A stretch of 64,000 nt of DNA from Heterotrichella gracilis (lineage: Eukaryota > Sar > Xanthophyceae > Tribonematales > Xanthonemataceae), in contig JAULBX010030152.1 in the NCBI GenBank assembly GCA_032358255.1, positions 1 to 64,000 of the forward strand. The letters run 5' to 3'. This document shows positions 1-64,000 of this stretch, in pieces (position 1 is the stretch's first letter; every line of letters begins with the position of its first letter). The translations under genes were made by a program, and so were the position numbers. The notes beneath the pieces are model-generated. The model ran no database searches. It saw only the letters and a list, made by a program, of their open reading frames with translations, and was not told the origin of the DNA.

Positions 1-36
1 CCAGCCAAAACTGATGCAAACAGGGTGTCGTGGCAG

Positions 37-123
37 TTCAGGACACGCGTGTCCTGAAAGGCCTGAGGACCGTCAAATCAGCCCCAAGCTGGGTGCCCGC
101 GAGAACTTAGGACACGCGTGTCC
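37..123. repeat. Two copies of an ACGCGT-centred palindrome
   Basis: Positions 37-58 are a perfect 22-bp palindrome with core GGACACGCGTGTCC. The same 14-bp core recurs at 110-123, 69 bp away. Such paired palindromes are typical of operators or plasmid centromere-like sites. No binding protein can be assigned from sequence alone, although a ParB-like protein is encoded at 51.3-52.4 kb. Confidence 0.7.
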
Positions 124-147
124 CAAACGGTCGGGCAGGGCTGGGGT

Positions 148-164
148 GTTGAACCGTTCAACGG
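148..164. promoter_or_regulatory. GTTGAAC-C-GTTCAAC palindrome, candidate operator
   Basis: A perfect odd palindrome GTTGAAC-C-GTTCAAC, followed by GG, lies 25 bp after the second ACGCGT palindrome. The half-site GTTCAACGG recurs at 30501 beside another ACGCGT palindrome and twice at 49036-49065. This suggests a shared DNA-binding protein. The protein is not identified. Confidence 0.45.
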
Positions 165-302
165 TCTGGGCCCGTGGGAGGGGAGGGGAGGGCAGGGCTG
201 GAAAGCATAGCCTCTGTTGAAATCACCCCACACCCGGTTGACGTAGTGGCGGCGGCCGAACAGAATTCCTCAAATGTCCGGCTTTTCTTACCGAGGATTC
301 AC

Positions 303-548
303 ATGGCCCACGTCTTTGCCCTGCCCTTTTCCGCTGCCCGCCGTGGTGTCTCGTCGCGCAAGATGCTGGCTCTGTCCATCGGGCACGGCCTGACGGGGGC
401 AGCCCTGTTCTGCGTTGCCTACGCTGCTCACCACATCCTGCTGTCAGGTGGCGTGGATTGCGCATCAGCCGGCATGCTTTTGCTTGCTTTGCACACAGGT
501 GTACTTGGAGTTCTGTCGACGCGTTCGGCCGAACGAAACCTTCCCTAG
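303..548 (+). CDS. Small inner-membrane protein, unknown
   Basis: The predicted product is 81 residues with two hydrophobic stretches, at about residues 23-42 and 50-70, so a two-helix membrane protein is likely. The ATG at 303 is chosen because GAGGA precedes it by seven bases; longer in-frame starts lie in sequence with no ribosome binding site. The gene stands 55 bp upstream of an exported protein gene on the same strand and may share its transcript. I do not recognise the family. Confidence 0.5.
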   Translation: MAHVFALPFSAARRGVSSRKMLALSIGHGLTGAALFCVAYAAHHILLSGGVDCASAGMLLLALHTGVLGVLSTRSAERNLP

Positions 549-603
549 AAACGGAGTAGGGCAGGCCACCCTGAACCATTGGCCACGGACAGGGAGAGGG
601 AAG

Positions 604-1566
604 ATGCTGAGGTATTTCCTTGCGCTCGCGCTTCTATGCTGTGCTGCAGCTCAAGCTGCTGGGCCAGCCATTCTCAAGAACCCCACCAACGGTCAGGACG
701 ATCCCAACTTCCCTGGGTTCGTGGACTACGTCATTCGGCCAGGTTGCGCCGTCCGAGAAAAGAAGCCCTCAGGACTCTCCCAGTACGAACGCACCGACAG
801 AAAGTGGTCAGGAAGCTGCGCGCGCGGCTATATCAGCGGCAGCGGCACCTATACCTACAATTTTTCGACATCGAAGGCCGGCTCATCCGGCGACACGCGC
901 GTCATGTTTTACGAGGTCGTTGGTACCTGGGTTGATGGCGCTCAACATGGCAATTCCAAAACGACCATCACGGCAGACGGCAAGACGACAGTCGTTGAGT
1001 CGACGTGGGAGCATGGCAATGTACTTGCTATTGGAGGGCGCGTCATCGCCAGCCGCCCCGGCGCTGCTGCTGCGGCTAGTCAGCAAGAAAAAGCCGCCGC
1101 CCCGGCGCAGCCCAAGCCCCCTGAACGGCCTGTGGCCAGCGGCAAAGGCCGGCATGTTGACAGTGCTGATGCTTGCGTTACAACCCGGATCAGCGTTGGG
1201 CGTGATGTCAACGGCGACAAGTTTGGACGGTTCGATATTGTCAATAACTGCGATTTCGACCTGATGGCCATCGTCTGTGTGACGGTCCCTGCGGTACTTA
1301 ACGGACCTAACGCGGACTTTATGCGTAGGACTGGGCAGTACAGCTGCTCCACCGGGCAGCCGTTGGTAGGGCCCGGGCGCAACCCCTGGCTTCTAAAAGC
1401 TGGGGTTCAGCCAGCTATGCGCTTTGATCGCTCCATACCAGTAGACGCACGTATCACTGATTCCGCGGCCGTTGCGTGCCCCTACAGTGTTGGCGGGAAG
1501 GAAGTTGACATGGTGGATATTGCATTTCATGGGGGCGCGTACACGGCAAAGTGCGTGTTTCGCTGA
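604..1566 (+). CDS. Exported hypothetical protein
   Basis: The 320-residue product begins with a clear Sec signal peptide (MLRYFLALALLCCAAAQAAG), so it is likely periplasmic or secreted. The mature protein has an N-terminal part rich in Gly, Ser and Tyr, an Ala/Pro/Lys-rich linker near residues 150-180, and a C-terminal domain with several cysteines that could form disulfides. The ATG is preceded by GGGAGAGGG. I do not recognise the family. Confidence 0.7.
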   Translation: MLRYFLALALLCCAAAQAAGPAILKNPTNGQDDPNFPGFVDYVIRPGCAVREKKPSGLSQYERTDRKWSGSCARGYISGSGTYTYNFSTSKAGSSGDTRVMFYEVVGTWVDGAQHGNSKTTITADGKTTVVESTWEHGNVLAIGGRVIASRPGAAAAASQQEKAAAPAQPKPPERPVASGKGRHVDSADACVTTRISVGRDVNGDKFGRFDIVNNCDFDLMAIVCVTVPAVLNGPNADFMRRTGQYSCSTGQPLVGPGRNPWLLKAGVQPAMRFDRSIPVDARITDSAAVACPYSVGGKEVDMVDIAFHGGAYTAKCVFR

Positions 1567-1574
1567 GAGTGGAA

Positions 1575-1871
1575 TCAGGCCTCAGCCGGGTTGGCCATGA
1601 TCCGCTCCAGCGTATAGGCCCACTTGGCGCCGTAATCGATGGAGCCCATGGCGTAGCGCTCGGCCCGCGTGACCTCAGCCAGGGACGGCGCGCGCGTTCC
1701 AGTGGACTTGGCGTAGGCGCAGGCGGCATCCCAGACGGCTTGGCGCTCGGCCGCGACCCATTCCTCGACTTGCCGCCCCTTGCGCTTGGCGGCTTCGTTC
1801 TGGAGCGCCAGATAAAGCGTTCGGGCCGGTTCCCGCCGCGGCTCCCACGGGTCGTGCTTATGCGTGGTCAT
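1575..1871 (-). CDS. Hypothetical protein, phage-like
   Basis: The 98-residue product is hydrophilic and mostly helical. The start is set at the ATG one base after the stop of the upstream gene (TGA-A-ATG), which implies translational coupling. An in-frame ATG 18 bases earlier would overlap that gene. The pairing with a Lar-like protein resembles accessory modules of phages. No function can be assigned. Confidence 0.6.
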   Translation of the reverse strand: MTTHKHDPWEPRREPARTLYLALQNEAAKRKGRQVEEWVAAERQAVWDAACAYAKSTGTRAPSLAEVTRAERYAMGSIDYGAKWAYTLERIMANPAEA

Positions 1872-1872
1872 T

Positions 1873-2067
1873 TCAGTGACTGTTCCCATGTTCTCGGTTC
1901 CATTGCTCGATAGCTTCAGCCTTGGTCCTCATCGTGTGTCCGGCAACCGGTGTCAGGTTGTGCCCAGCATTGCAGTCCAGCCGCCAGAAGCTGCCGGCAC
2001 GGACAGCCTCGGGCTGGTTGCCGCAGCGTGGGAGCTTCACGGGTTGGACGGGTTGTGGTGTGGGCAT
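1873..2067 (-). CDS. Lar-like small protein, degenerate zinc ribbon
   Basis: The 64-residue product resembles the restriction-alleviation Lar family of phages and plasmids: a Cys-containing start (LPRCGNQPEA), a central Cys/His segment and the typical ending EAIEQWNRE. One of the usual Cys pairs is reduced to single cysteines, so zinc binding is doubtful. An in-frame TTG at 2097 lies too close to the predicted -10, so the ATG at 2067 is preferred. Confidence 0.55.
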   Translation of the reverse strand: MPTPQPVQPVKLPRCGNQPEAVRAGSFWRLDCNAGHNLTPVAGHTMRTKAEAIEQWNREHGNSH

Positions 2068-2095
2068 GAGCTGTGGTGATTCATCAGATGCATCC

Positions 2096-2123
2096 AAGAT
2101 ACCGCAGATCCTGGCGCGCGCAA
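2096..2123 (-). promoter_or_regulatory. Promoter TTGCGC-16-TATCTT
   Basis: On the minus strand TTGCGC is followed after exactly 16 bp by TATCTT, and GG precedes the -10. This matches the 16-bp-spacer class seen elsewhere in the window (for example at 58808 and 59896). It would drive the Lar-like gene and its coupled partner. Confidence 0.5.
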
Positions 2124-2409
2124 GCCCGGGCCAGGTCGGGTAACAGATCGAGGAGGACTTCAGAGTTAAGTGAAAAAACCCTTTGGCGACGCCAACTTAG
2201 GACGTTTGCAACTCACAACCCCCCGTTTAAGCTAGTTTTTTGACACGCACCATAATGGGGGTTATGATGCGACAACATTTCTGGAAAAACCAACCGGGAT
2301 TTTTGGGTTCCGCGCGCAGGACCGGCGCAGCCCTTGCAGGCCTGCTGGCCTGCACTCGATCCGCACCAGTCTAGGCACAGCACCCGAGCAATTCAAGTTC
2401 AACTCGCAC
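2124..2409 (+). promoter_or_regulatory. Intergenic region with a strong sigma-70 promoter
   Basis: This gene-free stretch contains TTGACA at 2240-2245 and TATGAT at 2263-2268 with 17 bp between them, the closest match to a consensus sigma-70 promoter in the window. The predicted leader of about 135 nt runs to the ATG at 2410. The promoter lacks the window-wide 20-bp motif, so the recombinase operon may be controlled separately. Confidence 0.65.
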
Positions 2410-3525
2410 ATGACCCAAGAAGCACGGCCCAAGAAAAGCTACGAGCTCAACATCCCCGGTCTAGATGAGGCAGTCGCAGCCGCCGCGCCTCACAAGGCAC
2501 ACAAGCATGTGCTGGATGCCCTGCGCAATGCCACAGGCGAACCAGGCTGGGCCATGGCCACCACTCGTGACGAAGGTGGGTACTGGTCCAAGCGCAAGGT
2601 GGTGTCCAAGGATGGGGCCATCGTGGCCGAGGACCACGAGGCGTGGCTGCGCATCCAGCTTGCGGCAGATGGGGGCGACATGGCCACAGCTCGCAAGCGC
2701 GTGATGGCGGGTGGCTACCAGCTGAGCAAGTGCCACATCAGCGAGGTCTTCTTCGTGCTTGACCACGGTGGTGATCAGGCCAACTTCTCCCAGGTGCGCT
2801 GCGCCCTGGAGCACGAGGTCCTGGACCGACCGTTGTTCAATGAGTGGGACCGCAACAAGAGCTACACCGGCAAGGATTTCTCTGACTTCCGTCAGGACGC
2901 AGAGGACGGCTACGAGCACGCCCAGGATCAGCGCACTCCCATCAGGCCCGACAACTACGTCCTGAACGAGGCCATCGACAGCGGTCTCTTCATGCAAGTG
3001 CTTGACGAGGACGATGCGCGAGAGCGTGAGCGTGCGCGACAGATGCGGTTCAAGGTTTCATCCAGCGATGGCAGCGTGGAAACGAACGTCCCCTACGCCC
3101 GTCTGGACCCCAGCTGGGAAAACTACCCTCACAAGGCACGGCGCTTTCTTCAGGACTGGGAACAGAGCAGCGCCGGCCGCTCGGGTGCACGCCTGTGCAA
3201 GAGCTGGATCACGAAGGCCAATGACTACACCGACCCAGCGGGCAAGCGCTGGGTGAGCTACATCCCCATGTGGACACACAGGATGAAGCTGGCCAAGATC
3301 GACGCCGGCAAGGGAAGCGCGAACGCCCTCTTTGAGAAGCTGCAGAAGCTGGATGAACGTGTGGGCGTGCCCTTTGCCTGGTACTTCTACATGCTGCACG
3401 GCAACCGCGTGGAGGACACAGCGGGAGAGCGGGTCATTGCGGCTGCAGAACAAGGGCTCATCGACCTGCCCGAGCACGACTACCAGGTGCTGCGCCGCTG
3501 GCGCACTCGCCCGTATGGTTTCTAA
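2410..3525 (+). CDS. Hypothetical protein coupled to a tyrosine recombinase
   Basis: The 371-residue product is soluble, rich in charged and aromatic residues, and has no signal peptide or membrane segment. Its last 11 bases overlap the recombinase start, so the two are translationally coupled and probably act together, perhaps as an accessory factor in recombination. That role is inferred from position only. No catalytic motif or known domain is recognised. Confidence 0.75.
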   Translation: MTQEARPKKSYELNIPGLDEAVAAAAPHKAHKHVLDALRNATGEPGWAMATTRDEGGYWSKRKVVSKDGAIVAEDHEAWLRIQLAADGGDMATARKRVMAGGYQLSKCHISEVFFVLDHGGDQANFSQVRCALEHEVLDRPLFNEWDRNKSYTGKDFSDFRQDAEDGYEHAQDQRTPIRPDNYVLNEAIDSGLFMQVLDEDDARERERARQMRFKVSSSDGSVETNVPYARLDPSWENYPHKARRFLQDWEQSSAGRSGARLCKSWITKANDYTDPAGKRWVSYIPMWTHRMKLAKIDAGKGSANALFEKLQKLDERVGVPFAWYFYMLHGNRVEDTAGERVIAAAEQGLIDLPEHDYQVLRRWRTRPYGF

Positions 3526-5614
3526 TCGAATCCATCGCGTTACGACAGTAGACGCAGAGGAGGAAGCCCCCGAGGTCCAGCCCCGGGTGGTAGATCGCGA
3601 GCCCTCAACCCCAAAGCGACGCCCCGGGCGCCCAAGGGGCGCTGCAGGTAAAACCCTGCGTCTGGACAACCGGCTGCAGACGACCGACTTCCAGTTCCTG
3701 CGGGCCGTGGTCGAAGGAATCGCTCCGAAAGTTGCCGCTGATCGCTACCTTGCTCACCGCGGCCCCATCGAGGGACGCGAAGCAGCGACCCTGGCCCGGG
3801 ATCTGATGAGCGACGTGGCCAGCAAGATTGACTCGATGAAGGAAACGGCCGAGATCGTGGAGGCGCGCAAGGCGCTGGATGCGATCAACGCACCTACGCA
3901 GACGGTTGCCACCGGGCCGACGCTGGAGGAATTTGGGAAGCGCGAGGGGTATGACTTCTATTCGCAGGCCGAGCTGCAGGAAAAGTACCTTGAAGAGTTC
4001 CCCGTTCCCGCCGGCGCAGGCGTTGGCAATGGTGTGCCGATCAAGCGCAAGCTGGAATCCCTGAACTGGCTCATGCTGCGCCTGGCCGCGCACCCCACGT
4101 CTATTGAGCCTTGCGAGCTCTGGGTGCACAAGCCCATTGCTGACCAACTGAAGAAGCTGGGTGTGGTTACCCTGGGCGATCTGGTGTCATGGATCAACCT
4201 GCAAGGGGCCCGCTGGTACGACAAACTACCCAAGGTCGGGCGCACGCGCGCCGCGCGCATCGTTTCCTTCTTGCATGAGCACGCTGCCGAGCTGGGGCAG
4301 CGCCTGCACCCACGGCTGGTCGCCGGCGAGATCAACGCCCCGACGACTGAACGCGCGCTCACCGTCAAGGATTCCCCCCTTACCCGTGCGCTGGTCCCGC
4401 TGGACGAGCTGCTGGGTCAGGCCTGGCCCAGCACCTTGCAAGGTGGCAATGGCGAGTACAGGGGCGAACTCACCAACGGTTACGGAGCCGCCAACGACAT
4501 CGAGGCCGTTCACCACTGGCTCAAGCTCATCGAACTCAAGTCGGCCAACACCCTCGACAGCTACCGCAGAGCCGTGGAGCGCCTGTTCCTGTGGGCCGTG
4601 ATGATCAAGCGCAAGCCCCTCTCATCTTTGTCGCAAAGTGACTTTGTGGACTACGCGAACTTTCTGCGTGAGCCGCCTGCCGACTGGTGCAACAAGAACC
4701 CGGCCATGCGTGCATCCAAGGACTGGCGCCCCCTGCGCGGGCCCATGGGCGAGGCTAACATCCGGCAGAACTTCATTGCGATCGGAGCGATGTTCCGGGC
4801 CTGGCACAAAGTCGGCTACCTGCGCATCAACGCGGTACCGGTAGGTATTGTGGATGCCAGATTCAAGGAGCCAAAGATGAACGTACATCGCAGCTTCACG
4901 AACCAGGACCTGGCCTTGATACGCTCGACCATGGAAGAGATGGCCGATGGGATGGAGAAGCGCCGCCTGAGGGCAATCCTGCTACTGCTTCAGACCTCAG
5001 GCCTGCGCCGGGCCGAAGCCGTGGGGCTCACCTGGGGGCATGTGCATTTCATGCGTGAGGGCATGGATCTGACCCAGACCCAGGGCGTGACCTTCTATGG
5101 CAAGGGGCGTAAGCAGCGCACAGTCCCCCTTCACAAGGAGACCGTGGCCGCGCTCGAGGCGCACTACGAAGACAGGTTGGCTCTCATCGCCGCTGGCCGG
5201 CTGCCCGAGGTCGATCCCACGTTGACAAGGATAGACACGCCGCTTTTGAGCGTGCTGGAGGACCGACTGACACGGTCCAAAGCAGGCCCCGGGATGGCCC
5301 CGCAGGATGCGCCACGCACCGGCAACAAGACGGGAGCCCTTTCAGCAAGCCGCTTGTATGGGCTGCTCAAGGCGTTTTTCAAGAAAGTTTCTGCGCGGCC
5401 CGAGCTCGCCAGCGGACATGCGAACTTCAAGAAGGCCTCTACTCATTGGCTGCGCCACACCTTCGCCCACCAGGCTGTAAATGCTGCGAATGGGGAATTG
5501 CCGGTTGTGCAGGCACTGCTTGGGCACGCAGATATTTCCACCACGGGCATCTACGTGAAGTCGGACGACACTGCACTGGCTGATGCCGTACGCGCTCTTA
5601 CGCCGGCCGTTTGA
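3515..5614 (+). CDS. Tyrosine recombinase / phage integrase with long N-terminal region
   Basis: The 699-residue product is a site-specific tyrosine recombinase that would cut and rejoin DNA through a phosphotyrosine. The first 300 residues resemble the N-terminal domain of DUF3701-type integrases of Burkholderiales. A SAM-like DNA-binding segment is followed by the catalytic domain: Arg in TSGLRRAEAV near residue 497, Lys in GKGRKQR, the HxxR box in THWLRHTF, and Tyr680 in TTGIYVKS. All catalytic residues appear present. The ATG at 3515 overlaps the upstream gene by 11 bases. No flanking attachment site is apparent. Confidence 0.9.
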   Translation: MVSNRIHRVTTVDAEEEAPEVQPRVVDREPSTPKRRPGRPRGAAGKTLRLDNRLQTTDFQFLRAVVEGIAPKVAADRYLAHRGPIEGREAATLARDLMSDVASKIDSMKETAEIVEARKALDAINAPTQTVATGPTLEEFGKREGYDFYSQAELQEKYLEEFPVPAGAGVGNGVPIKRKLESLNWLMLRLAAHPTSIEPCELWVHKPIADQLKKLGVVTLGDLVSWINLQGARWYDKLPKVGRTRAARIVSFLHEHAAELGQRLHPRLVAGEINAPTTERALTVKDSPLTRALVPLDELLGQAWPSTLQGGNGEYRGELTNGYGAANDIEAVHHWLKLIELKSANTLDSYRRAVERLFLWAVMIKRKPLSSLSQSDFVDYANFLREPPADWCNKNPAMRASKDWRPLRGPMGEANIRQNFIAIGAMFRAWHKVGYLRINAVPVGIVDARFKEPKMNVHRSFTNQDLALIRSTMEEMADGMEKRRLRAILLLLQTSGLRRAEAVGLTWGHVHFMREGMDLTQTQGVTFYGKGRKQRTVPLHKETVAALEAHYEDRLALIAAGRLPEVDPTLTRIDTPLLSVLEDRLTRSKAGPGMAPQDAPRTGNKTGALSASRLYGLLKAFFKKVSARPELASGHANFKKASTHWLRHTFAHQAVNAANGELPVVQALLGHADISTTGIYVKSDDTALADAVRALTPAV

Positions 5615-5716
5615 CTCAGAAGGTGTGTTCCAGCTGCCAGCGCGGGTGGTGCGCTCAATTTGCTACTTCGGGCTGACCACGGTGCAGGCAGACCCGCCCG
5701 TCTGCATCGCTTTCCG

Positions 5717-6220
5717 TTAGGTGCATGGAACCGTCTCTTTGGTTTCTGCAGGGATGCCCTTGAGGAAGCGCTTCACGACAGCCTGGAAATCTTCCAGAGT
5801 GCGGACCTCAGCGGTCAGGTATCCGTCCGACTCCAGTGCTTCAAGCCAATCCCGCTGCTCGCGGGTCAATCTGCCTTCTGGTGACTTGAGTTCTACGGCC
5901 AGGCCCTGCCAGCCCAGGTGCTTGCGCGGCAGCATGAAGTCCACAAGCCCCTTGCGAACTCCCATGGCCTTGAGCTTGCCGCCCTCCCCCTTGCTGCGCT
6001 TGCCACCGTTGGGGATGTGGGTGAGCCATTTCAGGATGGGATGCTTGGGTTCGACAAGCTGGACCCATTCAAAGCAGGTCCGGTGCAAATCCTCCTCCGG
6101 GCTTATGCGCCGCTTTCCTTTGGGTGTCTTTGCCGGCGTGGCACTGGCCAGTGTAGGCAACATGGCGCGGTAGTCTGCTGCGCTCATGCGCGCGGGGATA
6201 TCTCGTAGGGAATCGGTCAT
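5717..6220 (-). CDS. VRR-NUC domain nuclease
   Basis: The 167-residue product carries a VRR-NUC fold, a PD-(D/E)XK-type nuclease found in phages, plasmids and restriction-repair proteins. The visible signature is KAMGVRKGLVDFMLPR followed by GLAVELKSPEGRLTREQRDW, where Asp, Glu and Lys form the expected metal-binding core. The ATG at 6220 is preferred over a TTG at 6244 that sits inside the predicted -10. The gene is single and convergent with the recombinase. Confidence 0.85.
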   Translation of the reverse strand: MTDSLRDIPARMSAADYRAMLPTLASATPAKTPKGKRRISPEEDLHRTCFEWVQLVEPKHPILKWLTHIPNGGKRSKGEGGKLKAMGVRKGLVDFMLPRKHLGWQGLAVELKSPEGRLTREQRDWLEALESDGYLTAEVRTLEDFQAVVKRFLKGIPAETKETVPCT

Positions 6221-6242
6221 GGTCTTGGATTTCTTGAGAACC

Positions 6243-6270
6243 AAGTTACCACCTGAAACGTGATGTGCAA
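6243..6270 (-). promoter_or_regulatory. Promoter TTGCAC-16-TAACTT
   Basis: Minus-strand TTGCAC and TAACTT are separated by 16 bp, with GG before the -10, as in the related promoters at 2096, 58808 and 59896. It precedes the VRR-NUC gene and leaves a leader of roughly 15 nt without a recognisable ribosome binding site. Confidence 0.5.
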
Positions 6271-6284
6271 GTAGGGGACCAAAA

Positions 6285-6328
6285 GAAAAAGCCCCGCCTC
6301 ATCCGAAGATAGAAGCGGGGCTTTTGAT
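6285..6328 (-). terminator. Rho-independent terminator
   Basis: The inverted repeat AAAGCCCCGC / GCGGGGCTTT flanks a short loop and is bordered by A and T runs. It ends the minus-strand transcript of the two genes at 6351-7358. Confidence 0.8.
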
Positions 6329-6350
6329 ACTGATGCTCTGCATGCCTAGG

Positions 6351-6650
6351 TCATGCAGACTCCTCTGTTCGCAGCTCATCCTGGAGGAAGGCCTGCGAAA
6401 AGATGGGCTCGACTGCACCGTTGGGCAGCTCATCAGGCCACACATCGACAACCAAGCCTTCGTGCATGTAGTGCACGTTGGTATGGCCCATGGTGTTATG
6501 ACACACCAAAATGCGGTCGTCCTCACCAGCCGGCCGGACCTCTATGCGGATGTCCTTGGAGTAGCTGATGCAGACAGGCTCAATCGACAGATCACGCAGG
6601 AGCGCAATACGACTTTCAATCTCCTTGCGGAGGGTTTCGATTTTCGTCAT
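6351..6650 (-). CDS. Hypothetical protein
   Basis: The 99-residue product is soluble and acidic, with a helical N-terminus and a likely beta-rich middle (ICISYS to HNTMGHTNVHYM). It follows the 232-residue gene by nine bases and ends at a terminator, so the two form an operon. I do not recognise the family. Confidence 0.7.
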   Translation of the reverse strand: MTKIETLRKEIESRIALLRDLSIEPVCISYSKDIRIEVRPAGEDDRILVCHNTMGHTNVHYMHEGLVVDVWPDELPNGAVEPIFSQAFLQDELRTEESA

Positions 6651-6659
6651 GCGATCTCC

Positions 6660-7358
6660 TTACTGCACGATCAGTGCTGTTTCGCCGTTGGGCAAAACGG
6701 TATTGAGCACCGTCACACGTTGCTCGGGCCGCAAGATGAACTTGTTACCCTGCTTGAACACCGAAAACGCCAGGTTCTCGCTGTCAAAGTGGATGTGAAT
6801 GCACTGCGTATCGTCCTTGGAGCCGGGAAGCCGGTTGACCTCGAACATCGCATACAGCAGGTCATCCACATCGCCGTCTGCAGGCGACATGTTGATGTCA
6901 AACTGACCTCTCGTGCCACGCCGATCCCAGGCACCCAGGATGAACGCCTCGTCAGCTTGATTGCCGGTGCCCTCCTCGCCGTAGCGACGCGAGCTCCAGT
7001 TCACAACCTCAACTTGGCTTTCGTTTTGACCTTTGAAGGCAGTAACGATGGCCACGGCAGGGTGAGCGATTTCACATTGCTCGATGGCATGGTGGATGTC
7101 TTCCGCCTTGCAAGTGAAGTGCAGCCCAACAGGACCGTACAGAACCGTCCAGTCAGACAATTCGCACGATTCACGGGCTTCACCTTCAACTTGGCTCACC
7201 AGGTCGCAGAAGCGATTGATGACATCGGGATGGACATGAGCGGCCAGTTCATCGAACAGGCTGACTTCGGTGGCTTGCGCCAGGGCGCGGCTGATGGCGC
7301 GAAGCGCAGCTGACTGCCTGCTGTTCAGGCACGTCTTGGGTGCGGATACTTGATTCAT
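6660..7358 (-). CDS. Hypothetical protein with start-codon hairpin
   Basis: The 232-residue product is soluble, with an N-terminal helical region and a beta-rich C-terminus. No known motif is visible. The gene lies 65 bp after the stop of the upstream gene. That gap holds a GC-rich hairpin (ACGGGGCACCGTCCCCGT) and a small hairpin CATTG...CAATG that includes the start codon itself, matching the leader pattern seen at many genes here. Confidence 0.75.
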   Translation of the reverse strand: MNQVSAPKTCLNSRQSAALRAISRALAQATEVSLFDELAAHVHPDVINRFCDLVSQVEGEARESCELSDWTVLYGPVGLHFTCKAEDIHHAIEQCEIAHPAVAIVTAFKGQNESQVEVVNWSSRRYGEEGTGNQADEAFILGAWDRRGTRGQFDINMSPADGDVDDLLYAMFEVNRLPGSKDDTQCIHIHFDSENLAFSVFKQGNKFILRPEQRVTVLNTVLPNGETALIVQ

Positions 7359-7423
7359 TGAGTTTCTTTCAATGACGGAGCACCCCCCAGACGGGGACGG
7401 TGCCCCGTATGGGTTAATGAAGG

Positions 7424-7732
7424 TTAGGAGTGACTGACTTCGGGTTGCTTGAACACTTCAGGCAGGCACTCCAGAAGGCAGTTGCCGGCGACCGTAAAGG
7501 CCGTCTTGCCATCGAAGCTCACGGCATCGGTTCCGTGCTGCGACATGTAGGCCGAGACTTTGTAGGACTCGGTCTTGGACACGGGCAACCGGACTCCGCC
7601 CTTCTTGAGGAAGGACAGCCAGGTCTGCGTGTTGGCATGCAAGTTGGGCGCGCTCATGCGAACGGGCTTCAACGCGATGTCTCCGTGCATTGCAGTTTGG
7701 ATTTGCAGCGGAGTGGTATCGATAAGTTCCAT
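7424..7732 (-). CDS. Hypothetical protein with start-codon hairpin
   Basis: The 102-residue product is soluble. The ATG at 7732 is chosen because it directly follows an 8-bp hairpin (TGTGGGCC / GGTCCACA, with one G-U pair). A longer in-frame extension upstream would be Cys-rich and would cross the promoter. It is the first gene of a three-gene minus-strand operon running to 6351. No function is recognised. Confidence 0.7.
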   Translation of the reverse strand: MELIDTTPLQIQTAMHGDIALKPVRMSAPNLHANTQTWLSFLKKGGVRLPVSKTESYKVSAYMSQHGTDAVSFDGKTAFTVAGNCLLECLPEVFKQPEVSHS

Positions 7733-7900
7733 GTGGACCTCAAATGAAAAAGGGCCCACACAGATCCCCAGCAGGGTCGGTGCAGACCCGGTGGGGTTGG
7801 AAGAATGCACCCCAGGGGATGCAAGGGGTGCGGTCTCGCAATTGCGAAAACGGACAGAGTTTGCCCTACCTACGATGCAGTGGCAAACGATGGAGCACAA
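7733..7900 (-). promoter_or_regulatory. Motif promoter and structured leader of the 7732 gene
   Basis: The 20-bp motif at 7881-7900 (TTGTGCTCCATCGTTTGCCA) ends in -35 TTGCCA. The -10 CAAACT at 7858-7863 follows after 17 bp. The leader of about 120 nt contains GGGTC-N6-GACCC within a CCCC/GGGG stem, then the start-codon hairpin at 7732-7760. Regulation at transcription and translation is inferred. Confidence 0.65.
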
Positions 7901-7948
7901 AACGGGCAACTCCATCTGCGTAAGGTGCGTCGCACAGACTTTGTGGAA

Positions 7949-7991
7949 TTGGTCCGCATCGCGTGCGCAATCACAAGATTGTGTGTATTCT
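7949..7991 (+). promoter_or_regulatory. Motif promoter of the beta-barrel gene
   Basis: A weaker copy of the 20-bp motif (TTGGTCCGCATCGCGTGCGC) supplies -35 GTGCGC. The -10 TATTCT follows after 17 bp. It is divergent from the promoter at 7858-7900, and the two motif copies are 48 bp apart. Confidence 0.5.
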
Positions 7992-8041
7992 CCGCGCGCC
8001 ACGCCTCACAGGGAGGGGTGGAATATCTAGGAAATCTCTAA

Positions 8042-8668
8042 ATGAAAATGAAACTTGCCTTGATCGCCGCAGCTGCGGCTCTCTCTTTGTCCGCCCAAGC
8101 ACAGACCGGCTTCTATGTCGGCGCCGAAGGCGGTATCGCGTCGATCAAGGATCAGTCCGGTGATGTCGCGCGTTCGCTGGTGGACGAGTTCGGCGGATCG
8201 GCCACTGTGACGCAGGACGCAGGCATGGGCTTCGCTCGCATCTATGGCGGTTACCAGATCAACAAGTTCGTGGCTGCCGAGCTGGGCTACCTGAAGACCG
8301 CCGAGGCGACGATGACCTTCGTCGGCACTGGCAGCGGTGGCTACGCTGGTGATGTGGCCCTGTCGGTCTCCGGCTTTGACCTCTCCGCAGTTTTCAAGCC
8401 TTTCGAGCAGCGCGGCCTCAACGGCCTGTTCTTCCGCGCTGGCCTGACCTCCTATGAGCAGAAGCTTGTGGTCACAGCCTCGGCCAATGCCGCCACCGCG
8501 CGCGGCACTGATACCTACAGTGGCACGGGTACCATGCTGGGCGTCGGCTATGACCTGCCCGTTGGCCCCGGGCAAATTCGCTTCCAGCTGACCGCCCTGC
8601 AGAAGATTGGCGGCGAGACGGATAGCGACTCGACCACGATGAGCGCCGGCTACCGCTACGCCTTCTAA
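8042..8668 (+). CDS. Outer-membrane beta-barrel protein
   Basis: The 208-residue product has a signal peptide ending at AQA near residue 20, alternating hydrophobic strands, many Gly and aromatic residues, and a C-terminal phenylalanine (AGYRYAF), the usual signal for outer-membrane insertion. It resembles opacity-type or OmpX/OmpW-like eight-strand barrels. The gene is single, with its own promoter and terminator. Ligand or role is unknown. Confidence 0.85.
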   Translation: MKMKLALIAAAAALSLSAQAQTGFYVGAEGGIASIKDQSGDVARSLVDEFGGSATVTQDAGMGFARIYGGYQINKFVAAELGYLKTAEATMTFVGTGSGGYAGDVALSVSGFDLSAVFKPFEQRGLNGLFFRAGLTSYEQKLVVTASANAATARGTDTYSGTGTMLGVGYDLPVGPGQIRFQLTALQKIGGETDSDSTTMSAGYRYAF

Positions 8669-8691
8669 CCCGCGTACTTAGCGGGAACGTA

Positions 8692-8717
8692 AGCACGGCT
8701 GCGGCCGTGCTTTTTTT
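8692..8717 (+). terminator. Rho-independent terminator
   Basis: AGCACGGC-TGC-GGCCGTGCT followed by seven T residues ends the beta-barrel transcript. Confidence 0.9.
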
Positions 8718-8740
8718 CGCCTGTACGTTTCTTTTGGACG

Positions 8741-8772
8741 AAAAAAAACCGCCTGACCCGGAGGTCAAGCGG
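8741..8772 (-). terminator. Rho-independent terminator
   Basis: On the minus strand CCGCTTGACC / GGGTCAGGCGG is followed by eight T residues. It terminates the operon that runs leftward to 8787. Confidence 0.9.
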
Positions 8773-8786
8773 CATGGCCAGATGGC

Positions 8787-8996
8787 TTAGCTGTTGCGGT
8801 CACGCTCGATCTGGCTGATCAGGGCGGCTTTCACAGCGGTGCAGTAGTCCTTGTTGAACTGGTCGATCATCTCGAAATCCACGGCGTTCCAGCTGTTTTC
8901 CAACTTGCCGGTGCGGTAGATCGCAGTGGTCTCCAGTTCGCCATTGTTTAGACGGTAGGCATTGCCACGGTCCAGGATCAGGCCTTCAATTGCCAT
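8787..8996 (-). CDS. Hypothetical protein
   Basis: The 69-residue soluble product begins MAIEGLILDRGNAYRLNNGE, has a short beta-rich start and a helical C-terminus. It is the last gene of a leftward operon of four (10022 to 8787) with gaps of 10-22 bp. I do not recognise the family. Confidence 0.65.
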   Translation of the reverse strand: MAIEGLILDRGNAYRLNNGELETTAIYRTGKLENSWNAVDFEMIDQFNKDYCTAVKAALISQIERDRNS

Positions 8997-9018
8997 GGTC
9001 CTTCCTTTCAGTCAGTTG

Positions 9019-9327
9019 TTACAGGGGACGATGGAGAGGCATCAGGGCGAATTGCCCATCCACTTCACCAAAAGCCACTTGCTGCAGCCCTTCGAACAGC
9101 ATCACGTCCGAGCCACCGGCCACCTTCACGATTTGCTCGTATTGGTGTTCGGTGATCTTGTAGAACGGTGAGTGAACACGCTTCATCAACGACTCGCGCC
9201 CCTTGGGGTCCACCTTGCCCGGCAGCTTCTGGAGACGGGTGCTCAAGGGCGTGGGCGCAGGGACAAAACGCGGGCTCTTGGCCACGGCGACAGGGGCAAC
9301 AGTGTTGGAAAAAAGATCCTCGTTCAT
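9019..9327 (-). CDS. Hypothetical protein
   Basis: The 102-residue product has a Pro/Ala-rich N-terminus and a folded C-terminus (ITEHQYEQIVKVAGGSDVML). The ATG at 9327 is used because an earlier in-frame ATG would overlap the upstream gene. It is the third gene of the 10022-8787 operon. Function is unknown. Confidence 0.65.
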   Translation of the reverse strand: MNEDLFSNTVAPVAVAKSPRFVPAPTPLSTRLQKLPGKVDPKGRESLMKRVHSPFYKITEHQYEQIVKVAGGSDVMLFEGLQQVAFGEVDGQFALMPLHRPL

Positions 9328-9337
9328 ACTTCGTTCG

Positions 9338-9613
9338 TTAGTGGCAGAGGACCAGCGCTTGTGCAAGGCTCCCATTCTTGGATTCGAGGGCCTCTTTCAT
9401 GCTGATCGCAACTCTGCAGTGGCGCACGCCTTTGGGCGCGCACCAAGTTGCTGTGAAGTGCACACGGTCTTTGCGATGCTCATACCCCGCATAGCGGTAG
9501 GTCTGACCATCTCGGTTCCAGTGCGACTTCTGTTCTATTTGCTGACAGAGGATTTCCACCCCCTCCCAGAGCCGCTTGGCCCCGGTTAGGGCCTTTACTT
9601 CTGTGGCATGCAT
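9338..9613 (-). CDS. Hypothetical protein
   Basis: The 91-residue product contains aromatic and basic residues (KSHWNRDGQTYRYAGYEHRKD), possibly nucleic-acid-binding, though that is a guess from composition. The start at 9613 follows the upstream stop by ten bases. It is the second gene of the operon that begins at 10022. Confidence 0.65.
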   Translation of the reverse strand: MHATEVKALTGAKRLWEGVEILCQQIEQKSHWNRDGQTYRYAGYEHRKDRVHFTATWCAPKGVRHCRVAISMKEALESKNGSLAQALVLCH

Positions 9614-9623
9614 GGGCTCAACC

Positions 9624-10022
9624 TCAGGCCGGCGCGGCCGCCATCTCAGCAATGCGTGGGGCATCGCGGAGGTGTTCGGCCAATGCTTTGGCATGACGCA
9701 GGCTGTGGTCGGCGACACGCTTAGTCACGTATTGCACGGCCTCAGCGTCGCTTGCGAAGATGTCAGCTTCGTCGTCGCGCTGGATCTGCATCAGGCCGGT
9801 GCGGTCGAAGTCGAACAGCGCCCAGCCCGTGTCCAGAAGCTCGTCCATCACGGCGTTGATGACCACCTGGCGGGCGGCCTCAATGCCAAACGGCGTTTTT
9901 GCTCCGGAACGGAAGTGGGCGTCGATTGCGCGTTCAGCTCGATCATCGAAGGCTCCGTTGTTGGCCATCGCATCAAGCGCAGCTTCGAAACGGTCCTTGA
10001 AGACAGCAGTATTTCTGCTCAT
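9624..10022 (-). CDS. Hypothetical protein, operon leader gene
   Basis: The 132-residue product is largely helical and charged, with no known motif. The ATG at 10022 sits at the foot of a hairpin that hides the AAGGA ribosome binding site. A longer in-frame extension upstream reads through the promoter and is rejected. It heads a four-gene operon of unknown function. Confidence 0.75.
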   Translation of the reverse strand: MSRNTAVFKDRFEAALDAMANNGAFDDRAERAIDAHFRSGAKTPFGIEAARQVVINAVMDELLDTGWALFDFDRTGLMQIQRDDEADIFASDAEAVQYVTKRVADHSLRHAKALAEHLRDAPRIAEMAAAPA

Positions 10023-10186
10023 GGGGATTCCTTGAAAAGGACCCCGGACAGGAACCAGCCCACCGGGCAGAGTTCGCCCGGGGCAGGTTAATGAATGCTG
10101 GCGCGATGGCCAGCGAATCGGCAAAAAGCCAAGTTCAGGTGTAATTTTCCCCTTCCGGCCCCATAGAGTCCAACGATGCCGACCAG
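10023..10186 (-). promoter_or_regulatory. Motif promoter and structured leader of the 10022 gene
   Basis: The motif CTGGTCGGCATCGTTGGACT (10167-10186) supplies the -35, and GAAAAT (10144-10149) follows after 17 bp. The leader of about 115 nt has a GC stem (CCCCGGGC / GCCCGG) and a final hairpin GGGG-TCCTT-TTC-AAGGA-AT-CCCC that ends directly at the ATG, sequestering the ribosome binding site. Confidence 0.7.
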
Positions 10187-10209
10187 TTGGGCTCCGTAAA
10201 GTGACTTGT

Positions 10210-10381
10210 CTGGTCGCGATCGTTTGCCACCGGCCACGGACATCCGTAACATGGGCGGGTCTTTGGCCGTGCGCCGAACTCGCCGTCCCTGTGACGGCAT
10301 CCACCTGGCCGTTCGGCCATTCATCCCTCGGGAATCCTCTTCCCGATGGGCAAGTGGGTTCCCTCTCTCTTGGAGAACCCT
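10210..10381 (+). promoter_or_regulatory. Motif promoter and structured leader of the 10382 gene
   Basis: The motif CTGGTCGCGATCGTTTGCCA (10210-10229) ends in -35 TTGCCA; TAACAT (10247-10252) follows after 17 bp. It is divergent from the 10144-10186 promoter. The leader of about 125 nt contains CGGGAATC-CTCTTCCCG and a hairpin GGGTTC (10356-10361) / GAACCC (10375-10380) that ends one base before the TTG start. Confidence 0.7.
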
Positions 10382-10657
10382 TTGAACCATCTTTTCAAAA
10401 TCACGGTGAACGGAAAGCCTGCCGGCATCACGGTCGCGCCCACCTTCCACCAGGCCTTCAAACAGGCCACCAACGCGCTGACCCGCCGTACCGCCTCGCA
10501 AGACGGCTCTGAATTTGACGGTCACCTCCAGGTGCACAACCCGGATCTGGTGAACCTCAAACTCGGCGCTGACTCACTGCTGTACTGGAGCGGCGTTGCG
10601 CTGCACGGTCTGCAACTGATCGACATCCCGACCGTCGAGGAGAAGGCCCATGCCTAA
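10382..10657 (+). CDS. Hypothetical protein, TTG start
   Basis: The 91-residue product (LNHLFKITVNGKPAGITVAP with TTG read as Met) looks like a small beta-rich fold. The TTG start is chosen because GGAG lies eight bases upstream; the ATG at 10346 has no ribosome binding site. The stop overlaps the next gene by eight bases, so the two are coupled. Function is unknown. Confidence 0.65.
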   Translation: MNHLFKITVNGKPAGITVAPTFHQAFKQATNALTRRTASQDGSEFDGHLQVHNPDLVNLKLGADSLLYWSGVALHGLQLIDIPTVEEKAHA

Positions 10658-10913
10658 GGCAAAGCTGCTCCCCTTCACGGTTATCGGCCGCATTGAGCAT
10701 TCTGGGCAGATCGTTTGCGATCACGTCCAGGCGAAGTCTCCGATGCACGCGTTTGCAGTGGCTGCGAAGCTGCGCAAAGAAGAGTCGGACGACAGTGTGA
10801 TGTTCATCGTTGCCCTGTCCGGTCATCAGAGCGAAGGCGCTGAGCTGACATTCGCCGGTGACGGCGAGGTCTGCAGCGATACCGTGCTCGAGCAAGACGA
10901 CGTCTTTTGCTGA
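10650..10913 (+). CDS. Hypothetical protein
   Basis: The 87-residue product (MPKAKLLPFTVIGRIEHSGQ) appears to be a small alpha/beta domain. It overlaps the preceding gene by eight bases and precedes a hairpin leader of the 448-residue gene. No family is recognised. Confidence 0.7.
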   Translation: MPKAKLLPFTVIGRIEHSGQIVCDHVQAKSPMHAFAVAAKLRKEESDDSVMFIVALSGHQSEGAELTFAGDGEVCSDTVLEQDDVFC

Positions 10914-10969
10914 ACCATCAACCCCTGCAGGGCTCCCTGCAGGGGGCCTTCATCTGAAAGGAAATCCCC
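10914..10969 (+). promoter_or_regulatory. Hairpin leader before the 448-aa gene
   Basis: The 56-bp gap holds CCCCTGCAGG / CCTGCAGGGG, a near-perfect stem. A second fold, GGGG / CCCC with inner CCTT / AAGG, ends directly at the ATG at 10970 and hides the AAAGGA ribosome binding site. No promoter is evident, so transcription probably reads through from 10247. Confidence 0.6.
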
Positions 10970-12316
10970 ATGGAAGAAACCATGATCGCGCAGCGCTATG
11001 CCCGGCGTGAATTTGTCGAGGCTACCGACCTGATCGGCGCCCTCGTTCCCGTACCTGATAGTGAGTTCGCATCGAACGCCTACGCAGGCATGGGCGCCGC
11101 CTATCTGGAGATGTTTGTGGACGAGCAATCGCACCGCAGCTACCCCAGCTTCGCCGGCATCAATGACTTCGAGAAGGTGGCCATGGTCGCCTATCGCGGT
11201 ATGCGTGCCCACATGCAGGACTGTGAACTGGTTCGTCTGGTCCAGGTCCCGCTGTATGTCACGGAAGTCAAGCCGTTTCGCCCGCTCGACCCCATGCACA
11301 TGGAGTTGCGCGAGAAGTTCGCCCTGATGACTGGCTTCATGCTGGTTGGACCGGATGAGGTCTTCGCGGCCCTGTACAAGGGCAAGGGAGACAATGGCTA
11401 CACGTTCTGCACGATGGTCGAGAACAACGATCTGGGCACGCCCAGGACGGTTTCTGGATACTTCGCTGAGGGCGTGGACTACTGGTCCAAACCGGTGACG
11501 GTGGCCGAGCTCGATGCGACGGCTACGGAAAACCTGATCAAGCGCACTCGCGGCAACTACATGTGGTCACTGCCCCAAACCGAGGTCTACTCGGAACAGC
11601 AGTACGAGCGCATGCGAGAGACGCTGAAATTGCTGCTGGAACATGAGAAGAACGCTCCCCCCGAGCGTTCTGTGCACGGCAGCAAGGTCTTCCGGTCGTT
11701 CTACAGCAATGGGAACACCGAGTCGATCAAGCACATGCGTCCTTACAGCGAAGGCTGGCGCAAGTACCCCACCTACCAGGATGCGTGGTACTTCTCGTTG
11801 CATTTCAACCCTCAGAAGTTGGAAACGCTGATGTACGCTGAGCAGGACGTGATTCACACGGTCTGCGACAACGAGCTGCAGTTCAACGCTGAAATGGCCG
11901 CGCTGGCGCGTTCGTACGGCCGTGAGCCCTCCCCCTCGATCATCGCGATCGGTGAGGAAGAGACCACGTTCATGTACGACTGCCTGACACTGTTCCGTCG
12001 TGACGACGGCAAGTGCGTGACGCTGAACTTCAGCGAAGGCCTGCCGGCGAAAGACGATCAGGGCAAGCTTCAGATGCCGCTGATGGCCGATCTGCTGGTG
12101 ACTCACCCGAGCCTGCAAGGGCTGCAGGAAGGCCAGTCGATTGTGCTGACCAAAGAGCAGTTCCAGATGAACATTCTGGACCCGCTGAGCTGGGATCACA
12201 GCTGGACTGCCAAGGCCACGAGCCAAGGCAACCGGGTCACTGTGGAACTCTCACGCCAAGGCCTGGGCGAGTCGCTGTTCGCGTCTACCTCGCTGCAGAC
12301 TGAAATCGAAAACTGA
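10970..12316 (+). CDS. Hypothetical protein of 448 residues
   Basis: The product is a large soluble protein with no signal peptide, no membrane segment and no motif I recognise. It is rich in aromatic residues and acidic stretches. It is the third gene of a rightward operon and ends at a strong terminator. Its length, own leader hairpin and strong codon regularity argue for a real, expressed gene. The role is unknown. Confidence 0.85.
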   Translation: MEETMIAQRYARREFVEATDLIGALVPVPDSEFASNAYAGMGAAYLEMFVDEQSHRSYPSFAGINDFEKVAMVAYRGMRAHMQDCELVRLVQVPLYVTEVKPFRPLDPMHMELREKFALMTGFMLVGPDEVFAALYKGKGDNGYTFCTMVENNDLGTPRTVSGYFAEGVDYWSKPVTVAELDATATENLIKRTRGNYMWSLPQTEVYSEQQYERMRETLKLLLEHEKNAPPERSVHGSKVFRSFYSNGNTESIKHMRPYSEGWRKYPTYQDAWYFSLHFNPQKLETLMYAEQDVIHTVCDNELQFNAEMAALARSYGREPSPSIIAIGEEETTFMYDCLTLFRRDDGKCVTLNFSEGLPAKDDQGKLQMPLMADLLVTHPSLQGLQEGQSIVLTKEQFQMNILDPLSWDHSWTAKATSQGNRVTVELSRQGLGESLFASTSLQTEIEN

Positions 12317-12334
12317 GCCCTCACCGGCCCCCCC

Positions 12335-12370
12335 AATCCCCCTGGCTTCGGGCCGGGGGATTTTTTTTGC
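12335..12370 (+). terminator. Rho-independent terminator
   Basis: ATCCCCC-TGGCTTCGGGCC-GGGGGAT followed by eight T residues ends the operon 10382-12316. Confidence 0.9.
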
Positions 12371-12414
12371 TCTGTCCTATCAAGAACGGTAGTCCGACAT
12401 GGCGATGCAAGCCT

Positions 12415-12684
12415 TCACGGTGTCACATCCTGGAGATTGCCGGTGATTCGTGCTGCCTCTGCGGGAGAGCTACACGCAAGTGCAATGATGTCCTTCACCA
12501 TAGGAGTCGCGCCTAGGCGAAATCCGTGTTTCCGGCCGATCTCAAGGAGCTTTTGGTTCCTAATGCACCAGTCTGCAAGCTCTTGCATGGCAAATTGCAC
12601 TGAATTTTCAGCGTCCCCGAGCCGCCGAAGCGATTCATCTAAGGCGCTGGCGGGGATTCGTCGGGTTGTAAGTTCATGCGGCAT
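12415..12684 (-). CDS. Hypothetical helical protein
   Basis: The 89-residue product is almost wholly helical (SLRRLGDAENSVQFAMQELA), without a recognised motif. AAAGGAG precedes the ATG by seven bases. It is a single gene with its own promoter, divergent from the 12900 gene. Confidence 0.65.
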   Translation of the reverse strand: MPHELTTRRIPASALDESLRRLGDAENSVQFAMQELADWCIRNQKLLEIGRKHGFRLGATPMVKDIIALACSSPAEAARITGNLQDVTP

Positions 12685-12710
12685 TCGACTCTCCTTTGCG
12701 GTATCACCCT

Positions 12711-12738
12711 AGCATCGTACAAAACATCTGGCTGTCAA
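12711..12738 (-). promoter_or_regulatory. Promoter TTGACA-16-GATGCT
   Basis: On the minus strand TTGACA (12733-12738) is followed after 16 bp by GATGCT (12711-12716). The first bases of the divergent 20-bp motif at 12740 lie directly behind its -35, so one bound factor could affect both directions. Confidence 0.6.
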
Positions 12739-12739
12739 G

Positions 12740-12899
12740 ATGGTCGCCATCGGGTGACAAAAGCCTAAGCCGTCACTAAACTGGGCCCGTTTTGGCACTT
12801 CTGCCATTTCGCCAGCCACGCGCTGGCCTTTACCTCCCCTGCCGGGTCCTTGCTGACCCGTGTGGTCGCGGGCTCGGTCCTTTCCCAAGGAACTTCAAT
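12740..12899 (+). promoter_or_regulatory. Motif promoter and structured leader of the 12900 gene
   Basis: ATGGTCGCCATCGGGTGACA (12740-12759) is a copy of the 20-bp motif with -35 GTGACA; TAAACT (12777-12782) follows after 17 bp. The leader of about 110 nt carries CGGGTC-N6-GACCCG, the same GGGTC/GACCC hairpin seen before the 7732 gene, and a final TCCTT-TCCC-AAGGA hairpin that hides the ribosome binding site. Confidence 0.65.
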
Positions 12900-13754
12900 A
12901 TGAGTCTCGCAAAACAAGCCGCTGAATGGCTGAAATCCATCGTCTCCAACCATCTGCCCAGTACCGCTCGCCGGTACACGTGGAAGACCTTCGTGAACGA
13001 GGTTACGCATAACTCCCTCGGGGGCGTGCGTTTCCTCTCCCCCACCGAAGGCAAGGTGATCGACATGGACGATGAGTTCGTGGCCGTCAAGGAAAAGGGC
13101 TCCACTTTCGTCGTCATTGAGCGCAAGTTGATGTCGCAGGAAGTTGCCATCGGTGACAAGATCGGTCTGTCCTTCTACAAGCTCAAGCGTTTCGACGGCT
13201 TGAGCCCGGATGGCAGCGAAGATCCCGCCGTCGGTGGTATCCGCTCTTTCATGTTGACTGGCAGCCAAACCCGCATGCCTGTCACATGGGAAGGCCGGCA
13301 CGTCGACAGCATGGCCCTGGGCCCCAACGTCACGCCGACCGAAATCCGCAACCCCTACCTGCGCGACCTCATCACGCAGCTGGAGCAGATTCAGGTCCCG
13401 GGCACGCCCCGCAAACTGGTGAACATCCTCACGGATGCCAACCCGAGCAACCTGACGTTCAACGATCCGGCCGAAGAAGATTCGGCGATTGATGCGCCGG
13501 CGGTTCGCCTGGACGTGGCAACAGCCAAGTTCACCGGCCACGTTGAAATCCGTTACGACCGGGCCAGCGACACCTACACGGTGCTGTTGACCCCGGTGAT
13601 CGGTGACGCGATGACGCTGGACTGGATTCACTTCGACCAACTGGCCGAGGCGCTCCTGGACGGTATCGATGACGGCTCATGGCTCACGGCAAAGGTGACC
13701 ATGATCAAGGCGGCGCCGAAGAAGCGTGCAAGCACCGCGGCTGCCACTGCCTAA
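12900..13754 (+). CDS. Hypothetical protein of 284 residues
   Basis: The product is soluble with an N-terminal region (LPSTARRYTWKTFVNEVTHN), a beta-rich centre and an Ala/Lys-rich tail (KKRASTAAATA) that could be flexible or nucleic-acid-binding. The ATG at 12900 follows AAGGAA by eight bases. It is a single gene with promoter, structured leader and terminator. The family is not recognised. Confidence 0.8.
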   Translation: MSLAKQAAEWLKSIVSNHLPSTARRYTWKTFVNEVTHNSLGGVRFLSPTEGKVIDMDDEFVAVKEKGSTFVVIERKLMSQEVAIGDKIGLSFYKLKRFDGLSPDGSEDPAVGGIRSFMLTGSQTRMPVTWEGRHVDSMALGPNVTPTEIRNPYLRDLITQLEQIQVPGTPRKLVNILTDANPSNLTFNDPAEEDSAIDAPAVRLDVATAKFTGHVEIRYDRASDTYTVLLTPVIGDAMTLDWIHFDQLAEALLDGIDDGSWLTAKVTMIKAAPKKRASTAAATA

Positions 13755-13791
13755 TCCAAGTTCTCCCTGACCTCAGTTGAGGTTCTCCATT

Positions 13792-13824
13792 GCCCCTCTC
13801 GCGAAAGCGGAGGGGCATTTTTTT
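13792..13824 (+). terminator. Rho-independent terminator
   Basis: GCCCCTC-TCGCGAAAGCG-GAGGGGC followed by ATTTTTTT ends the 12900 gene transcript. Confidence 0.9.
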
Positions 13825-13855
13825 GGAATTCAGAGAAACATCTCGCTCCCTCAAC

Positions 13856-15550
13856 TTAGCGGTCAAACGCCCTTGCAAGTGCAAGCCCCTTTCCCAAGGT
13901 AATCAGTTCGAATGTGTTGTCTCCCTTATGCATATGCGGGTAATGATTCACTGCGAAGTAGACTGTGTCAGGATTCGTTTTGAAGGCATCTTCGCAAGCG
14001 CCTTCCCAGCACTCGCGAATCTCTTCCCATTCGTTACTGACCTCCGGCCAGACGCAGACATCGATTAGCGGCCTGAGGGCTGGATGAAGGCACTTAGGCC
14101 ACACCTGAGCCGCGATTGCCGTGGGTTTTGCCAAGCCTCGAAATGATCTTTTCAGCGCAACGTCGCGGAGGTCGGATCCAATGCCCTCGCGCTGCAGGTC
14201 CTGTCTTACTTCCCAGTCACGAACAAGCAGCAGGCGCCGCCACTTTCCATCAACGCTCAGAACGTCTTGGTCGACCAGGTCTACTACCGTCAGCCCGAGT
14301 TCTTGAATATCAGTTTGGTTTGCAGCGTCCATATCCGTCAGGAATTCGGACAGCGCACAGGTCTCTGGCACCAAACAGAGGACAAGACCGATCTTAGCTG
14401 CGAGCTTATCGTCATGATCGTGGAACATTGCTTCCACGTCGTAAATTTTGCAGGCGCTCTCAAATGGGTTATCCAGCCGAAATCGAAAGATCGAAAGCGC
14501 CAAGCCAGCTCCGAATTCTTCCCGAAACGTCACGCGCTTTGCATCGCTGTGAATCATCTCTCTAAGCTGGGATTCAATCTCTTCGGGGGTGCCGGTGTAG
14601 AGGCCATCAATGAATCCATCTTTGCCCTCAAACCTCAGAACTTGGTCCATTGCGCGCTGTTTCAGCAAGGGCCGGAACGCGCTCAGGACATATTCCGCGC
14701 AGAGTTCCGCAGTCTCTTTCGAGTATGCTTTTTCGAGTTCCTCGCGCTGCGCTGTTTGACGTGCTGACTTGGATTCAAAGATTGAACCCTTCGGTAACGC
14801 AGCCCATTCTTGCATTGCATGAATGGCATCCGCATGTGCTATCTGCCATCCGGTTGACTTAAAACATCCATCCTCGTTGGTCACGCCAAACTGCATCTCC
14901 AGCAGATCCTGGACCGTCAAGGAACTAAGCTCTGGTGGATCGATGAATCGTCCGTTTTGATACGGCTCATGGGAAAGAATCTTTGCAAGTGCGGAGGCCG
15001 GCCCCCATCCGCAGAGATTTTTCAGAATTAGATGGACGTGTTCACGTCTGTAGCCATTTCCCCCGTTCGCTTTTATATCGCTTCTGAAATAAAGGCGTTT
15101 GAGCACGTCCCTGCCTGCGTCTGTCACACCAAACGAGGCTTTGATTTTGGAATTGAGTTCAGCTAGGAATTCTCCAACCAGCGGAGATGCCAGAATTGAT
15201 TCATTTGACAGTTGCCAAGTAGCCGCCCCCAACATCCAGCACTTAGGGTTTGAAAACCCTTGTGAGGGGTAGATCGAAGGGAAGAGCTTTACGAAAGCTT
15301 GAAGCTCACGCCAACTTGGGAACGAATGCGCTTTTGCGATCCAGTCCAATGACGCCGCATGGGTGAGGTGAACACCCCCGATTTTGCGCAGAAGCTCGGC
15401 TTTTGTGCGGGCAGCCTTTTCGCACTGATTTACGAACAAACTGCATTCGGCAGCTGTCTTCGGTACTTGAAGCCCGCCGACGCGGCAGGCTGACTCAAAC
15501 TTCGCGGATGCTCCAACACTGTGGTCCGCATGGTCGCCAGACTGATTCAT
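13856..15550 (-). CDS. Large protein with C-terminal GNAT-like segment
   Basis: The 564-residue product starts at an ATG preceded by GGAGAAGG; earlier in-frame starts lack such a site. Near residues 45-90 a helical segment (ASLDWIAKAHSFPSWRELQA) resembles small helical modules of plasmid and phage proteins. Near residues 450-500 the segment DLQREGIGSDLRDVALKRS fits the acetyl-CoA-binding motif A of GNAT acetyltransferases. The long middle part is unknown. An acetyltransferase role is inferred from this motif only. Confidence 0.75.
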   Translation of the reverse strand: MNQSGDHADHSVGASAKFESACRVGGLQVPKTAAECSLFVNQCEKAARTKAELLRKIGGVHLTHAASLDWIAKAHSFPSWRELQAFVKLFPSIYPSQGFSNPKCWMLGAATWQLSNESILASPLVGEFLAELNSKIKASFGVTDAGRDVLKRLYFRSDIKANGGNGYRREHVHLILKNLCGWGPASALAKILSHEPYQNGRFIDPPELSSLTVQDLLEMQFGVTNEDGCFKSTGWQIAHADAIHAMQEWAALPKGSIFESKSARQTAQREELEKAYSKETAELCAEYVLSAFRPLLKQRAMDQVLRFEGKDGFIDGLYTGTPEEIESQLREMIHSDAKRVTFREEFGAGLALSIFRFRLDNPFESACKIYDVEAMFHDHDDKLAAKIGLVLCLVPETCALSEFLTDMDAANQTDIQELGLTVVDLVDQDVLSVDGKWRRLLLVRDWEVRQDLQREGIGSDLRDVALKRSFRGLAKPTAIAAQVWPKCLHPALRPLIDVCVWPEVSNEWEEIRECWEGACEDAFKTNPDTVYFAVNHYPHMHKGDNTFELITLGKGLALARAFDR

Positions 15551-15733
15551 AACCTTCTCCGTAAGCAGCCTGGTCGCGTGCGCGCTGCATGGCTCACTCA
15601 TGCTTGCCAGGCCGAAGTGGATAGGTTTCGGACAATGAAGGCAAACGAAATACAACCAGCCCAACTCTACGGGTGGATTTGGACGCGGCCTCTGGCTTTG
15701 CCAATGTGAGCGGCAGGCTTGCGCGGTAGCCCT

Positions 15734-15761
15734 AGAAATAATATAGCCGTTTCTTGGTCAA
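15734..15761 (-). promoter_or_regulatory. Promoter TTGACC-16-ATTTCT
   Basis: Minus-strand TTGACC (15756-15761) is followed after 16 bp by ATTTCT and then AGGG, like the promoter at 12711. The -35 overlaps the T tract of the neighbouring terminator, a compact arrangement. A leader of about 180 nt precedes the chosen start at 15550. Confidence 0.45.
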
Positions 15762-15791
15762 AAAAAAAGCCCACCCCGAAGGGTGAGCTTT
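15760..15791 (-). terminator. Rho-independent terminator
   Basis: Minus-strand AAAGCTCACCC-TTCG-GGGTGGGCTTT followed by a T tract ends the 16170-15799 gene. Confidence 0.85.
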
Positions 15792-15798
15792 GCGCTGC

Positions 15799-16170
15799 TT
15801 AGGCAGCAAGCAGGAGTAGATCCTGTTTCGGCGGGGTCTTTGCCCCGTCATAAGTCAGCTGGCGTTCGATGTCGATGCCGTGGCGAAGTTGAACTTCTGC
15901 CATTGCGCTGTCGATCTCGGCCATTGCTGCTTCCTGTTCCTCAGGCGGCAGGTTGCGGCCGATTTTCTCCAGCGGGTTGTTCCAGCGATTTCGCCCGCTA
16001 CTGAGAGCCTTGACGAGTTCTTTCTGAAACTTCTCCGGCTTCTCGTACTGCGACCAGAAGTCCTTCGCCTGGGCCTGCGGATCCGTTTCTGGAGGCAGCC
16101 ATCGACGCAGAGCCCCGACTCGCCGGTTGAAGCGGTCCATCAGTTCCTTGCTGCGAGGGAAAAAATGCAC
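15799..16170 (-). CDS. Hypothetical protein
   Basis: The 123-residue product is helical and charged (PQAQAKDFWSQYEKPEKFQK). The GTG start at 16170 lies just after a TATAGG hexamer that is 16 bp from TTGAGG, suggesting a leaderless or near-leaderless message. No ribosome binding site is apparent and the family is unknown. Confidence 0.6.
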   Translation of the reverse strand: MHFFPRSKELMDRFNRRVGALRRWLPPETDPQAQAKDFWSQYEKPEKFQKELVKALSSGRNRWNNPLEKIGRNLPPEEQEAAMAEIDSAMAEVQLRHGIDIERQLTYDGAKTPPKQDLLLLAA

Positions 16171-16301
16171 GGTTCCTATACCGCCATACCATCTGACCTC
16201 AAAGTATGACGAGGCAACCCCTGCAGTTTAGGGGCGCTTGGCCTGGCGCGCCAGCGATGGCGACCTGTTTGGCCACCCGTGACAAGTGACTTTGCGGAAA
16301 A

Positions 16302-16333
16302 GAAAAAGCCCCGACCAGGCGGGGCTTTTCCGG
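16302..16333 (-). terminator. Rho-independent terminator
   Basis: Minus-strand AAAAGCCCCGCC-TGGT-CGGGGCTTTTT ends the gene at 16347-16613. Confidence 0.9.
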
Positions 16334-16346
16334 TTAGAGGCCAGCG

Positions 16347-16613
16347 TCAGTGCAAGTAGGCCTTCTTGATGCCCTCGATCAGTTCCTTGCCCTCAGCCTC
16401 AGGGAGCGCGATCTTGGCTCCGTTGTGGCTGAGGATCAGGTAGCCCGCGTGTGCGTGAAAGCCCTCAACTGGCTCGTTGGTGCCCTTTTGGGCGTAGGCC
16501 GCCGCCTGCGCCCGGGGGATGTGGACGGTCCAGCCGCAGCTGATCATGACCTCGGTTTCCGAGATGACGATGTGACCTTTCTCGATTTGCTTTGCGAATT
16601 CAAAACTGCTCAT
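16347..16613 (-). CDS. Hypothetical protein
   Basis: The 88-residue product appears to be a compact alpha/beta protein (ISETEVMISCGWTVHIPRAQ). It is a single gene with its own promoter TTGACC-16-CAGACT at 16680-16707 and its own terminator. Function is unknown. Confidence 0.7.
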   Translation of the reverse strand: MSSFEFAKQIEKGHIVISETEVMISCGWTVHIPRAQAAAYAQKGTNEPVEGFHAHAGYLILSHNGAKIALPEAEGKELIEGIKKAYLH

Positions 16614-16679
16614 AAATTACTCCATTACTTGGCGCATCCAGTGCCGAACACAACGCTCAACGAAAACCTGAATGCCTCA

Positions 16680-16707
16680 AGTCTGCTTATTTACAGTTTG
16701 AGGTCAA
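16680..16707 (-). promoter_or_regulatory. Promoter TTGACC-16-CAGACT
   Basis: Minus-strand TTGACC (16702-16707) and CAGACT (16680-16685) are 16 bp apart. This again shows the non-canonical NANNCT -10 that recurs in the window. A leader of about 60 nt follows. Confidence 0.5.
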
Positions 16708-16758
16708 GAAAATGAGATGTTTTTTTGAGGGGGTGAGGGACGGTTTTTTCGTCCCGTT

Positions 16759-18069
16759 TCACCTGGCCACCGGCAAGTCATTCCAGTCGGTCGTGTAGTT
16801 CTGGGTGCGCCGTTCCTGCTTGGGTTTCCACTCCTGCGCCTGCCCGCGCGCTGGCAGCCCCGAGCCAGCCAGGCGCACGGTGCCGCGGCCGTAGCGGTTG
16901 TTCAGTGAGTCCATGGCCTGCATGAGCCGGGCCCGCGCTGGCGCGGTGTCCTCCTCGAGCGCCAGTTCAGCCTGCGCCGGGTGGGCTTCGCTTCCCGTGG
17001 TCAGGTCCAGCAGCATGACCCCTGCGCGGCTAAACGCTATCCCATCGCGCCAGATCCGCTGCAGGCCGGCGGCGGCGGCGCCGGCGATGCGCGCGCTGTC
17101 GGCGCTTGGCCGGCGCAGCGGTACCGTGATGGATTGGCTGTACTGGCGCCCTTGGCGGAAGGGACTGGTCGCAGCAAACACCAGGACCTGGCCAGCCAGG
17201 CCGCCCTGCAGCCGCAACTTCGCAGCTGCCGCCTCAGCAAACGACACGACCGCAGCCTGCAATTCGTGTTGCATGGTGACTGGACGGCCAAAGCTGCGCG
17301 TGTGCGCGATCTGCTGCTTGGGCGGGGGCTCGGACTCCAGTTCAATGCATGCCTGCCCCTGCAGCTCGCGAACTGTGCGCTCCAGCACCACGGACCAGCG
17401 GCGCCGGGCCACGGCTGGGTCCATCCGGACCAGGTCCAGGACGGTCATGACGCCCTGCTCCTGCAGCTGCTTGCCGATGCGCCGGCCCACCCCCCACACC
17501 TCGCCCACTTCTGTCGCTTGCATCGCGGCATCGAGGTCGCTTTGCGGGACAGCGGCGAGGTTGAAGACCTGGGCGTATTCAGGCGGATAGCTCCCCGGCT
17601 TGCGGGCGGCCGACTTCGCGATAAGGCTGGCCAGCTTCGCCTGGGTTTTCGTCCTGCCGATGCCGATGCCGCACGGCAGGCCGGTCCACTGCAGGATGCG
17701 TTCACGATAGGCGCGTGCGCGCGAGGCGAGATCTCCCTTCACCCCATGCAGGGAAACGAATGCCTCATCGATGGAGTACTGCTCACAGTCCGGGCCCATG
17801 CTCTCCACAATGGTCATCACGCGGCGGCTCATGTCCCCATAGAGAGCGAATCCGGCGGAAATTCCAACCAGCCCGGCCTCGCGCTCCAAGTGCTTGATCT
17901 CAAACCAGGGCGCGCCCATCTTGATGCCCAGGGCCTTTGCCTCGTTGCTGCGCGCGACGGCGCACCCGTCCCCATTACCGAGGACAACCACTGGCCGTCC
18001 TTTGAGTGCGGGTCTGAATACGCGCTCGACGCTGACGTAACAATTGTCGATGTCGACCAGGGCGAACAT
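16759..18069 (-). CDS. umuC: Y-family DNA polymerase V catalytic subunit UmuC
   Basis: The 436-residue product is the catalytic subunit of translesion DNA polymerase V. It inserts nucleotides opposite damaged bases, in complex with cleaved UmuD. The N-terminal palm motif MFALVDIDNCYVSVERVF and the catalytic YSIDEAF box near residue 98 are intact. Helix-hairpin-helix segments (EVGEVWGVGRRIGKQLQ) and the little-finger domain follow, and the tail YTTDWNDLPVAR is typical of UmuC. It lies 40 bp after umuD in an SOS-type operon. Confidence 0.95.
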   Translation of the reverse strand: MFALVDIDNCYVSVERVFRPALKGRPVVVLGNGDGCAVARSNEAKALGIKMGAPWFEIKHLEREAGLVGISAGFALYGDMSRRVMTIVESMGPDCEQYSIDEAFVSLHGVKGDLASRARAYRERILQWTGLPCGIGIGRTKTQAKLASLIAKSAARKPGSYPPEYAQVFNLAAVPQSDLDAAMQATEVGEVWGVGRRIGKQLQEQGVMTVLDLVRMDPAVARRRWSVVLERTVRELQGQACIELESEPPPKQQIAHTRSFGRPVTMQHELQAAVVSFAEAAAAKLRLQGGLAGQVLVFAATSPFRQGRQYSQSITVPLRRPSADSARIAGAAAAGLQRIWRDGIAFSRAGVMLLDLTTGSEAHPAQAELALEEDTAPARARLMQAMDSLNNRYGRGTVRLAGSGLPARGQAQEWKPKQERRTQNYTTDWNDLPVAR

Positions 18070-18109
18070 GATGAAGCGGCGCTTCTGGACTCTGCTTACC
18101 GTAGCAGGA

Positions 18110-18556
18110 TCAGCGCTTGAGGCGACGCACGATAGCAGTCACGACGCCGCAGATGGTCAACGTCTGGCCATCCTTCATGCGGATATCAGGGAAGGTCGGG
18201 TCGGCCGCGCGCAGGATTGGCGGCCCGCCGCGCTGGTGAAGAAACTTGACGGTGAAGTCGTTATCGACCTCAGCAATCACGATGTCGAGGTGGACCGCGC
18301 GAAGTGCCCGGTTCACCACCAGAATGTCTCCATCCATGATGCCGGCCGGTGCCATCGATATTCCTGCAGCGCGCCAGAAGAAGGTCGCCGCTGGATGGGT
18401 GATCAGCAGGTCGTTCAGGTCCTGGGGCGTGCAGTCAAAATCAGCTGCTGGCGAAGGGAAACCCGCCCTCACCGTACCGCTCATCATGGGCAGGGCCAGC
18501 TCCGAGCCACCCTGAAAAGGGGCGGACCCTGGCGGCTGCGGCTGGAGACTGTTCAT
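18110..18556 (-). CDS. umuD: UmuD, autocleaving subunit of DNA polymerase V
   Basis: The 148-residue product is a LexA/UmuD-type S24 peptidase that self-cleaves under RecA to form UmuD-prime. The predicted cleavage site is Ala31-Gly32 (GTVRAGFPSPA), with catalytic Ser67 in ISMAPAGI and Lys104 in FTVKFLHQ. The length fits the family. It precedes umuC in the same operon, and a LexA-like box overlaps its start codon. Confidence 0.93.
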   Translation of the reverse strand: MNSLQPQPPGSAPFQGGSELALPMMSGTVRAGFPSPAADFDCTPQDLNDLLITHPAATFFWRAAGISMAPAGIMDGDILVVNRALRAVHLDIVIAEVDNDFTVKFLHQRGGPPILRAADPTFPDIRMKDGQTLTICGVVTAIVRRLKR

Positions 18557-18564
18557 TTATCCAG
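18549..18564 (-). promoter_or_regulatory. LexA-like SOS box overlapping the umuD start
   Basis: On the minus strand CTGG-ATAAATGA-ACAG matches the LexA consensus CTGT-N8-ACAG at seven of eight fixed positions. It includes the umuD ATG and abuts TATACT, a likely -10 with TTATCT 17 bp upstream. SOS control is expected for umuDC and fits this site. Confidence 0.65.
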
Positions 18565-18657
18565 TATATCAGCCAAAGCCATACGAGATAAGGCCTCCAG
18601 CCTGATCGGTTGATCGAATTGACCTCCATGGAGCGTGCTCACTGGTTGCGAGAAGGC

Positions 18658-18686
18658 AAAAAAAATCCCGCCGAAGCGGGATTTCT
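18658..18686 (-). terminator. Rho-independent terminator
   Basis: Minus-strand AAATCCCGC-TTC-GGCGGGATTT with a T tract ends the operon 20354-18686. Confidence 0.9.
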
Positions 18687-18973
18687 CAGATGGGTGAGTT
18701 GTGTAGCGCCTTGATCCTCACGCGTGCCTCGCCCAGGGCGGGGAAGTTGCAGGGTTCATGGGCCGGCACGATCGAGCCGTTGACCAGCTGCCGATGCACC
18801 TGGTAGGGCGTCGCCTCGCCGGCGCCGGTGGCTCGCGAGATGAAGAGCACTCCACCGCTACCCTCGTACGCCACCTTTGGAAGGCGGCGCCCGGGGATGG
18901 ACAGTGGGCTCTGCTGCTGTCGTTCGTGGTACTCAGCCACATCGGAAAACAGAATCGGTTTCACACGCAGCAC
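18686..18973 (-). CDS. Hypothetical protein
   Basis: The 95-residue product begins MLRVKPILFSDVAEYHERQQ and appears to be a small soluble alpha/beta protein. It overlaps the gene before it by 13 bases and is the last of a three-gene operon. The family is not recognised. Confidence 0.65.
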   Translation of the reverse strand: MLRVKPILFSDVAEYHERQQQSPLSIPGRRLPKVAYEGSGGVLFISRATGAGEATPYQVHRQLVNGSIVPAHEPCNFPALGEARVRIKALHNSPI

Positions 18974-19320
18974 TCCTCTGCCTGTTCAACCGTAGAAGCA
19001 TCCACGCGTGCCCAAGCTTCATGGCCGTGCTCGAAGTCTTCATGCTTGCGCATGCAGACGAAACGACCATCCACTACTTGGCCTGCCAGGGAGACGTAAA
19101 ACGTCTCCCCGACCTGTTTGAGCAGCCTGCCGTGCTTGGCCCGCCAGATGGCAGGCTCGCTCAGCTTAATGGTCGCGCCGTAGTAGCGGTCGATCTCGAG
19201 CAGCTTGCCTTTGACCACCTGTGTTTGCCCGTACAGGCCCACGCAGTGCTGGATCTCCAGCTGCTGGCCGACCTGCAGCTCAACGCCGTTTCGGTCGGTC
19301 ACCGGGAGCGACGTGTTCAT
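18961..19320 (-). CDS. Hypothetical beta-rich protein
   Basis: The 119-residue product has an N-terminal beta-rich segment (GVELQVGQQLEIQHCVGLYG) that recalls small SH3-like or KOW-like barrels, though this is only a shape argument. It overlaps the 345-residue gene by four bases (ATGA) and the next gene by 13, so the three are tightly coupled. Confidence 0.65.
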   Translation of the reverse strand: MNTSLPVTDRNGVELQVGQQLEIQHCVGLYGQTQVVKGKLLEIDRYYGATIKLSEPAIWRAKHGRLLKQVGETFYVSLAGQVVDGRFVCMRKHEDFEHGHEAWARVDASTVEQAEECCV

Positions 19321-20354
19321 GCGAACATCTCCTCCTGCAGAGCCGGTTCAGGCGTGCCCTGCGGCAGCGTCCAGACCAGGTCTTCGCCACTCATCACGCA
19401 GTGCAGCAAGTAGATCTCATTCAGAGCCTTCGCTTGCGATTCAAGCTCACCGAACGTCACTGAGAAGTTCAGGTCAGTCTTGCCCAGCTTCTCGGCCACG
19501 TAGAGCAGGTTCTTCGTGCGGTAGTCCTCGCCTTCCTTCTCCACGTAGGATGAGAAGTCGATGACTGCGGCAGGATCGACCGGCAAAGCCGCCTTCGTCG
19601 CCGCGCGCAGCGCTTTGAAGTTCGCTCGGAAACTACCCGGGTGAGTCAACTGCTTTTCACCGTAGGCGGCGATAAAGCTGGAGACCACCGAGTGACCCAC
19701 TGCCCGGAACGTCCCGTCGTCCTGACGGACCAACAGGCTGTCCCCGTGGATGCGGTACATGGTGGGCGGCGTGAAGTCGAGCTTTGCGGGCTCTGGCTCG
19801 TAGGCAAACCTCATGTCAACGCTGTCCAGGTTCTGGATCTCGCTTTCCTTGAACAGGCGCCACGGACCGACGTAGACCCGGTTCTTGCTGAAGATCGTGT
19901 GCAGGACCTTGAAGTCCGCAAACAGCGGAATCTCCATGGGCCCGACATCGAGCGTCGTGGCCACAACCGGGAATCCATCTTTGCGCAGGAAATCGAGAAT
20001 GCGCGCGCGGATACCCTGGTCGGAACCCAGCGGCTTAAACGGGCCGAATTCCAGCTCGATCTTGCGATCCAGGATGGTTACCGGAGCCGACATCTCCTTG
20101 AGCCATGCGGTTGCATAGGCTTCAGGGGTCGTGGCACCACCTGAGACTTGAAGCAGACCGCCTTCTGCGCTGCTGGCCGCCCAGAAGATGTATTTGATCA
20201 CGTCTTCCAGATAGCCAATGGCACAGCAGCCCCATATGGGGAGCCGTGGGAAGGTGTTCTTGCAGTACGTCTGCTCAAAAAGAACGTACGCAGTGCGGCC
20301 TTCGGGGGTCTTGAAGGCGGCTACCTTCTTTTGGACTGAAACAGTCGAACCCAT
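19317..20354 (-). CDS. Hypothetical protein of 345 residues
   Basis: The product is soluble, with a hydrophobic N-terminal part containing two adjacent cysteines (PIWGCCAIGYLEDVIKYIFW) that could insert in a membrane or bind a cofactor. No known motif is evident. The start has AGGAG eight bases upstream, held in a 5-bp CTCCT-AGGAG hairpin. It heads a three-gene operon under a motif promoter. Confidence 0.8.
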   Translation of the reverse strand: MGSTVSVQKKVAAFKTPEGRTAYVLFEQTYCKNTFPRLPIWGCCAIGYLEDVIKYIFWAASSAEGGLLQVSGGATTPEAYATAWLKEMSAPVTILDRKIELEFGPFKPLGSDQGIRARILDFLRKDGFPVVATTLDVGPMEIPLFADFKVLHTIFSKNRVYVGPWRLFKESEIQNLDSVDMRFAYEPEPAKLDFTPPTMYRIHGDSLLVRQDDGTFRAVGHSVVSSFIAAYGEKQLTHPGSFRANFKALRAATKAALPVDPAAVIDFSSYVEKEGEDYRTKNLLYVAEKLGKTDLNFSVTFGELESQAKALNEIYLLHCVMSGEDLVWTLPQGTPEPALQEEMFA

Positions 20355-20526
20355 TGAAATACTCCTGTGAAAAGGAGCAGCCCCACCGGGGTCTGCCCCT
20401 GGTGGGATGGGTGCCAGCGAATTGCTGGCGGGAATGAATGCAGGCGTGAAAGCCCGCGTTATGGCAATGCCATGAACGGAGTGATTTTCAGGGTTTTAGG
20501 GGCGCGCGTCCAACGATGGCGACCAG
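20355..20526 (-). promoter_or_regulatory. Motif promoter and structured leader of the 20354 gene
   Basis: CTGGTCGCCATCGTTGGACG (20507-20526) supplies the -35; GAAAAT (20484-20489) follows after 17 bp. The leader of about 125 nt contains several GC hairpins (GGGGCAGACCCC, CCCCGGTGGGG, GCCAGC-AATTC-GCTGGC). Its last hairpin, CTCCT-TTTCAC-AGGAG, hides the ribosome binding site. Confidence 0.7.
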
Positions 20527-20536
20527 CTGCGCCGGC

Positions 20537-20707
20537 TCAGTCCGGATGGGTGGTGGATTGACGGCCGTCTTCTTGCCGGCGTGCCAGTTGGATCTGGGTG
20601 CGCAGTGCGCGGTTGCCACGCTCTACAAAACGAGCAAGTAGCCAGGCCCCCAGCGCCCCAAGGAGCAAAATGGCGACAAGTACGTTGGCCGGTGTGATGG
20701 TCTGCAT
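20537..20707 (-). CDS. Tiny single-helix membrane protein
   Basis: The 56-residue product has one transmembrane helix (VLVAILLLGALGAWLLARFV) and a basic cytoplasmic tail. The ATG at 20707 follows the previous stop by seven bases; an earlier ATG at 20743 would overlap that gene by 29 bases. It is the last of a run of tiny membrane proteins. Confidence 0.6.
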   Translation of the reverse strand: MQTITPANVLVAILLLGALGAWLLARFVERGNRALRTQIQLARRQEDGRQSTTHPD

Positions 20708-20714
20708 GGGGTTC

Positions 20715-20930
20715 TTACGGTCGCTGGGTGAGGCTTGAGACATCAGGACGAGGGGAAGCCAATGCCACCGCGGCCGTTGCAGATCCCGGCATTGCCTCTG
20801 CCGTTGCCTTGTCGGCTTGAAGCTGTGTGAGGAAGGCTGCGACTGCAGCTACTGTGATTGCCGCGTAGGCAGCAGCAATGATGATAAACGGACGCCATTC
20901 GCGTTTGCTGCCGTTCGCATTTTCTGTCAT
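20715..20930 (-). CDS. Tiny single-helix membrane protein
   Basis: The 71-residue product has one transmembrane helix (FIIIAAAYAAITVAAVAAFL) preceded by a basic, hydrophilic N-terminus and followed by an Ala-rich tail. It is part of a leftward cluster of small membrane proteins between 20537 and 21240. It might be a lysis, spanin-like or anchor protein, but nothing proves this. Confidence 0.6.
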   Translation of the reverse strand: MTENANGSKREWRPFIIIAAAYAAITVAAVAAFLTQLQADKATAEAMPGSATAAVALASPRPDVSSLTQRP

Positions 20931-20961
20931 GCCCCAATTGTCCTGTATGCAGCCGCCCGTT

Positions 20962-21084
20962 TCAAAGGATGCGGACCAGGAATGCCACGATGGCGGCGGT
21001 AGCGATCACACCGCCAGCGACGAATATTGCCAAGATCCCCAGCGCCTGCAACCGGCTGCGAAGGTTAGGCTTTCGGCCGGGCAT
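20962..21084 (-). CDS. Tiny single-helix membrane protein
   Basis: This 40-residue product has a basic start (MPGRKPNLRSRLQ) and one strong transmembrane helix (ALGILAIFVAGGVIATAAIV) ending in RIL. It lies in line with two other one-helix proteins downstream, with a 31-bp gap. The reading frame is short, so confidence rests on the helix and the neighbourhood. Confidence 0.5.
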   Translation of the reverse strand: MPGRKPNLRSRLQALGILAIFVAGGVIATAAIVAFLVRIL

Positions 21085-21097
21085 GCCTGTGGCTGAA

Positions 21098-21240
21098 TTA
21101 GGTGTGAGATTCAAGGTGCTTTGAGGCTTGCGCGGCCTTGTAAGCGCCGTAAAGCATCAAGGCGCAGCCGATCGCCAGAGCAAGATCGAGATAGTGCAGG
21201 TTTATTCGTTGATCACTTTGAGAGTGCCAGTATCGCTCAT
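21098..21240 (-). pseudogene. Small membrane protein split by a frameshift
   Basis: An ATG at 21240 overlaps the previous stop (ATGA) and reads MSDTGTLKVINE before a stop. A different frame then continues with a transmembrane helix (DLALAIGCALMLYGAYKAAQ) to a stop at 21098. The whole span is not a multiple of three. One single-base indel would join the two parts, so this is a broken gene, a programmed frameshift, or a sequencing error. Confidence 0.45.
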
Positions 21241-21440
21241 TGGCGTTCAAGCCAGATCTGGAAAGAGGGGCAACTCACCAGCTGGGCATCCATTGCGCGG
21301 CGGTAGCGCATGTACTGCTGGAACAGAGGGTGATTGCGGTCGTCCTTCTGGATCGGCGGCTGGATGGGAGCTTCACACGCAGGGTTGAGGTCGTAGGCTT
21401 GGATGCCCTCATCGCTGGCAGTTGTCATCGCGTCATCCAT
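21237..21440 (-). CDS. Hypothetical protein
   Basis: The 67-residue product (MDDAMTTASDEGIQAYDLNP) is soluble. The C-terminal part NHPLFQQYMRYRRAMDAQLV looks helical. The start at 21440 overlaps the previous gene by eight bases; a second ATG at 21428 is also possible. The family is unknown. Confidence 0.55.
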   Translation of the reverse strand: MDDAMTTASDEGIQAYDLNPACEAPIQPPIQKDDRNHPLFQQYMRYRRAMDAQLVSCPSFQIWLERQ

Positions 21441-21672
21441 ACCGACGGGCGAGGTACAGGTACTGCTCTGCCGTGATGTGAACAATGAGTGGGTCACAAG
21501 TGACATCCAGCCCGGCCGCGCGCAGACGCTTGGCCAGGCGAATTGCGACGCTGCGAGGGACGAGGCGTGCCTTGTGGCCGACAGGACGCCCAAAGACGTG
21601 CCCCGGAGGGTAGTGTCGGACCTGATACAGCTTGCGGGCTCTGGTCACTTTGCGATGGGTTGAGATGCTCAT
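21433..21672 (-). CDS. Hypothetical basic protein
   Basis: The 79-residue product is strongly basic (MSISTHRKVTRARKLYQVRH) and may bind nucleic acid. It is the first gene of the leftward cluster that ends at 20537. Its promoter TTGACA-16-TAATTT lies at 21700-21727. The family is unknown. Confidence 0.6.
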   Translation of the reverse strand: MSISTHRKVTRARKLYQVRHYPPGHVFGRPVGHKARLVPRSVAIRLAKRLRAAGLDVTCDPLIVHITAEQYLYLARRYG

Positions 21673-21699
21673 TGCGGGATGTGTTTGAAGGACTGATCC

Positions 21700-21727
21700 A
21701 AATTACCTCAGTTCAGCCATCTGTCAA
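21700..21727 (-). promoter_or_regulatory. Promoter TTGACA-16-TAATTT
   Basis: Minus-strand TTGACA (21722-21727) and TAATTT (21700-21705) are 16 bp apart with GG before the -10. An almost identical pair, TTGACAGATGG to GG-TAATTT, recurs at 22116-22143, so the two promoters are probable duplicates. Confidence 0.65.
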
Positions 21728-21748
21728 GACGGAGGCTGTGGCGCTGCT

Positions 21749-22052
21749 TTACAGGTCCGTGGCCGTTTCGGCAATGAAATACCAGCGCTCCACCCCTTCC
21801 GGGGGCTGTGGCGCTTGAGCAAGCTCAATGGCCGGAACAGCCCGCATCCTGGGCACGACGAACCCAGCGGCGCGGCGAATGACACGATCCCTTGCTCGCG
21901 CCATCGAATACTCGGTTTGAGTCGAAGAGCTATAGCCGCTGCTTCCGAAAGCCTCAAGGATGTTGTCATTCGCACTGGCCGGCCTGCAGGGATTGAAAGC
22001 GCGCAACGGATTCGGTGTCGTGGTGCTGGGGCTCGATGGGTGTCAGGTTCAT
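21749..22052 (-). pseudogene. Small gene apparently split by a frameshift
   Basis: From the ATG at 22052 a 28-residue frame (MNLTPIEPQHHDTESVAR...) runs to a stop at 21966. An overlapping frame then reads to 21749 with a plausible protein (EAFGSSGYSSSTQTEYSMAR, ending PPEGVERWYFIAETATDL). The second frame has no good start of its own. A single-base shift near 21966 would fuse them. This mirrors the broken small gene at 21098-21240. Confidence 0.4.
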
Positions 22053-22115
22053 TTGCGGTTTTGCCTTCTGTGCGCTGCGGTCACGGGTGCGTGCTGCGTT
22101 AGAAATGTCACTTTC

Positions 22116-22143
22116 AAATTACCCGAGAAGACCCATCTGTCAA
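22116..22143 (-). promoter_or_regulatory. Promoter TTGACA-16-TAATTT
   Basis: Minus-strand TTGACA (22138-22143) and TAATTT (22116-22121) with a 16-bp spacer duplicate the layout and much of the sequence of the promoter at 21700. It faces left and would drive the small split gene at 21749-22052. Confidence 0.6.
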
Positions 22144-22188
22144 CTGGTCGAGCTCAAGTTTTTGGCGCAAGGCGCGCGTCCCAGGCCC

Positions 22189-22216
22189 TTGACGGCAGGG
22201 TTTCCCGTCATAGGAT
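22189..22216 (+). promoter_or_regulatory. Promoter TTGACG-16-TAGGAT
   Basis: TTGACG (22189-22194) and TAGGAT (22211-22216) are 16 bp apart and drive the methyltransferase gene, leaving a leader of about 40 nt. No clear Shine-Dalgarno sequence precedes the ATG at 22264. Confidence 0.6.
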
Positions 22217-22263
22217 GGTTTGAGGCCTGCGATGAAGGGCCGTATCTAGCCACTGACCCTCCC

Positions 22264-23550
22264 ATGCCATCCCTGATTCAGATCAACGACTACGAGCCCA
22301 TGTTGCAGGCCTATGCAGCGAACGAGGGCGCGATATCCAACGAACTCATCTACGAAAGCCTGAGCCTGGCGCAATCACTGCCTGCAGGAACTTGGGACTA
22401 CAAGCTCCCAGTCGGCGTGAGTGGTCGCCGGCATAACGTCCACCGGCGCCAGGTGCGCTGGCACCAGCAGACCTTGAAACGGCTTGGGCTTATTGAGCGC
22501 GCGCCGGGCCCGCGAGGACACTGGCGGGCCACTGAGAAATTGCGCGAGCTGCAGGAGGCCAAGCGTGCGGATGGCGAGAAGGAGGACCTGACGCGCATAC
22601 CGTCAAAGATGGTATTGCTGGGGTTCAGCACGGATCTGGGCGTGGCGTTCTGGGGCGATGCCATGGATGTCTTCACGCGCATTGATGAACCTATTCACCT
22701 GTGCATTACCAGCCTGCCCTACCCGCTTCGCAAGCCCAGGGCGTACGGCGGGCCGACCGAGGCTGAGTACGTGGACTTCACCACCCGCCTGATGGAGCCC
22801 ATCGTGAAGCTGATGGCCCCGGGCGCGTGCATTGCGCTCAATATCTCGAATGACGTGTTCGAATCGAAGATGCCGACCCGAAGCCTCTACCGTGAGAGGC
22901 TTGTTCTTGCCCTGCATGATCGGCTTGGTTTGCACAAGCTTGACGAGTTGGTGTGGAGGAATAGTACGAAGGCCCCGGGCCCCATACAGTGGGCAAGCAA
23001 AGAGCGCTACCAGCTGAATGTTGAATGGGAACCCATCTACGTCTTCACAAACGACCCACTCAAGTGCAGGGCTGACAATCGCCGCGTGCTGCGCCCGCAC
23101 ACCGAAGTGCACAAGAAGCTGATCGCGCGTGGTGGCGCAAAACAGAAGAAGACCTACGGTGATGGCGCGAATCGCCTGCTCCCTGGGGCGTTCTCCAACC
23201 CGACCGAGGGGGCCATCCCTCGCAACGTACTGCAGTTCCCGCACCGGTGCCCCAGCCAGATCGAGCTGCGCAAGCGGCTTGCGGCTGCTGGCCATCCGAT
23301 CCATAGCGCGACCATGCCGCTGGCCCTGGCAGAGTTCCTTGTGAAGTACCTCAGTGAAGAGGGCGACCTGCTGGTGGATATCTGCGGCGGTTGGTTGACC
23401 AGTGCCCTTGCGGCTGAGCTCAACGGCCGGCGCTGGATTACGACCGAGCTATTCGGTGAATACGTAGCCGCGGGTGCGCTGCGCTTCGAAGGTAGGCCCG
23501 GGTTTCACTCGCAGATTGAGCTGCCAATGGCGGCAGAAACTGACTTCTAG
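22264..23550 (+). CDS. DNA N4-cytosine or N6-adenine methyltransferase, beta class
   Basis: The 428-residue product carries an amino-methyltransferase catalytic motif near residue 150 in the form ITSLPYPLRKP, a variant of TSPPY. Downstream, near residue 370, lies the S-adenosylmethionine motif (LLVDICGGWLTSALAAELN), a divergent form of DPFxGxGTT. The order IV before I places it in the beta class. The first 110 residues resemble a winged-helix domain (RRQVRWHQQTLKRLGLIERA). No restriction endonuclease is next to it, so it is probably an orphan methylase. The target sequence is unknown. Confidence 0.82.
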   Translation: MPSLIQINDYEPMLQAYAANEGAISNELIYESLSLAQSLPAGTWDYKLPVGVSGRRHNVHRRQVRWHQQTLKRLGLIERAPGPRGHWRATEKLRELQEAKRADGEKEDLTRIPSKMVLLGFSTDLGVAFWGDAMDVFTRIDEPIHLCITSLPYPLRKPRAYGGPTEAEYVDFTTRLMEPIVKLMAPGACIALNISNDVFESKMPTRSLYRERLVLALHDRLGLHKLDELVWRNSTKAPGPIQWASKERYQLNVEWEPIYVFTNDPLKCRADNRRVLRPHTEVHKKLIARGGAKQKKTYGDGANRLLPGAFSNPTEGAIPRNVLQFPHRCPSQIELRKRLAAAGHPIHSATMPLALAEFLVKYLSEEGDLLVDICGGWLTSALAAELNGRRWITTELFGEYVAAGALRFEGRPGFHSQIELPMAAETDF

Positions 23551-23561
23551 CACGCCATGAA

Positions 23562-23600
23562 AAAAGCCCAGCCATCCGAAGATGCTGGGCTTTCTCATGT
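23562..23600. terminator. Bidirectional terminator
   Basis: AAAGCCCAGC / GCTGGGCTTT flanks a short loop between the methyltransferase (plus) and the leftward operon ending at 23604 (minus), with A and T runs on both sides. Confidence 0.85.
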
Positions 23601-23603
23601 GGG

Positions 23604-23798
23604 TTAGAACAGTTGTTCTTGCTTGGCGCTGCTGCCAGTCTCTTTCGAGATGACTGCCTTCGCCTTCGCAATGCGCTGTTCTGCTTCCTCGAGCGTCAGT
23701 CGAGGATTCCAGTGACGGCATTCGGTGACAGACATAGCTGCCATCTCAGCCTCAAACTGGAGGTTGTAGGTTCGCGCTTGGGCCTTGGTCATCCGCAT
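23604..23798 (-). CDS. Hypothetical protein, last gene of a phage-like operon
   Basis: The 64-residue product (MRMTKAQARTYNLQFEAEMA) is helical and charged. It starts one base after the stop of the gene before (TGA-C-ATG), so it is coupled to it. It closes a leftward operon of eight overlapping genes from 26669. The family is unknown. Confidence 0.65.
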   Translation of the reverse strand: MRMTKAQARTYNLQFEAEMAAMSVTECRHWNPRLTLEEAEQRIAKAKAVISKETGSSAKQEQLF

Positions 23799-23799
23799 G

Positions 23800-24333
23800 T
23801 CACGACTCCGTTGAGGTGTCGGACTGCGGCTCCCTTGCGTCGGCGCGCTCAATGTGCAAACCGCCTTCGACACGGAACGCAACCATATTCGGCTTGAGGT
23901 ATTGAAGGTCCGAATCGATCGCGTAGCAGTTGCCCTTCTCCCAGTATTCGGGATCATCGATGTAGTTGCCTCCATCGACTCTTTGGTAGCGGTTGTCGAT
24001 CAGCTCCTGCAGCTCACCCGGTGTGATGTCGGCAGGCACCTCGACAAGCTCGGTGTACTCTACGCGGGTCAGGGCGGCCAGTCGGACCTCGATGATCTTG
24101 GTCGTGGGTTTGTTTTCAGTGGTCATGGATGTGATTCCAGTCCCCACAGACACCAATCTTGACTTGGCCGGTACCCTGGGCGTGAATACCTCGCGCACCT
24201 GGCGGTCCAACCCATCGGACTCCTGTCCTACTTCCTTCAACGCGCGCTGCTGGTTGTGCACGGCGTTCTCTTTGGCCAGGGGCAAGTGGTCCCTGATGTG
24301 TTGCGGCAGCTTCGTAGATGGTTCTTGATCCAT
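23800..24333 (-). CDS. Hypothetical protein
   Basis: The 177-residue product may have two parts. Residues 1-69 are hydrophilic; residues 70-177 start at a second ATG (24126) and look like a small folded domain (IIEVRLAALTRVEYTELVEV). Either start is possible, since neither has a strong ribosome binding site. Function is unknown. Confidence 0.6.
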   Translation of the reverse strand: MDQEPSTKLPQHIRDHLPLAKENAVHNQQRALKEVGQESDGLDRQVREVFTPRVPAKSRLVSVGTGITSMTTENKPTTKIIEVRLAALTRVEYTELVEVPADITPGELQELIDNRYQRVDGGNYIDDPEYWEKGNCYAIDSDLQYLKPNMVAFRVEGGLHIERADAREPQSDTSTES

Positions 24334-24346
24334 GAGATCGCAGAGC

Positions 24347-24580
24347 TTATCCGTTTAGCTTGATGTGTTGCTCAAGAACCGCCCTGCCCTCGGACGTCAG
24401 TTCACCCTCAACGCAGAGCCAACCCCGGCGCTTGAGCGACAGGATGGTTCCGGTCAGTCCGCCCTGGTCAGAGCGGCTGTTGCAGTGGAAGTCGGCAGGC
24501 CGGCCAAGCGCCAGGTTGCGCAGAACGCGAAGCTGCGCCGGAGATGGCTTTTTGGCCTTGGGTGTCGTGTGCGGGCTCAT
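24347..24580 (-). CDS. Small winged-helix-like protein
   Basis: The 77-residue product (PSPAQLRVLRNLALGRPADF ... TGTILSLKRRGWLCVEGELT) fits a small winged-helix fold: three helices and a beta wing near RGWLCVEGELTSEGRAVL. It begins with an ATGA overlap with the upstream gene. A DNA-binding role is inferred from the pattern. Confidence 0.65.
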   Translation of the reverse strand: MSPHTTPKAKKPSPAQLRVLRNLALGRPADFHCNSRSDQGGLTGTILSLKRRGWLCVEGELTSEGRAVLEQHIKLNG

Positions 24581-25263
24581 GCTGGGTTCACCACCCTGTA
24601 GCTGATGGCCCATACCCAGGGGTTGGCCTCCCAGCTGCCCGGGCCGTTGATCTGCTCCCAGAGAATCCGAAACAGTTCATAGGCGCTGTCGTTGAAATGG
24701 ATCTTGCCGTCTGGCATGCGGCACTCGTAGACCCCGTAGCAAGCGTCGGAGCGTCGGACTTGGCTCGAAATCCTGATCCCTTCCAGAACTGCGTCCACCT
24801 CGCTGATGTCCTGCAGCCGCTCAATACGCACGTCCAGGACCTCATCGCGTGCCTGGATCAAGTGCTTGGGCATGAACCTGGCATGCCGGTACCGGCCAAA
24901 GTCACTTGGCGGCGCGCCCTGGGCATCCAGCCAGATGGGGGCACCCTGTGGGATGGAGCTGGGCGGTAGGGCGTCGAATTCGAGCGGCGCACGCCAGGGC
25001 TGGGCCGGCAGGATGGTGTCTCCCCTGATGCCATACGGGGAGCGGATCGCTTTGGCGCCATGGCGCGGCGTGGAGTCCCCCTTCGGGTAGGGAAGCCACA
25101 TGTCGTCGGCATACCCGCCGTCACTAAGCTTGCGCCTAGCCAGAACGCGAATCTCTTCGTCCGGTGCAGGTTGGTGTTTCAGAGCACGGCGGGTGCAGGT
25201 CTTGTGCCCGAGGTAGCGGGCCTGGGCCATGCTCAAAGAGTATGAGAGCCGGATATCAGCCAT
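24577..25263 (-). CDS. Phage-type ASCH-like hypothetical protein
   Basis: The 228-residue product matches a phage protein type by its layout: a start like LSYSLSMAQARYLGHKTCTR, the centre RHARFMPKHLIQARDEVLDV and IERLQDISEVDAVLEGIRIS, then the end LFRILWEQINGPGSWEANPW. Such proteins carry an ASCH/PUA-like fold and occur in phage accessory operons. The ATG at 25263 follows the previous stop. Its molecular activity is unknown. Confidence 0.75.
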   Translation of the reverse strand: MADIRLSYSLSMAQARYLGHKTCTRRALKHQPAPDEEIRVLARRKLSDGGYADDMWLPYPKGDSTPRHGAKAIRSPYGIRGDTILPAQPWRAPLEFDALPPSSIPQGAPIWLDAQGAPPSDFGRYRHARFMPKHLIQARDEVLDVRIERLQDISEVDAVLEGIRISSQVRRSDACYGVYECRMPDGKIHFNDSAYELFRILWEQINGPGSWEANPWVWAISYRVVNPA

Positions 25264-25267
25264 ACGG

Positions 25268-25570
25268 TCAGCAACCCGGCGCCGAAGTGTTGCCGGCGGC
25301 CGTGAACTTGGCATATGCCGCGCGCAGCTTGCATTCGGGGCAGGCGTCACCACCGCCCCAGTGTTTGCCCTCGCCAGCCTCACCCCAGCCCCCGCCTTGG
25401 TGGCTCAGATCCCAGCAGGGATTCAGCACGTCGTTTTGGCAGAAAAGCAGACGGCGGTTGTGCATCAGTGAGGCTTCGCGCGCCTCAACGTAGGTCAAGG
25501 CGATCACAGGCCGGATAGCCGCGGCGAGCTCGTGGTCCAGTGGAGTCAAAATTGAAGGTGTCATGTTCAT
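25268..25570 (-). CDS. Hypothetical Cys-containing protein
   Basis: The 100-residue product contains CQNDVLNPCWDLSHQ and later CPECK, a pattern that might bind zinc. The start at 25570 follows the upstream stop by seven bases. It is the fifth gene of the 26669-23604 operon. The family is unknown. Confidence 0.6.
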   Translation of the reverse strand: MNMTPSILTPLDHELAAAIRPVIALTYVEAREASLMHNRRLLFCQNDVLNPCWDLSHQGGGWGEAGEGKHWGGGDACPECKLRAAYAKFTAAGNTSAPGC

Positions 25571-25577
25571 GTAGCGC

Positions 25578-25811
25578 TCAGTCCTCGGTGACTTCTGTGA
25601 TGCAGTCCAGGGCGTCCTGCAGTGAATCCACTGCCCCATCCAGGGAGTCGAGGCCTTCTTGCATGGCCATGCCGGTAGTGCCGGACTGCAGGGATGCGGG
25701 CATGTTGTCCAGCGCCTCCTGCTCTTCATCGCGAAGGGCTTCGAGCTCGGTGTGAAGGGCTGAGACCTGCGCAGAAATCTCTGCCAGGCGTTTTCGGCGT
25801 TTGTCGTTCAT
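25578..25811 (-). CDS. Coiled-coil protein
   Basis: The 77-residue product is a probable coiled coil (RLAEISAQVSALHTELEALR) followed by an acidic amphipathic segment. It starts one base after the stop of the DUF4031 gene (TGA-C-ATG). Function is unknown. Confidence 0.65.
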   Translation of the reverse strand: MNDKRRKRLAEISAQVSALHTELEALRDEEQEALDNMPASLQSGTTGMAMQEGLDSLDGAVDSLQDALDCITEVTED

Positions 25812-25812
25812 G

Positions 25813-26088
25813 TCAGGCCTCCCGCCTCTGTTTCCAGATTTCACTGGCCTTGCGGCGAGTGACTTCTACCGCGCCAAGAGTCACTGCCGCCAATCGACGG
25901 GAAGGGGTCAGGTCGTAATGGGGGGCGATCCGGTGATGCTGGAACCACTCTCGCTTCATGCCGATGCTCTTTGCGAAGCTGTGCAGCTCTTCCAGGTCCC
26001 CGCTGTCTGTGAACATGTGGCAGCTACGGACTTCCCGGCCACGCATGACCCAGCCCCACGCCACCAGCTGGTCGACGTAGATGGTCAT
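25813..26088 (-). CDS. DUF4031 family protein
   Basis: The 91-residue product matches the DUF4031 pattern: MTIYVDQLVAWGWVMRGREV, then CHMFTD, then AKSIGMKREWFQHHRIAPHY. The family is common in phages and plasmids, and its biochemical role is not established. It overlaps the gene before it by four bases. Confidence 0.85.
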   Translation of the reverse strand: MTIYVDQLVAWGWVMRGREVRSCHMFTDSGDLEELHSFAKSIGMKREWFQHHRIAPHYDLTPSRRLAAVTLGAVEVTRRKASEIWKQRREA

Positions 26089-26669
26089 GTGAGCGTGGGC
26101 GTGGGCCGATTGCCTGACGCAAGGTCGCGCAGTTGCTCAACCTGCTGGATGGCCGGCAACAACTCGCCCTTGAGGGCGTGGGCCAGTTCGATGAGCAGCC
26201 ATTGGCTGGTCTGGTGTGTCGTGAGCGCGTCTCGAATCGGCTTGCACAGAGGGATGTGGAGGTCTTCGACCTCGGCACGCGCGCGGCGGGCCAGGGCCAG
26301 ACCACGGCGGCGCTTTTCCTGCAAGGTGATCTGCAGACCCTCTTCGGAATCCACGGTGGTGCAGGCCTCGAAGACGAACTGTTCATCCAGCAGCTGGGAC
26401 AGTTCAGAGACATCACTCAGAGTGAGCCGGATGACGCCGCGCTGAGCCGCATCGAGCGTTTTGGCCACCCACTCGGGGTCGCGCCGCATGACCGGGGTGT
26501 AGGTTGCCGTGGCCACTCCTGGCAATGCCCCTTCGTGGGCCCAGATCGTGGCCGGCCTGTTCTCTGCCGCGACGGTGCCGCCGCCCTTCTGGCCGGTCAG
26601 GCGCGGCAAGACGGGCTGCATGTCCTCTGCAAGAGATAGCTGTTCGGGGGCGCGGCTTCGTGTACTCAT
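26085..26669 (-). CDS. Hypothetical protein, first gene of a phage-like operon
   Basis: The 194-residue product is mostly helical, with no known motif. The ATG lies ten bases after the predicted -10 CAAACT, so the message may be nearly leaderless. It heads the eight-gene leftward operon and is divergent from the truncated SRAP gene. Confidence 0.65.
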   Translation of the reverse strand: MSTRSRAPEQLSLAEDMQPVLPRLTGQKGGGTVAAENRPATIWAHEGALPGVATATYTPVMRRDPEWVAKTLDAAQRGVIRLTLSDVSELSQLLDEQFVFEACTTVDSEEGLQITLQEKRRRGLALARRARAEVEDLHIPLCKPIRDALTTHQTSQWLLIELAHALKGELLPAIQQVEQLRDLASGNRPTPTLT

Positions 26670-26679
26670 GTCTGAAATT

Positions 26680-26721
26680 AGTTTGCCCCAGAATTTACGA
26701 TTGGCAAGTGATGCCGCCCAG
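26680..26721 (-). promoter_or_regulatory. Motif promoter of the 26669 operon
   Basis: CTGGGCGGCATCACTTGCCA (26702-26721) differs from the consensus of the 20-bp motif at one core base. It ends in -35 TTGCCA, and CAAACT (26680-26685) follows after 16 bp. Confidence 0.7.
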
Positions 26722-26744
26722 CTTCGTTGCTCTACTATTTGCGC

Positions 26745-27221
26745 ATGTGTAATCTCTACACCCCACCCCCGCGCCAGGTCATTGAGCGCATCTACGGCGT
26801 TGTCTCTACAGGTGGCGAGTACGGCTCCTACGTTGCCCCCCTCAAGCCCGGCCCCTTCGTCATTCCGGGGCGGGTTATGGTTGGTCAATGGGGAATGATT
26901 CCCGAGGCCTCCCCTGGGCGCATCCCCATGACGCGACATGGAATGCGGCTCAGCACGAACAATGCTCGGCGCGAGACCATCGGTAGTGCGGCCACATTCA
27001 GGCGCTCATGGGCGGAAGGTAAGCGGTGCTTGATCCCGGCTTTGGCATTTACGGAGCCCTACTGGGCACCAGGCGCACCAAAGAGCATCAGCTGGGGGTT
27101 CAGGCGCTCAGATGGCCAGCCGTGGGCGCTGGCAGGCCTATGGGCCGAGTGGACCGACCCCGAGACGGGTGAGGTCGTGCTCAACTACACCATGATCTTA
27201 GCGGGCGCTGAAGTTACTTAG
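26745..27221 (+). pseudogene. Truncated SRAP (HMCES/YedK-like) protein
   Basis: SRAP proteins crosslink to abasic sites in single-stranded DNA through Cys2. This 158-residue frame starts MCNLYTPPPR with Cys2 intact, keeps the Asn in RLSTNNARRETI and the Glu in ALAFTEPYW, and then stops right after LNYTMIL. That is roughly 60 residues short of a full protein, and the conserved His segment is lost. TACTAT lies six bases before the ATG. It is probably a non-functional remnant. Confidence 0.75.
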
Positions 27222-27792
27222 CTCGTCTCACTGTTAGATTCCCGTATTTCCTGATTTGCCTCTTAGAGGCGAGTAGCGGGAGCCGATTTGGGGAGCTGGT
27301 CGGCATCATTTGCCAACCCGTTTACGGGGGAGCAAAATTCTCCCACCTTGGAAGTCCGCCCTATGGGCAGGCGATCAGGGTGCCTCCTCAGTCGAGGCAT
27401 GTACCCATCAAATCCACTGCGGGAACCCCCGCCTCAACTCAAGTTGAACCCCCACGCGCTGAGACATATTTGTCCTTTGCCCGTGGACGCCTGACGCTCC
27501 AGTACGGAGCGCAGTCTGAGCCTCTAAGTCCCGGATCTGCCGATTGCGCGTCCTGGGCATCTGATTGTGCGCTTGCACTCCCGGCCGGTCCCTTTCGGGC
27601 GTCCCGAAGCAAAGCGCGCGTTGCATCGCCGGCCCTGATCAGCCGTCAAGTCGCAACGTGAGTTCCGCGCTCCGTACCCAGACTTCCTGTGGTCTACGGA
27701 GCGCACCTTTTATTCCAATCGCCCATTTCTGTTTTTCGGGAACGGTCTGTTGCGCTCGTTGCGCCAGCCGGTCCCACCGTAAGGAGTCTCCT
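27222..27792 (+). promoter_or_regulatory. Motif promoter and exceptionally long structured leader
   Basis: CTGGTCGGCATCATTTGCCA (27296-27315) is the best consensus match on the plus strand, and CAAAAT (27333-27338) follows after 17 bp. The remaining 454 nt before the ATG at 27793 contain no convincing gene. They fold into strong stems, including GCGCTCCGT / ACGGAGCGC near 27667-27706 and CCGGTCCC-TTTC-GGGCG near 27590. This could be a riboregulator or host a small RNA. Confidence 0.6.
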
Positions 27793-28134
27793 ATGAGCCA
27801 GACCCTGTCCCACGCCTACCCCGCCGCCTTCACTGGCGCTTTTGCCGTTGAGAAAAAACTCGTCGCCCAGCGTGACGAGGCTTTGGGCCGCGCCGACGCC
27901 GCCACCAAGGCATTGCACCAGCTGCGCACCAACCGGTGCGGGGCGAGCTGCCTGCGCGATCTGCTGCGCACGGTTGTCCTGCTGGGGATCATCTTCGGGC
28001 TGCCGGCCGTGATGCTGTGCACCGCCCAGTACTTGCCCAATGAATCGACCCAGCTGCCCGCGATGCTGGCCCTTGGGCTGTCCTGGGTGGTCGCTTCGCT
28101 GGTCGTGCGTCGATTCTTCTTCGACCAGGCCTAA
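27793..28134 (+). CDS. Two-helix membrane protein
   Basis: The 113-residue product has a helical, charged N-terminal half and two transmembrane helices near residues 58-80 and 88-105. TAAGGAG precedes the ATG and can pair as AGGA / TCCT across GTC. It is followed by a second gene 31 bp downstream. No family is recognised. Confidence 0.7.
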   Translation: MSQTLSHAYPAAFTGAFAVEKKLVAQRDEALGRADAATKALHQLRTNRCGASCLRDLLRTVVLLGIIFGLPAVMLCTAQYLPNESTQLPAMLALGLSWVVASLVVRRFFFDQA

Positions 28135-28165
28135 CCCCTTCTTTCCCCACTTTAAGGACATTTCT

Positions 28166-28459
28166 ATGCGCCACCCCTATTTCGCCGCCGTTGCCACCGA
28201 TATCGTTGGCAATGTCAGGACCTTTAGCGCCGGCCAGGTCCCGCCCGATGCCCTTGACGACGAGCGTGAAGGTTCTCTACCGGATCTGGAAGGCTGGTCC
28301 GTGACGCGGTTTGCCAGCGGCGAGATCGCGGTGTGCGCGCCCGGCTGTGACCCCGGGGCCATGACTCTGGGCCCCAAGGAGCGCTCCATTGCCGGGAGGC
28401 TGCTGTTCAAGCTGGCAAGTGACTTGTTGGATCGGCAGGAAACCGCTACCACCACCTGA
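28166..28459 (+). CDS. Hypothetical protein
   Basis: The 97-residue product (MRHPYFAAVATDIVGNVRTF) is soluble, with a helical C-terminus. AAGGA precedes the ATG by eight bases. It is the second gene of the unit that starts at 27333 and ends at a terminator at 28482. Function is unknown. Confidence 0.65.
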   Translation: MRHPYFAAVATDIVGNVRTFSAGQVPPDALDDEREGSLPDLEGWSVTRFASGEIAVCAPGCDPGAMTLGPKERSIAGRLLFKLASDLLDRQETATTT

Positions 28460-28771
28460 CTACGACCACGCGTCAGAATGAGAAAAGCCGCCCAGGGGCG
28501 GCTTTTTCTTTGCGCAGGCAGATGCTCTTCCTCCTCGCAGTTGCTGAAGTGTTCGGAGGGGACCTTCACGCGCAACCACGAAAAGTGCCATGGCGATACA
28601 CCAGCCGATGGCCCCCAGCCCCATGATCGGGATCGTGAAGCTCGGCCAGAAGGTCAGCAGGACTAAGGCGGCGAAGAGGGATCCGGCCTGCAGGGCAAGT
28701 GCCAGGCGCAGCTGGTTGCGGGTCGCTGGCTTGAGGGAGATGTTTTTTCGCTTGTCGGCTGGGGACAGCAC
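28460..28771 (-). CDS. Two-helix membrane protein
   Basis: The 103-residue product has a basic start, two transmembrane helices (about residues 24-42 and 46-66), and a Lys/Arg-rich tail. The tail runs through the terminator hairpin of the convergent unit, so its last 15 residues may be incidental. It lies 12 bp after a lipoprotein gene. Function is unknown. Confidence 0.6.
   Translation of the reverse strand: MLSPADKRKNISLKPATRNQLRLALALQAGSLFAALVLLTFWPSFTIPIMGLGAIGWCIAMALFVVAREGPLRTLQQLRGGRASACAKKKPPLGGFSHSDAWS
28482..28513. terminator. Terminator hairpin overlapping a convergent gene end
   Basis: AAAGCCGCCC-AGG-GGCGGCTTTTTCTTT ends the plus-strand unit. It lies inside the 3-prime end of the convergent gene at 28460-28771. 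Confidence 0.8.
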
Positions 28772-28783
28772 GGTCGGCCTTTG

Positions 28784-29422
28784 TTAGTTGGCTTGCTGCC
28801 AGCCCTTCTCAGTCTTCATGAACGCAACCCCATAGGTGCGATCAAGCTCGGTCCCTGCTGCTTGGCCATCTTGCAGGCCGAAGTTCACGTCAGTCATCAG
28901 ATAGTGCCATCCGGCCAGATAGGAGTTGAATCGCAGATTGCGGCCCTCCCCCTTCTGAAGTCCGTTGATGTATTCATCTGCGCTCTTGGAGCTCTTGATC
29001 AGTGCATCAAAACGCTCTTTGGCCCCGGGCGTGTTCCATACCTGTTCTGCGCGAACTCGGATGCCCATGTTTACCTGCATCAGTTCCAGCTGGCCCATCC
29101 GTCCTGTCTTTGCAGTCGCATCGATGTGCTCCTGCTCGAACTTCTTTGCGACACCAAGGGCGATGTCGGCGAACGAACGATCCAGTTTGACCTTGTACTT
29201 GTAGCGCGCGATGTATCGGTTCTGAGCGTTTTGATCAGGCCAGCCGTTGTCGTATTCGAACTTCACGATGGACATGCCATCCAGCAGTTCGTTCGTCGCT
29301 TCCTTGCGCACAACCTGCTCTGTCAGTGACTTCGGCGGGGTGGACGGAACGCCGCAGCCCACCATAGCGGCGGTCAGGCCCAGCAGGGCGATGGAGAGGA
29401 TCTTCTTCAACTTGTGGTGCAT
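28784..29422 (-). CDS. Lipoprotein, unknown
   Basis: The 212-residue product has a lipoprotein signal with lipobox MVGC near residue 23, so it is probably anchored in the outer or inner membrane facing the periplasm. The mature domain is mixed alpha/beta (FEYDNGWPDQNAQNRYIARY). It is in an operon with an exported protein and a membrane protein. Confidence 0.75.
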   Translation of the reverse strand: MHHKLKKILSIALLGLTAAMVGCGVPSTPPKSLTEQVVRKEATNELLDGMSIVKFEYDNGWPDQNAQNRYIARYKYKVKLDRSFADIALGVAKKFEQEHIDATAKTGRMGQLELMQVNMGIRVRAEQVWNTPGAKERFDALIKSSKSADEYINGLQKGEGRNLRFNSYLAGWHYLMTDVNFGLQDGQAAGTELDRTYGVAFMKTEKGWQQAN

Positions 29423-29427
29423 GGTGC

Positions 29428-29862
29428 TTAGTTGCTTGAAAGCAGGACCAACGTCTTAGAGGCGTCAGCGCTCAGCAGACTCTTCGGGTAATCGGTCAGG
29501 AATTTCTGCAGTGCGGCCTTGGCCTGGGGCTCGTGCCCCTGCTCAACGTGGTCGAGAGCGGCGGTGAAATCTGCGTACTCGCGTGGCGTGACGCGGCTCT
29601 CGCCTTTCCAGTAGACGCTCTCTGCGTCGACGTTGAGCCCGCGCACCCCACTGATGGCGGTCGTAGGCGTCAAGGCTGAGCGGTGGGGGGTGAGTTGTTC
29701 CAGCTTCATGCGCAGGCGCTGCAAGAAGGTCCCCATGGGCCTCGTATCCTGCAGAACGACAGATTGGGAAGGTACCCCCGCATCATTCTGTGAGGGCGAG
29801 GCCTGTGCGGCCATGGATGCCGCAGCGATGGCTATTGCGATCAGTGAGAGTGACTTGTTCAA
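29428..29862 (-). CDS. Exported hypothetical protein
   Basis: The 144-residue product has a signal peptide cleaved near AAQA (residue 21). The C-terminal half is helical (YADFTAALDHVEQGHEPQAK) and looks like a TPR-type repeat pair. It precedes the lipoprotein gene by five bases. Function is unknown. Confidence 0.7.
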   Translation of the reverse strand: MNKSLSLIAIAIAAASMAAQASPSQNDAGVPSQSVVLQDTRPMGTFLQRLRMKLEQLTPHRSALTPTTAISGVRGLNVDAESVYWKGESRVTPREYADFTAALDHVEQGHEPQAKAALQKFLTDYPKSLLSADASKTLVLLSSN

Positions 29863-29933
29863 CGTTTGATCCTTGCAACCTGGTAATGCCCTGCGTGGCG
29901 TTGGGGGTTCGAAACCCTGGGCTCAAATGCCGC

Positions 29934-30107
29934 TTAGTTCGATGTGGCCTCGCGCAAGCGGAGGAGCTCTTCGGTGACTTTGCTCTCGATCTTCATGAGA
30001 GCCGTACCAGCATTGCGCGCGCTCTTGTCTGCCCCGCTAAAGAAGTCGCTGGCGATTCGTTTGATGTCAAGCAGGAGTGCTTCCTGGTTAGTTTGCGAGG
30101 GTTTCAT
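29934..30107 (-). CDS. Small helical protein of 57 residues
   Basis: The frame reads MKPSQTNQEALLLDIKRIAS and continues as a helical, charged protein ending LRLREATSN. The composition and codon pattern fit a real gene. It lies between the 30426 gene and the 29862 gene on the same strand. Function is unknown. Confidence 0.55.
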   Translation of the reverse strand: MKPSQTNQEALLLDIKRIASDFFSGADKSARNAGTALMKIESKVTEELLRLREATSN

Positions 30108-30141
30108 ATCCATGCTGTGGCCTGGTCTGTGAGGTGGTCGA

Positions 30142-30426
30142 TTACGCGGTTACCGGCTCATCGGCGAGCGTTGTTACGACCACTATGTAGTTGCGTGCGG
30201 TCGGCACAACCCTGCCAACACGGAAGACGAACGCTTCACGACCGTCGTCTAGTACGTGATCGCTCGGCTGCACCTCGGTGCGCGGGGTCAAGGTCGGCTT
30301 CTCATCATGGACGTAGACATCAATGTCTGCATCGTGGTCAAGACAGCTCAGAAATTTGGAAAGGACCGCGTCTGTCTTGGTATTGGGCAGAAGCCTGATT
30401 CGACGGGCGGTGGGCAGGATATTCAT
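30142..30426 (-). CDS. Hypothetical protein
   Basis: The 94-residue product (MNILPTARRIRLLPNTKTDA) ends in a beta-rich segment (FRVGRVVPTARNYIVVVTTL). An in-frame ATG at 30567 would add 47 residues, but that extension crosses a perfect palindrome and an operator-like site, so the shorter start is preferred with moderate confidence. It is divergent from the 30916 gene. Confidence 0.55.
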   Translation of the reverse strand: MNILPTARRIRLLPNTKTDAVLSKFLSCLDHDADIDVYVHDEKPTLTPRTEVQPSDHVLDDGREAFVFRVGRVVPTARNYIVVVTTLADEPVTA

Positions 30427-30480
30427 AGCGAAACGCAGCCGCGGAATGGCAGCTAAAGTGATCCGGAAATTGTCCTGTTT

Positions 30481-30509
30481 GGGTGACGCGTCACCCCCAC
30501 GTTCAACGG
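30481..30509. promoter_or_regulatory. GGGTGACGCGTCACCC palindrome with adjacent GTTCAACGG
   Basis: A perfect 16-bp palindrome at 30481-30496 shares the ACGCGT centre with the sites at 37-123. It is followed at 30501-30509 by GTTCAACGG, the half-site also found at 148-164 and 49036-49065. The repeated pairing of both elements suggests one regulatory or partition site type. Confidence 0.5.
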
Positions 30510-30583
30510 GGTGCATTTCACTTGTAGAGCCGACGTTTGATTGCTCTGTTTCACGATGCGGCATCACATCCGTGCTGGATCGC

Positions 30584-30915
30584 TTGCGCCGCGTTGCCCA
30601 TGTCGTACACTAGGGGCTCGTTTGATGCTTGCATCATTCGCAGTCCTTGTGACTGCAACCATTAGGTAGCTGGGCATGCCCTTCTACCGACACCAGAAAT
30701 GGTGGATTGCTGCTTGCTGGCCATGTGCCAGCAGCCACGGCTTCTCGGCGCTTAGGTCAATTTTTGGTTCACTCCCGAAATGGACTCTCCTAACGCCGCG
30801 CCGGGAAATCGGCAGTCATGGAGCTCCTGGCGGAGCCGGTGCGAGTCGTCCTTTGTGTGCTTTCTATCGAGAGTGCAGAAGGGGCGACTTGCCCGGAACC
30901 TGATAGGAGAGTCCC
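30584..30915 (+). promoter_or_regulatory. Promoter and long structured leader of the 30916 gene
   Basis: TTGCGC (30584-30589) and TACACT (30606-30611) are 16 bp apart. The leader of about 300 nt has no gene. It contains GCTTGCTGGC / GCCAGCAGCC and a long-range pairing: GGACTCTCCTA at 30782-30792 is fully complementary to TAGGAGAGTCC at 30904-30914. The second segment includes the ribosome binding site and ends one base before the ATG. Confidence 0.6.
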
Positions 30916-31119
30916 ATGTCTGCAAACGGTGTGAACGTCAAGGTCAGCAAACAAGAGCTGGCCCAAGCTGGTATCTCGCCGGCCGATCTGGTCTGGATCA
31001 AATCCTGCCGCAATTCGGCCGTGCGTACGACCCCGAAGTTTCAGCAAACGCTGACGAAGGTGAACAACTTTCTGACCTCGCGCGCTGGCATGACGGGGGC
31101 AATTGGCTTTGCCGCCTGA
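30916..31119 (+). CDS. Small protein with strongly structured leader
   Basis: The 67-residue product (MSANGVNVKVSKQELAQAGI) is soluble and basic. The ribosome binding site AGGAGAG sits in the 11-bp long-range duplex described for its leader. It has its own terminator. The short length with such a long leader suggests tightly controlled expression. Function is unknown. Confidence 0.65.
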   Translation: MSANGVNVKVSKQELAQAGISPADLVWIKSCRNSAVRTTPKFQQTLTKVNNFLTSRAGMTGAIGFAA

Positions 31120-31136
31120 TACCCATTCCCACAGGC

Positions 31137-31165
31137 CCGGGGGAGCAGAAATGCTCCCCCGTTGT
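31137..31165 (+). terminator. Rho-independent terminator
   Basis: CGGGGGAGCA-GAAA-TGCTCCCCCG followed by TTGTCATTT ends the 30916 transcript. Confidence 0.8.
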
Positions 31166-31269
31166 CATTTGTGGTCGCCCATTCTGCTGCGCACTTGCGC
31201 TTTCTCACTTTCGTGAGAACCTTTCCTTGAATCTCCCGGTTTTCCACCCACAACGCTCAGGCTATCGCC

Positions 31270-31298
31270 TTGTGACGCAGCCGCGCACGTGGCACGAT
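31270..31298 (+). promoter_or_regulatory. Promoter TTGTGA-17-CACGAT
   Basis: TTGTGA (31270-31275) and CACGAT (31293-31298) with 17 bp spacing precede the ATG at 31309 by ten bases. The message would have almost no leader. Confidence 0.4.
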
Positions 31299-31308
31299 CC
31301 CCAACGCT

Positions 31309-31491
31309 ATGTCTACTGGCACCTTTAGAAGACCCTCCACTCCCGCCCCGGTCAACAACAGGACCAGGCACTGTGACACATGCGATAAAGACCGCCCCGA
31401 GGCTGGCGGTGTCGAAACGTCACCTGGCAAGTGGAAGTGCGCCGGGTGCTGGACCGGCTTCAAATCTCGCAAGCTGCCTAGCCAGCGCTGA
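31309..31491 (+). CDS. Small zinc-ribbon protein
   Basis: The 60-residue product has two CxxC pairs (CDTCDKD and CAGC) spaced as in zinc ribbons, with basic flanks. It may bind nucleic acid. The next gene starts seven bases after its stop. Confidence 0.65.
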   Translation: MSTGTFRRPSTPAPVNNRTRHCDTCDKDRPEAGGVETSPGKWKCAGCWTGFKSRKLPSQR

Positions 31492-31497
31492 CCACCC

Positions 31498-31716
31498 ATG
31501 AGCTGGCAGATCTTCGGTCCCTACGAGATGGAATACCGAGGTCGGCCGCACCGTTTTTTGGAGGTCGAGTCCGATGACCCCCTGGAGTTCGACGCCCTGG
31601 TGGCGAAAACCAAAAACAAAGGCTGGGACCTCTACGTCAGCGGAACTCGCCCCGGACTCCCTGTTCAGCACGTTGCTATGCTCTGCAAGCCAATCTCTGG
31701 CAGCGCCTCTCTTTAA
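31498..31716 (+). CDS. Hypothetical protein
   Basis: The 72-residue product (MSWQIFGPYEMEYRGRPHRF) looks like a small beta-rich domain. It sits between the zinc-ribbon gene and a lipoprotein gene in one transcription unit. The family is unknown. Confidence 0.6.
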   Translation: MSWQIFGPYEMEYRGRPHRFLEVESDDPLEFDALVAKTKNKGWDLYVSGTRPGLPVQHVAMLCKPISGSASL

Positions 31717-31732
31717 TTCGATCTCGCAAAAC

Positions 31733-32047
31733 ATGCGCCCAATCCTCGCCCTCTTCGCAACCATCGCCCTTTCTGCCTGCGCCGCTAGCACTCCGGTGTC
31801 AGATCAGACGACGTCTGCAACAACTACCCGCCCCGACCACCCAGGGCTGCAAACCTGCAATGACTTCAAGGCCAAGGTTGTTGGGATGGAGGTCAGCACA
31901 GCGATGACTGAGAGCACGAAGCTCAAGCTTCGCCTCTTTGTTGCCTCAATGGATGGCGCTTACCGCCCCATGACTAAGGACTATCGGCCCGACAGGGTTG
32001 CGGTAGACGTGGTGGCCGGCAAAGTCACTGTCGCGCGCTGCGGTTGA
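31733..32047 (+). CDS. Lipoprotein, unknown
   Basis: The 104-residue product has a short lipoprotein signal with lipobox LSAC near residue 16. The mature part carries one further Cys pair (QTCNDF and VARCG). It is third in the unit starting at 31270. Confidence 0.65.
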   Translation: MRPILALFATIALSACAASTPVSDQTTSATTTRPDHPGLQTCNDFKAKVVGMEVSTAMTESTKLKLRLFVASMDGAYRPMTKDYRPDRVAVDVVAGKVTVARCG

Positions 32048-32060
32048 GTCACCCTCGAGC

Positions 32061-32088
32061 TTGACCGATGTGCTGTCCGTGATAGTCT
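32061..32088 (+). promoter_or_regulatory. Promoter TTGACC-16-TAGTCT
   Basis: TTGACC (32061-32066) and TAGTCT (32083-32088) are 16 bp apart and drive the gene at 32137. Confidence 0.55.
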
Positions 32089-32136
32089 GGATTCCATGAC
32101 GGCGCAAAAGCAGCCGATGACGAAAGAGAGCATGCA

Positions 32137-32499
32137 ATGATGGTGATCGAAGGAACGATCCGGATGTCGGATCAGGAGTGGCAGCAGTTCCAGCGCATGA
32201 ACTGGGCCCCATGGCGCCCGCGTACACCCGCCGAGTTCAACGCCATGTGCGACTTGGCCATGGCGCGACACATTCACGAAAACACGGACGGCCTGGGCGA
32301 GGTCTACGCCAAGTCCACGGCGCAGATGAAGTTTGGCCCCAACGGCGAAGTGAACTTCCCTGCTGATAAGCGCCGCGAGGACTACGCCAAGGCCCATGGG
32401 CGCTGGCCCAGCAACAGCGAACTGGCAGATTTCGATTCAACGGCCAAGGACACCAGCCCCAGCTTCGCGCCGGCACTCTCCCTGGTCAAGAAGGGCTGA
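32137..32499 (+). CDS. Hypothetical protein
   Basis: The 120-residue product is soluble and helical, rich in Trp and charged residues (SDQEWQQFQRMNWAPWRPRT). It has its own promoter and terminator. A second in-frame ATG directly after the first is equally possible. The family is unknown. Confidence 0.65.
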   Translation: MMVIEGTIRMSDQEWQQFQRMNWAPWRPRTPAEFNAMCDLAMARHIHENTDGLGEVYAKSTAQMKFGPNGEVNFPADKRREDYAKAHGRWPSNSELADFDSTAKDTSPSFAPALSLVKKG

Positions 32500-32525
32500 C
32501 GCCCGGTCCTATCAAGCCCCAAAAG

Positions 32526-32566
32526 CAAAACGCCCCGCGCAGTACTGCCGGGGCGTTTTTCATTCT
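32526..32566 (+). terminator. Rho-independent terminator
   Basis: AACGCCCC / GGGGCGTT with a following T tract ends the 32137 gene. Confidence 0.85.
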
Positions 32567-32580
32567 GTCTCACAAAGAGA

Positions 32581-32611
32581 AAAGCCCCACAGACTTTCGT
32601 CTGTGAGGCTC
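32581..32611 (-). terminator. Terminator of the GHKL ATPase gene
   Basis: Minus-strand AGCCTCACAGAC-GAAA-GTCTGTGGGGCT followed by TTTCTCTTT ends the leftward transcript from 34519. Confidence 0.8.
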
Positions 32612-32623
32612 GTCTTCGGCAGC

Positions 32624-34519
32624 TTAGGACTTCACGTCCGGGCCACCATCTTTCGTCACTACGCCAAAGGCGTTGGCAAAGGCCTCCTTGAGCGCCCTGC
32701 CATCGATCAGCCCAGCCTCACGGATGTGCTTGGCCAGGTCGTCCCACGTTTGCGGGCTTTCCAGGTCGGCTGCAGCAAACCGCGGTTGGCTGTACGACTC
32801 GCGATGCTGGTTCCAGGAGCTGGTCCCATAGACCAAAGCCAGCTGGCCCGCATTCGCGTCACGAAGACTGCTGCGCACGTTGCTCAGATCGCTCTTGAGC
32901 AGTGTGGCAAGCGTCGCCCCCAGGATCCCGCTTACCGCGGAATCCCACTCAGTGAGAAGGCTCTCCCGCTCCGAGTCATCGTAGTTGTCGTGCTCGTCGC
33001 TGAAGTCGCTGTAGAAGTCGATCGGTTCGTCAGCCGCGCGGTTGTTGCGCGTGACAAGACAGACCGTCCCTTCATTCTCGTCGGTGTAGGCAATCCAGTC
33101 GGTTGTGATCTTGTCTTCGAGTCCGAAGGCAGGATCCACATTGCTGGTTACCTTGACAGTTACCGAGTCCACCACTTTCATGACGACCTCGTACTGACCG
33201 ATGTAGAACACTTCCTTGCCGATCACTTCGCTGTGCGTGACATTGACATCCAGATCTTGCCAGTTCACCAAGGAATCGAAGATCCAGTGGTTCGCAGTAA
33301 GCCCCGTTCCATCGCCCAGCGAGTAGATCTTCTCACGCTGCATCATCTTGAGCAGCACGCCGTCATTCTCATGTGCTTCGTAGCTGCTTCCAGCTGCGCC
33401 GCTCCAGATTTTCACCTGGCCGCTGAGAACTTCTTCTCTGGTGACCAGGGAAGCGAGATCATGCGCTGCGCCGAAGGCTTCATCATCGCGGTAGTGAACA
33501 GCGTCCACCTTCTGCAATGTCCAGCCCGGTAGATAGGGGATGTCATCCATCAGGTTCATCGCACCGTAGTCCTGGCAGGTGTTCCAGTACTTGAGAACGA
33601 ATTCCGTCTGAGGCATCTGAGCCTTCTTTGAAGCGAGAACTTGCACCACCAGGGCGCGGTGCGTAGCTCTGAGCCCTGAAAGCTGCTTATCACCGTCATA
33701 CAGGGCCTTGCGGTCCGGCATCTGGGCAACGAAGCGGGTGCTGTCGAGGTGCGCCACCCGCAGCTCGTCGCCGTAGATGGTGTTCTCAATCGGCAATCCC
33801 TGCAGGTAGAACGCCCAGTCAGAGAAGCTACGCCTCGGCTGTGGGTTCGGCTCCCCGGTGGTGATGAGCAGATCATGGATGTGACCATACTCGGTCGCCA
33901 CCGTCGTGATGTTGTCCATCGCGTGGGGTCGCTCATAGTCCACGCCGTTGAGGGCGACAGGGATGGGGAAACCCCGGCTGAAGCCTTTCAGGCGATTGTC
34001 GATGTTGGTGTCTTTGACAGCCTTCGGCATGCCATTGATACTTGTCTCCAGCAGGTCCTTGTTCAGCCCTTGCAGGATGATCGAGGTTCCCTTGCGGTAC
34101 AACGTCCCCTTGAGATCGATCTTGCGCTTGTTGACGATGTCATCCAGCGTGGCTTCGAGGGTGTAGCCATTCGAGATGATGGTGACCTTCTCGCATGCAT
34201 AGAACACGGAGAAGAAGCCCATTCCAAACGGCTTTTCCGACAGAGTCGTTTGCTCTTCCCAGTCGCTTTCGCACAAGGCGATCAGCGTGGAGAAGTCCTG
34301 AATGCCGCGGCCGTCATCCACCACGGTCAGCTCGCGCTTTTCCGTGTCGAGGGTGAAGTCAATGCGGGAGGCGCCGGCGCGGCGCGCATTCTGCATCAGC
34401 TCGCCCAGCATGGAAAAGCTGGAGGCAAACAGATGCTTGAGCGAGCTCAGCAGGCGCTTGTCGTTGACCGTGGCCACGACGTGGGTGGTCTCGAGGTTGG
34501 TTTCGGTTTGATTGCTCAT
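32624..34519 (-). CDS. GHKL (Hsp90/MutL-type) ATPase
   Basis: The 631-residue product has an N-terminal ATP-binding Bergerat fold: Glu40 and Asn44 in MLGELMQNARRAGA, the DxGxG box VVDDGRGI at 67-73, and the lid KPFGMGFFSVFYA at 96-108. These are the residues that bind and hydrolyse ATP in Hsp90, MutL and MORC proteins. The remaining 450 residues are unfamiliar, with no histidine-kinase or nuclease motif seen. It is a single gene under a motif promoter with an attenuator-like leader. It might be a chaperone, a DNA-clamp ATPase or a defence component. Confidence 0.85.
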   Translation of the reverse strand: MSNQTETNLETTHVVATVNDKRLLSSLKHLFASSFSMLGELMQNARRAGASRIDFTLDTEKRELTVVDDGRGIQDFSTLIALCESDWEEQTTLSEKPFGMGFFSVFYACEKVTIISNGYTLEATLDDIVNKRKIDLKGTLYRKGTSIILQGLNKDLLETSINGMPKAVKDTNIDNRLKGFSRGFPIPVALNGVDYERPHAMDNITTVATEYGHIHDLLITTGEPNPQPRRSFSDWAFYLQGLPIENTIYGDELRVAHLDSTRFVAQMPDRKALYDGDKQLSGLRATHRALVVQVLASKKAQMPQTEFVLKYWNTCQDYGAMNLMDDIPYLPGWTLQKVDAVHYRDDEAFGAAHDLASLVTREEVLSGQVKIWSGAAGSSYEAHENDGVLLKMMQREKIYSLGDGTGLTANHWIFDSLVNWQDLDVNVTHSEVIGKEVFYIGQYEVVMKVVDSVTVKVTSNVDPAFGLEDKITTDWIAYTDENEGTVCLVTRNNRAADEPIDFYSDFSDEHDNYDDSERESLLTEWDSAVSGILGATLATLLKSDLSNVRSSLRDANAGQLALVYGTSSWNQHRESYSQPRFAAADLESPQTWDDLAKHIREAGLIDGRALKEAFANAFGVVTKDGGPDVKS

Positions 34520-34695
34520 GTGGTTCCAAAAAAAATGCGGGAACCACTAGCCCCATCGGGAAGTGATTCCCGCGTGGGTTCGGCCTGGTTGGCCAGATTG
34601 AGTTATGCCGTCAGGATGACGGCGGTACCGGCGATATGCCAATAACGGGGAGATTTTCCCGGATTTCAGCACAAGTGGCAATTGATCGAGAACAG
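34520..34695 (-). promoter_or_regulatory. Motif promoter and attenuator-like leader of the GHKL ATPase gene
   Basis: CTGTTCTCGATCAATTGCCA (34676-34695) supplies -35 TTGCCA; GAAAAT (34653-34658) follows after 17 bp. The leader ends with an 11-bp hairpin (34538-34572) and eight T residues, an intrinsic terminator just before the start codon. The competing hairpin GTGGTTCC / GGAACCAC (34520-34547) ends at the ATG and uses the same strand, so the two folds exclude each other. Confidence 0.7.
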
Positions 34696-34771
34696 TTGCT
34701 GACGGTCCTGAGTAACGCCCCTTTCGAGCTTCGCGTGGCTAACCGTACAGCCCGAGAAACTGGGAGCTTAC

Positions 34772-36412
34772 TCATTCGACCTGAAGGAGATCACGCATTC
34801 CCAGAATGATGTCCATGAAGACTTGGGCGGCCTTGATGCTCTCTCTTCCATTCGGGTACTGCATCCAGCCGTCTTGAACTTCATCAAATGCTTCCTCATC
34901 GGTGAGCAAGGTCAGGAGGTGGTTTTCCTGGTTGCGCTCGGTCATGATCACGGCGATGAAGTTTTCCAGACCGCGGGCAAAAAGCTCGACAGGGCTGGTG
35001 TGCACGGCATCACCTGATTCGTAGCAATTTACCACCCAAGCTGGGCCCTTTGGGTTGACTCTGAGCTGGCCGCCTTCTACCTTGATGTCGCAGTAGCGCT
35101 GCCAGTTGGAGTAGCCGCGTAATACAGGTCGCTGGATTTCATCCGAATGGATCACTGGTATCTGGTCCAGCGACGTGCCATGGAAGCGAGCGTAGGTCGA
35201 GAGGTAGGGGCCGTCTTCGCGCAGGGCGTGCCCGATGGGACTGGAGGCCATGGCCATCTCAGGGGTGTGCGCTATCAGGTTGCTGTTGAAGTGATCAAGT
35301 GCCCTGGCAAAGGCAGGCGTGAGGTTTAGGGTCTCAGCGGTGTCTCCCATGACGTAGATGGTTTTGGTTACGCGGTCATAGCTGATGCCAGAGGGGTGGA
35401 GCCCGCGTACCCCGATGCCGATCTCCAGTTGAAGAAGTCCAAAAAGAGACGGGAAGTTCCCCGGCATGCCGGTTGTGTCGCTCAGATCGAAACATGCATC
35501 AAATAGCATGTCGGTGAGGATTTGCAGGTTCTGCTTACGCACCATGGCGTCAGGTCCTGTGTCCACGTCGCTGTAGCGCACGCTCTTGAAGCCGTAGCGC
35601 TGCTGGATGTCTGTGAGTGTTTTGCCCATTGAGTTTCGTTGGCTGCTTCCCTGGCGCTTAGGACGTTTCACCAGGTGCTCGACCATCTGCCCGCGGCTTT
35701 CATCGTAGCCTCTGAATTCTCGATCGCCGCCGAATACGTACTTGCTGGCCACGGCCATGGCATCTTCGTAGCTCTGAAATCTCTCAGAGCTGAGGTATAT
35801 CTCCACGTTCCGCTCACTTGACATCCGCAGTATCTGCAAAGGTCTCCAGGATACGGTTGTATCGACTTCGAGGGCTGCGCCGACGGCCAAGTCGCAGTTC
35901 ACCAGCGGGTTTTGAGCCCAGCCCCAGAGAGCCAGGTTGTCGTAGCGGAAGCTGTCAAAGGTGTCCAGGTCGCAGACGTTGCCGTGCCCATGGCTGTTGT
36001 CCCGACTGAGGGCCATTTGGATATGCCGCTCTATGCCGTCGGCCATGGTGTTGTCCACCTTGGTGCCGCGAGTTTCAAGCATGTGCTGTTGGATTCTTTT
36101 GAGCGCACGCTCCAACACGGTTTGTGCCAGTAATGCGGCCGGTACCGCAGTGTCGCTCATCACTTCATCACGCAGCGCGCGCACGGACTCGATATAGACC
36201 AGATCAGCGTACCCCTGCATCTCGGGATGCTCGCGTGTGACAAGAGGGGCCTTGAGTGCGATACGCGGGTAGATGACCATCATTCGAGCCGCGGCGGCCG
36301 AACCGTGCTTGGAGGCGACAGTGTGCCAGATGGTCTGGTCTTCACCGCGTCGATCCCCCAGCGGCCAAATGGCAGAGAGGCTGGGAGACTGATTGAGATC
36401 TTTCGCGTTCAT
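34772..36412 (-). CDS. Protein with degenerate LPD1-like metallopeptidase domain
   Basis: The 546-residue product has, at about residues 268-375, a segment resembling LPD1 (large polyvalent protein domain 1): IQQRYGFKSVRY, then FDLSDTTGMP, then ARALDHFNS. In LPD1 the last part normally follows a zinc-binding HEWGH motif. Here it reads AFARALDHF, so the metal-binding His and Glu are missing and the domain is probably catalytically dead. The N- and C-terminal parts are unknown. LPD1 occurs in conjugative-element and phage polyproteins. Confidence 0.7.
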   Translation of the reverse strand: MNAKDLNQSPSLSAIWPLGDRRGEDQTIWHTVASKHGSAAAARMMVIYPRIALKAPLVTREHPEMQGYADLVYIESVRALRDEVMSDTAVPAALLAQTVLERALKRIQQHMLETRGTKVDNTMADGIERHIQMALSRDNSHGHGNVCDLDTFDSFRYDNLALWGWAQNPLVNCDLAVGAALEVDTTVSWRPLQILRMSSERNVEIYLSSERFQSYEDAMAVASKYVFGGDREFRGYDESRGQMVEHLVKRPKRQGSSQRNSMGKTLTDIQQRYGFKSVRYSDVDTGPDAMVRKQNLQILTDMLFDACFDLSDTTGMPGNFPSLFGLLQLEIGIGVRGLHPSGISYDRVTKTIYVMGDTAETLNLTPAFARALDHFNSNLIAHTPEMAMASSPIGHALREDGPYLSTYARFHGTSLDQIPVIHSDEIQRPVLRGYSNWQRYCDIKVEGGQLRVNPKGPAWVVNCYESGDAVHTSPVELFARGLENFIAVIMTERNQENHLLTLLTDEEAFDEVQDGWMQYPNGRESIKAAQVFMDIILGMRDLLQVE

Positions 36413-36441
36413 TTGGGATTCATCTTGAAAATGAGACCTCG

Positions 36442-36484
36442 ATTTTCTCGGAATCTGAGACCTGTGACAAATGATCCGGAACAC
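36442..36484 (-). promoter_or_regulatory. Motif promoter of the LPD1-like gene
   Basis: GTGTTCCGGATCATTTGTCA (36465-36484) supplies -35 TTGTCA; GAAAAT (36442-36447) follows after 17 bp, the same -10 as at 34653, 20484 and 10144. The leader is only about 23 nt. Confidence 0.6.
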
Positions 36485-36504
36485 CAACACCATTCTTCTT
36501 TGGC

Positions 36505-36543
36505 AAAAAAAATGGCCACCCCGAATTGAATCGGGATGGCTTT
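36505..36543 (-). terminator. Rho-independent terminator
   Basis: Minus-strand AGCCATCCCGATTC / AATTCGGGGTGGC with eight T residues ends the 37561 gene. A second perfect hairpin CACCGG-TTTTG-CCGGTG lies just upstream at 36568-36584. Confidence 0.85.
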
Positions 36544-36586
36544 CAAAAAGTCGCTTTTTTGGATTCACCGGCAAAACCGGTGTGCA

Positions 36587-37561
36587 CTATTCGTGCGTCG
36601 CAATCGCCTTGAGCTTGGAGGTCTGTTCCACGACCCACTCGCGCAGGCTGCGCGTGGTCACACCAGACGCGACGGCCTCTTTCCAGACTTCCTGGGTGTA
36701 AACCGTCCGAGCGGCGTTTCTGGAGGTCATGATGACTTCCATCGGCCCCTTGGGGACGACCAGCAAGTTGGCCTCCAGTTCGTCGGCCGCGCGCTGCATC
36801 ATCTCCTGGCTGATCACCACCTCGTCGCCCATGAAGCGGAAGGCGAAGTCCTCAATGCCATTGCCCAGACGCCACAAAGCGTCGGAGCCTGCGCGCAACT
36901 CGGTGAGCAGCTCTTCGAACAGCGCATCATAGGCATCGAGCTCTTGGCCTGCAAAGCAGCCAACGCTGATGACTGCTCCAGGAGATGCCTGTACGCGGTA
37001 CAAGCCATCGTCAGGGAAGCTGGTCTTGAGTTCGCGAGCCATTTCGAGTTGCACGGCGGCGCTCGGGAAAGGCCCGACCAGGATCGGAGTCACGTCTTCC
37101 TCCGTGTGGAGCACGAAGTACTGCCGTTGGACCTCGGGAGCTGCTTCAGCCGCGGCCAAAGCATCTTCATCCTTCTGCAGCCGCTGAACCTCGGCCACCA
37201 GGTAGTGGGCCAGGGTACGTGCCAGTGCCTTTTGCTGATCTGCCTCAGGGTACTCGCCTGCAACTTGGCTGTTCCTGGTCCCGAGGTAGGACTCGACTTC
37301 AAACTTGCAGTTGGCCACGGCGGTCTTGACGATGCGCGCGAGGACTTCGTTGAGTTCGTCAATCGCGTCTGCTTGCTCCTCGGTGTGCCCGAAAAGCGTA
37401 GGCACTTCGGCGGCGTATTCTGCACCTTCAGAACGCAAGTCCCAGACATGATCGTCTTGGTACATCGCCCCGATCCGCACTTCACCCGTTACCGAGTGCA
37501 GCATGACAACCAGCTGAGCTGGGAGGCGGCGCGCAAGGTGTGCGGTGGAGATTGATTTCAT
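36587..37561 (-). CDS. Hypothetical protein of 324 residues
   Basis: The product is soluble, with an N-terminal domain (LPAQLVVMLHSVTGEVRIGA), a helical middle and a C-terminal mixed region. No motif is recognised. It has the same promoter type and a near-identical leader element as the GHKL ATPase gene, so the two are likely co-regulated. It ends at a terminator and is a single gene. Confidence 0.8.
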   Translation of the reverse strand: MKSISTAHLARRLPAQLVVMLHSVTGEVRIGAMYQDDHVWDLRSEGAEYAAEVPTLFGHTEEQADAIDELNEVLARIVKTAVANCKFEVESYLGTRNSQVAGEYPEADQQKALARTLAHYLVAEVQRLQKDEDALAAAEAAPEVQRQYFVLHTEEDVTPILVGPFPSAAVQLEMARELKTSFPDDGLYRVQASPGAVISVGCFAGQELDAYDALFEELLTELRAGSDALWRLGNGIEDFAFRFMGDEVVISQEMMQRAADELEANLLVVPKGPMEVIMTSRNAARTVYTQEVWKEAVASGVTTRSLREWVVEQTSKLKAIATHE

Positions 37562-37718
37562 AGTGGTCTTTCATATATAGGGACCACTGCCCATCGGGCG
37601 CGTAGTCCCGATGGGTGGAAAAGGTGAATGTCGACACAAGGTCGGCGATACCGGCGTAATGCCAATAGCGAGCGAATGGTAAGGTTTTGCCCAGGTGCTG
37701 GCAAACGATGAACACCAT
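37562..37718 (-). promoter_or_regulatory. Motif promoter and structured leader of the 37561 gene
   Basis: ATGGTGTTCATCGTTTGCCA (37699-37718) supplies -35 TTGCCA; TACCAT (37676-37681) follows after 17 bp. The 25-bp leader element at 37643-37667 matches 34620-34644 at all but three positions. A perfect 9-bp stem CCCATCGGG / CCCGATGGG lies at 37590-37615. The hairpin AGTGGTC / GACCACT at 37562-37588 ends directly at the ATG. Confidence 0.7.
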
Positions 37719-37751
37719 TGCTTGAGAAGGATGGGGCGAATGCGACGCCAC

Positions 37752-37786
37752 AAAAGAGAAAGGCCCTGGTGTTACCCAGGGCCTTT
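37752..37786 (-). terminator. Terminator of the tRNA-like gene
   Basis: Minus-strand AAAGGCCCTGG-GTAACA-CCAGGGCCTTT followed by CTCTTTT starts a few bases after the tRNA-like sequence. Confidence 0.9.
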
Positions 37787-37789
37787 CAT

Positions 37790-37864
37790 CCAGTATGGAC
37801 GGAATCGAACCGACGACGCATCAGCTGTCAAAGCCGACCGCTCTACCTACGGAGCTTCATACCT
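37790..37864 (-). tRNA. tRNA-like gene with unusual anticodon arm
   Basis: A 75-nt minus-strand sequence folds as a cloverleaf: acceptor AGGTATG / CATACTG (one mismatch and one G-U pair), D arm GCTC / GAGC with an 8-nt loop, 5-nt variable loop, and T arm GTCGG-TTCGATT-CCGTC with one T-T mismatch. The anticodon arm is GTCGG-CTTTGACAG-CTGAT, a 5-bp stem with a 9-nt loop, or 6 bp with the 7-nt loop TTTGACA. The identity is therefore uncertain (UGA by the 7-nt reading). CCA is not encoded. Confidence 0.65.
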
Positions 37865-37961
37865 TCCATGAGATCTGCCGAAGCAGTTTTCGCAATACCG
37901 ATTTCTCAGCTTTGAGTTGACGACTCAATTGCAAAGGTCCTCTCCAGGACCCCGTCACTTG

Positions 37962-38261
37962 TCAGTGCACCGTGCGGGTGAACAGGGCAGGCTGGGCCTG
38001 CTTGCGCTCACCGTAGAGGAACACCTCGAGCTGCTCACGCACCCATCCCGAAACGGAAGGAGAGTTGAGCGCCTGAACCAAGACTGCGCGGTGACCCGCG
38101 TCCATGACGGCATCGAACAGCGCTTGCACGCCATTGCGACCACCCGTACGGGCTGCACTGTTGATGGTGCTGCCCGCTTCTTCGGCCATGGATTTCACGA
38201 GGAAAGGCATGTGCTCGCAGAACAGGTTGTACTTGTGTTCATACAGGGGACTCAGACTCAT
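37962..38261 (-). CDS. Hypothetical protein
   Basis: The 99-residue product (MSLSPLYEHKYNLFCEHMPF) is helical and soluble. The ATG at 38261 has GGAG eight bases upstream; a GTG two codons earlier is also possible. It lies upstream of the tRNA-like gene on the same strand and may share its transcript. Function is unknown. Confidence 0.7.
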   Translation of the reverse strand: MSLSPLYEHKYNLFCEHMPFLVKSMAEEAGSTINSAARTGGRNGVQALFDAVMDAGHRAVLVQALNSPSVSGWVREQLEVFLYGERKQAQPALFTRTVH

Positions 38262-38425
38262 TTTCACTCTCCATTAAAGGGAATGATGGGTCCAAGTCTC
38301 CCCAAAGGGAAACTTGGTTTCCCATCGGGGTTAATAATGCAGCCACAAGGGCTACGGATTCGCCAGTAGCGAAAGCGAACGAATTACACCATGTCGAAAA
38401 CAAGGCGTCAAAAGATCGAGACCAG
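38262..38425 (-). promoter_or_regulatory. Motif promoter and structured leader of the 38261 gene
   Basis: CTGGTCTCGATCTTTTGACG (38406-38425) supplies -35 TTGACG; TGTAAT (38383-38388) follows after 17 bp. The leader of about 115 nt includes GGGAAAC-CAA-GTTTCCC and a small CATT / AATG hairpin beside the ribosome binding site. Confidence 0.6.
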
Positions 38426-38495
38426 TTTGCTCAAACCCTTATCTGGCGCGGGTTTGCGGCCCATCAGGTGAGTCCCTTCAGGGCCATTTTGAACC

Positions 38496-38903
38496 TCAAA
38501 TTTCCTCGTCAGGGCCGTTGATCTGGCCCTTGATGCGCGCGCCGGCGTGGATGTCGATTTCCGCGTTGTAGATCACGCTGCCATTGATGATGGCGGTCTT
38601 GGCGATTTCGATGGCCGCGCGTGCGTGCAGGTTGCCACGAACCTTGCCTTCCACGTAGATGATGTCGGCCACGAGCATCTCAGTCTCGATCACAGCATCC
38701 TTGGCGATGTGCACAGTGCTGAGCTCGCCCAGCGTGATGCGGCCGTTGTAGTTGCCTTCCAGACGGATGGAGATCTCGCCATCGGCGCTCATGTCGCCCT
38801 TCATGGTGGCTTGGCGCGGCAGAACGGTCTGCGCTGCGGTGATACGGGCGGCGGGCACCAGGCGCAAAGACAGCGCGGTCATTTCGGTTTGGTTCGTGTT
38901 CAT
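38496..38903 (-). CDS. Bactofilin
   Basis: The 135-residue product is a bactofilin, a protein that polymerises without nucleotides into cytoskeletal filaments through a right-handed beta helix. The repeats are visible as GDMSADGEISIRLEGNYNGR, then AKDAVIETEMLVADIIYVEG, then ARAAIEIAKTAIINGSVIYN. Short hydrophilic ends flank the core. It lies 34 bp after a second bactofilin gene, and the two may co-polymerise. A role in positioning plasmid or envelope factors is possible but unproven. Confidence 0.88.
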   Translation of the reverse strand: MNTNQTEMTALSLRLVPAARITAAQTVLPRQATMKGDMSADGEISIRLEGNYNGRITLGELSTVHIAKDAVIETEMLVADIIYVEGKVRGNLHARAAIEIAKTAIINGSVIYNAEIDIHAGARIKGQINGPDEEI

Positions 38904-38937
38904 TTCGATTCCTTGCGGTGTTTGGGACTGGGACTGA

Positions 38938-39516
38938 TCAGGCTTTGGCGTTGCGCTTCATGCTGGCTTCAATCTCTGCGCCCTCTTCGATGGCCAGGCG
39001 CTGATAGTTGATCGAGCCCTTGCACTTCGACTGCGGGCCAAAGCTGGCCAGCCCCGACGATGCGTTGACGGTGCCATCCACGCAGCCTTCTACGCGCACA
39101 GAGTCGGCGTCGATCAGGCCTCTGACGGCGGCGCCCTGGGTGACAGTGACGCAACCGCCACCGGTGGCACTGATGGTGCCTTCGAACTTGCCTTCGACAA
39201 CCACGTCGCCCTTGAAGGTGGCATCACCGCGGAACGAGATTTGAGCCGGCAGGACGCACGGAGCGGAGGCAGCAGGCGCGGCTTGCTCGATATGCGTCAT
39301 TGTGGTCGTGACCGGGAAGGTCAGCAGGTCCTGGGCGCGCTTGGCGTAGGCGCCGGCCGGATCGACCGGGTTCACCAGCAGGGATTGCGGTACGCTGTGG
39401 GCGAAGTCTTCCGCAGTGGAGCGCACACCTTCGGGCGCTATGTGTGCGCATTGTGGTTCTGTCGGCGGCGTGGCCGTATCCTGGTTGGGGAGTTCAAAAT
39501 CAATGGCGGTGCTCAT
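38938..39516 (-). CDS. Bactofilin with long N-terminal extension
   Basis: The 192-residue product has a disordered N-terminal extension of about 85 residues, then a bactofilin core (SFRGDATFKGDVVVEGKFEG ... GLIDADSVRVEGCVDGTVNA). The extension may recruit partners. It follows the DUF1173-like gene by 11 bp and precedes the second bactofilin, so all three form an operon. Confidence 0.88.
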   Translation of the reverse strand: MSTAIDFELPNQDTATPPTEPQCAHIAPEGVRSTAEDFAHSVPQSLLVNPVDPAGAYAKRAQDLLTFPVTTTMTHIEQAAPAASAPCVLPAQISFRGDATFKGDVVVEGKFEGTISATGGGCVTVTQGAAVRGLIDADSVRVEGCVDGTVNASSGLASFGPQSKCKGSINYQRLAIEEGAEIEASMKRNAKA

Positions 39517-39527
39517 AGTTCAGTCCT

Positions 39528-40994
39528 TCAGATTCGGCTCGATCGCCCCGAGCCGTAGGCGTAGAAGAGATGGGGTGTTGAACGGATGGTTTGGTTTCGC
39601 TGTTCCACAATCGGTGCAGCGGTGCCATCGGGTGACGGCAGTTGGGGAACACGGTGCGTGAACGGGCTTCCCACTGGCGACCACGTCCAGGTTGGAGTGC
39701 CCTGGCGGGCCAGCGTATCCACGAGCTGGGCGCGGCGGTCGCGGTATTCAGCGTTCGCGCCATTGCTGAGGATCTCCAGCGCCACGCGAGGAACGACATT
39801 GCCGTTCGGATCGTAGGCGTGTCGAATCATCCAGTCCGGACGCATGGAGCGCTCACGTTCTTCGCCAATGTTCCTTGTGAACTGGTGGCCAGCTTCGACC
39901 AGGGCATCAATGAGCAGTACTTCATCGAAGTTTTCGGCCGGGATGAACAGGCTCGGGTGCACCTGCATCAGCCACGCTGCACGGGCCCATAGACCTTGCC
40001 TGCTGCTGGGCTCGACCATGATGATGGCCATGACCTCAGGGTATGCCATCTGCACCCAGCCCTCAGGGCGGGTAGCCGCCTGCTGGGCGGCCTCCTCGTT
40101 CGCATCGATCCTGCGCAGGGAATTTCTGCACTTGCGGAACAGGTGCTCCACGACGCCTTCTGGCAAGCCGATGGGCGTCCGCATGTGACGCAGATGCATG
40201 CTCATCTTGCCGTCAGCCAATTCTGAGATCTTGCGCACAGGGGCCACGATCAGTGCAGAGCGGGTCTTTCCTTCCATCGAACGGCTCAGGTCGCCCAGGA
40301 AGCGCTCCCACTCAGCGTTGATTTCGTCGCGCTGGTTCTCGCGGTACGGGCGCGGCACATACAGGTGCTGGGCAAGAGGCACACCGTTGACCAGCATGTT
40401 TTTGGAGGCGTTCATCAGCTGGTAGCGGGTCCGACCCCAGTCCCGGCGCCAAGATGGGTGCCACAAGGTCAGGCTTGCCTCCGTCCACATCAGCTTGATG
40501 AGGTTCTCCAGCGTAATTGCCTCAGTGCCAGTGGCCGAACCAGCAGCAGATCCCGCGACTTGCGGTCGCTGGACAGCGGGCACGCCATCGGTGCGGGAGG
40601 ACGTCTCAAACGGGAAGTTCAGGCGCACGCTGGTCATAGCCTGCGTGGCCGCGTCGCCGGCATTGGCTACTTGCTGGACCCGTGGCTGGGGGGTGTACGC
40701 ATCCTCGTCGCGGAAGAAGCTGCAGCTGGTGTTGTGAAGGTGCCCCTCTTCAGGCCAGACGGCCAGGTGGTACTTGCTCTCGCGAAGGCGAATCTGGAGC
40801 TTGAGTGGCGGACGGCGGCACCCGCACAGGGCGTGGCCATGCTTGCTACGGGCACGGCCCATGGCAGCTTGAAAGTCGGGGACGGACGCGGGCTCGGCCA
40901 TTCGTCGGGGGTCAAAGACCTCTCCGTCGATCAGGACCTTCGCAGTCTGTTGGCTCATACGAGCCGGGTTGGTAGATGTTGTGGCAGCGGCCAC
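39528..40994 (-). CDS. DUF1173-like protein
   Basis: The 488-residue product resembles DUF1173 plasmid proteins. Near residues 56-96 it has the pattern CGCRRPPLKLQIRLRESKYH followed by GHLHNTSCSFF, with conserved Cys and His. A later segment (MSMHLRHMRTPIGLPEGVVE) is also typical in tone. The GTG start at 40994 has CGGAG upstream; the ATG at 40958 lacks one. It heads the operon with the two bactofilins. Function is not known. Confidence 0.65.
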   Translation of the reverse strand: MAAATTSTNPARMSQQTAKVLIDGEVFDPRRMAEPASVPDFQAAMGRARSKHGHALCGCRRPPLKLQIRLRESKYHLAVWPEEGHLHNTSCSFFRDEDAYTPQPRVQQVANAGDAATQAMTSVRLNFPFETSSRTDGVPAVQRPQVAGSAAGSATGTEAITLENLIKLMWTEASLTLWHPSWRRDWGRTRYQLMNASKNMLVNGVPLAQHLYVPRPYRENQRDEINAEWERFLGDLSRSMEGKTRSALIVAPVRKISELADGKMSMHLRHMRTPIGLPEGVVEHLFRKCRNSLRRIDANEEAAQQAATRPEGWVQMAYPEVMAIIMVEPSSRQGLWARAAWLMQVHPSLFIPAENFDEVLLIDALVEAGHQFTRNIGEERERSMRPDWMIRHAYDPNGNVVPRVALEILSNGANAEYRDRRAQLVDTLARQGTPTWTWSPVGSPFTHRVPQLPSPDGTAAPIVEQRNQTIRSTPHLFYAYGSGRSSRI

Positions 40995-41167
40995 GGCGCA
41001 CTCCGTTTGGGGGTATGGAAGTATTGTTTACTTTCAAGGCATTGCGGTGTCCCGATCAACACAGGGAAACACGCTTGTAGCCCGTCCGGCAGGTCGGCAT
41101 TGCCTGCGAAATGTCGGCAAATGACTGTATTTGCTTCCAGTGCCCCTTGATTCGTCTAACTTTTAGG

Positions 41168-41665
41168 TCAGTCCACGAAGGCCTGGGCAGCATCGTCGGG
41201 GTGCGCCTGAACGTCTTCATCAGGGTGGGCCTGTTCGACCTTGCGGTGGAACGAGTGAGCGCCCCTCCAATTAGGCGGGCTCGCCTCTGCCTGCGCCGGT
41301 TGTTCCGGAATGTAGAGGTTGCCCGGCAGCATCACCAGGTAGCCGTACTGCAGTGAATTGAGGTCCAGCGGCTGGGGGCACTGCCCTGCGAAGTTCCAGC
41401 GGCTGCCGTCAGCCATTCGGATGAACTGCGAGACACCCGTCTCTCCGGTGGGGTTGATGTCCGGCCCTGATTTGACGATACGGCGTGCAGGGTTGGTCTG
41501 GTCGAAGACCTCGCCCAACAGGTCGGGCGGCAACGGTTCGATCAGCACTTGCTCTGGCAGCTCCTGAATGGAGTTTCCTGCTTTAGACGCAACGCCCACG
41601 CAGTGGCCTTTCGTGAAGTCGTGAAAGGCGTATCCGAGCGGGCCGGTGTACGGTTCATATTCCAT
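41168..41665 (-). CDS. Hypothetical protein, paralog of the 52519 gene
   Basis: The 165-residue product shares a pattern with the protein at 52519-52929: a start like F-D-x-T-x-G-x-C-V, then DLLGEVF, MADGSRW, a GQC, and a MLPGNLYIPE end versus LLPGLLYDEF. The two are probable paralogs. The C-terminal tail is His/Asp-rich. The -10 TACTCT ends six bases before the ATG, so the message should be leaderless. Confidence 0.7.
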   Translation of the reverse strand: MEYEPYTGPLGYAFHDFTKGHCVGVASKAGNSIQELPEQVLIEPLPPDLLGEVFDQTNPARRIVKSGPDINPTGETGVSQFIRMADGSRWNFAGQCPQPLDLNSLQYGYLVMLPGNLYIPEQPAQAEASPPNWRGAHSFHRKVEQAHPDEDVQAHPDDAAQAFVD

Positions 41666-41671
41666 AGTTCT

Positions 41672-41699
41672 AGAGTACGGTGAAAGTTGGCTTCTGCAA
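41672..41699 (-). promoter_or_regulatory. Promoter TTGCAG-16-TACTCT for a leaderless message
   Basis: Minus-strand TTGCAG (41694-41699) and TACTCT (41672-41677) are 16 bp apart, and only six bases separate the -10 from the ATG. Transcription would start at or beside the start codon. Confidence 0.6.
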
Positions 41700-41728
41700 G
41701 GGGGCGGCTTGAATCAAGTCGCGGCTCT

Positions 41729-43090
41729 TCACTGCAAGCTGCGCACCGCCGCAAGGGCCTGCTCGACCCGCTCCACGCCGATGACCTCAAGTCCTTCAAT
41801 CGGTTTCTTGGGCACATTGGCCTTGGGCACGAGAGCTACGGAAAAACCCAGCTTGGCGGCTTCCTTGAGGCGTTCCTGGCCGCGGGGCGCTGGGCGAACC
41901 TCGCCTGCCAGCCCCACTTCCCCGAAGGCAATGAAGCCCTTGGGCAGAGGTTTTCCTCGCAGGCTCGATGTGATGGCCAGCATTACCGCCAGGTCGGCCG
42001 CAGGCTCTGAAATCTTGACGCCACCCACCGCATTCACGAACACATCCTGGTCGGAACACTGCACGCCGGCATGGCGGTGCTGTACGGCCAGCAGCAGGGC
42101 CAGGCGGTCACGCTCAAGACCCACGGACAGGCGCCGTGGGCTGGGCCCGCCAGCATCGACCAGGGCCTGAATCTCAACCAGCATTGGTCGCGTGCCTTCA
42201 ATGCAGGCCATGACGCAGCTGCCTGGGACCGGCGTTTCGTGCTGGCTGAGGAAGATGGCGCTGGGATTGCTCACACCACGCAGTCCTTTGTCCGTCATGG
42301 CGAAGACCGCCAGCTCCGACGAGCTGCCGAATCGGTTCTTGAGTGCGCGGATCAGTCGGTAGCTGCTGTGGGTGTCCCCCTCGAAGAAGAGGCTCGTGTC
42401 CACCATGTGCTCCAGCACACGGGGGCCGGCCAGTGTGCCGTCTTTCGTGACATGGCCCACCAGGATGATGGTAGCGCCTGTGTCCTTGGCGTGCCGCGTC
42501 AGGTGGGCTGCGCACTCCCGGATCTGTGCGACTGAGCCAGGCGCGGAGGTCAGCTGGTCGGAGTAAACCGTCTGGATGGAGTCGATCACAACAATGGCCG
42601 GGCCCTGGGCGCTGATCGTGGCAAGGATCTTCTCCAGCTGAATCTCAGCGAGGACCTGGACCTGGGACTTGTCCAGCCCCAGTCGACGTGATCGCAGCGC
42701 AACTTGCGCGCCGCTCTCCTCGCCTGTGACGTACAGCGTGGGATGCCCCTGCCGATGCATGCAGTCCAGGGCCTGGAGAAGCAATGTCGACTTCCCGATG
42801 CCCGGGTCACCGCCGAGGAGCACGACGCCACCTGGGACAAACCCGCCGCCCAGCACGCGGTCCAATTCCTCCATGCCCGATGGCATTCGGGAGATATCGC
42901 TGGCCTCAATGTCTGCGAGCGGGCTCACGCTTGCGGTGCCGGCCAGTGCTGAGAATCTGTTCTTTGCTGGTGTCAAGGCCTCAGGGCCCGCCTCGACAAG
43001 AGTGTTCCAGGCCTGGCAATGCGGGCACTTGCCCAGCCATTTCGGGGTGGTCCCGCCGCATTCATTACAGCTGTACGTGGTTTTGCTCAT
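41729..43090 (-). CDS. radA: DNA repair protein RadA
   Basis: The 453-residue product is RadA, a DnaB-like ATPase that branch-migrates recombination intermediates. It has a Cys4 zinc finger (Cys8, Cys11, Cys22, Cys25), Walker A GDPGIGKST near residue 95, the KNRFG motif near residue 250, and a C-terminal Lon-like domain. All hallmarks are present at normal length. Chromosomes usually carry radA, so this copy is an extra one. It is a single gene with its own promoter. Confidence 0.95.
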   Translation of the reverse strand: MSKTTYSCNECGGTTPKWLGKCPHCQAWNTLVEAGPEALTPAKNRFSALAGTASVSPLADIEASDISRMPSGMEELDRVLGGGFVPGGVVLLGGDPGIGKSTLLLQALDCMHRQGHPTLYVTGEESGAQVALRSRRLGLDKSQVQVLAEIQLEKILATISAQGPAIVVIDSIQTVYSDQLTSAPGSVAQIRECAAHLTRHAKDTGATIILVGHVTKDGTLAGPRVLEHMVDTSLFFEGDTHSSYRLIRALKNRFGSSSELAVFAMTDKGLRGVSNPSAIFLSQHETPVPGSCVMACIEGTRPMLVEIQALVDAGGPSPRRLSVGLERDRLALLLAVQHRHAGVQCSDQDVFVNAVGGVKISEPAADLAVMLAITSSLRGKPLPKGFIAFGEVGLAGEVRPAPRGQERLKEAAKLGFSVALVPKANVPKKPIEGLEVIGVERVEQALAAVRSLQ

Positions 43091-43109
43091 TCGTGTCCTT
43101 GATGCAACC

Positions 43110-43137
43110 AGCCTCTCATGAATCGATGCCCTGTCAA
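43110..43137 (-). promoter_or_regulatory. Promoter of radA, TTGACA-16-GAGGCT
   Basis: Minus-strand TTGACA (43132-43137) and GAGGCT (43110-43115) are 16 bp apart, with TGA before the -10 as in an extended -10. AAGGA precedes the radA ATG by eight bases. Confidence 0.65.
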
Positions 43138-43214
43138 GGGAAGAGGCTGCGCAGATGGCTCGTCTCTCACGTATATTTGCAGTTACGCCGTTTGGCGTTC
43201 AAACAGAGGTATGC

Positions 43215-43658
43215 ATGACCAATTTTTCCGGGATGTTCCGCAAAGAGATTGAGCGCATTTCCCGCAAGACGACGCGCGCTGAGCTGGGCATTTTGAAGAG
43301 GGCCGCAACTGCACATCGCAGCGAGATCGCCGCTCTCAAGCGCCAGGTGGCAGAGTTGCAGCGCACGCTGAAAGCGGTTTCAAAAACGGCGTCCAGGTCC
43401 AGCAAGGAATCTTTGGAGCAAGCCAAGGGCCAGCGATTCAGCGCCAAGGGGTTTGCAAAGCTTCGCCAGCGCCTGGGCCTGAGTGCTCAGGATATGGGCC
43501 TGCTGGTCGGGGCTTCCGCCCTTTCGGTCTACAAGTGGGAGAACCCGGATAGCGGCGTGCGGCCGCGTGCACAGTTCATCGCGTCGATTGCATCCTGCCG
43601 CAAGCTGGGTAAGCGCGAGGCTGATCGTCGCTTGGAAGTCCTCCGGGCGGCCGCCTAA
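43215..43658 (+). CDS. XRE-type helix-turn-helix regulator
   Basis: The 147-residue product has a coiled N-terminal half and, at about residues 85-130, a Cro/CI-type helix-turn-helix (FAKLRQRLGLSAQDMGLLVG, then ALSVYKWENPD). The start at 43215 is preceded by AGAGG; an ATG 60 bases earlier lacks a ribosome binding site. It is divergent from radA and might regulate it. Confidence 0.8.
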   Translation: MTNFSGMFRKEIERISRKTTRAELGILKRAATAHRSEIAALKRQVAELQRTLKAVSKTASRSSKESLEQAKGQRFSAKGFAKLRQRLGLSAQDMGLLVGASALSVYKWENPDSGVRPRAQFIASIASCRKLGKREADRRLEVLRAAA

Positions 43659-43672
43659 GGCCGGGGCAACCC

Positions 43673-44653
43673 TCAGTTGGACGGATTGATGCCGGGCAGG
43701 AACTCGATGCCCGTGCGGGCGACGAGCTCACGGTAGGTGATGGGCTTGCTCGGGCGTGCCGAGTTGAGGTTGGGCATCCAGTGCGCCCAGGCGCGGTTGG
43801 TGCTGGCGTCATACACCAGCTTGTAAAGGTGGGTGGGGACGGCCAGGCCGTCGCCCACGGTGCAGCGGTTGGCGTCGTACTGATCGGGGACGCGGGCGCC
43901 GGCCCTGTGCGCCGTTCGCACGATGTCGGCCGGGCTTTGGTCGCCCACAGCCAGCCCCCGGCCCTGCAGGTACTGCGCTGCTTCATCCACGAACGGGCAT
44001 TCCGCGCGCTTGTACTGGTAGGCCGGGCCGGTGAACACGTAGACCGGGCCGCTTGCCCGAAGCACGTACTGGCGGGTGGCCTTTTCGATATCAGCCCAGG
44101 CCTTGCGATTTTGCTCCGGAGCTTGCGGGACCATGTTGGCCAAGCTGAAACTGTGCTCCATGGCGCGTGCATCCGGCATGTCGCCCGCCGGGCTCAAGTG
44201 GCCACGGTCGTAGGTGCTGCCGCGGTAGTCTTCCAGGGACACACGGTCACGCGAAGGTACGCGGTTGTCTTCATAGAAAAAGTCGCTTCTGCGGCCGTTT
44301 CTGGCCTGCTCCAGACGTTCCCGGCTGAGGACCTGGGCCGAGTAGACGGCAGATCTCGTTTCGGCCGTGTACAGCACGGCAAAGCCTTCGAAGCAAAGGG
44401 GTCTTGCGCCCGAGGCATAGGCCTGCGGCACCAGGGGCACCGAGTTCGCTGGGAAGTTGCCGATGCACTTCTCGAAAGTCCCGGTGTAGGCCGGGAGCGC
44501 AGGCGCTTCCTTGGAGCTCGAGGTTGCGGTGTAGGACTTGACCACGTCGCGCGCCAGACTGCCGAGCAGGTCATAGGCATGGACTTGGGCTGCCATCAGC
44601 AGCATGGCGGCGCCGGCGGCGCGGATCAGGGTGGAGTGGGGGACGGATTTCAT
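43673..44653 (-). CDS. Exported DNA/RNA non-specific endonuclease
   Basis: The 326-residue product has a signal peptide (to about AQVHA, residue 26) and a beta-beta-alpha-metal nuclease of the NUC1/EndA family. The catalytic motif is YDRGHLSPAGDM, followed by the conserved Asn in FSLANMVPQ, with the metal-binding Asn in APEQNRKAW. It would degrade DNA or RNA in the periplasm or outside. The -10 GAGCAT ends six bases before the ATG. Confidence 0.88.
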   Translation of the reverse strand: MKSVPHSTLIRAAGAAMLLMAAQVHAYDLLGSLARDVVKSYTATSSSKEAPALPAYTGTFEKCIGNFPANSVPLVPQAYASGARPLCFEGFAVLYTAETRSAVYSAQVLSRERLEQARNGRRSDFFYEDNRVPSRDRVSLEDYRGSTYDRGHLSPAGDMPDARAMEHSFSLANMVPQAPEQNRKAWADIEKATRQYVLRASGPVYVFTGPAYQYKRAECPFVDEAAQYLQGRGLAVGDQSPADIVRTAHRAGARVPDQYDANRCTVGDGLAVPTHLYKLVYDASTNRAWAHWMPNLNSARPSKPITYRELVARTGIEFLPGINPSN

Positions 44654-44659
44654 GAATTC

Positions 44660-44687
44660 ATGCTCGCACGCTTGCGTCACCTGTCAA
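44660..44687 (-). promoter_or_regulatory. Promoter TTGACA-16-GAGCAT for a leaderless message
   Basis: Minus-strand TTGACA (44682-44687) and GAGCAT (44660-44665) are 16 bp apart; six bases lie between the -10 and the ATG of the endonuclease gene. The -35 overlaps a copy of AAGTSACTT (44686-44694). Confidence 0.6.
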
Positions 44688-44702
44688 GTGACTTTTCGCA
44701 GA

Positions 44703-46829
44703 TCAGGCGCCCAGCTTTTGAACGAAGCTTGCGACGTCCTGTGGTGGGATGGGTCTGCTGAACAGGTAGCCTTGCAGGGAGCTGCAGCCCATGTCCAGAA
44801 GCACTGATAGTTGAGCGTCCGTCTCTACCCCCTCAGCTGTGACAGCTTTGCCGAGGTCGCGCGCCATTGCGACTACCGCGCCGGTGATGGCCCGGTTGAC
44901 GGGGTCGCGATCGATGTTCATCACGAAGGATCGGTCGATTTTGAGCCGGCGAGTTGGCAGTTTCAGATGCATGAGCGACGCGTGGCCCGTGCCGAAATCA
45001 TCGAATGCGACTTCTACGCCTGCGGTGCACAAGCGGTCCAGCTCATCAATCGTGGCTTTGGACTTCGGGGATAAGAACATCCCCTCCGTTACCTCGACCC
45101 CGATATCTGCCGGCGTAAGACCGAATTCTTGAATGCGCTGCACCAGGCGGCCGGAGAAGTCAGGCACCAGGAAGTCGGCGCTTGTGATGTTGACGCAGAC
45201 GCGGCCTACAGCCAGGCCCTGCCGTTTCCACTCACTGGCCTGTGAGAGAGCCGCGGCGCGTACAAAATCGCCCACCCGCGCGGCAAGACGGTTGTCCTGC
45301 AGCGCTTCAATAAAGTAGCCAGGCGCCAAGAGCCCGAGCTTCGGGTGCTGCCAGCGCAGCAGGGCTTCCATGCCCACAAGACGTTGCGCCAGCGGATCCA
45401 CAATCGGTTGGTAGTGCAGAAGAAGATCGCCCTGGTCCAGCGCTTCATGCATGTCGGCGACAAGTGCCGCCTGCTGCCGCATGGATTCACTGAGTTCGCG
45501 GCTGTACATGGCGTGTGCATTGCCGCCCATGGCACGCGCATTCTGCAGCGCTGCCTCAGCGCACTTGATGAGTTCTTCCGATTCCTGCGCGTCCTGGGGG
45601 AAGCGTGAGAGACCAATACTCACGGTCGGGCGCAATGAGCCCCGGGCGGCGGCTGGCAGACGAGAGCCACGCGCGGCCAGCTCATGCACCAGGCCGAGCA
45701 GGTAGTCATTGAAATTGGTGATCTTCCCGGCGTCGGCGCACAGAAAGGCGAATTCGTCGCTTGAGACTCGCGCCACGATGTCACCTGGGGCTGTCCGCTC
45801 CTGCAGGCCGGCCGCAATGGTGCGCAACAATTCGTCGCCGGCATCGTAGCCCATTGCATCATTGAACTGACGAAAGCCGTCCACGTCGATCAATGCCAGC
45901 GCCTTCGGGACGCCGTGCTGCAGTGACATATCCACTTCCAGGCTGGCGAGGAATTCTTCGCGGTTGGCCAGGCCCGTGATGCGGTCCAATGACGTCATCT
46001 GCTTGAGCGCGTCTGCATCCTTCATCTGCTGCGTGACATCTACGACAATGCCGCGGTATCCCGCAAAGTTTCCAGTCTCATCAAAGAATGGGTCGCCGCT
46101 GACGCTGTGCCAGCGCCAATCTTCACCTTCGTAAGGGCTGCGTAGCTTGTAGACAAAGCGCGAGAAGCTTTTGCGGGACTCCAGCACTCGTATGTGTGCA
46201 TTCCAGAAGACGGCATCGCCGTGCTCTGCCATTTCCCAACGGGTCTTTCCCAGCCACGGGGTGGTGTCCAGCTCAACGGTCGGGCCGGTGCGCCTGATCA
46301 TTGTGATGCGGTAGTTCGCGTCTTGTTCCCAGTACCAATCAGCTGTGAGGCTCAGGATCTGAGCGAGGCGTCGCTCGCTGTGCTCCAGTCTGTTGGTAGC
46401 AAGAACTTGCTGGGTGACATCGGTCATGACGGCAATGACACGCTTTGTTCCATCCTCCAATGGCGGCAACAGGGTGATAGTGGCTTCGGCCCAGAGGTAG
46501 TGACCGGCAGGGGAATTGAACCTTGCCTTGCCCTTCCACGGGGTTCCAGTGCGGACCGTGGCTGCAATATCAGCCCTCATCCCGGCTTCGTCGCCACCCA
46601 TCGAGAGTTCGCAAAGGTCACGCCCGATAAGCTTGTACATGGGCTGGCCAAGGTAGGCGCAGAAGGCCTCGTTTGCATAGAGGATCGTTCCGTCCTCAGT
46701 AGCCACCTTGATCATCGTGCACTTGTCCAATGCATTGATGGTTGTGTCGCTCAAATAGTCAAGCCGGGGCTGGTCGATGATCGACCCCCCGGTAGAAGCA
46801 ACTTCTTTTGAATGAGCTCGTTTGTTCAC
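44703..46829 (-). CDS. PAS-PAS-GGDEF-EAL protein, probable c-di-GMP phosphodiesterase
   Basis: The 708-residue product has two PAS sensor domains (about 25-270), a GGDEF domain (285-440) and an EAL domain (450-700). The GGDEF signature is VSSDEF, so cyclase activity is probably lost. The EAL residues look intact: MEALLRW, CVNITSADF, EVTEGMFL, DDFGTGHASL, KIDRSFV and TAEGVET. It likely degrades c-di-GMP. The GTG start lies two bases after the stop of the gene before, so both are in one operon. Confidence 0.9.
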   Translation of the reverse strand: MNKRAHSKEVASTGGSIIDQPRLDYLSDTTINALDKCTMIKVATEDGTILYANEAFCAYLGQPMYKLIGRDLCELSMGGDEAGMRADIAATVRTGTPWKGKARFNSPAGHYLWAEATITLLPPLEDGTKRVIAVMTDVTQQVLATNRLEHSERRLAQILSLTADWYWEQDANYRITMIRRTGPTVELDTTPWLGKTRWEMAEHGDAVFWNAHIRVLESRKSFSRFVYKLRSPYEGEDWRWHSVSGDPFFDETGNFAGYRGIVVDVTQQMKDADALKQMTSLDRITGLANREEFLASLEVDMSLQHGVPKALALIDVDGFRQFNDAMGYDAGDELLRTIAAGLQERTAPGDIVARVSSDEFAFLCADAGKITNFNDYLLGLVHELAARGSRLPAAARGSLRPTVSIGLSRFPQDAQESEELIKCAEAALQNARAMGGNAHAMYSRELSESMRQQAALVADMHEALDQGDLLLHYQPIVDPLAQRLVGMEALLRWQHPKLGLLAPGYFIEALQDNRLAARVGDFVRAAALSQASEWKRQGLAVGRVCVNITSADFLVPDFSGRLVQRIQEFGLTPADIGVEVTEGMFLSPKSKATIDELDRLCTAGVEVAFDDFGTGHASLMHLKLPTRRLKIDRSFVMNIDRDPVNRAITGAVVAMARDLGKAVTAEGVETDAQLSVLLDMGCSSLQGYLFSRPIPPQDVASFVQKLGA

Positions 46830-46831
46830 TG

Positions 46832-47626
46832 TCAGCGCGAGCGCTTTCCGGCGTTCATAAGGGATGACAGGTCAAAAACTGAAGCGACCCCACCCCCCAT
46901 CCAGGAGGTCACCTCGCCGGTCTTGCGTTTGAAGGCCGTAGTACCCTCTCCGTTACCAAGTTTTTCGATCCAGAAAGGCTCGTTGCCCTTGCCCTCTTCT
47001 TCCTCAGCGAGGATCAGGCGATGGGTCTGCAGGAGCATGCCGGGCTTGTCTGCCATGGTGACGTGGCGCGCGGTCCACGCACGTTTCATCCAGGTCATCC
47101 CTGCGCGTGAGATGTAGACGCCCGTGTTGAGGTTGATGCTGACCTCGTCGGCATCTTCGTCAAAGTCGGGGGCCTCGATGGCTGACTCGTCGTCAAACTC
47201 AGGGTCAGCCTCAGGTGTTTCGTTCAGGGGGACGAGCTTGATTGCGCCGATGCGGTACAGGCCGCGCAGGGCGCGACGGGCGCTTCTTTTCTGGGAAGTC
47301 TTGTTGACGTGGGGGCCAACTCGGGCGGCAATCTCTTCGAAGGTCATGCCTCCTTCATCGAGATACAGCCAGGTGAGAATGGTGGTTCGTTCAAGCGCCA
47401 GGGACTGGTCCCTGACCACGTGCATGATTTCCTCCAGCTCATCGTCAAGCCGGTACCAGTCAGGGGATGGACCGGCCTCGCGCAGTGGCAGTCTGCGTTG
47501 CTGGGGTTGAGCACTTTCGGCCGCATCAACACCCTCGCCTTGTGCTGAGTGCACAAGCGTGAGTTCCGGCTTGACGCGCGGCTGGGGTGTAGAAACTGCT
47601 TCCATGACCTTTATTCTCAAAGCCAT
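46832..47626 (-). CDS. Hypothetical protein with possible winged helix
   Basis: The 264-residue product has a helical segment near residues 80-130 that could be a winged helix (GGMTFEEIAARVGPHVNKTS). The middle is very acidic. It precedes the PAS-GGDEF-EAL gene directly and may control or partner it. GGGAG precedes the ATG. Function is unknown. Confidence 0.7.
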   Translation of the reverse strand: MALRIKVMEAVSTPQPRVKPELTLVHSAQGEGVDAAESAQPQQRRLPLREAGPSPDWYRLDDELEEIMHVVRDQSLALERTTILTWLYLDEGGMTFEEIAARVGPHVNKTSQKRSARRALRGLYRIGAIKLVPLNETPEADPEFDDESAIEAPDFDEDADEVSINLNTGVYISRAGMTWMKRAWTARHVTMADKPGMLLQTHRLILAEEEEGKGNEPFWIEKLGNGEGTTAFKRKTGEVTSWMGGGVASVFDLSSLMNAGKRSR

Positions 47627-47710
47627 GAAATCTCCCGTGTCCCGGACAACGGGGTCATTTCCCCGCGTTGTCTCCTCGGTCAGCCCTACTGAAAAGTGAC
47701 TTGTGGATGC

Positions 47711-48220
47711 CTATACAGGCATCGGGAATGGGGAAGAGCTGTAGGCGATATACAGCGGGTGCTTGGGGAAGCCCTTGGCCGTGAGCTCCAGCGCGTGGGG
47801 GGTGATCCCTTGTGCGCGGAGCATGGTGAGGACCTCCTGCCCGCGGCCGTTGAGAGCGGCGTGGGTGCCCCAGGCGCAGATGACCATCCCCGCGCTGCTC
47901 GCTATGCGAATGATGGCTGAGTCGTTGTCCACGCCAACTGGATCGAGCTCGCTGTAGAGGGCATGCGGGTCGGTGGAGCGCAGGGCGAAGATGTTAGCCA
48001 CCATCAGGCCGCCAAACCCCATCGAAGTGGCTCGGCGCTGGCACCGTTCGACGGTGGGGTCATTGGACATCTCGTCGGCTGTGGACGGATTGAGCATGAC
48101 AAAAGCCAGGCTAGGCCTGGCTGCGTTCCATACGCGGTGGAGTTCGTAGCGATACCGCATGCAGTCCGAGAAGACTGCGCGAGAACTTTCAACTAGACTC
48201 CGGTGCTTCTTCTCGATCAC
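47711..48220 (-). CDS. DUF1643 family protein
   Basis: The 169-residue product matches DUF1643: RPSLAFVMLNPSTADEMSND, then ERCQRRATSMGFGGLMVANI, then ICAWGTHAAL. The family occurs in phages, plasmids and defence islands, and its activity is not established. The GTG start directly follows the stop of the gene before it. Confidence 0.88.
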   Translation of the reverse strand: MIEKKHRSLVESSRAVFSDCMRYRYELHRVWNAARPSLAFVMLNPSTADEMSNDPTVERCQRRATSMGFGGLMVANIFALRSTDPHALYSELDPVGVDNDSAIIRIASSAGMVICAWGTHAALNGRGQEVLTMLRAQGITPHALELTAKGFPKHPLYIAYSSSPFPMPV

Positions 48221-48967
48221 TTAGTCGTACGAACTGGGGTCGGCCATGGGCACGAAATCGGGACGATCACAGTCTATCGACCAAATCGGCCAGAATTTCT
48301 CGGTCTCTCGCATGTCCTTCTGAACCATCGTTCGACGGTAATGGGTGGAGCTGATTTGTTGTGTGGGCATTGCAGCTACTGCGTTAATTTGGGCGATCGA
48401 TTCGTCCGACAACACGCCGTACCCAGCATAGACATCAAAAGTTCCAGCCCCCTCCCCTTCACCGAACTGCCTGAGGAGTCCGCAGATGTACACACGATCC
48501 AGAGTCATCATTGTCCCTGTGGCAGGCAGCGCATTGACCTCATAAGCAGGTTGCATCAGACCGCCGGAGTATTGCAGCCAAGGGCCGTCTCCGCCAAAGT
48601 TGTAGGTCACAGGAATCTCCTTGTGCTCGGTTGCAATCCATGTGTCAACGGGCATAACAGTGAATGTCCCAAGCACACGATCCCCTTTGGCTAGAGCGAC
48701 ATAGAAGCTACCCGGACGTCCAACATCTTGCGGTAAGGGGCGGAAAGTTACGTTTTGTCGGTGTGCCTTGAGCCCAAACGACCACTGGCATTCCTTCTTG
48801 TCGGTCAGATAGGCCAGCTTGTCGCTATCAAACTTGTTCTGGTGGTGGCTGCACCAGTATTGGGTTGTCATCTTGACAGGCAGGTTTGAAGTCTGCGCGG
48901 TGGCGCTGGCAGAGCAGGCAGCAGTGACAACGATCAAGGCCAAGAGCTTGGTGATTTTTCTGAGCAT
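48221..48967 (-). CDS. Exported hypothetical protein
   Basis: The 248-residue product has a signal peptide ending near SATAQ (residue 25). The mature part has several cysteines and aromatic residues. The start at 48967 is used because an in-frame extension upstream passes through the divergent promoter region. It is co-transcribed with the DUF1643 gene. Function is unknown. Confidence 0.7.
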   Translation of the reverse strand: MLRKITKLLALIVVTAACSASATAQTSNLPVKMTTQYWCSHHQNKFDSDKLAYLTDKKECQWSFGLKAHRQNVTFRPLPQDVGRPGSFYVALAKGDRVLGTFTVMPVDTWIATEHKEIPVTYNFGGDGPWLQYSGGLMQPAYEVNALPATGTMMTLDRVYICGLLRQFGEGEGAGTFDVYAGYGVLSDESIAQINAVAAMPTQQISSTHYRRTMVQKDMRETEKFWPIWSIDCDRPDFVPMADPSSYD

Positions 48968-49035
48968 GGGATTTTGCGGGTGAGATTGGACTTCGTACCC
49001 AGGAATTATTCCTTTCAGAAGTAGTTTCGCCTTCT

Positions 49036-49065
49036 GTTCAACGGGGTGGTTATGCACCGTTGAAC
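49036..49065. promoter_or_regulatory. Inverted GTTCAACGG / CCGTTGAAC operator candidate
   Basis: GTTCAACGG at 49036-49044 and CCGTTGAAC at 49057-49065 form an inverted repeat with a 12-bp spacer, between the divergent 48967 and pilM genes. The same half-site appears at 148-164 and 30501-30509. Confidence 0.55.
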
Positions 49066-49143
49066 CAACCCCAACGTGCGGTCGCCCCGGGGATACTTTC
49101 TGGGTGCAGTTCCGGCTGCCCATTTCCAATTCTTGGTCTAAAA

Positions 49144-49593
49144 GTGCCTATTCACATTGTTCTTACGTTCCTGGGTATATTCCTCGCGTTCCTGCTGCCG
49201 CAGCTGCAGGAGGCGGAGGCTTTGTCTCTTGACGCCAAAGCCCAGGCCAAAGCTATGCAAGTTGTAGCCTATCGATCGGCCGCTTCCGACTACTGGAAGT
49301 CGTCTGGTGTGTCGTCTGGAACCATCGCTGACGCCAGCATCGCGCTACCAACTGGCGTGACCCGCCCAGCCAATTGGACCAACGTAGTACAGGGCGGCCG
49401 TCTGTTTGTTTATGAGACAGCGCCATCCAACCAGAAGCAGTTGATGGATGCCCTCGAGAGGCGTGCCCCCTACAACGGTTATTTGTCCGGCTACCGTTCT
49501 GGAACGGTAATCGTCACAAACCGCAACATCAACACCGGGATCACAACTCCCGTCTCCATACCCGCTACCTCTCTCGTACTGGTCTCCAAATGA
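49144..49593 (+). CDS. pilM: PilM-like plasmid type IV pilus protein
   Basis: The 149-residue product has an N-terminal membrane segment (VLTFLGIFLAFLLPQ) and then a domain like IncI-type PilM (AYRSAASDYWKSSGV, then LPTGVTRPANW and RLFVYETA). PilM is needed for the thin conjugative type IV pilus, exact role uncertain. The GTG at 49144 gives the usual PilM length; a TTG at 49060 is the longer option. It overlaps pilV by four bases. The other pil genes are not in this window. Confidence 0.7.
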   Translation: MPIHIVLTFLGIFLAFLLPQLQEAEALSLDAKAQAKAMQVVAYRSAASDYWKSSGVSSGTIADASIALPTGVTRPANWTNVVQGGRLFVYETAPSNQKQLMDALERRAPYNGYLSGYRSGTVIVTNRNINTGITTPVSIPATSLVLVSK

Positions 49594-50855
49594 AACTCAA
49601 ATCCCAACGGGGCTTGACCCTAATCGAAGTGATTATCTCGCTGTCTCTGGTTGCGCTTGGCACCATAGGCTTTATCCAGCTCGCCCAGCGCTCAAGTGAT
49701 GACTTGGATCACGTCGTCGCAGCTGGGAAGATGAACGAAGTTGCTGAAGCAACACGCAACTACGTTCGAGACAACTACACGGCGGTACTGGCTACTGCTA
49801 CAAGCACCGCTCCAGTGTTGATCACTGCTCCCATGCTGGCTACCAGCGGCTATTTGCCAGCTGGTAGCACCGGGAAGAACCGCTACAACCAGACGATTTG
49901 CTCGCTCGTGATTCAACCCACGGCAGGCAACCTGCAGGCCCTGGTGATTGCTGACAATGGCAATACCGTCGATGACGTGACCCTTGGTGATATCGCTGCA
50001 CGCATCGGATCCAGCGGCGGGTCGGTTTTCTCCTCCAGCGCGACCACCATCACCGGCACCTTGGGCGCCTGGTCCGTGCCCTCCAGTACCTTTGACAACA
50101 AGGCGAACAACCTTGGCAGACGTTGCGACGGCACGGCCGGGAATGTGCGCGTGATTACAGGCCGCAATGCTGTGGCACTGTGGTTCGACAAAGGTCAGCA
50201 GGCTGTGACGCAGTGGAAAGACCCCGCTTCGAGCTTCGCTAACTTGCCCGCTACCGGCAATGTCAAAGGCGACTCGCGTATCACCCTTGATAATGGCCGC
50301 GCATTTAGCTGGAACGGTAGTGCGTGGAGTGCCATTTCGCTTGATCAGAACGGCAACCTAATCGTGCCTGGTAAGACGACAGCAAATGTGATCTCTCTCA
50401 GCGCGGTAAGTACGGCTGGAGCTGCATGCAACGCGACCGAGGTTAGCTTGGATAGTGCTGGGCAGCTCCTGTCTTGCCAAAGTGGCGTCTGGAAGGCCAG
50501 TGCTGGTGGCATCACGGAGGGAGGCGGTAGCGCACAGTTTTGGAAGGCGTGGAAGGGACGCACGATTTCCTGCACTGCAACAGGCACATATACCGACCAG
50601 ACTCAGGCCTTCAGCACTAATACCTGGTCAACCTCGTTCTCACTTATGGTCGATGCAAATTCATTGCCTTGGATGAGAGTAGGAGGCGGTGCTTGGCAAC
50701 AAACCCAAAATATCAGCGCCTCTGTCCCTCAAATGACCTATTGCAGCAACCCTGGAGAAGGCAGCGAATGTGGCGGCTACACCACTACCTACAGAACCAT
50801 TTATGAGCACGGAACAATTTCCGGGTTGAGTGGCGCCTGCGGTCAGGGCTTTTAA
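49590..50855 (+). CDS. pilV: PilV-like minor pilin, tip adhesin type
   Basis: The 421-residue product has a type IV prepilin start, QRG then LTLIEVIISLSLVALGTI, with the processing site after Gly8 and the usual Glu five residues later. The long C-terminal part is Ser/Thr/Gly-rich with several Cys, like PilV adhesins that choose recipient cells in conjugation. No shufflon repeats or rci recombinase follow, so this pilV appears fixed. Confidence 0.8.
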   Translation: MKLKSQRGLTLIEVIISLSLVALGTIGFIQLAQRSSDDLDHVVAAGKMNEVAEATRNYVRDNYTAVLATATSTAPVLITAPMLATSGYLPAGSTGKNRYNQTICSLVIQPTAGNLQALVIADNGNTVDDVTLGDIAARIGSSGGSVFSSSATTITGTLGAWSVPSSTFDNKANNLGRRCDGTAGNVRVITGRNAVALWFDKGQQAVTQWKDPASSFANLPATGNVKGDSRITLDNGRAFSWNGSAWSAISLDQNGNLIVPGKTTANVISLSAVSTAGAACNATEVSLDSAGQLLSCQSGVWKASAGGITEGGGSAQFWKAWKGRTISCTATGTYTDQTQAFSTNTWSTSFSLMVDANSLPWMRVGGGAWQQTQNISASVPQMTYCSNPGEGSECGGYTTTYRTIYEHGTISGLSGACGQGF

Positions 50856-50872
50856 GCGTGATTCACCAGGAA

Positions 50873-50900
50873 TGAAAAAGGCGCCTTTCGGCGCCTTTTC
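50873..50900 (+). terminator. Rho-independent terminator
   Basis: AAAAGGCGCC-TTTC-GGCGCCTTTT ends the pilM-pilV unit. It is near the stop of the convergent lipoprotein gene and may act both ways. Confidence 0.85.
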
Positions 50901-50921
50901 GTTCATTTTGCTGCCCGGGCT

Positions 50922-51293
50922 TTACTTGCTGGCCGTCAGTTCCTTCTTCACCGCGTTGACCAGGTTGTCTCGTGCGACCTGGGTGGCCGCCCCGAAGCCA
51001 ACGAAGCCCTCAGGCATGCTGGTGGTCAGGTGCACGACCCCCTTGTCGATCACTGCCTTCACGTCGATCTTGGACTTGGTCTGACCAGTGATCACGCCGG
51101 CGGCGCGATCTCCGCTCTTGATTTCACTCATCGAGCTCACAGCGCGGTAGGTGAGGGTGTAGGCCGTATCCTTGCTCATGCTTGACGGGTAAGGCACATC
51201 GTCGTTCATCGGTTTGGCGATTCCACCGACAGCGCAGCCTGTCAGGGCCAGGGCAGCGGTAACGGAGGCCGCGAGGAAAAGGCGCTTCATCAT
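50922..51293 (-). CDS. Lipoprotein, unknown
   Basis: The 123-residue product has lipobox LTGC near residue 20. The mature domain (AYTLTYRAVSSMSEIKSGDR) is beta-rich. It follows the parB-like gene by 55 bp and may share its transcript. The family is unknown. Confidence 0.75.
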   Translation of the reverse strand: MMKRLFLAASVTAALALTGCAVGGIAKPMNDDVPYPSSMSKDTAYTLTYRAVSSMSEIKSGDRAAGVITGQTKSKIDVKAVIDKGVVHLTTSMPEGFVGFGAATQVARDNLVNAVKKELTASK

Positions 51294-51348
51294 GGTTAGT
51301 TCCTTTGGGTGGTTGGTTGATTGTTGAATTTTGTGCGGTTGGACTTGA

Positions 51349-52440
51349 TCAGGCGGTGCTCGTACTCTTGCGTTTGCCAGTAGAGGAGTTGGCAGCTGGC
51401 TTGGCCTTGGCGCTGGTCTCGATCTGCTCCAGCAATTGTTCGAGCTTCTCGCGAAGTTCCTCGCTCAAGGACTTGAACCCCTTGTCATTGCGGATATTGC
51501 TGACTACGGTGAACAGCTCGGGCGCGGCCTTTCGGATCCATTTCTGGTTGGGGTCAGCAAGATTCTTTTCCGTCACCTTAGCCTTGCCGACCTTCTGAGC
51601 AGCCTTGAGCGCGCGCTCGATGACGGCCAGGGCCTTGCTGCCGTGATCATAAATCGCTTTTACGGCCGTAGCCGCGGCAATGCGGTTTTCGGCCACCAGC
51701 TGGCGCAGGCGCACCGGTGAGTTGGCCAGGGTGAGCAGATCGCGTACGTATTGCTTGGTGAACTGCAGCTTTTCGGAAATCGTCTGGTCATCCAGCCCGT
51801 AGGACTTCAGTCGCTGGCAGACGGCAGCTTTCTCAAGGACCTGCAGCGGCAGTCCGCTGTTGGAGCGCACCAGGGAGACGGTGAGGTCCTGGATCTTGGC
51901 CGCGTCCTTGGAAACAACGACTGGAAGCAACGGTACCGAGGCGCCCTCCTCCACAGCCAGGTCGACGCCAGCGAGGCGGCAATGACCATCGTAGATCATG
52001 ATCACGCTGGTGTCGCCCTTGCGGGTGACGATACCGCCCAGCGGATGCTCTTTCTTGAACCCCTCGGCCTTGATGCTGTTGGCCAGCTCACGAACGTGCT
52101 GGTGGTACTTGCTGTTCTTGAGGCGGACATTGAAGTCCGGGATGATGTGAATCGCGCTGCGAGGGACCATCCACACATCGGATGTACTGCCCCCGACCTC
52201 CTGCAGGACTCCGTCGATGGAGGCCGGCAGAATTTCGATATTTTGAGCGGCGGCGATTCGATCCAGCTCTTCGGCCTGGACCTGCGGCTGGGGCTCCGGG
52301 GCGGCCGCGGTGGGGGGAACCATGGTCGCCGGTGTAGTCGCCTTGGGCGTGGATCCGGCTCTTTTGTAATCCTGAACCTTCACGACCTTGTCGCGCTTGG
52401 GGGCGATGCTGGGTGTAGGTGCGTTTTTCGATTGGGGCAT
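51349..52440 (-). CDS. ParB/KorB-like DNA-binding protein
   Basis: The 363-residue product has a ParB N-terminal domain (about 75-190; motif IYDGHCRLAGVDLA, close to the GxxRxxA nucleotide-binding box). A helix-turn-helix core follows (YGLDDQTISEKLQFTKQYVR), then a C-terminal helical region with a Lys/Ala/Ser-rich tail. No parA gene lies nearby, so this is an orphan that could act as a partition protein or as a KorB-type global regulator. It has its own promoter. Confidence 0.82.
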   Translation of the reverse strand: MPQSKNAPTPSIAPKRDKVVKVQDYKRAGSTPKATTPATMVPPTAAAPEPQPQVQAEELDRIAAAQNIEILPASIDGVLQEVGGSTSDVWMVPRSAIHIIPDFNVRLKNSKYHQHVRELANSIKAEGFKKEHPLGGIVTRKGDTSVIMIYDGHCRLAGVDLAVEEGASVPLLPVVVSKDAAKIQDLTVSLVRSNSGLPLQVLEKAAVCQRLKSYGLDDQTISEKLQFTKQYVRDLLTLANSPVRLRQLVAENRIAAATAVKAIYDHGSKALAVIERALKAAQKVGKAKVTEKNLADPNQKWIRKAAPELFTVVSNIRNDKGFKSLSEELREKLEQLLEQIETSAKAKPAANSSTGKRKSTSTA

Positions 52441-52470
52441 GTTGTGTGAGTGCTTTGTTTGCTCACATTC

Positions 52471-52498
52471 AAGCTAACACGCAAGAGATGTCCGTCAA
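52471..52498 (-). promoter_or_regulatory. Promoter of the ParB-like gene, TTGACG-16-TAGCTT
   Basis: Minus-strand TTGACG (52493-52498) and TAGCTT (52471-52476) are 16 bp apart. The leader is about 25 nt. Confidence 0.6.
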
Positions 52499-52518
52499 CC
52501 CCCCTTGCACTCGGAATA

Positions 52519-52929
52519 TCAGTTCCAGGGCTGGTCAGGCTCAAACTCGTCATAGAGCAAGCCAGGCAAAAGAATGATCTGGGTATCGGACAGCGCGTCT
52601 ACGTCCGCTTCAGCGCCGCAGGTACCCACGTAGTGATAGATGGTTCCGTTCGCCATGCCGATCCATTCTGGGATCTCGTGGCACTCGTAGAGTCCGATGA
52701 CAGGGCCCTTGACGGTGATTTTGTAACCGGGGAAAACGGCCCCAAGGTCGCTGGGCCGAACGGCGTCCATCGACACGCGATCGATGACCAGCGCGGCATC
52801 TGCGCGCATCTTGGCCTGGCTGCCGTGCACCAACACTTCCACGCATCGGCCGGTGGTGTGGTCAAAAACGGCGGCCTGGAAGGCAGCTGCATTTTTGACC
52901 ACATGACCTTTAGTCGTTTCGTAACTCAT
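52519..52929 (-). CDS. Hypothetical protein, paralog of the 41168 gene
   Basis: The 136-residue product shares the pattern F-D-x-T-x-G-x-C-V, DLGAVF, GMANGTIYHYVGTC and ILLPGLLYDEF with the 41168-41665 protein. The -10 GAAACT ends seven bases before the ATG, so the message should be leaderless. No function is known for either paralog. Confidence 0.7.
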   Translation of the reverse strand: MSYETTKGHVVKNAAAFQAAVFDHTTGRCVEVLVHGSQAKMRADAALVIDRVSMDAVRPSDLGAVFPGYKITVKGPVIGLYECHEIPEWIGMANGTIYHYVGTCGAEADVDALSDTQIILLPGLLYDEFEPDQPWN

Positions 52930-53075
52930 CACACGTAGTTTCGCCGTCCCTGCGGGGTCTGTGGGCCTGCTCAACGCAGTGCATTTGGCGTGTAGAGTGG
53001 CTTTTTGTGGCGACGCCCAGGTTCTGGCGGCTGGATGCGCAGTTGGGCAGAAACCTCAGCTGTCCAGCAATCCCC

Positions 53076-53900
53076 TTATTCGAGCAGGGCTCGGACCTCT
53101 TGCTGTGTGGTCCAGGACTCCAGATCGTTGACCAGGACGTCCTGCATGGCCATGCCAAGGGTGGCGGCGGCTTCCAACGGGAAGCTCCTGGTCATCAGGG
53201 ATGGGCTGAGCTTCGCCTCCATGGCGCGGCAGCGCCACGATGCGATTTTGATCAGGGCCGGCATTGGCTGCATGCTGCGCTCGTGGTGCGCTGTTTCATG
53301 ACTTTCCAGCACCACGGCCAGATCCTCTCCCAGCCCCCAGGCCCTGGCAAAACCGCCCCCGGCCTGAGCGTAGCTGTAGCCCAGTGCCTCAAACTCAGCT
53401 GCGGCACGGTCAACGTGAAAGACCGGGATGTCTTCGTCCAGCTCGGCCATCTCCAGCGGCAGTGCGTGGTGCATGATCATGGTGCCGACCGTGGTAAGCA
53501 GTCCTGCCGTGAATGGCAAGGGCCCCATGTGGCGGTACCTGGCCATGCGACGGGACAGCTTGGCGACATTCAGGCTGAAACGCCAGTACTGCTGCATGTT
53601 CACGCCCTTGACCTCGCGCAGCGAAGTGCTCAGCGCAGCGGCCAGGATCACTTCACGCACCTGGTTCAGGCCCAGCACGGCCAGCGTATCGCTGACGGTC
53701 GCTGCGGGCCGCGTGAGATTGAATATCGCGGAGTTGGCCATGCGCAGCAGACGCACAGTCAGACCCGGATCTTGGGAAATCAGTGAGCTGATCTTGAGCA
53801 AGTCGGGTTCCGTGCGCCCCATTTCGTGCATGGCCAGCGCCAGCACACGGGGAATGCTCGGCAGGTTTTCCGGATGGGCCAGCAGTTCGTTGAGATCCAT
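53076..53900 (-). CDS. HDOD domain protein
   Basis: The 274-residue product is an HDOD signalling domain (PSIPRVLALAMHEMGRTEPD, then KISSLISQDPGLTVRLLRMA, then ATVSDTLAVLGLNQVREVIL). Such proteins relate to HD phosphohydrolases but usually lack the metal site, and act in signal transduction. It is the last gene of a five-gene operon with exported proteins. Confidence 0.88.
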   Translation of the reverse strand: MDLNELLAHPENLPSIPRVLALAMHEMGRTEPDLLKISSLISQDPGLTVRLLRMANSAIFNLTRPAATVSDTLAVLGLNQVREVILAAALSTSLREVKGVNMQQYWRFSLNVAKLSRRMARYRHMGPLPFTAGLLTTVGTMIMHHALPLEMAELDEDIPVFHVDRAAAEFEALGYSYAQAGGGFARAWGLGEDLAVVLESHETAHHERSMQPMPALIKIASWRCRAMEAKLSPSLMTRSFPLEAAATLGMAMQDVLVNDLESWTTQQEVRALLE

Positions 53901-53936
53901 GACTATTTCCCTGACTTTCTTTGATTTGTATCCTGC

Positions 53937-54665
53937 TTATTCGAGCGGAGACATCGACGTTTCGTAGATGTCGTTCCCAACCTTGAGAGGCGGGACAGGC
54001 AGTCCTTCGCGCACTGCGCCGCGAAGCTTGTCGAACTCGGAGTCGCTGACCTGACTGGTGCGACCCCTGGAGAGCTTGAGACGTTCCGGGCTCGCGCCAT
54101 TCGACTGCGCTGCCGTTTTGTGCACCACTCGGTCGGATGAGCTGCGCTGGTCCATCGCATCGCTTGCGCGTTGGCGGTCATCAAACCGTTCGGCCGCTTC
54201 ATTGATCTTCCAGAACACATCCTCGATGATCAGCCCGTATCGCTCTTTGGTGCGGACCTTCAAGTGGTCTTCGACCTGAGCGAGTGTGAGCCCGTAGCCG
54301 GCCTTCTTGGCCTCGAAACTGCGGCCCACTTCAACCATGACCAGGAATCGGTGTGCGCGCGCGTCGGATGCAATCACCCTGAAACGATACATCGCGGCCA
54401 GGACTTCCAGCGCCAGAAGGTGTTCGCGCACAGACTGATGAATCATGTCCGTGCGCAATTCCATGCGCTCAGCCAGGTTCATGCGAGAGGCGAAGTCGGC
54501 CTTGTCCTTGCGCCCGCCCAGCGGGATATCTGCGGTCAGCAGTTTTATAAGTCGACGGATCATCGTGTTTTTGTGCGTGCGAACTGTGAGCGCAGGGATG
54601 GCGATCTTTCTACCCGATTCCTTCTTCGGAGGCAAGGTATAGGCCGCGCCTGCAATCCCCTGCAT
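53937..54665 (-). CDS. Hypothetical protein
   Basis: The 242-residue product is helical and basic, with no signal peptide. The start at 54665 shares a base with the stop of the lipoprotein gene (TGATG). The C-terminal third is Ser/Arg-rich and looks disordered. It precedes the HDOD gene by 36 bp. Function is unknown. Confidence 0.7.
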   Translation of the reverse strand: MQGIAGAAYTLPPKKESGRKIAIPALTVRTHKNTMIRRLIKLLTADIPLGGRKDKADFASRMNLAERMELRTDMIHQSVREHLLALEVLAAMYRFRVIASDARAHRFLVMVEVGRSFEAKKAGYGLTLAQVEDHLKVRTKERYGLIIEDVFWKINEAAERFDDRQRASDAMDQRSSSDRVVHKTAAQSNGASPERLKLSRGRTSQVSDSEFDKLRGAVREGLPVPPLKVGNDIYETSMSPLE

Positions 54666-55009
54666 CAGATCAGCCACTTCCACTTGCCGTCATCGTAGGA
54701 GAACAGGCCCTGGCCCGTGGTGTTTCGCTTGTTGCGCTCACCGCCTTTAAATTCGACATCCAGCTCGTACTTGAACTGGCATGCGATGGGCCTGCCTTTG
54801 CTGTCGGGGCGCTTTTCGGGCTCTCTACAGGTGACCTCGGACACCTTGACGCTGTTCACCTTACCGCCGATGAAGGACAACGCGCGCGTTTCGCGCAGTT
54901 TCAGGCCTTCTTCGATGAATGCGGCTTCAGGCTTGGAGGGGCCATCCATACAGGCGGTCAGCGAGGCCGCGGCAAGGGCGACAAGGATCATTTTTGCGAT
55001 GGACTTCAT
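54665..55009 (-). CDS. Lipoprotein, unknown
   Basis: The 114-residue product has lipobox LTAC near residue 20 and a small mature domain with one Cys pair (VTCREP and IACQFKYEL). It is in the middle of the operon 55720-53076. The family is unknown. Confidence 0.75.
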   Translation of the reverse strand: MKSIAKMILVALAAASLTACMDGPSKPEAAFIEEGLKLRETRALSFIGGKVNSVKVSEVTCREPEKRPDSKGRPIACQFKYELDVEFKGGERNKRNTTGQGLFSYDDGKWKWLI

Positions 55010-55053
55010 GGGCAAAGCTTTCAGTTGGATGTTGAGACGACTGCTGCTCGCAC

Positions 55054-55446
55054 TTACGGCAGCTTGTTGAGGATTTCCTGTTTGACCTCGACCACCATTC
55101 CTTCGGCCTGCAGGAGTTTGCACCCCAGGGAAACTTCCTGGCTGTACTGCGCGGGGATGATGGCAGAGCCGGTGCACAGCTTGTTCTGCAGGAACTGCAC
55201 TTTGGCGTGTTCGAACTTCAGGGCAAGCGTTGCACCTTCCTTGGCGGTTTCGAGCAGCTGGCGCGGGTTGCTGGCGACGTAGCGCTGGACTTCCGCAAGG
55301 AAGGTTGCCGGGTTGGGCACCACGCCACTGAGCGAGGCGCCGGCCTGCGAAAGTGTGCTGGTCAGTTCGGCTGCGCTGAATTGTGCGTGGGCACTGGAAG
55401 TTGACAGCACGAGTACCGCGCAGATATAGCCGATCTGCTTACGCAT
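55054..55446 (-). CDS. Exported hypothetical protein
   Basis: The 130-residue product has a signal peptide cleaved after AHA (residue 21). The mature part is helical and has two cysteines (NKLCTG and SLGCKLL). It overlaps the gene before it by eight bases. Function is unknown. Confidence 0.7.
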   Translation of the reverse strand: MRKQIGYICAVLVLSTSSAHAQFSAAELTSTLSQAGASLSGVVPNPATFLAEVQRYVASNPRQLLETAKEGATLALKFEHAKVQFLQNKLCTGSAIIPAQYSQEVSLGCKLLQAEGMVVEVKQEILNKLP

Positions 55447-55720
55447 GGGGTTTCTCCGTGTGGTTGCTCGTGGGATTGGGCTGGGCAAACTGGGCCATGG
55501 CCATCGCAAGTGTGTAATGGGCCTGGTCCTGCAGAAGCGCCGCGAGGATTTCGGCATCCTTTGCCGCGTCTACCGGGTCTCGCTCCAGGGCATCGATCAG
55601 CGCGACCTTGACCCAGTCGTGCATGTTCGAGCTCAGCATGGCATTGCGGACCTGCGGACAGATCTGGTCGGGGTCTGCCGAGGCCTCGACCAGGTGCGGA
55701 TTGATGGGTGATTTGAGCAT
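55439..55720 (-). CDS. Hypothetical helical protein
   Basis: The 93-residue product is helical and acidic (PQVRNAMLSSNMHDWVKVAL). It is the first gene of the operon that ends with the HDOD gene. TTAGAGG lies directly before the ATG and no strong promoter is evident. The family is unknown. Confidence 0.6.
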   Translation of the reverse strand: MLKSPINPHLVEASADPDQICPQVRNAMLSSNMHDWVKVALIDALERDPVDAAKDAEILAALLQDQAHYTLAMAMAQFAQPNPTSNHTEKPHA

Positions 55721-55882
55721 GCCTCTAAATTACTTTAACTGCAGACCCGAGAGGCGACTTCAACACCCCCCACAGGGGCCGTAGAGCCGATTTTGGCGGG
55801 TTTTTTGGGGCCGGCCGCCCACTTGGGTGCATTCACGGGGCCGAAGCCTGCAGCTGCTCTTGGCTTATGAGTCACAGCGGGC

Positions 55883-56227
55883 TCAGTGCAGGGCCAGTTC
55901 GGTGGCCGGTGTCTTGGGGATGCTGAGGACTTCGAAGTCTTTTGCGAGGTAGCTGTTCAGGACCTGGCCGCGCATGGTGGGGCCCACGTAGGTGATGGCG
56001 GTACCGGCGCTCAGCACGCAGACGATCTCGCCGCTCTTGCGGTGCTTGAGCGTGGCGCCAGGCGCAAGCTGGCGAACGATGGTCGGGACGAAGGGCTGGG
56101 TGCGGGCGCGCCCCTTGGTTTGCAGTCTTCGGTGCGCCTGCACTGCGTTGAAAGCGTGTCGCTCGATGTCGCCCAGGGAAATGCCGCGCTGGGCGGGGCC
56201 TGTCTTGCGATTGTTGGTCGTTTGCAT
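55883..56227 (-). CDS. Hypothetical protein
   Basis: The 114-residue product has a basic N-terminus and a beta-rich C-terminal domain (ATLKHRKSGEIVCVLSAGTA) that may be a small barrel. Its promoter lies at 56268-56295. A copy of AAGTSACTT (56247-56255) lies in its leader. Function is unknown. Confidence 0.7.
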   Translation of the reverse strand: MQTTNNRKTGPAQRGISLGDIERHAFNAVQAHRRLQTKGRARTQPFVPTIVRQLAPGATLKHRKSGEIVCVLSAGTAITYVGPTMRGQVLNSYLAKDFEVLSIPKTPATELALH

Positions 56228-56267
56228 TTGATGGTTCTTTGTTGAAAAGTGACTTTTTCTTGAGAAC

Positions 56268-56295
56268 AGATTACGACAGGTCGCCCTTTCGTCAA
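56268..56295 (-). promoter_or_regulatory. Promoter TTGACG-16-TAATCT
   Basis: Minus-strand TTGACG (56290-56295) and TAATCT (56268-56273) are 16 bp apart. The AAGTSACTT site lies downstream in the transcribed leader, where a bound protein could block elongation. Confidence 0.6.
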
Positions 56296-56299
56296 CCCT

Positions 56300-56710
56300 T
56301 CAGCCCATGGATTTCGAGGGGTCGGTGGCGTTGTAGTAGTCGCCCTTGTTGCCGTACCCGTAGATGCGAGTGAGTGCGCCGTTCGTGATGTGCACGACGA
56401 TGTTGCCGTGAAGGTCCCTGTATTGATCGCCTCGCTTTCGGAGGTAGAGATCCACGATGCCGCGGCCGTCGGCCGTGAGCTCGAAGCCTTTGCGAAACTC
56501 GGCCCAGGTGCCGTAGTCGTCCAGGTCGGTGTCAGCCCATTTCGGGTCGTTGGAGACGAGTGCAATGTTGATAGACGGCTCTGCGTTGGTCTTCGTGTTG
56601 CCACGCCAGCCCGGTTCGATCACAACGGATGCGGGGCTCAACTGTGCTTCGCGCGCGGCGGCGCTGCGGATACGGGCAACATCTTCTGCGGTGGGTTTGT
56701 ATTTCGGCAT
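56300..56710 (-). CDS. Hypothetical protein
   Basis: The 136-residue product is mixed alpha/beta (SINIALVSNDPKWADTDLDD). It has its own promoter, divergent from a lipoprotein gene. The family is unknown. Confidence 0.7.
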   Translation of the reverse strand: MPKYKPTAEDVARIRSAAAREAQLSPASVVIEPGWRGNTKTNAEPSINIALVSNDPKWADTDLDDYGTWAEFRKGFELTADGRGIVDLYLRKRGDQYRDLHGNIVVHITNGALTRIYGYGNKGDYYNATDPSKSMG

Positions 56711-56735
56711 GGATATTCAGTATTGACTGAGGATC

Positions 56736-56784
56736 AACATACCGGAATTTGTTGGTTTGACAAGGCCGATTGTGGCGATATTTC
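56736..56784. promoter_or_regulatory. Divergent promoters with overlapping -35 boxes
   Basis: TTGACA at 56757-56762 reads right, with TATTTC 16 bp on at 56779-56784. TTGTCA on the other strand (56758-56763) reads left, with TATGTT 16 bp on at 56736-56741. The two -35 boxes share five bases, so polymerase can bind only one way at a time. Confidence 0.6.
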
Positions 56785-56825
56785 CGATAGCATCTGGCTC
56801 TCAAACAACGAACTTCGGGAGGATC

Positions 56826-57365
56826 ATGCTGCGTGCTGTGCTTATCGCTTTTTTGGCTTTGCTGATTTCAGCTTGCGCATCTGTAGCGGATGACCTGGAT
56901 GAGTCTGGGTATCGGTTAGACCGCAAGAGCATTTCGGTCCAACCGTATGGGCTCAACTATGTCATCAATGCCCAGCTTGAGTTAGCAGGTCAAGTCCGCA
57001 GCGTTTCGATGTATGTCAGTGCGTGCAAGGAGATGAGTCGCAACAGTGAGGCATATCGGATCGACGGTGAAATGGTCCTCATGCGGTTGACTGATTCTTC
57101 AGCAGCGCGACAAAAACTCAGAGTCGAACTGTGTCAGCTTGGCAAGCCTATCGCGGATCGAATGGAGAGTAGCCTTAGTGACAACGACAAGCTCATTCGG
57201 CAACTTCAAATGATGCAGGCTGACGCGTTCGAAGAAAGCGTGCGTGCGGAACGATCTGCAAACGCCCAGAAGATGATGGTTCCGCCACGGCCCGCACAGC
57301 CTACCCCGGGCGTACAGTGCACATCTCAGCGATTGGGAAATCAGGTCTATACCAACTGCAACTGA
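56826..57365 (+). CDS. Lipoprotein, unknown
   Basis: The 179-residue product has lipobox ISAC near residue 17, a mixed middle and a Pro-rich stretch before the end VQCTSQRLGNQVYTNCN, a C-terminal pattern seen in several small lipoproteins. GGGAGGA precedes the ATG. It has its own promoter and terminator. Confidence 0.75.
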   Translation: MLRAVLIAFLALLISACASVADDLDESGYRLDRKSISVQPYGLNYVINAQLELAGQVRSVSMYVSACKEMSRNSEAYRIDGEMVLMRLTDSSAARQKLRVELCQLGKPIADRMESSLSDNDKLIRQLQMMQADAFEESVRAERSANAQKMMVPPRPAQPTPGVQCTSQRLGNQVYTNCN

Positions 57366-57383
57366 TAATAGCTAGCACCAAAG

Positions 57384-57426
57384 AAAAAAGCCCAGCTGTC
57401 TTCCGACGCGCTGGGCTTTTTCTTGT
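57384..57426. terminator. Bidirectional terminator
   Basis: AAAAAAGCCCAGC / GCTGGGCTTTTTC ends the lipoprotein gene and the leftward operon that stops at 57435. Confidence 0.9.
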
Positions 57427-57434
57427 GGACGTAC

Positions 57435-57647
57435 TCAGTGGTGCGCCAGATCAGATTGATCACTGCCGTAGACGGCATGCATACGCTTGTTACGGCGTGC
57501 ATTCTTCTCCTCGATTTTCTTCGTCGCCTTGATGGTACGAATGATGGCGATGAGCATCACAAAGATGCCGATCCCCATGAAGGTGTCGAGAGTCAGAAGG
57601 TCCATGATTCTGGGCAGATAGTCCTGTATGGCCTCAAGTTTACTCAT
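57435..57647 (-). CDS. Small single-helix membrane protein
   Basis: The 70-residue product has one transmembrane helix (FMGIGIFVMLIAIIRTI) followed by a basic tail. It follows the next membrane protein gene by 11 bp. Function is unknown. Confidence 0.65.
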   Translation of the reverse strand: MSKLEAIQDYLPRIMDLLTLDTFMGIGIFVMLIAIIRTIKATKKIEEKNARRNKRMHAVYGSDQSDLAHH

Positions 57648-57658
57648 GGTTTATATCC

Positions 57659-58072
57659 TTAGCAAGGAATGTCCCAGATACTTTCGGCCGATGCAGGGAA
57701 TCTGCGTTCGACCTCACTACGAACCACGGAGCGAATCATCCCGGCGGTTTTGCGCCATTGTTCGCTTGCGTGGGCCTTTTCCTTCGCGTGGATGAGCACG
57801 GCCAGGTGGCGAGAAAACACCAACCCCCCGACGAACCATGCCAGTGCGAAGACTTTAGTCACCCACGCGTTGTAGTTGAAGCCCAGGGCCGCGGCAACGA
57901 CACCACCGTAAAAGGCAGCGTGCAGCACGAACTCCTTGGTCCACTCCAAAGCGGGGATGCTCTTGTGTTCGAAGTCGAACACGCCCGAGAAGTACTTGTC
58001 GACCTCCTCGTGATAAACAAGGTAGGCGAACAAGCTAATCACCAGGACGGTGAGAAGCAGTTGAATGGTCAT
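57659..58072 (-). CDS. Membrane protein with three helices
   Basis: The 137-residue product has hydrophobic segments at about residues 3-20, 50-66 and 70-86. Its ribosome binding site AAAGGAGG is very strong and begins in a CCTTTC-TTTTC-GAAAGG hairpin. A perfect GGGCGAT-TTC-ATCGCCC hairpin lies further up in the leader. The family is unknown. Confidence 0.7.
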   Translation of the reverse strand: MTIQLLLTVLVISLFAYLVYHEEVDKYFSGVFDFEHKSIPALEWTKEFVLHAAFYGGVVAAALGFNYNAWVTKVFALAWFVGGLVFSRHLAVLIHAKEKAHASEQWRKTAGMIRSVVRSEVERRFPASAESIWDIPC

Positions 58073-58255
58073 ACGACCTCCTTTCGAAAAGAAAGGGCGA
58101 TCGCATTGCCTTGTGGGCGATGAAATCGCCCAGTTGGCTTGAAAATGCTGGCGGGTTGCCAACAGACTCAGACGTAAAGCCTGAATGTGAGTCCAATTCT
58201 ATGGATGGCAGGCCTGGCTGTCATGCGATGGAGCACAGCCGGCTCCGGCGCTGGC

Positions 58256-58537
58256 CTATTGACGGGCCCAGCGAAGGGCAGCGCGGCGTAGCGCCTCGTG
58301 CTGGACGAGCGCCATAGCGTCCTTGTGTGGGATGCCAGTCTGGGTGCAGATGAGACGAGCCAGGGTACGTGTCGGCCCGCCTTCGGCAAGACTGCCCGTC
58401 TTTTCCTGCGTTTCCATTTCGAGCACGATGCTGCGCAGGATCTGGTCACTCAGTGAATCAAAAATGGTCTTGGGAGTGACCGCCTTGAGGCGGCCATTGA
58501 CCGGGCTGGATGCGCGCTTCACAGTTGGGTTTGTCAT
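58256..58537 (-). CDS. Hypothetical protein
   Basis: The 93-residue product is basic and helical (TPKTIFDSLSDQILRSIVLE). A GCGAAACTAC element at 58562-58571 may be its -10 region. It is a single gene. The family is unknown. Confidence 0.6.
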   Translation of the reverse strand: MTNPTVKRASSPVNGRLKAVTPKTIFDSLSDQILRSIVLEMETQEKTGSLAEGGPTRTLARLICTQTGIPHKDAMALVQHEALRRAALRWARQ

Positions 58538-58623
58538 CGATGCCCCGTCTGATTTGTCACTGGTAGTTTCGCATGTCTCGCGCCATCGTATTTCGGAGTC
58601 GATGGCGCGAGCGTGGCGCCAGC

Positions 58624-58809
58624 TTAGTTCGAACTCACCTTTTTGGCCACATTATCGGCCCCACTCATCTTCACGATGGATGCATTGGCCGAGTCCACAT
58701 TGCTGCTGTTGATGGCGCCGACGATGGCCTGGTCTTTGAGCGAACTTTCGATGGTTGATGAACTTTGTATGGAACCGAGGGACTGTCCAACCCATTTCCA
58801 TGCAATCAA
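58624..58809 (-). CDS. Possible small protein, start uncertain
   Basis: This frame (61 residues, ending MSGADNVAKKVSSN) has a plausible composition, but its only start is a TTG that lies within the predicted -10. By the leaderless pattern the ATG at 58801 would be used, which reads a less protein-like frame. A frameshift or non-coding transcript is possible. Confidence 0.3.
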   Translation of the reverse strand: MIAWKWVGQSLGSIQSSSTIESSLKDQAIVGAINSSNVDSANASIVKMSGADNVAKKVSSN

Positions 58810-58849
58810 GATACCGTCGAAAGCACGTTTGTCCAGTGATGCCGACCAG
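58808..58849 (-). promoter_or_regulatory. Motif promoter facing left
   Basis: CTGGTCGGCATCACTGGACA (58830-58849) supplies -35 TGGACA; TATCTT (58808-58813) follows after 16 bp. It is divergent from the motif promoter at 58863, and only 13 bp separate the two motif copies. Confidence 0.65.
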
Positions 58850-58862
58850 TTTTAGCGCGGAA

Positions 58863-59009
58863 TTGTTTTCCATCGTTTGCCTGTCGAGAAGCGTTCCAGG
58901 ACAATCGGCAGGTTTTCGCTTTTGCGAGTCCGCTGCCCGTTTGTGGCGGCATCACTCAACCCTTGGGGGCCTGCCCCTCTTGGGGCTGGTTTCCACACCT
59001 GGAGTAACC
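58863..59009 (+). promoter_or_regulatory. Motif promoter and structured leader of the 59010 gene
   Basis: TTGTTTTCCATCGTTTGCCT (58863-58882) supplies -35 TTGCCT; GACAAT (58900-58905) follows after 17 bp. The leader of about 100 nt ends in GGTT-TCCA-CACC-TGGA-GT-AACC (58988-59009), a hairpin that hides GGAG and ends at the ATG. Confidence 0.65.
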
Positions 59010-59333
59010 ATGAATCCGACCAAGGCACCTTCGCTCGAAGAGATTGTCGCGGCCATCAAATCCGACGTCCTTCAGCGCATGCGTAAGGGACAAATCCCCC
59101 ATGACGTGGCGTCTTTCTCTGCACTGCACGACCACTGCGACGCCAACTGTCTGGGGGGCATGTGCGAGGCCAAGATGTTCGACGTGATCTGGGCCAGCTT
59201 TGCCCCGCTCACACTGGGCGACGGCATGCCGCAAGGCATGCTCGATCTGCTGAACAAGGCCCAAGATGCCGTGCATGAGTGGCTGGCATCGGGCCAGGCT
59301 CATGCAGAGGCGATGGAGTCCAGCCCCAGCTGA
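59010..59333 (+). CDS. Hypothetical helical protein
   Basis: The 107-residue product (MNPTKAPSLEEIVAAIKSDV) is helical and soluble, with three cysteines in the middle that could bind metal (HDHCDANCLGGMC). It is a single gene with its own promoter, leader and terminator. The family is unknown. Confidence 0.7.
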   Translation: MNPTKAPSLEEIVAAIKSDVLQRMRKGQIPHDVASFSALHDHCDANCLGGMCEAKMFDVIWASFAPLTLGDGMPQGMLDLLNKAQDAVHEWLASGQAHAEAMESSPS

Positions 59334-59351
59334 CTTGCCATCCCTACCCTA

Positions 59352-59381
59352 CCCCATAACCCCGCTTCGGCGGGGTTTTTC
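59352..59381 (+). terminator. Rho-independent terminator
   Basis: AACCCCGC-TTC-GGCGGGGTT followed by TTTCATTT ends the 59010 gene. Confidence 0.9.
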
Positions 59382-59384
59382 ATT

Positions 59385-59888
59385 TCAGCGCGCCGCTTTG
59401 GCAATCAGCTGATCAACGCGGCTCTTTGCCTTGTAGGAGATCAGCGAGCGTTCAATTCCGGACGCTCGCTTGAGGACGATGAGACCGACTTCCTCGCACT
59501 GCTGGCGCACCAGCTGTCTTTTCTCGGGGCTGGATTGCCCGTCCTGTTTCTCCAGGTCCGCCTCTGCCCGCTCCAACAGGGCTTCCGCCTCTTGCCTGCC
59601 TACCCCGCTTTTGATCACGGTCCCGACGAAAGCGAAGCCGGCCCTGGTCACGGAAATCAGCCGATCACGTCCAGGCCCATCACCCGGTTTGATTCTTTCG
59701 CCTTGGGCGATGGCTTCCATTTTGAGTGCGGCCGTGCAGTACGCCGCGTCGCCGGCGGTTATGCGCGCGGCAACCTTCTGCGGGTCCCAGGGGGTTTGTT
59801 CATTGGACTGCGCTGACGCCGGCAATGCGCAACTGACACTCATGGCCAGGGCCAGTACGCGACGAATGATTTGGCTGTGAAACTTCAT
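59385..59888 (-). CDS. Exported hypothetical protein
   Basis: The 167-residue product has a signal peptide ending at ASAQ (residue 27). The mature part is helical with two cysteines. The -10 TATCTT ends seven bases before the ATG, so the message should be leaderless. The family is unknown. Confidence 0.7.
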   Translation of the reverse strand: MKFHSQIIRRVLALAMSVSCALPASAQSNEQTPWDPQKVAARITAGDAAYCTAALKMEAIAQGERIKPGDGPGRDRLISVTRAGFAFVGTVIKSGVGRQEAEALLERAEADLEKQDGQSSPEKRQLVRQQCEEVGLIVLKRASGIERSLISYKAKSRVDQLIAKAAR

Positions 59889-59895
59889 GTGGACC

Positions 59896-59923
59896 AAGAT
59901 ACCGAAGAACCCCGACTTGTCCA
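59896..59923 (-). promoter_or_regulatory. Promoter TGGACA-16-TATCTT for a leaderless message
   Basis: Minus-strand TGGACA (59918-59923) and TATCTT (59896-59901) are 16 bp apart. The layout matches 58808-58835 closely, including the bases around both boxes. Confidence 0.6.
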
Positions 59924-59937
59924 GCCCACAGGAGATC

Positions 59938-59971
59938 TTGCAAGTTGCCAATTTTGTGAGAACCTATAGGC
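59938..59971 (+). promoter_or_regulatory. Promoter TTGCAA-16-GAACCT for a leaderless message
   Basis: TTGCAA (59938-59943) and GAACCT (59960-59965) are 16 bp apart with TGA before the -10. Six bases separate it from the ATG at 59972. Confidence 0.6.
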
Positions 59972-60301
59972 ATGGCTACAAAATCAGATTCTCCTCGCTA
60001 CAAGACGGCTGCTCTCCAGCGGATGTATGAGGCCGTTCTTGCGGCAGCTGGTGACCCGTCCAGCGAGATGTACTACAACGGCAAGCCCCACCGCGGGGCT
60101 GGGCACCGTTGCGCCTTCTGGGATGGATATGCTGGCGTGAAGTCTGCCAATGTGATTCCCGGCACCCCCAGTGCTGCAGCCTATCAGGCCGGCAAGGTTT
60201 TTGCCAAGGCCCGGCCCGGCATTCCCAAGGACGATGCCACCTGGACACCGGGTGTGAATCGGCAAGGCGAAGCGATTGTGAGCGGCAGAAAGAAGTCATG
60301 A
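59972..60301 (+). CDS. Hypothetical protein
   Basis: The 109-residue product (MATKSDSPRYKTAALQRMYE) has a helical start and a Gly/aromatic-rich centre (RGAGHRCAFWDGYAG). It is the first of three plus-strand genes joined by ATGA-type overlaps. The family is unknown. Confidence 0.7.
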   Translation: MATKSDSPRYKTAALQRMYEAVLAAAGDPSSEMYYNGKPHRGAGHRCAFWDGYAGVKSANVIPGTPSAAAYQAGKVFAKARPGIPKDDATWTPGVNRQGEAIVSGRKKS

Positions 60302-60498
60302 GCAAGTCCCTCAGCCTAAAGAACGTCATGGCGCTGCGCGTCATTTCGCGCTCCTGCTCCGATCACTATGCCGTCGATGCACTGGACCGATTGGTAGCGC
60401 GCGGCAAGGCCACTAAGGCTTCAGTCAGGCGCATTGCTGAGGCCTGCTGCGACCATGAAACTACAGACGCCCTGGATGCCCTGCTTGAGCGGGTTTGA
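60298..60498 (+). CDS. Small helical protein
   Basis: The 66-residue product is helical (ALRVISRSCSDHYAVDALDR) with two similar halves (DHYAVDALDRL and DHETTDALDALL), suggesting an internal repeat. Its ATG overlaps the stop of the previous gene. Function is unknown. Confidence 0.6.
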   Translation: MSKSLSLKNVMALRVISRSCSDHYAVDALDRLVARGKATKASVRRIAEACCDHETTDALDALLERV

Positions 60499-60530
60499 AT
60501 GAAGTGTCCGTGAAGTTGAGGTCCAGCTCA

Positions 60531-61124
60531 ATGGATGCCGGCCAGATGCCGAGTTCGATGTTCTACGCTGGGATCGGGTCGCGAGAAACTCCAGAGCCTG
60601 TTTTGGATTTCATGCGCCGTGTCGCTGCGCGCCTTTCCAAGCGCGGGTACATCCTTCGATCAGGCGCTGCCGACGGGGCTGATACAGCCTTTGAGCAGGG
60701 GTGTGACTCTGTTGGCGGCCAAAAGGAGATCTGGCTTCCTTGGCGCGGCTTCAACGAGCACCCCGATACCGGGCTCTACCCGGGTGAAGCGCACGCGGCC
60801 GCGGCCAAAGATGTGCACCCGATCTGGGACCGCCTGAGCCAGGGGCAGCGTAAGCTGCACGCCCGCAATGTGGGCCAGGTCCTGGGGGCTGGGCTGGATG
60901 TGCCGGTTGCATTCGTGCTGTGCTGGACCCCGGACGGCTGTGAGGGCGAGGAATCTCGCAGCGTCGCCACTGGAGGTACAGGCACCGCCATTGTTCTGGC
61001 CAGCAGGCGCGGAATTCCTGTCTTCAACCTATTTAATCGGGATGCCCTGGACCGGCTGGCGGCGAAGGTTCTTGATGGGGCCAACGACCACTTTCCAGCG
61101 CCCTTACCAGGTCCGAAAGCGTAG
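60531..61124 (+). CDS. SLOG/DprA-like Rossmann-fold protein
   Basis: The 197-residue product shows the SLOG superfamily signature near its start (FYAGIGSRETPEPVLDFMRR, then GYILRSGAADGADTAFEQGC) and a later Gly-rich loop (VATGGTGTAIVLA). SLOG proteins bind nucleotides or nucleotide-derived ligands; related ones occur in phages and defence systems. The ATG at 60531 has GAGG upstream; a TTG at 60495 would overlap the gene before. Its 3-prime end overlaps the convergent regulator gene by 92 bp. Confidence 0.8.
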   Translation: MDAGQMPSSMFYAGIGSRETPEPVLDFMRRVAARLSKRGYILRSGAADGADTAFEQGCDSVGGQKEIWLPWRGFNEHPDTGLYPGEAHAAAAKDVHPIWDRLSQGQRKLHARNVGQVLGAGLDVPVAFVLCWTPDGCEGEESRSVATGGTGTAIVLASRRGIPVFNLFNRDALDRLAAKVLDGANDHFPAPLPGPKA

Positions 61125-61500
61125 GGGCATTGCTTCGACTGGACTGCTCCATTTCCTCGTACCAGAGCAGCGCAACACTTACTCGTTGGCTTGCCGTTAG
61201 TTCGAAATTGTGGCGTACCGACAGGTTGTCAACCCATTCGATGGCCGTTGCAAGTTTTGCAGGCGAGCTCACTGATACCGATTGATTAGAACGCCGTCCT
61301 GTCAGGACGTAGCCTGTATCGAATCCAGATTGTTCAATCAGGCTCAGATATTGGACATCCGGGTAGTTGACTTGCATCTCATATCGGCCTTGCGTCATTC
61401 GATTGACGCCTGCGATTTCTCCGAATCGGGCCTGGGACAAGTTCGCGTGAAGTCTTAGCTTCCGAAGCCGGTCGCCTATTCCATTCAGTTTGATGCCCAT
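61033..61500 (-). CDS. XRE-family transcriptional regulator
   Basis: The 155-residue product has an N-terminal Cro/CI helix-turn-helix (IGDRLRKLRLHANLSQARFG, then NRMTQGRYE). The remainder is helical. TAGCAT ends six bases before the ATG, and CTGT-ACAAGC-ACAG just upstream could be its own operator. Its last 92 bases overlap the SLOG gene on the other strand. Confidence 0.8.
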   Translation of the reverse strand: MGIKLNGIGDRLRKLRLHANLSQARFGEIAGVNRMTQGRYEMQVNYPDVQYLSLIEQSGFDTGYVLTGRRSNQSVSVSSPAKLATAIEWVDNLSVRHNFELTASQRVSVALLWYEEMEQSSRSNAPTLSDLVRALESGRWPHQEPSPPAGPGHPD

Positions 61501-61686
61501 CGGTTAATGCTATGGGAGGACGCTGTGCTTGTACAGAGGACACAGATGGACTCATCACAGCTTGGCTCCAGGTGCCGAGTCGGCAATTAAAGTCGTAAAC
61601 AGCCCCTACGAAGATGTGCGGCCTGCACTGTAAGTGCCTGCTCATCTTCTACCCCCTGAGGCCCGAAGTTTGCGTTGGGTTCCCGG
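61501..61686. other. Gap with no recognised gene
   Basis: Apart from the likely promoter and operator of the regulator gene near 61501-61545, I see no gene, repeat or terminator here. Confidence 0.5.
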
Positions 61687-62427
61687 TTACTCGGTGTCGC
61701 CAAGTTGAACTTGACGCTTGACCATGAGGGTCATGGCCGTGTCCGCGTGCATGGAGAAGTCCTTGGCGCGTTTCGCCTTCTTGCGGATCTCAAACACTCC
61801 GGGCTCGTGTTCGCACACCAGCCCCAAGCCATCGGGCACTTCAGCCTTGTCGATCAGACCGGCCGGGCACGCGTAGTAGACCGCTTCAGCCAGCTCTGCG
61901 TACGCCTGGCGCTTTTGTGGCTTGGCCAGGTCGGCAAGGAAGTCGGCGCGGCTGACCTTGACCTCGTAGATGGCTGGCGCTGCGTTTCTTACCTTGAGCT
62001 GGGGCAGGCAGGCGAAGACATCGGGGCGCACCACGCCCCAGGTGCGGGGCTGAGTCCAGTCCGGATTGGCGAACTCGACGTTCTCCCACGTGTGCATGCC
62101 TTTTGAGCGTAGGTAGGTGGCCAGGCGCGTGCCCAGTTCGTGATGGGGGCTTTGTGACTGGATCTGGGCCTGGCGCGTCTCGTTCATGTGCACCACGCCC
62201 AACTGCGTCACTGTGAGCACAGCTGAGGCGCTGCTGCGCTGCTCCACTGTCTGCACCATCCCATGCACCGTGAGGCCCAGGTCAATGCCCTTGAGCTCGC
62301 TCAGGTAGACCGGGCGGCCGTGGCCCCAGATCCAGCGCAAGCGGCTGGTGTGCGCCTTGGTCAGGCGCGGCGGGGTTGGGCAATCCAATGCAGCGCCAGC
62401 GGGGATGTCTGCCTGCGCTGGAGTCAT
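61687..62427 (-). CDS. MmcB-like putative DNA repair nuclease
   Basis: The 246-residue product has, in its C-terminal half, a pattern like MmcB/COG5321 (VVRPDVFACLP, then AIYEVKVSRADFLADLAKPQ, then LAEAVYYACPAGLI). The Asp, Glu and Lys there fit a PD-(D/E)XK nuclease core. The first 130 residues look like a winged-helix DNA-binding domain. The start overlaps the stop of the gene before it (ATGA). Confidence 0.78.
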   Translation of the reverse strand: MTPAQADIPAGAALDCPTPPRLTKAHTSRLRWIWGHGRPVYLSELKGIDLGLTVHGMVQTVEQRSSASAVLTVTQLGVVHMNETRQAQIQSQSPHHELGTRLATYLRSKGMHTWENVEFANPDWTQPRTWGVVRPDVFACLPQLKVRNAAPAIYEVKVSRADFLADLAKPQKRQAYAELAEAVYYACPAGLIDKAEVPDGLGLVCEHEPGVFEIRKKAKRAKDFSMHADTAMTLMVKRQVQLGDTE

Positions 62428-62918
62428 GCTGGGAGGGCCAGTGTGCGGGGCATTTCGCACAGCAGCATGGCGCCCTCTTCCGGGTGCTCAGTCAGGTGCA
62501 CGCGCATTCCGAAAGTGACTTGTCCGTTGTCATCGATCTCGCCCACGCTCAGTGTCACGTTGCTCGTGTCCGGGTCATCACCGATGAACTGGCGCAGCAG
62601 CTGCGCGGATTCGCCTGTCAGCGCGAAGGTGGGCATTCGGGCGGGGGCTGGCGCTGCCTGCGCGGTGCCCTCCTCGCGGATCCACAGCATCATGGCGATG
62701 GTGCCCACGTCCAGGGGGTCGCCCTTGGCGATGTGTTCGGCCAGCATGGACTGAAGGCGGCCATTGGGACAGTCGGACTTGTCGTGCCAGCCCCCGCGCC
62801 CTTTGGCGCGTGAGCGGGCGAGCTTGGCCTTCATTGCCGCGGCAAAGCGGTCGACGGCCATGTCATCGGGATGGGGGTGATTGGCAGCCGAGCTGTCGGT
62901 GGCGGTGGCATCTGGCAT
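62424..62918 (-). CDS. Phage-type hypothetical protein
   Basis: The 164-residue product contains MKAKLARSRAKGRGGWHDKS followed by GRLQSMLAEHIAKGDPLDVG and TIAMMLWI. This segment is also found at the start of phage dATP/dGTP pyrophosphohydrolase-related proteins. The C-terminal half is beta-rich. GGAGAG precedes the ATG. Enzymatic activity is not claimed, since catalytic residues of that family are not visible. Confidence 0.7.
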   Translation of the reverse strand: MPDATATDSSAANHPHPDDMAVDRFAAAMKAKLARSRAKGRGGWHDKSDCPNGRLQSMLAEHIAKGDPLDVGTIAMMLWIREEGTAQAAPAPARMPTFALTGESAQLLRQFIGDDPDTSNVTLSVGEIDDNGQVTFGMRVHLTEHPEEGAMLLCEMPRTLALPA

Positions 62919-62961
62919 GAGGACTCTCCGTGGAAGTAACGCCGAAACCGGCGACCTCGGT

Positions 62962-63003
62962 AGCTTCTCATGCCTCCCTGAAAAGTCAAACGATGCGGGC
63001 CAA
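62962..63003 (-). promoter_or_regulatory. Motif promoter of the 62918 operon
   Basis: TTGGCCCGCATCGTTTGACT (62984-63003) supplies -35 TTGACT; GAAGCT (62962-62967) follows after 16 bp, preceded by TGA. The sequence TGA-GAAGCT is repeated at 63545. Confidence 0.65.
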
Positions 63004-63017
63004 TACCGCCGGCTCGT

Positions 63018-63488
63018 TCAGGCAGCTTCGCGCAGGGCGATTTTGATGCGCTGATCCCAGTGCGCAGCCGTGGCGTGGTCTTCGAAGTTGCCGAGAACCA
63101 CCTTGGTCATGTCCTTGTCGAACGTCTCGATGACGATGCGTTCGTTGTCGTGCCGGCCATTCTTCTCGGTCCACTTGTGCTGCCATGAGTCGATGTTGGC
63201 GAACTTGAGGACCTGGATGTTGCCGTCATAGTCGAAGGTGATGAAGCGCTTGCCGGCTTCGTCCAGGATGAAGCTGCGGCCATCGCAGATTACCGCTTCC
63301 TGATTGGCGAGGCTGAACTTCGCCCGGACATCGGGCAGCACGCGTCGCATCAGCACCTTGGCGCCATGCGTGGACAGCGAGTCAAGGAAGATGATGCCGA
63401 ACGGCATCGTGCCGATGCACAGGGCGGTACCGAGGATCTTGAAGGGCCAGCCGAACCAGGTTTCGGAAACGAAGAGAGTCTTGATCAT
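63018..63488 (-). CDS. Membrane-anchored hypothetical protein
   Basis: The 156-residue product has an N-terminal hydrophobic segment (GTALCIGTMPFGIIFLDSL) and a soluble, beta-rich C-terminal domain. It is a single gene with its own motif promoter. The family is not recognised. Confidence 0.7.
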   Translation of the reverse strand: MIKTLFVSETWFGWPFKILGTALCIGTMPFGIIFLDSLSTHGAKVLMRRVLPDVRAKFSLANQEAVICDGRSFILDEAGKRFITFDYDGNIQVLKFANIDSWQHKWTEKNGRHDNERIVIETFDKDMTKVVLGNFEDHATAAHWDQRIKIALREAA

Positions 63489-63544
63489 TTGAGTTAGATG
63501 AAGAGTGGTTGAAAAAATTGCGCGCCACTTGTGGCGACCGAGTT

Positions 63545-63586
63545 AGCTTCTCACGGGTCTTTGTTTTGTCAAATGATGGCGACCAG
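63545..63586 (-). promoter_or_regulatory. Motif promoter of the 63488 gene
   Basis: CTGGTCGCCATCATTTGACA (63567-63586) is the best full match to the 20-bp consensus in the window; GAAGCT (63545-63550) follows after 16 bp, preceded by TGA. A second GGTCGCCA lies directly downstream of the -10. Confidence 0.75.
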
Positions 63587-63723
63587 ATTTTTTGCGCTGA
63601 TCATTCAGCTGCGAAATGCTTGTAGCGCAGGGTGTTTCTACGTTTGTGCGAACGCGCGGCTAAACACGTTGCTATACGGTGCTGGAGGGTGTTCCTCCAC
63701 GGCATCACTAAAGGAGATTCTTC

Positions 63724-63954
63724 ATGCCAGCATCACTCGCACTCGACTTCCTTGGCGCAGGCCTGGCCGCCCTCGCCGCCTACTTCTGGGCCCGTGCAGC
63801 CCTTGTCCCCTACCCCAACAATCGCAGGCGTACGCCGGCCCAGGCGTGGAGGCGCGCCGGGAGGTTCAACTCGCTGGGGGCTGGCTATGCGGCTGTTTCG
63901 GCGGCCACCGTGGCGCTGAAGGTGGCCGGCCTGCACTTCCACCTGATTGCTTGA
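63724..63954 (+). CDS. Two-helix membrane protein
   Basis: The 76-residue product has two hydrophobic helices (about residues 5-25 and 50-72) separated by a basic loop (PNNRRRTPAQAWRRAGRFN). AAAGGAG precedes the ATG by seven bases. It lies at the window edge and may be part of a larger unit. Function is unknown. Confidence 0.65.
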   Translation: MPASLALDFLGAGLAALAAYFWARAALVPYPNNRRRTPAQAWRRAGRFNSLGAGYAAVSAATVALKVAGLHFHLIA

Positions 63955-63973
63955 TTCCCTTGGCGACTCGACC

Positions 63974-63995
63974 GGCCACCAGGGCACCGGTGGCC
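63974..63995 (+). terminator. Hairpin after the last gene, incomplete context
   Basis: GGCCACC and GGTGGCC form a stem with an 8-nt loop just after the last gene. The T tract, if any, lies beyond the window, so terminator or leader function cannot be decided. Confidence 0.35.
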
Positions 63996-64000
63996 GGCCG

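Follow-up and report, generated by a model that had tools for sequence, protein, structure and literature searches.

On IncP-1 plasmids, KorA and KorB provide plasmid-encoded control of many backbone promoters, and their operators are palindromic. The leaders of pT181 repC and of the erm genes are intrinsic-terminator or translational attenuators, with mutually exclusive helices before the start codon, one of them with a U-tract. In the EGeRS2/Reg system of p576 (Bacillus pLS20 family, clade II), an operator abuts the −35 box of several promoters, four in number, and short inverted repeats past the promoter are said to lengthen RNA half-life, according to the accessible text of PMC8708921. The p576 operator consists of paired TTATCCC heptamers, to which a ribbon-helix-helix protein binds, and that text describes Bacillus hosts and, as far as it extends, no competing-helix leader with a U-tract. 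Repeated hairpin-rich promoter regions are also found on conjugative plasmids as Frpo/ssi elements (PMC11541004, in the part available).

The window analysed here, the whole stretch of 64,000 nucleotides at the start of contig JAULBX010030152.1 (C760 below; assembly GCA_032358255.1), contains promoters with a similar layout. As in p576, a motif abuts the −35 box and inverted repeats follow, here as two hairpins (HP1 and HP2) that about half of the sites carry, but the promoters number about 40 on the contig and the motif logo is TGKTCnnnATC in place of the heptamer. The 41 fixed-register sites here are putative operators. The motif is asymmetric, abuts the −35 box and is often accompanied by leader RNA, unlike the palindromic KorA and KorB operators. 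Compared with the pT181 repC and erm attenuators, about 22 leader copies lie behind one promoter type on one replicon, and they combine common HP1 and HP2 hairpins with leader-specific segments A, B and C. Titles and abstract openings in the literature revealed no paper evidently on this promoter-leader element.

A sequence-only reading had listed 16 copies of the motif in the window. Their coordinates and strands all agree with the window sequence, as does the reported invariance of TG at positions 2–3 and ATC at 10–12 (16/16 copies); G17 is likewise invariant in all 16. The motif forms the upstream section of a promoter of sigma-70 type, TGKTCnnnATCnnTTGMC, 17 bp, TAnnAT. A position weight matrix (PWM) was made from the 16 window sites plus the −10 box and run over bases 1–184,000 of the contig (total length 184,274). 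At a threshold of >16 bits it found 41 sites, more than the reading had noted, with 20 inside the window and 21 in the 120 kb held out from training. The reversed contig sequence gave no site with the same matrix and threshold. Each of three shuffled contigs gave one, so the two lowest-scoring window sites, 16248..16267(−) (17.1 bits) and 60526..60545(−) (16.0 bits), may be chance matches, the latter probably so; neither has a recognisable leader. The other two window sites beyond the 16 are at 20960(−) and 58219(−).

All 41 sites lie outside the genes predicted by our own gene caller, which made 85% of the sequence coding, and the reported placement upstream of genes is supported. The distance from the −10 box to the next predicted start is 29–133 nt at 14 of the 16 listed sites, and 269 and 454 nt at the other two. 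Thirty-three of the 41 sites share one orientation and the remainder have the opposite one. The region from 108.4 to 141.5 kb of the contig, which holds a VirB3-like gene, contained no motif site. Across the whole 68.5-Mb assembly, seven motif matches had no more than one mismatch, and six of them were on this contig, as were half of the 20 that had two mismatches; with up to three mismatches the totals (90 and 112) were not above the control (100 and 114). At up to two mismatches the motif is thus concentrated on this contig. Nineteen stretches of viral contigs each had one match to a looser pattern, with a second, weak PWM match in one of them and no clusters.

The overlap with the −35 box was found in the same register at all 41 places on the contig. 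A −10-like hexamer does follow the motif as had been claimed, in a 17-bp register, but not perfectly: A39 is present in 14/16 and T43 in 12/16 of the listed copies, and each in 37/41 of all sites. Transcription starts throughout are predicted from sequence; assuming a start 7 nt past the −10 box, the motif centre would lie near −42. This position, and the nearly invariant TG and ATC beside the −35 box, are in keeping with a class II activator site as opposed to a repressor site. Operator-free leader promoters of plasmid JS666 have better −10 boxes than those of C760 (4.6 versus 3.8 of 6), as if unaided; however, the C760 −35 boxes are already good (4.5/6) and those of the operator-free JS666 leaders are weaker (3.1/6), a comparison that is weak because PWM and model selection inflate both sides. 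We consider activation possible, at somewhat less than even chances, and slightly favour repression at the putative operator.

The sequence-only reading had missed that transcripts from roughly half of the promoters would start with a structured leader in which helices compete. A leader of about 110 nt was recognised by eye at 22 of the 41 sites and by model at 22, with 18 common to both; 19 sites lack a full leader by eye. The order is HP1, which begins within a few nucleotides of the predicted 5′ end, and HP2 (a 6-bp stem of variable sequence whose loop is close to CNNGU), after which segments A, B, C and D run up to the start codon, segment D ending in the Shine-Dalgarno sequence and AUG. 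The possible pairings are A:B, A:C and C:D, with A and C shared between alternatives; helices A:B and A:C, both using segment A, would be mutually exclusive. A:C often sits before a U-rich tract.

The leaders gave no workable alignment by sequence alone, and their stems vary in sequence while pairing is preserved. Covariance model R1, built from seven sequences, was run over 718 kb and had 34 matches at E ≤ 0.05, a number that includes the seeds. In an alignment fitted to the model, there were 96 double-change cells versus 24 after shuffling, and covariation was 0.797, versus 0.177 when shuffled and 0.04–0.07 when slid. A search of the window against Rfam 15 at gathering score yielded only a tRNA; no leader reached any family, and five other leader-rich loci gave nothing. 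Matches below threshold around two leaders, the tRNA apart, scored about 21 bits or less. One relative, G003, was left out of the hairpin searches, R1 scan, covariation, relatives' terminator count and swap test.

At the left of the window, motif 7881..7900(−) (PWM 32.3 bits) is followed by a −10 box and structured leader (7730..7864(−)) reaching the ATG of gene 7424–7732(−), with a terminator-like stem of −12.9 kcal. The divergent motif 7949..7968(+) has a short 5′ region and no full leader before an OMP-like gene (8042–8668(+)). In a second divergent pair, 10167..10186(−) (36.3 bits) and 10210..10229(+) (36.8 bits), both motifs have a −10 box and structured leader: 10020..10150(−) precedes gene 9624–10022(−), and called gene 10346–10657(+), whose start codon is uncertain, begins within 10246..10388(+). 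Motif 12740..12759(+) (28.7 bits) leads through −10 box and leader 12776..12902(+) into conserved gene 12900–13754(+), whose orthologues have the promoter in relatives G002 and G003; the orthologues in G001, PBL-H3 and BPS33 lack it. The −10 box and leader of gene 19317–20354(−), at 20352..20490(−), lie behind motif 20507..20526(−) (33.1 bits). A full leader is absent at 20960..20979(−) (26.6 bits), one of the extra PWM sites, and at 26702..26721(−) (28.3 bits). The top-scoring motif, 27296..27315(+) (39.0 bits), has its next predicted start at 454 nt, and a leader-like element without a motif call was found by covariance model R2 at 30606..30666(+) (E 4.4e-5).

Motif 34676..34695(−) (34.5 bits) precedes the −10 box and leader (34517..34659(−)) of an HATPase gene (32624–34519(−)), in which A:C is followed by ATTTTTTTT. 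Motif 36465..36484(−) (28.8 bits) has a short 5′ region. Behind 37699..37718(−) (27.9 bits), the −10 box and leader 37559..37682(−) of gene 36587–37561(−) are without a terminator-like stem. Those behind 38406..38425(−) (28.5 bits), at 38259..38389(−), served as an R1 seed and belong to gene 37962–38261(−), whose orthologues carry a leader in G002 and JS666, with none found in G001, PBL-H3 and BPS33. The extra PWM site 58219..58238(−) (22.4 bits) is followed by the −10 box and leader (58070..58202(−), model E 0.009) of gene 57659–58072(−). No leader was found at 58830..58849(−) (22.1 bits); its divergent partner 58863..58882(+) (32.1 bits) has −10 box and leader 58899..59012(+) before gene 59010–59333(+), with a terminator-like stem and poor T-tract. 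At 62984..63003(−) (26.3 bits) HP1 only is followed by the start of 62424–62918(−), and motif 63567..63586(−) (34.0 bits), before 63018–63488(−), has one 5′ hairpin by eye and none by automatic search.

In a swap test, a leader's own A:C was stronger than swapped A:C in six of six replicons tested (p 5e-5 to 0.007), and C760 control genes had no A:C effect (p 0.50 and 0.72). C:D was also own-specific, as it was weakly in intergenic controls (p 0.017). A terminator-like stem below −8 kcal was present in 14/22 leaders, compared with 7/123 controls and 3% of shuffles; the criterion is loose (4 T in 6), 8/22 leaders fail it, and for a few of the 14 it is not clear that the stem is A:C. With a stricter tract (5 T in 6) only 9/22 leaders qualified. 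Elsewhere such a stem was found in 8/18 leaders of JS666, 4/12 of PBL-H3 and at 13/54 other motif sites. Accessibility of the Shine-Dalgarno sequence did not differ between leaders and other genes (0.48 versus 0.44, p 0.22, n = 21 and 123), so simple occlusion of that sequence is unsupported; the AUG was somewhat more paired in leaders (0.33 versus 0.46, p 0.04).

The tens of copies per replicon could also be duplicated 5′ elements for stabilisation, processing or protein binding, with the A/B/C relation a by-product. Against this, the stems vary in sequence with pairing kept, the layout is kept before four orthologous genes whose proteins are 33–71% identical between plasmids, and the swapped-leader test favours a leader's own A:C; we judge such an origin improbable. 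Plain repression in an establishment regulon, in which strong promoters give a burst after transfer and hairpins merely stabilise mRNA, as proposed for p576 EGeRS2, would account for HP1 within a few nucleotides of the predicted 5′ end and for the lack of sites in the region of the VirB3-like gene. The p576 layout is also alike, with operator upstream of the −35 box, strong promoter and two short inverted repeats (PMC8708921, accessible text). Stabilising hairpins, however, require neither leader-specific A:C complementarity nor a U-tract, and JS666 and T118 have the leader without the operator, so we think this explanation unlikely, if less so than simple duplication.

In Frpo/ssi-like promoters the hairpins would act in transferred single-stranded DNA rather than in RNA. 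Conjugation-type genes, hairpins close to promoters and the orientation shared by 33/41 sites fit such a role. The promoter elements here, however, are outside the hairpins, which lie downstream of the start site, and sites occur on both strands. In single-strand folding of 22 sites, with one shuffle each, pairing of the −35 and −10 boxes did not exceed that in the shuffles (0.57 versus 0.51 and 0.44 versus 0.50, respectively), and we rejected this reading as highly improbable.

Four related genomes also have contigs with the motif in the same register; among them, G003 is a near-duplicate of G002. In stretches chosen for holding matches, sites above 11 bits numbered 28 in G001, 18 in G002, 10 in G003 and eight in G005, and reversed controls gave 0 sites in 11/11 blocks. 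The genome-contig scan used one strict pattern and may therefore have missed diverged relatives. The leader was found on more plasmids than the motif, by covariance model, among related Comamonadaceae plasmids. R2 matches at E ≤ 0.1 in untrained records numbered 19 in JS666, 14 in PBL-H3, seven in BPS33 and five in T118; pB1A had none, and one at E 1.3e-4 in a separate scan of its locus. Logos used 18/19 of the JS666 and 11/14 of the PBL-H3 matches, and the terminator and swap tests 18 and 12. PBL-H3 has altered motif letters in an unchanged register. JS666 and T118 carry leaders and lack the operator motif; the operator and leader layers are therefore separable.

Orthologues of promoter-bearing genes had a promoter or leader in 9/14 cases in G001, 12/14 in G002, 7/8 in G003, 4/6 in G005, 3/16 in PBL-H3, 5/10 in BPS33, 6/18 in JS666 and 0/3 in T118; relatives' contigs were taken as stretches, BPS33 and T118 in part, and absences there are not proof. 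The corresponding values at other genes were 3/70, 1/65, 0/49, 0/55, 1/80, 0/60, 2/79 and 0/10. Across relatives the motif thus tends to be retained at the same genes, the association being weak in PBL-H3.

The contig is plasmid-like, with PRTRC and ParM-like genes. The proteins that mark the PRTRC plasmid family were recognised: ThiF (349.6 bits, cut-off 144.75), ParB (647.2, cut-off 278.6), F (159.1, cut-off 58.4), Prok_Ub (86.7, cut-off 25) and the ParM-like PRTRC_D, at 189.6 below its cut-off of 214.8; PRTRC_E scored 24.5, below 26. Because the motif overlaps the −35 box in front of genes, is found mainly on plasmid-like contigs here and in relatives and tends to stay at the same genes, the replicon-encoded regulator with a large regulon proposed from the window seems likely. 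An XRE-type helix-turn-helix protein of 147 aa (43215..43658(+), HTH_31 below cut-off) has homologues in G001, G002, G003, G005, PBL-H3 and BPS33, a changed recognition helix in JS666 and no homologue in T118 or pB1A, in line with the operator pattern. It stays a weak candidate because homologues also occur on further contigs of G001, G002, G003 and G005, BPS33 and G001 share a recognition helix though their operators seem to differ, and the PWM scan found no motif upstream of the gene in C760. Gene 12900–13754 was dropped as regulator, since T118, in which no operator was seen, has it as well. PRTRC ParB, another candidate, has a motif promoter of its own in C760 and relatives but is also present in JS666. 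The other proteins scanned, part of 218 predicted genes, had no convincing helix-turn-helix.

We favour, as the probable explanation, a replicon-wide repeated cassette of a plasmid-regulated promoter and an attenuator-type leader. Its core is sigma-70-like, with TGKTCnnnATC directly upstream of and overlapping TTGMC, then 17 bp and TAnnAT, and at 22/41 sites the transcript would open with HP1, HP2 and A-B-C-D. A plasmid-encoded DNA-binding protein may act on the operator, and the leader may switch between A:B plus C:D and A:C, which would govern whether transcription terminates ahead of the gene, whether the start codon is accessible, or both. HP1 may also shield the transcript 5′ end, and the common HP2 loop could, as a guess, be a docking site. 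The outcome would be coordinated control over backbone functions (primase, ParM-like PRTRC_D, PRTRC ParB and F) together with numerous small uncharacterised genes. More tentatively, there may be a plasmid class with a replicon-wide RNA attenuation code, in which dozens of genes per plasmid each have their own attenuator version, a common factor acts at HP1/HP2, the operator evolves separately in each lineage and the RNA layer is older and shared.

If this is correct, a family of large environmental plasmids would use a single promoter-leader cassette to coordinate tens of genes, and the shared control of several unknown PRTRC genes would offer a direct handle on them. PBL-H3, with its register kept and letters changed, would make the system a test case for regulator-operator co-evolution, and the leaders would form an RNA family rich in natural paralogues, whose switch rules may be readable from covariation.

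The 68.5-Mb query assembly (903 contigs) includes a plasmid-like bacterial contig, C760, of 184,274 bp; the window covers its bases 1-64000. As this total exceeds what a single bacterium would have, C760 is probably a bacterial component of a larger assembly, perhaps a eukaryotic one: either the assembly is mixed, or its host was something other than a bacterium on its own. The contig carries the PRTRC genes ThiF, ParB, F, a ParM-like D protein and Prok_Ub, together with a VirB3-like gene, UmuC, DnaB and a primase-like gene. For two backbone proteins the best matches among annotated plasmids were large Comamonadaceae plasmids (Polaromonas JS666, Hydrogenophaga PBL-H3 and BPS33), and C760 has many backbone genes in common with these three. 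C760 also encodes an adenosylcobalamin-dependent ribonucleotide reductase-like protein (146873-149104 (-), below the family cut-off) and a 284-aa protein (12900-13754) with a KfrB match below cut-off and 50 homologs, which recurs on these plasmids, including the related record T118. A PilV-like shufflon N-terminal region protein (49590-50855 (+)) and a PAS-GGDEF-EAL protein (44703-46829 (-)) lie in the window.

All 16 copies of the 20-bp motif listed in the sequence-only reading were found in place, and their interpretation as promoter elements was right: the logo of the 41 sites on C760 reads TG-K-T-C-nnn-ATC-nn-TTG-M-C, 17-bp spacing, TAnnAT, with -35 and -10 at fixed spacing. A -10 was indeed present, but its placement at exactly 16 or 17 bp each time had been put slightly too strictly, and at two of the 16 sites no gene start is near. 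A matrix trained on the 16 sites found 21 more in the 120 kb outside training; reversed C760 sequence gave no sites, and three shuffled versions gave one apiece. In the contig-wide scan that had been proposed, 0/41 sites fell inside predicted genes, as called by our own script. A further copy with one mismatch (22.5 bits, full matrix) lies elsewhere in the assembly, on contig C772 (G000:C772:91725-91743).

When a genome collection was searched with a strict pattern, 32 stretches matched, roughly what chance would give by our estimate. Around three of these, all from Burkholderiales, additional good sites were present. Through these and three other stretches we reached motif clusters on plasmid-like contigs of Burkholderiales bacterium ULC146bin1 (G001, 28 sites above 11 bits), Polaromonas AER18D-145 (G002, 18), a near-duplicate of the latter (G003, 10) and Caenimonas sedimenti (G005, 8). 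The reversed control gave no sites in 11/11 of the relatives' blocks; a few low-scoring sites may be chance. Matches with at most two mismatches lay exclusively on cluster-bearing contigs in G001 (13) and G002 (6), and one of six in G005 was on a contig outside those examined. No cluster was seen in two further genomes, G004 and G006.

Many motifs are followed by a structured leader of about 110 nt. Its first hairpin, HP1, starts at frame position ~51-54, a few nucleotides past the predicted transcription start, and HP2, a 6-bp stem of variable sequence, follows a few nucleotides later. The HP2 loop has 5 nt in 34 of 61 sequences and favours C-[TC]-N-G-T (C in 27, [TC] in 28, G in 23 and T in 24 of the 34). 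These 61 of 95 sites were chosen for pairing, so that their pair counts alone are no test; an automatic hairpin search reached -12 kcal or lower at 47% of the 95 sites and 6% of shuffles. By eye, 22 of the 41 C760 motif sites have the full leader. R1, a covariance model built from seven ungapped sequences, was searched against 718 kb and matched 34 times at E<=0.05, seeds counted; in its alignment 99.7% of cells are paired and 96 show double changes (24 when shuffled), counts that lean toward structure since the alignment was fitted to the model. A second model, R2, gave 23 matches on C760 at E<0.01, 22 of them at motif sites and 18 common to the list made by eye, but this is partly training data. 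A better test was provided by untrained plasmid records, where R2 gave, at E<=0.1, 19 matches in JS666, 14 in PBL-H3, seven in BPS33, five in T118 and none in pB1A, which had one match (E 1.3e-4) in a locus search. According to public annotation, 5/8 matches in one JS666 locus lie 121-163 nt before a gene, and 4/5 in a PBL-H3 locus lie 123-149 nt before one. The leader is rare outside these plasmids: under stricter filters (E<=1e-5) it occurred in 4/299 family genomes and 3/398 phylum genomes, both counts including the query genome and one with coordinates equal to PBL-H3. Rfam gave no family at its threshold on any leader examined. At 30606-30666 (+) the window has a leader-like element that the matrix did not call, with a possible degenerate operator (TGGATCGCTTGCG) in front, and a tRNA-Ser(UGA) gene (37790-37864 (-)) separates the leader-bearing gene at 37962-38261 from the promoter at 37699.

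In orthologous leaders segment A, the 5′ arm of hairpin HP3, can form a helix with the 3′ arm of that hairpin (B) and also with a similar downstream segment, C, which in turn pairs with D, the segment holding the Shine-Dalgarno sequence and AUG. With A set by A:B alone, the duplex it forms with the downstream segment of its leader was compared with those formed with segments of other leaders on the same replicon. The own A:C helix was stronger in all six replicons tested: C760 (-11.1 vs -8.6, p 5e-5, n=22), G001 (p 5e-5, n=26 of 28), G002 (p 0.001, n=17 of 18), G005 (p 0.007, n=8), JS666 (p 1e-4, n=18) and PBL-H3 (p 3.5e-4, n=12). The same comparison on other C760 genes found no difference (p 0.50, n=98 of 123; p 0.72, n=43 of 46). 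C:D was own-specific too (p 5e-5, n=21), with a small effect in intergenic controls (p 0.017). Terminator-like stems, defined loosely as below -8 kcal and followed by at least 4 T in 6, were present in 14/22 C760 leaders (controls 7/123, shuffles 3%); nine of the 22 have a tract of 5 T in 6. They were also found at 13/54 other motif sites and in 8/18 JS666 and 4/12 PBL-H3 leaders, against 1-3% of shuffles, a few of the stems being not clearly A:C. Segment A also paired within the stem loop in 11/14, 11/13, 8/8 and 3/4 cases, a count that is weak by itself because loop shuffles gave about half or more. Folding is stronger in leaders than in other 5′ regions (-0.41 vs -0.30 kcal/nt, p 1e-9). A plain lock on the Shine-Dalgarno sequence was not supported, this sequence being no less accessible in leaders than in other 5′ regions.

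The set of target genes tends to be conserved. In motif-bearing relatives, a promoter or leader was commoner before orthologs of promoter-bearing C760 genes than before those of other genes (9/14 vs 3/70, 12/14 vs 1/65, 7/8 vs 0/49 and 4/6 vs 0/55), and likewise in BPS33 (5/10 vs 0/60) and JS666 (6/18 vs 2/79); the difference was weak in PBL-H3 (3/16 vs 1/80), and T118, of which part of the record was covered, gave 0/3 vs 0/10. The primase-like gene had a promoter or leader in 7/7 relatives where it was found, the ParM-like gene in 2/6 relatives in the ortholog table. The latter, PRTRC_D (C760 88526(+)), has a short 5′ region, which in C760 and G002 contains HP1 only; upstream of the gene, JS666 and BPS33 have palindromic repeats (GGACAG..CTGTCC, TGGCCCA..TGGGCC) that are possibly centromere-like.

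From these sequences we favour, with some reserve, a plasmid-wide cassette of a regulated sigma-70 promoter and an attenuator leader; the looseness of the terminator criterion slightly lowered our confidence. A:C formed while polymerase is at the U-tract would stop transcription, and formed later would free D. A literature search found nothing evidently on this promoter-leader element. The closest precedent, as far as the portion of the source consulted describes it, is the p576 establishment regulon, with an operator against the -35, a strong promoter, two short inverted repeats and four promoters (PMC8708921); compared with that description, the C760 system is larger, has another operator and adds competing helices.

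Promoters of the plasmid records were aligned on the leader only. The 11 from PBL-H3 have TGGCC-n-GATYGG before TTGM in the same register, the seven from BPS33 suggest TGGnC by eye, and by eye the five from T118 show no operator. The operator is absent from the logo of the 18 JS666 promoters, which have a weaker -35 and a better -10. This -10 slightly raised the chance we give to the upstream motif being an activator rather than a repressor site, an idea we still hold to be doubtful; repression is weakly favoured. Among candidate regulators, an XRE protein (43215-43658) has a distribution in line with the operator's, but the relatives carry homologs on other contigs as well; PRTRC ParB has its own gene under the promoter, yet is also in JS666. 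Since the leader occurs on JS666 and T118 without the motif, and on PBL-H3 with a changed one, the RNA leader is more widely shared than the DNA motif. The motif, as predicted from these promoters, varies between lineages, a pattern that suggests plasmid-encoded regulators with changing specificity.
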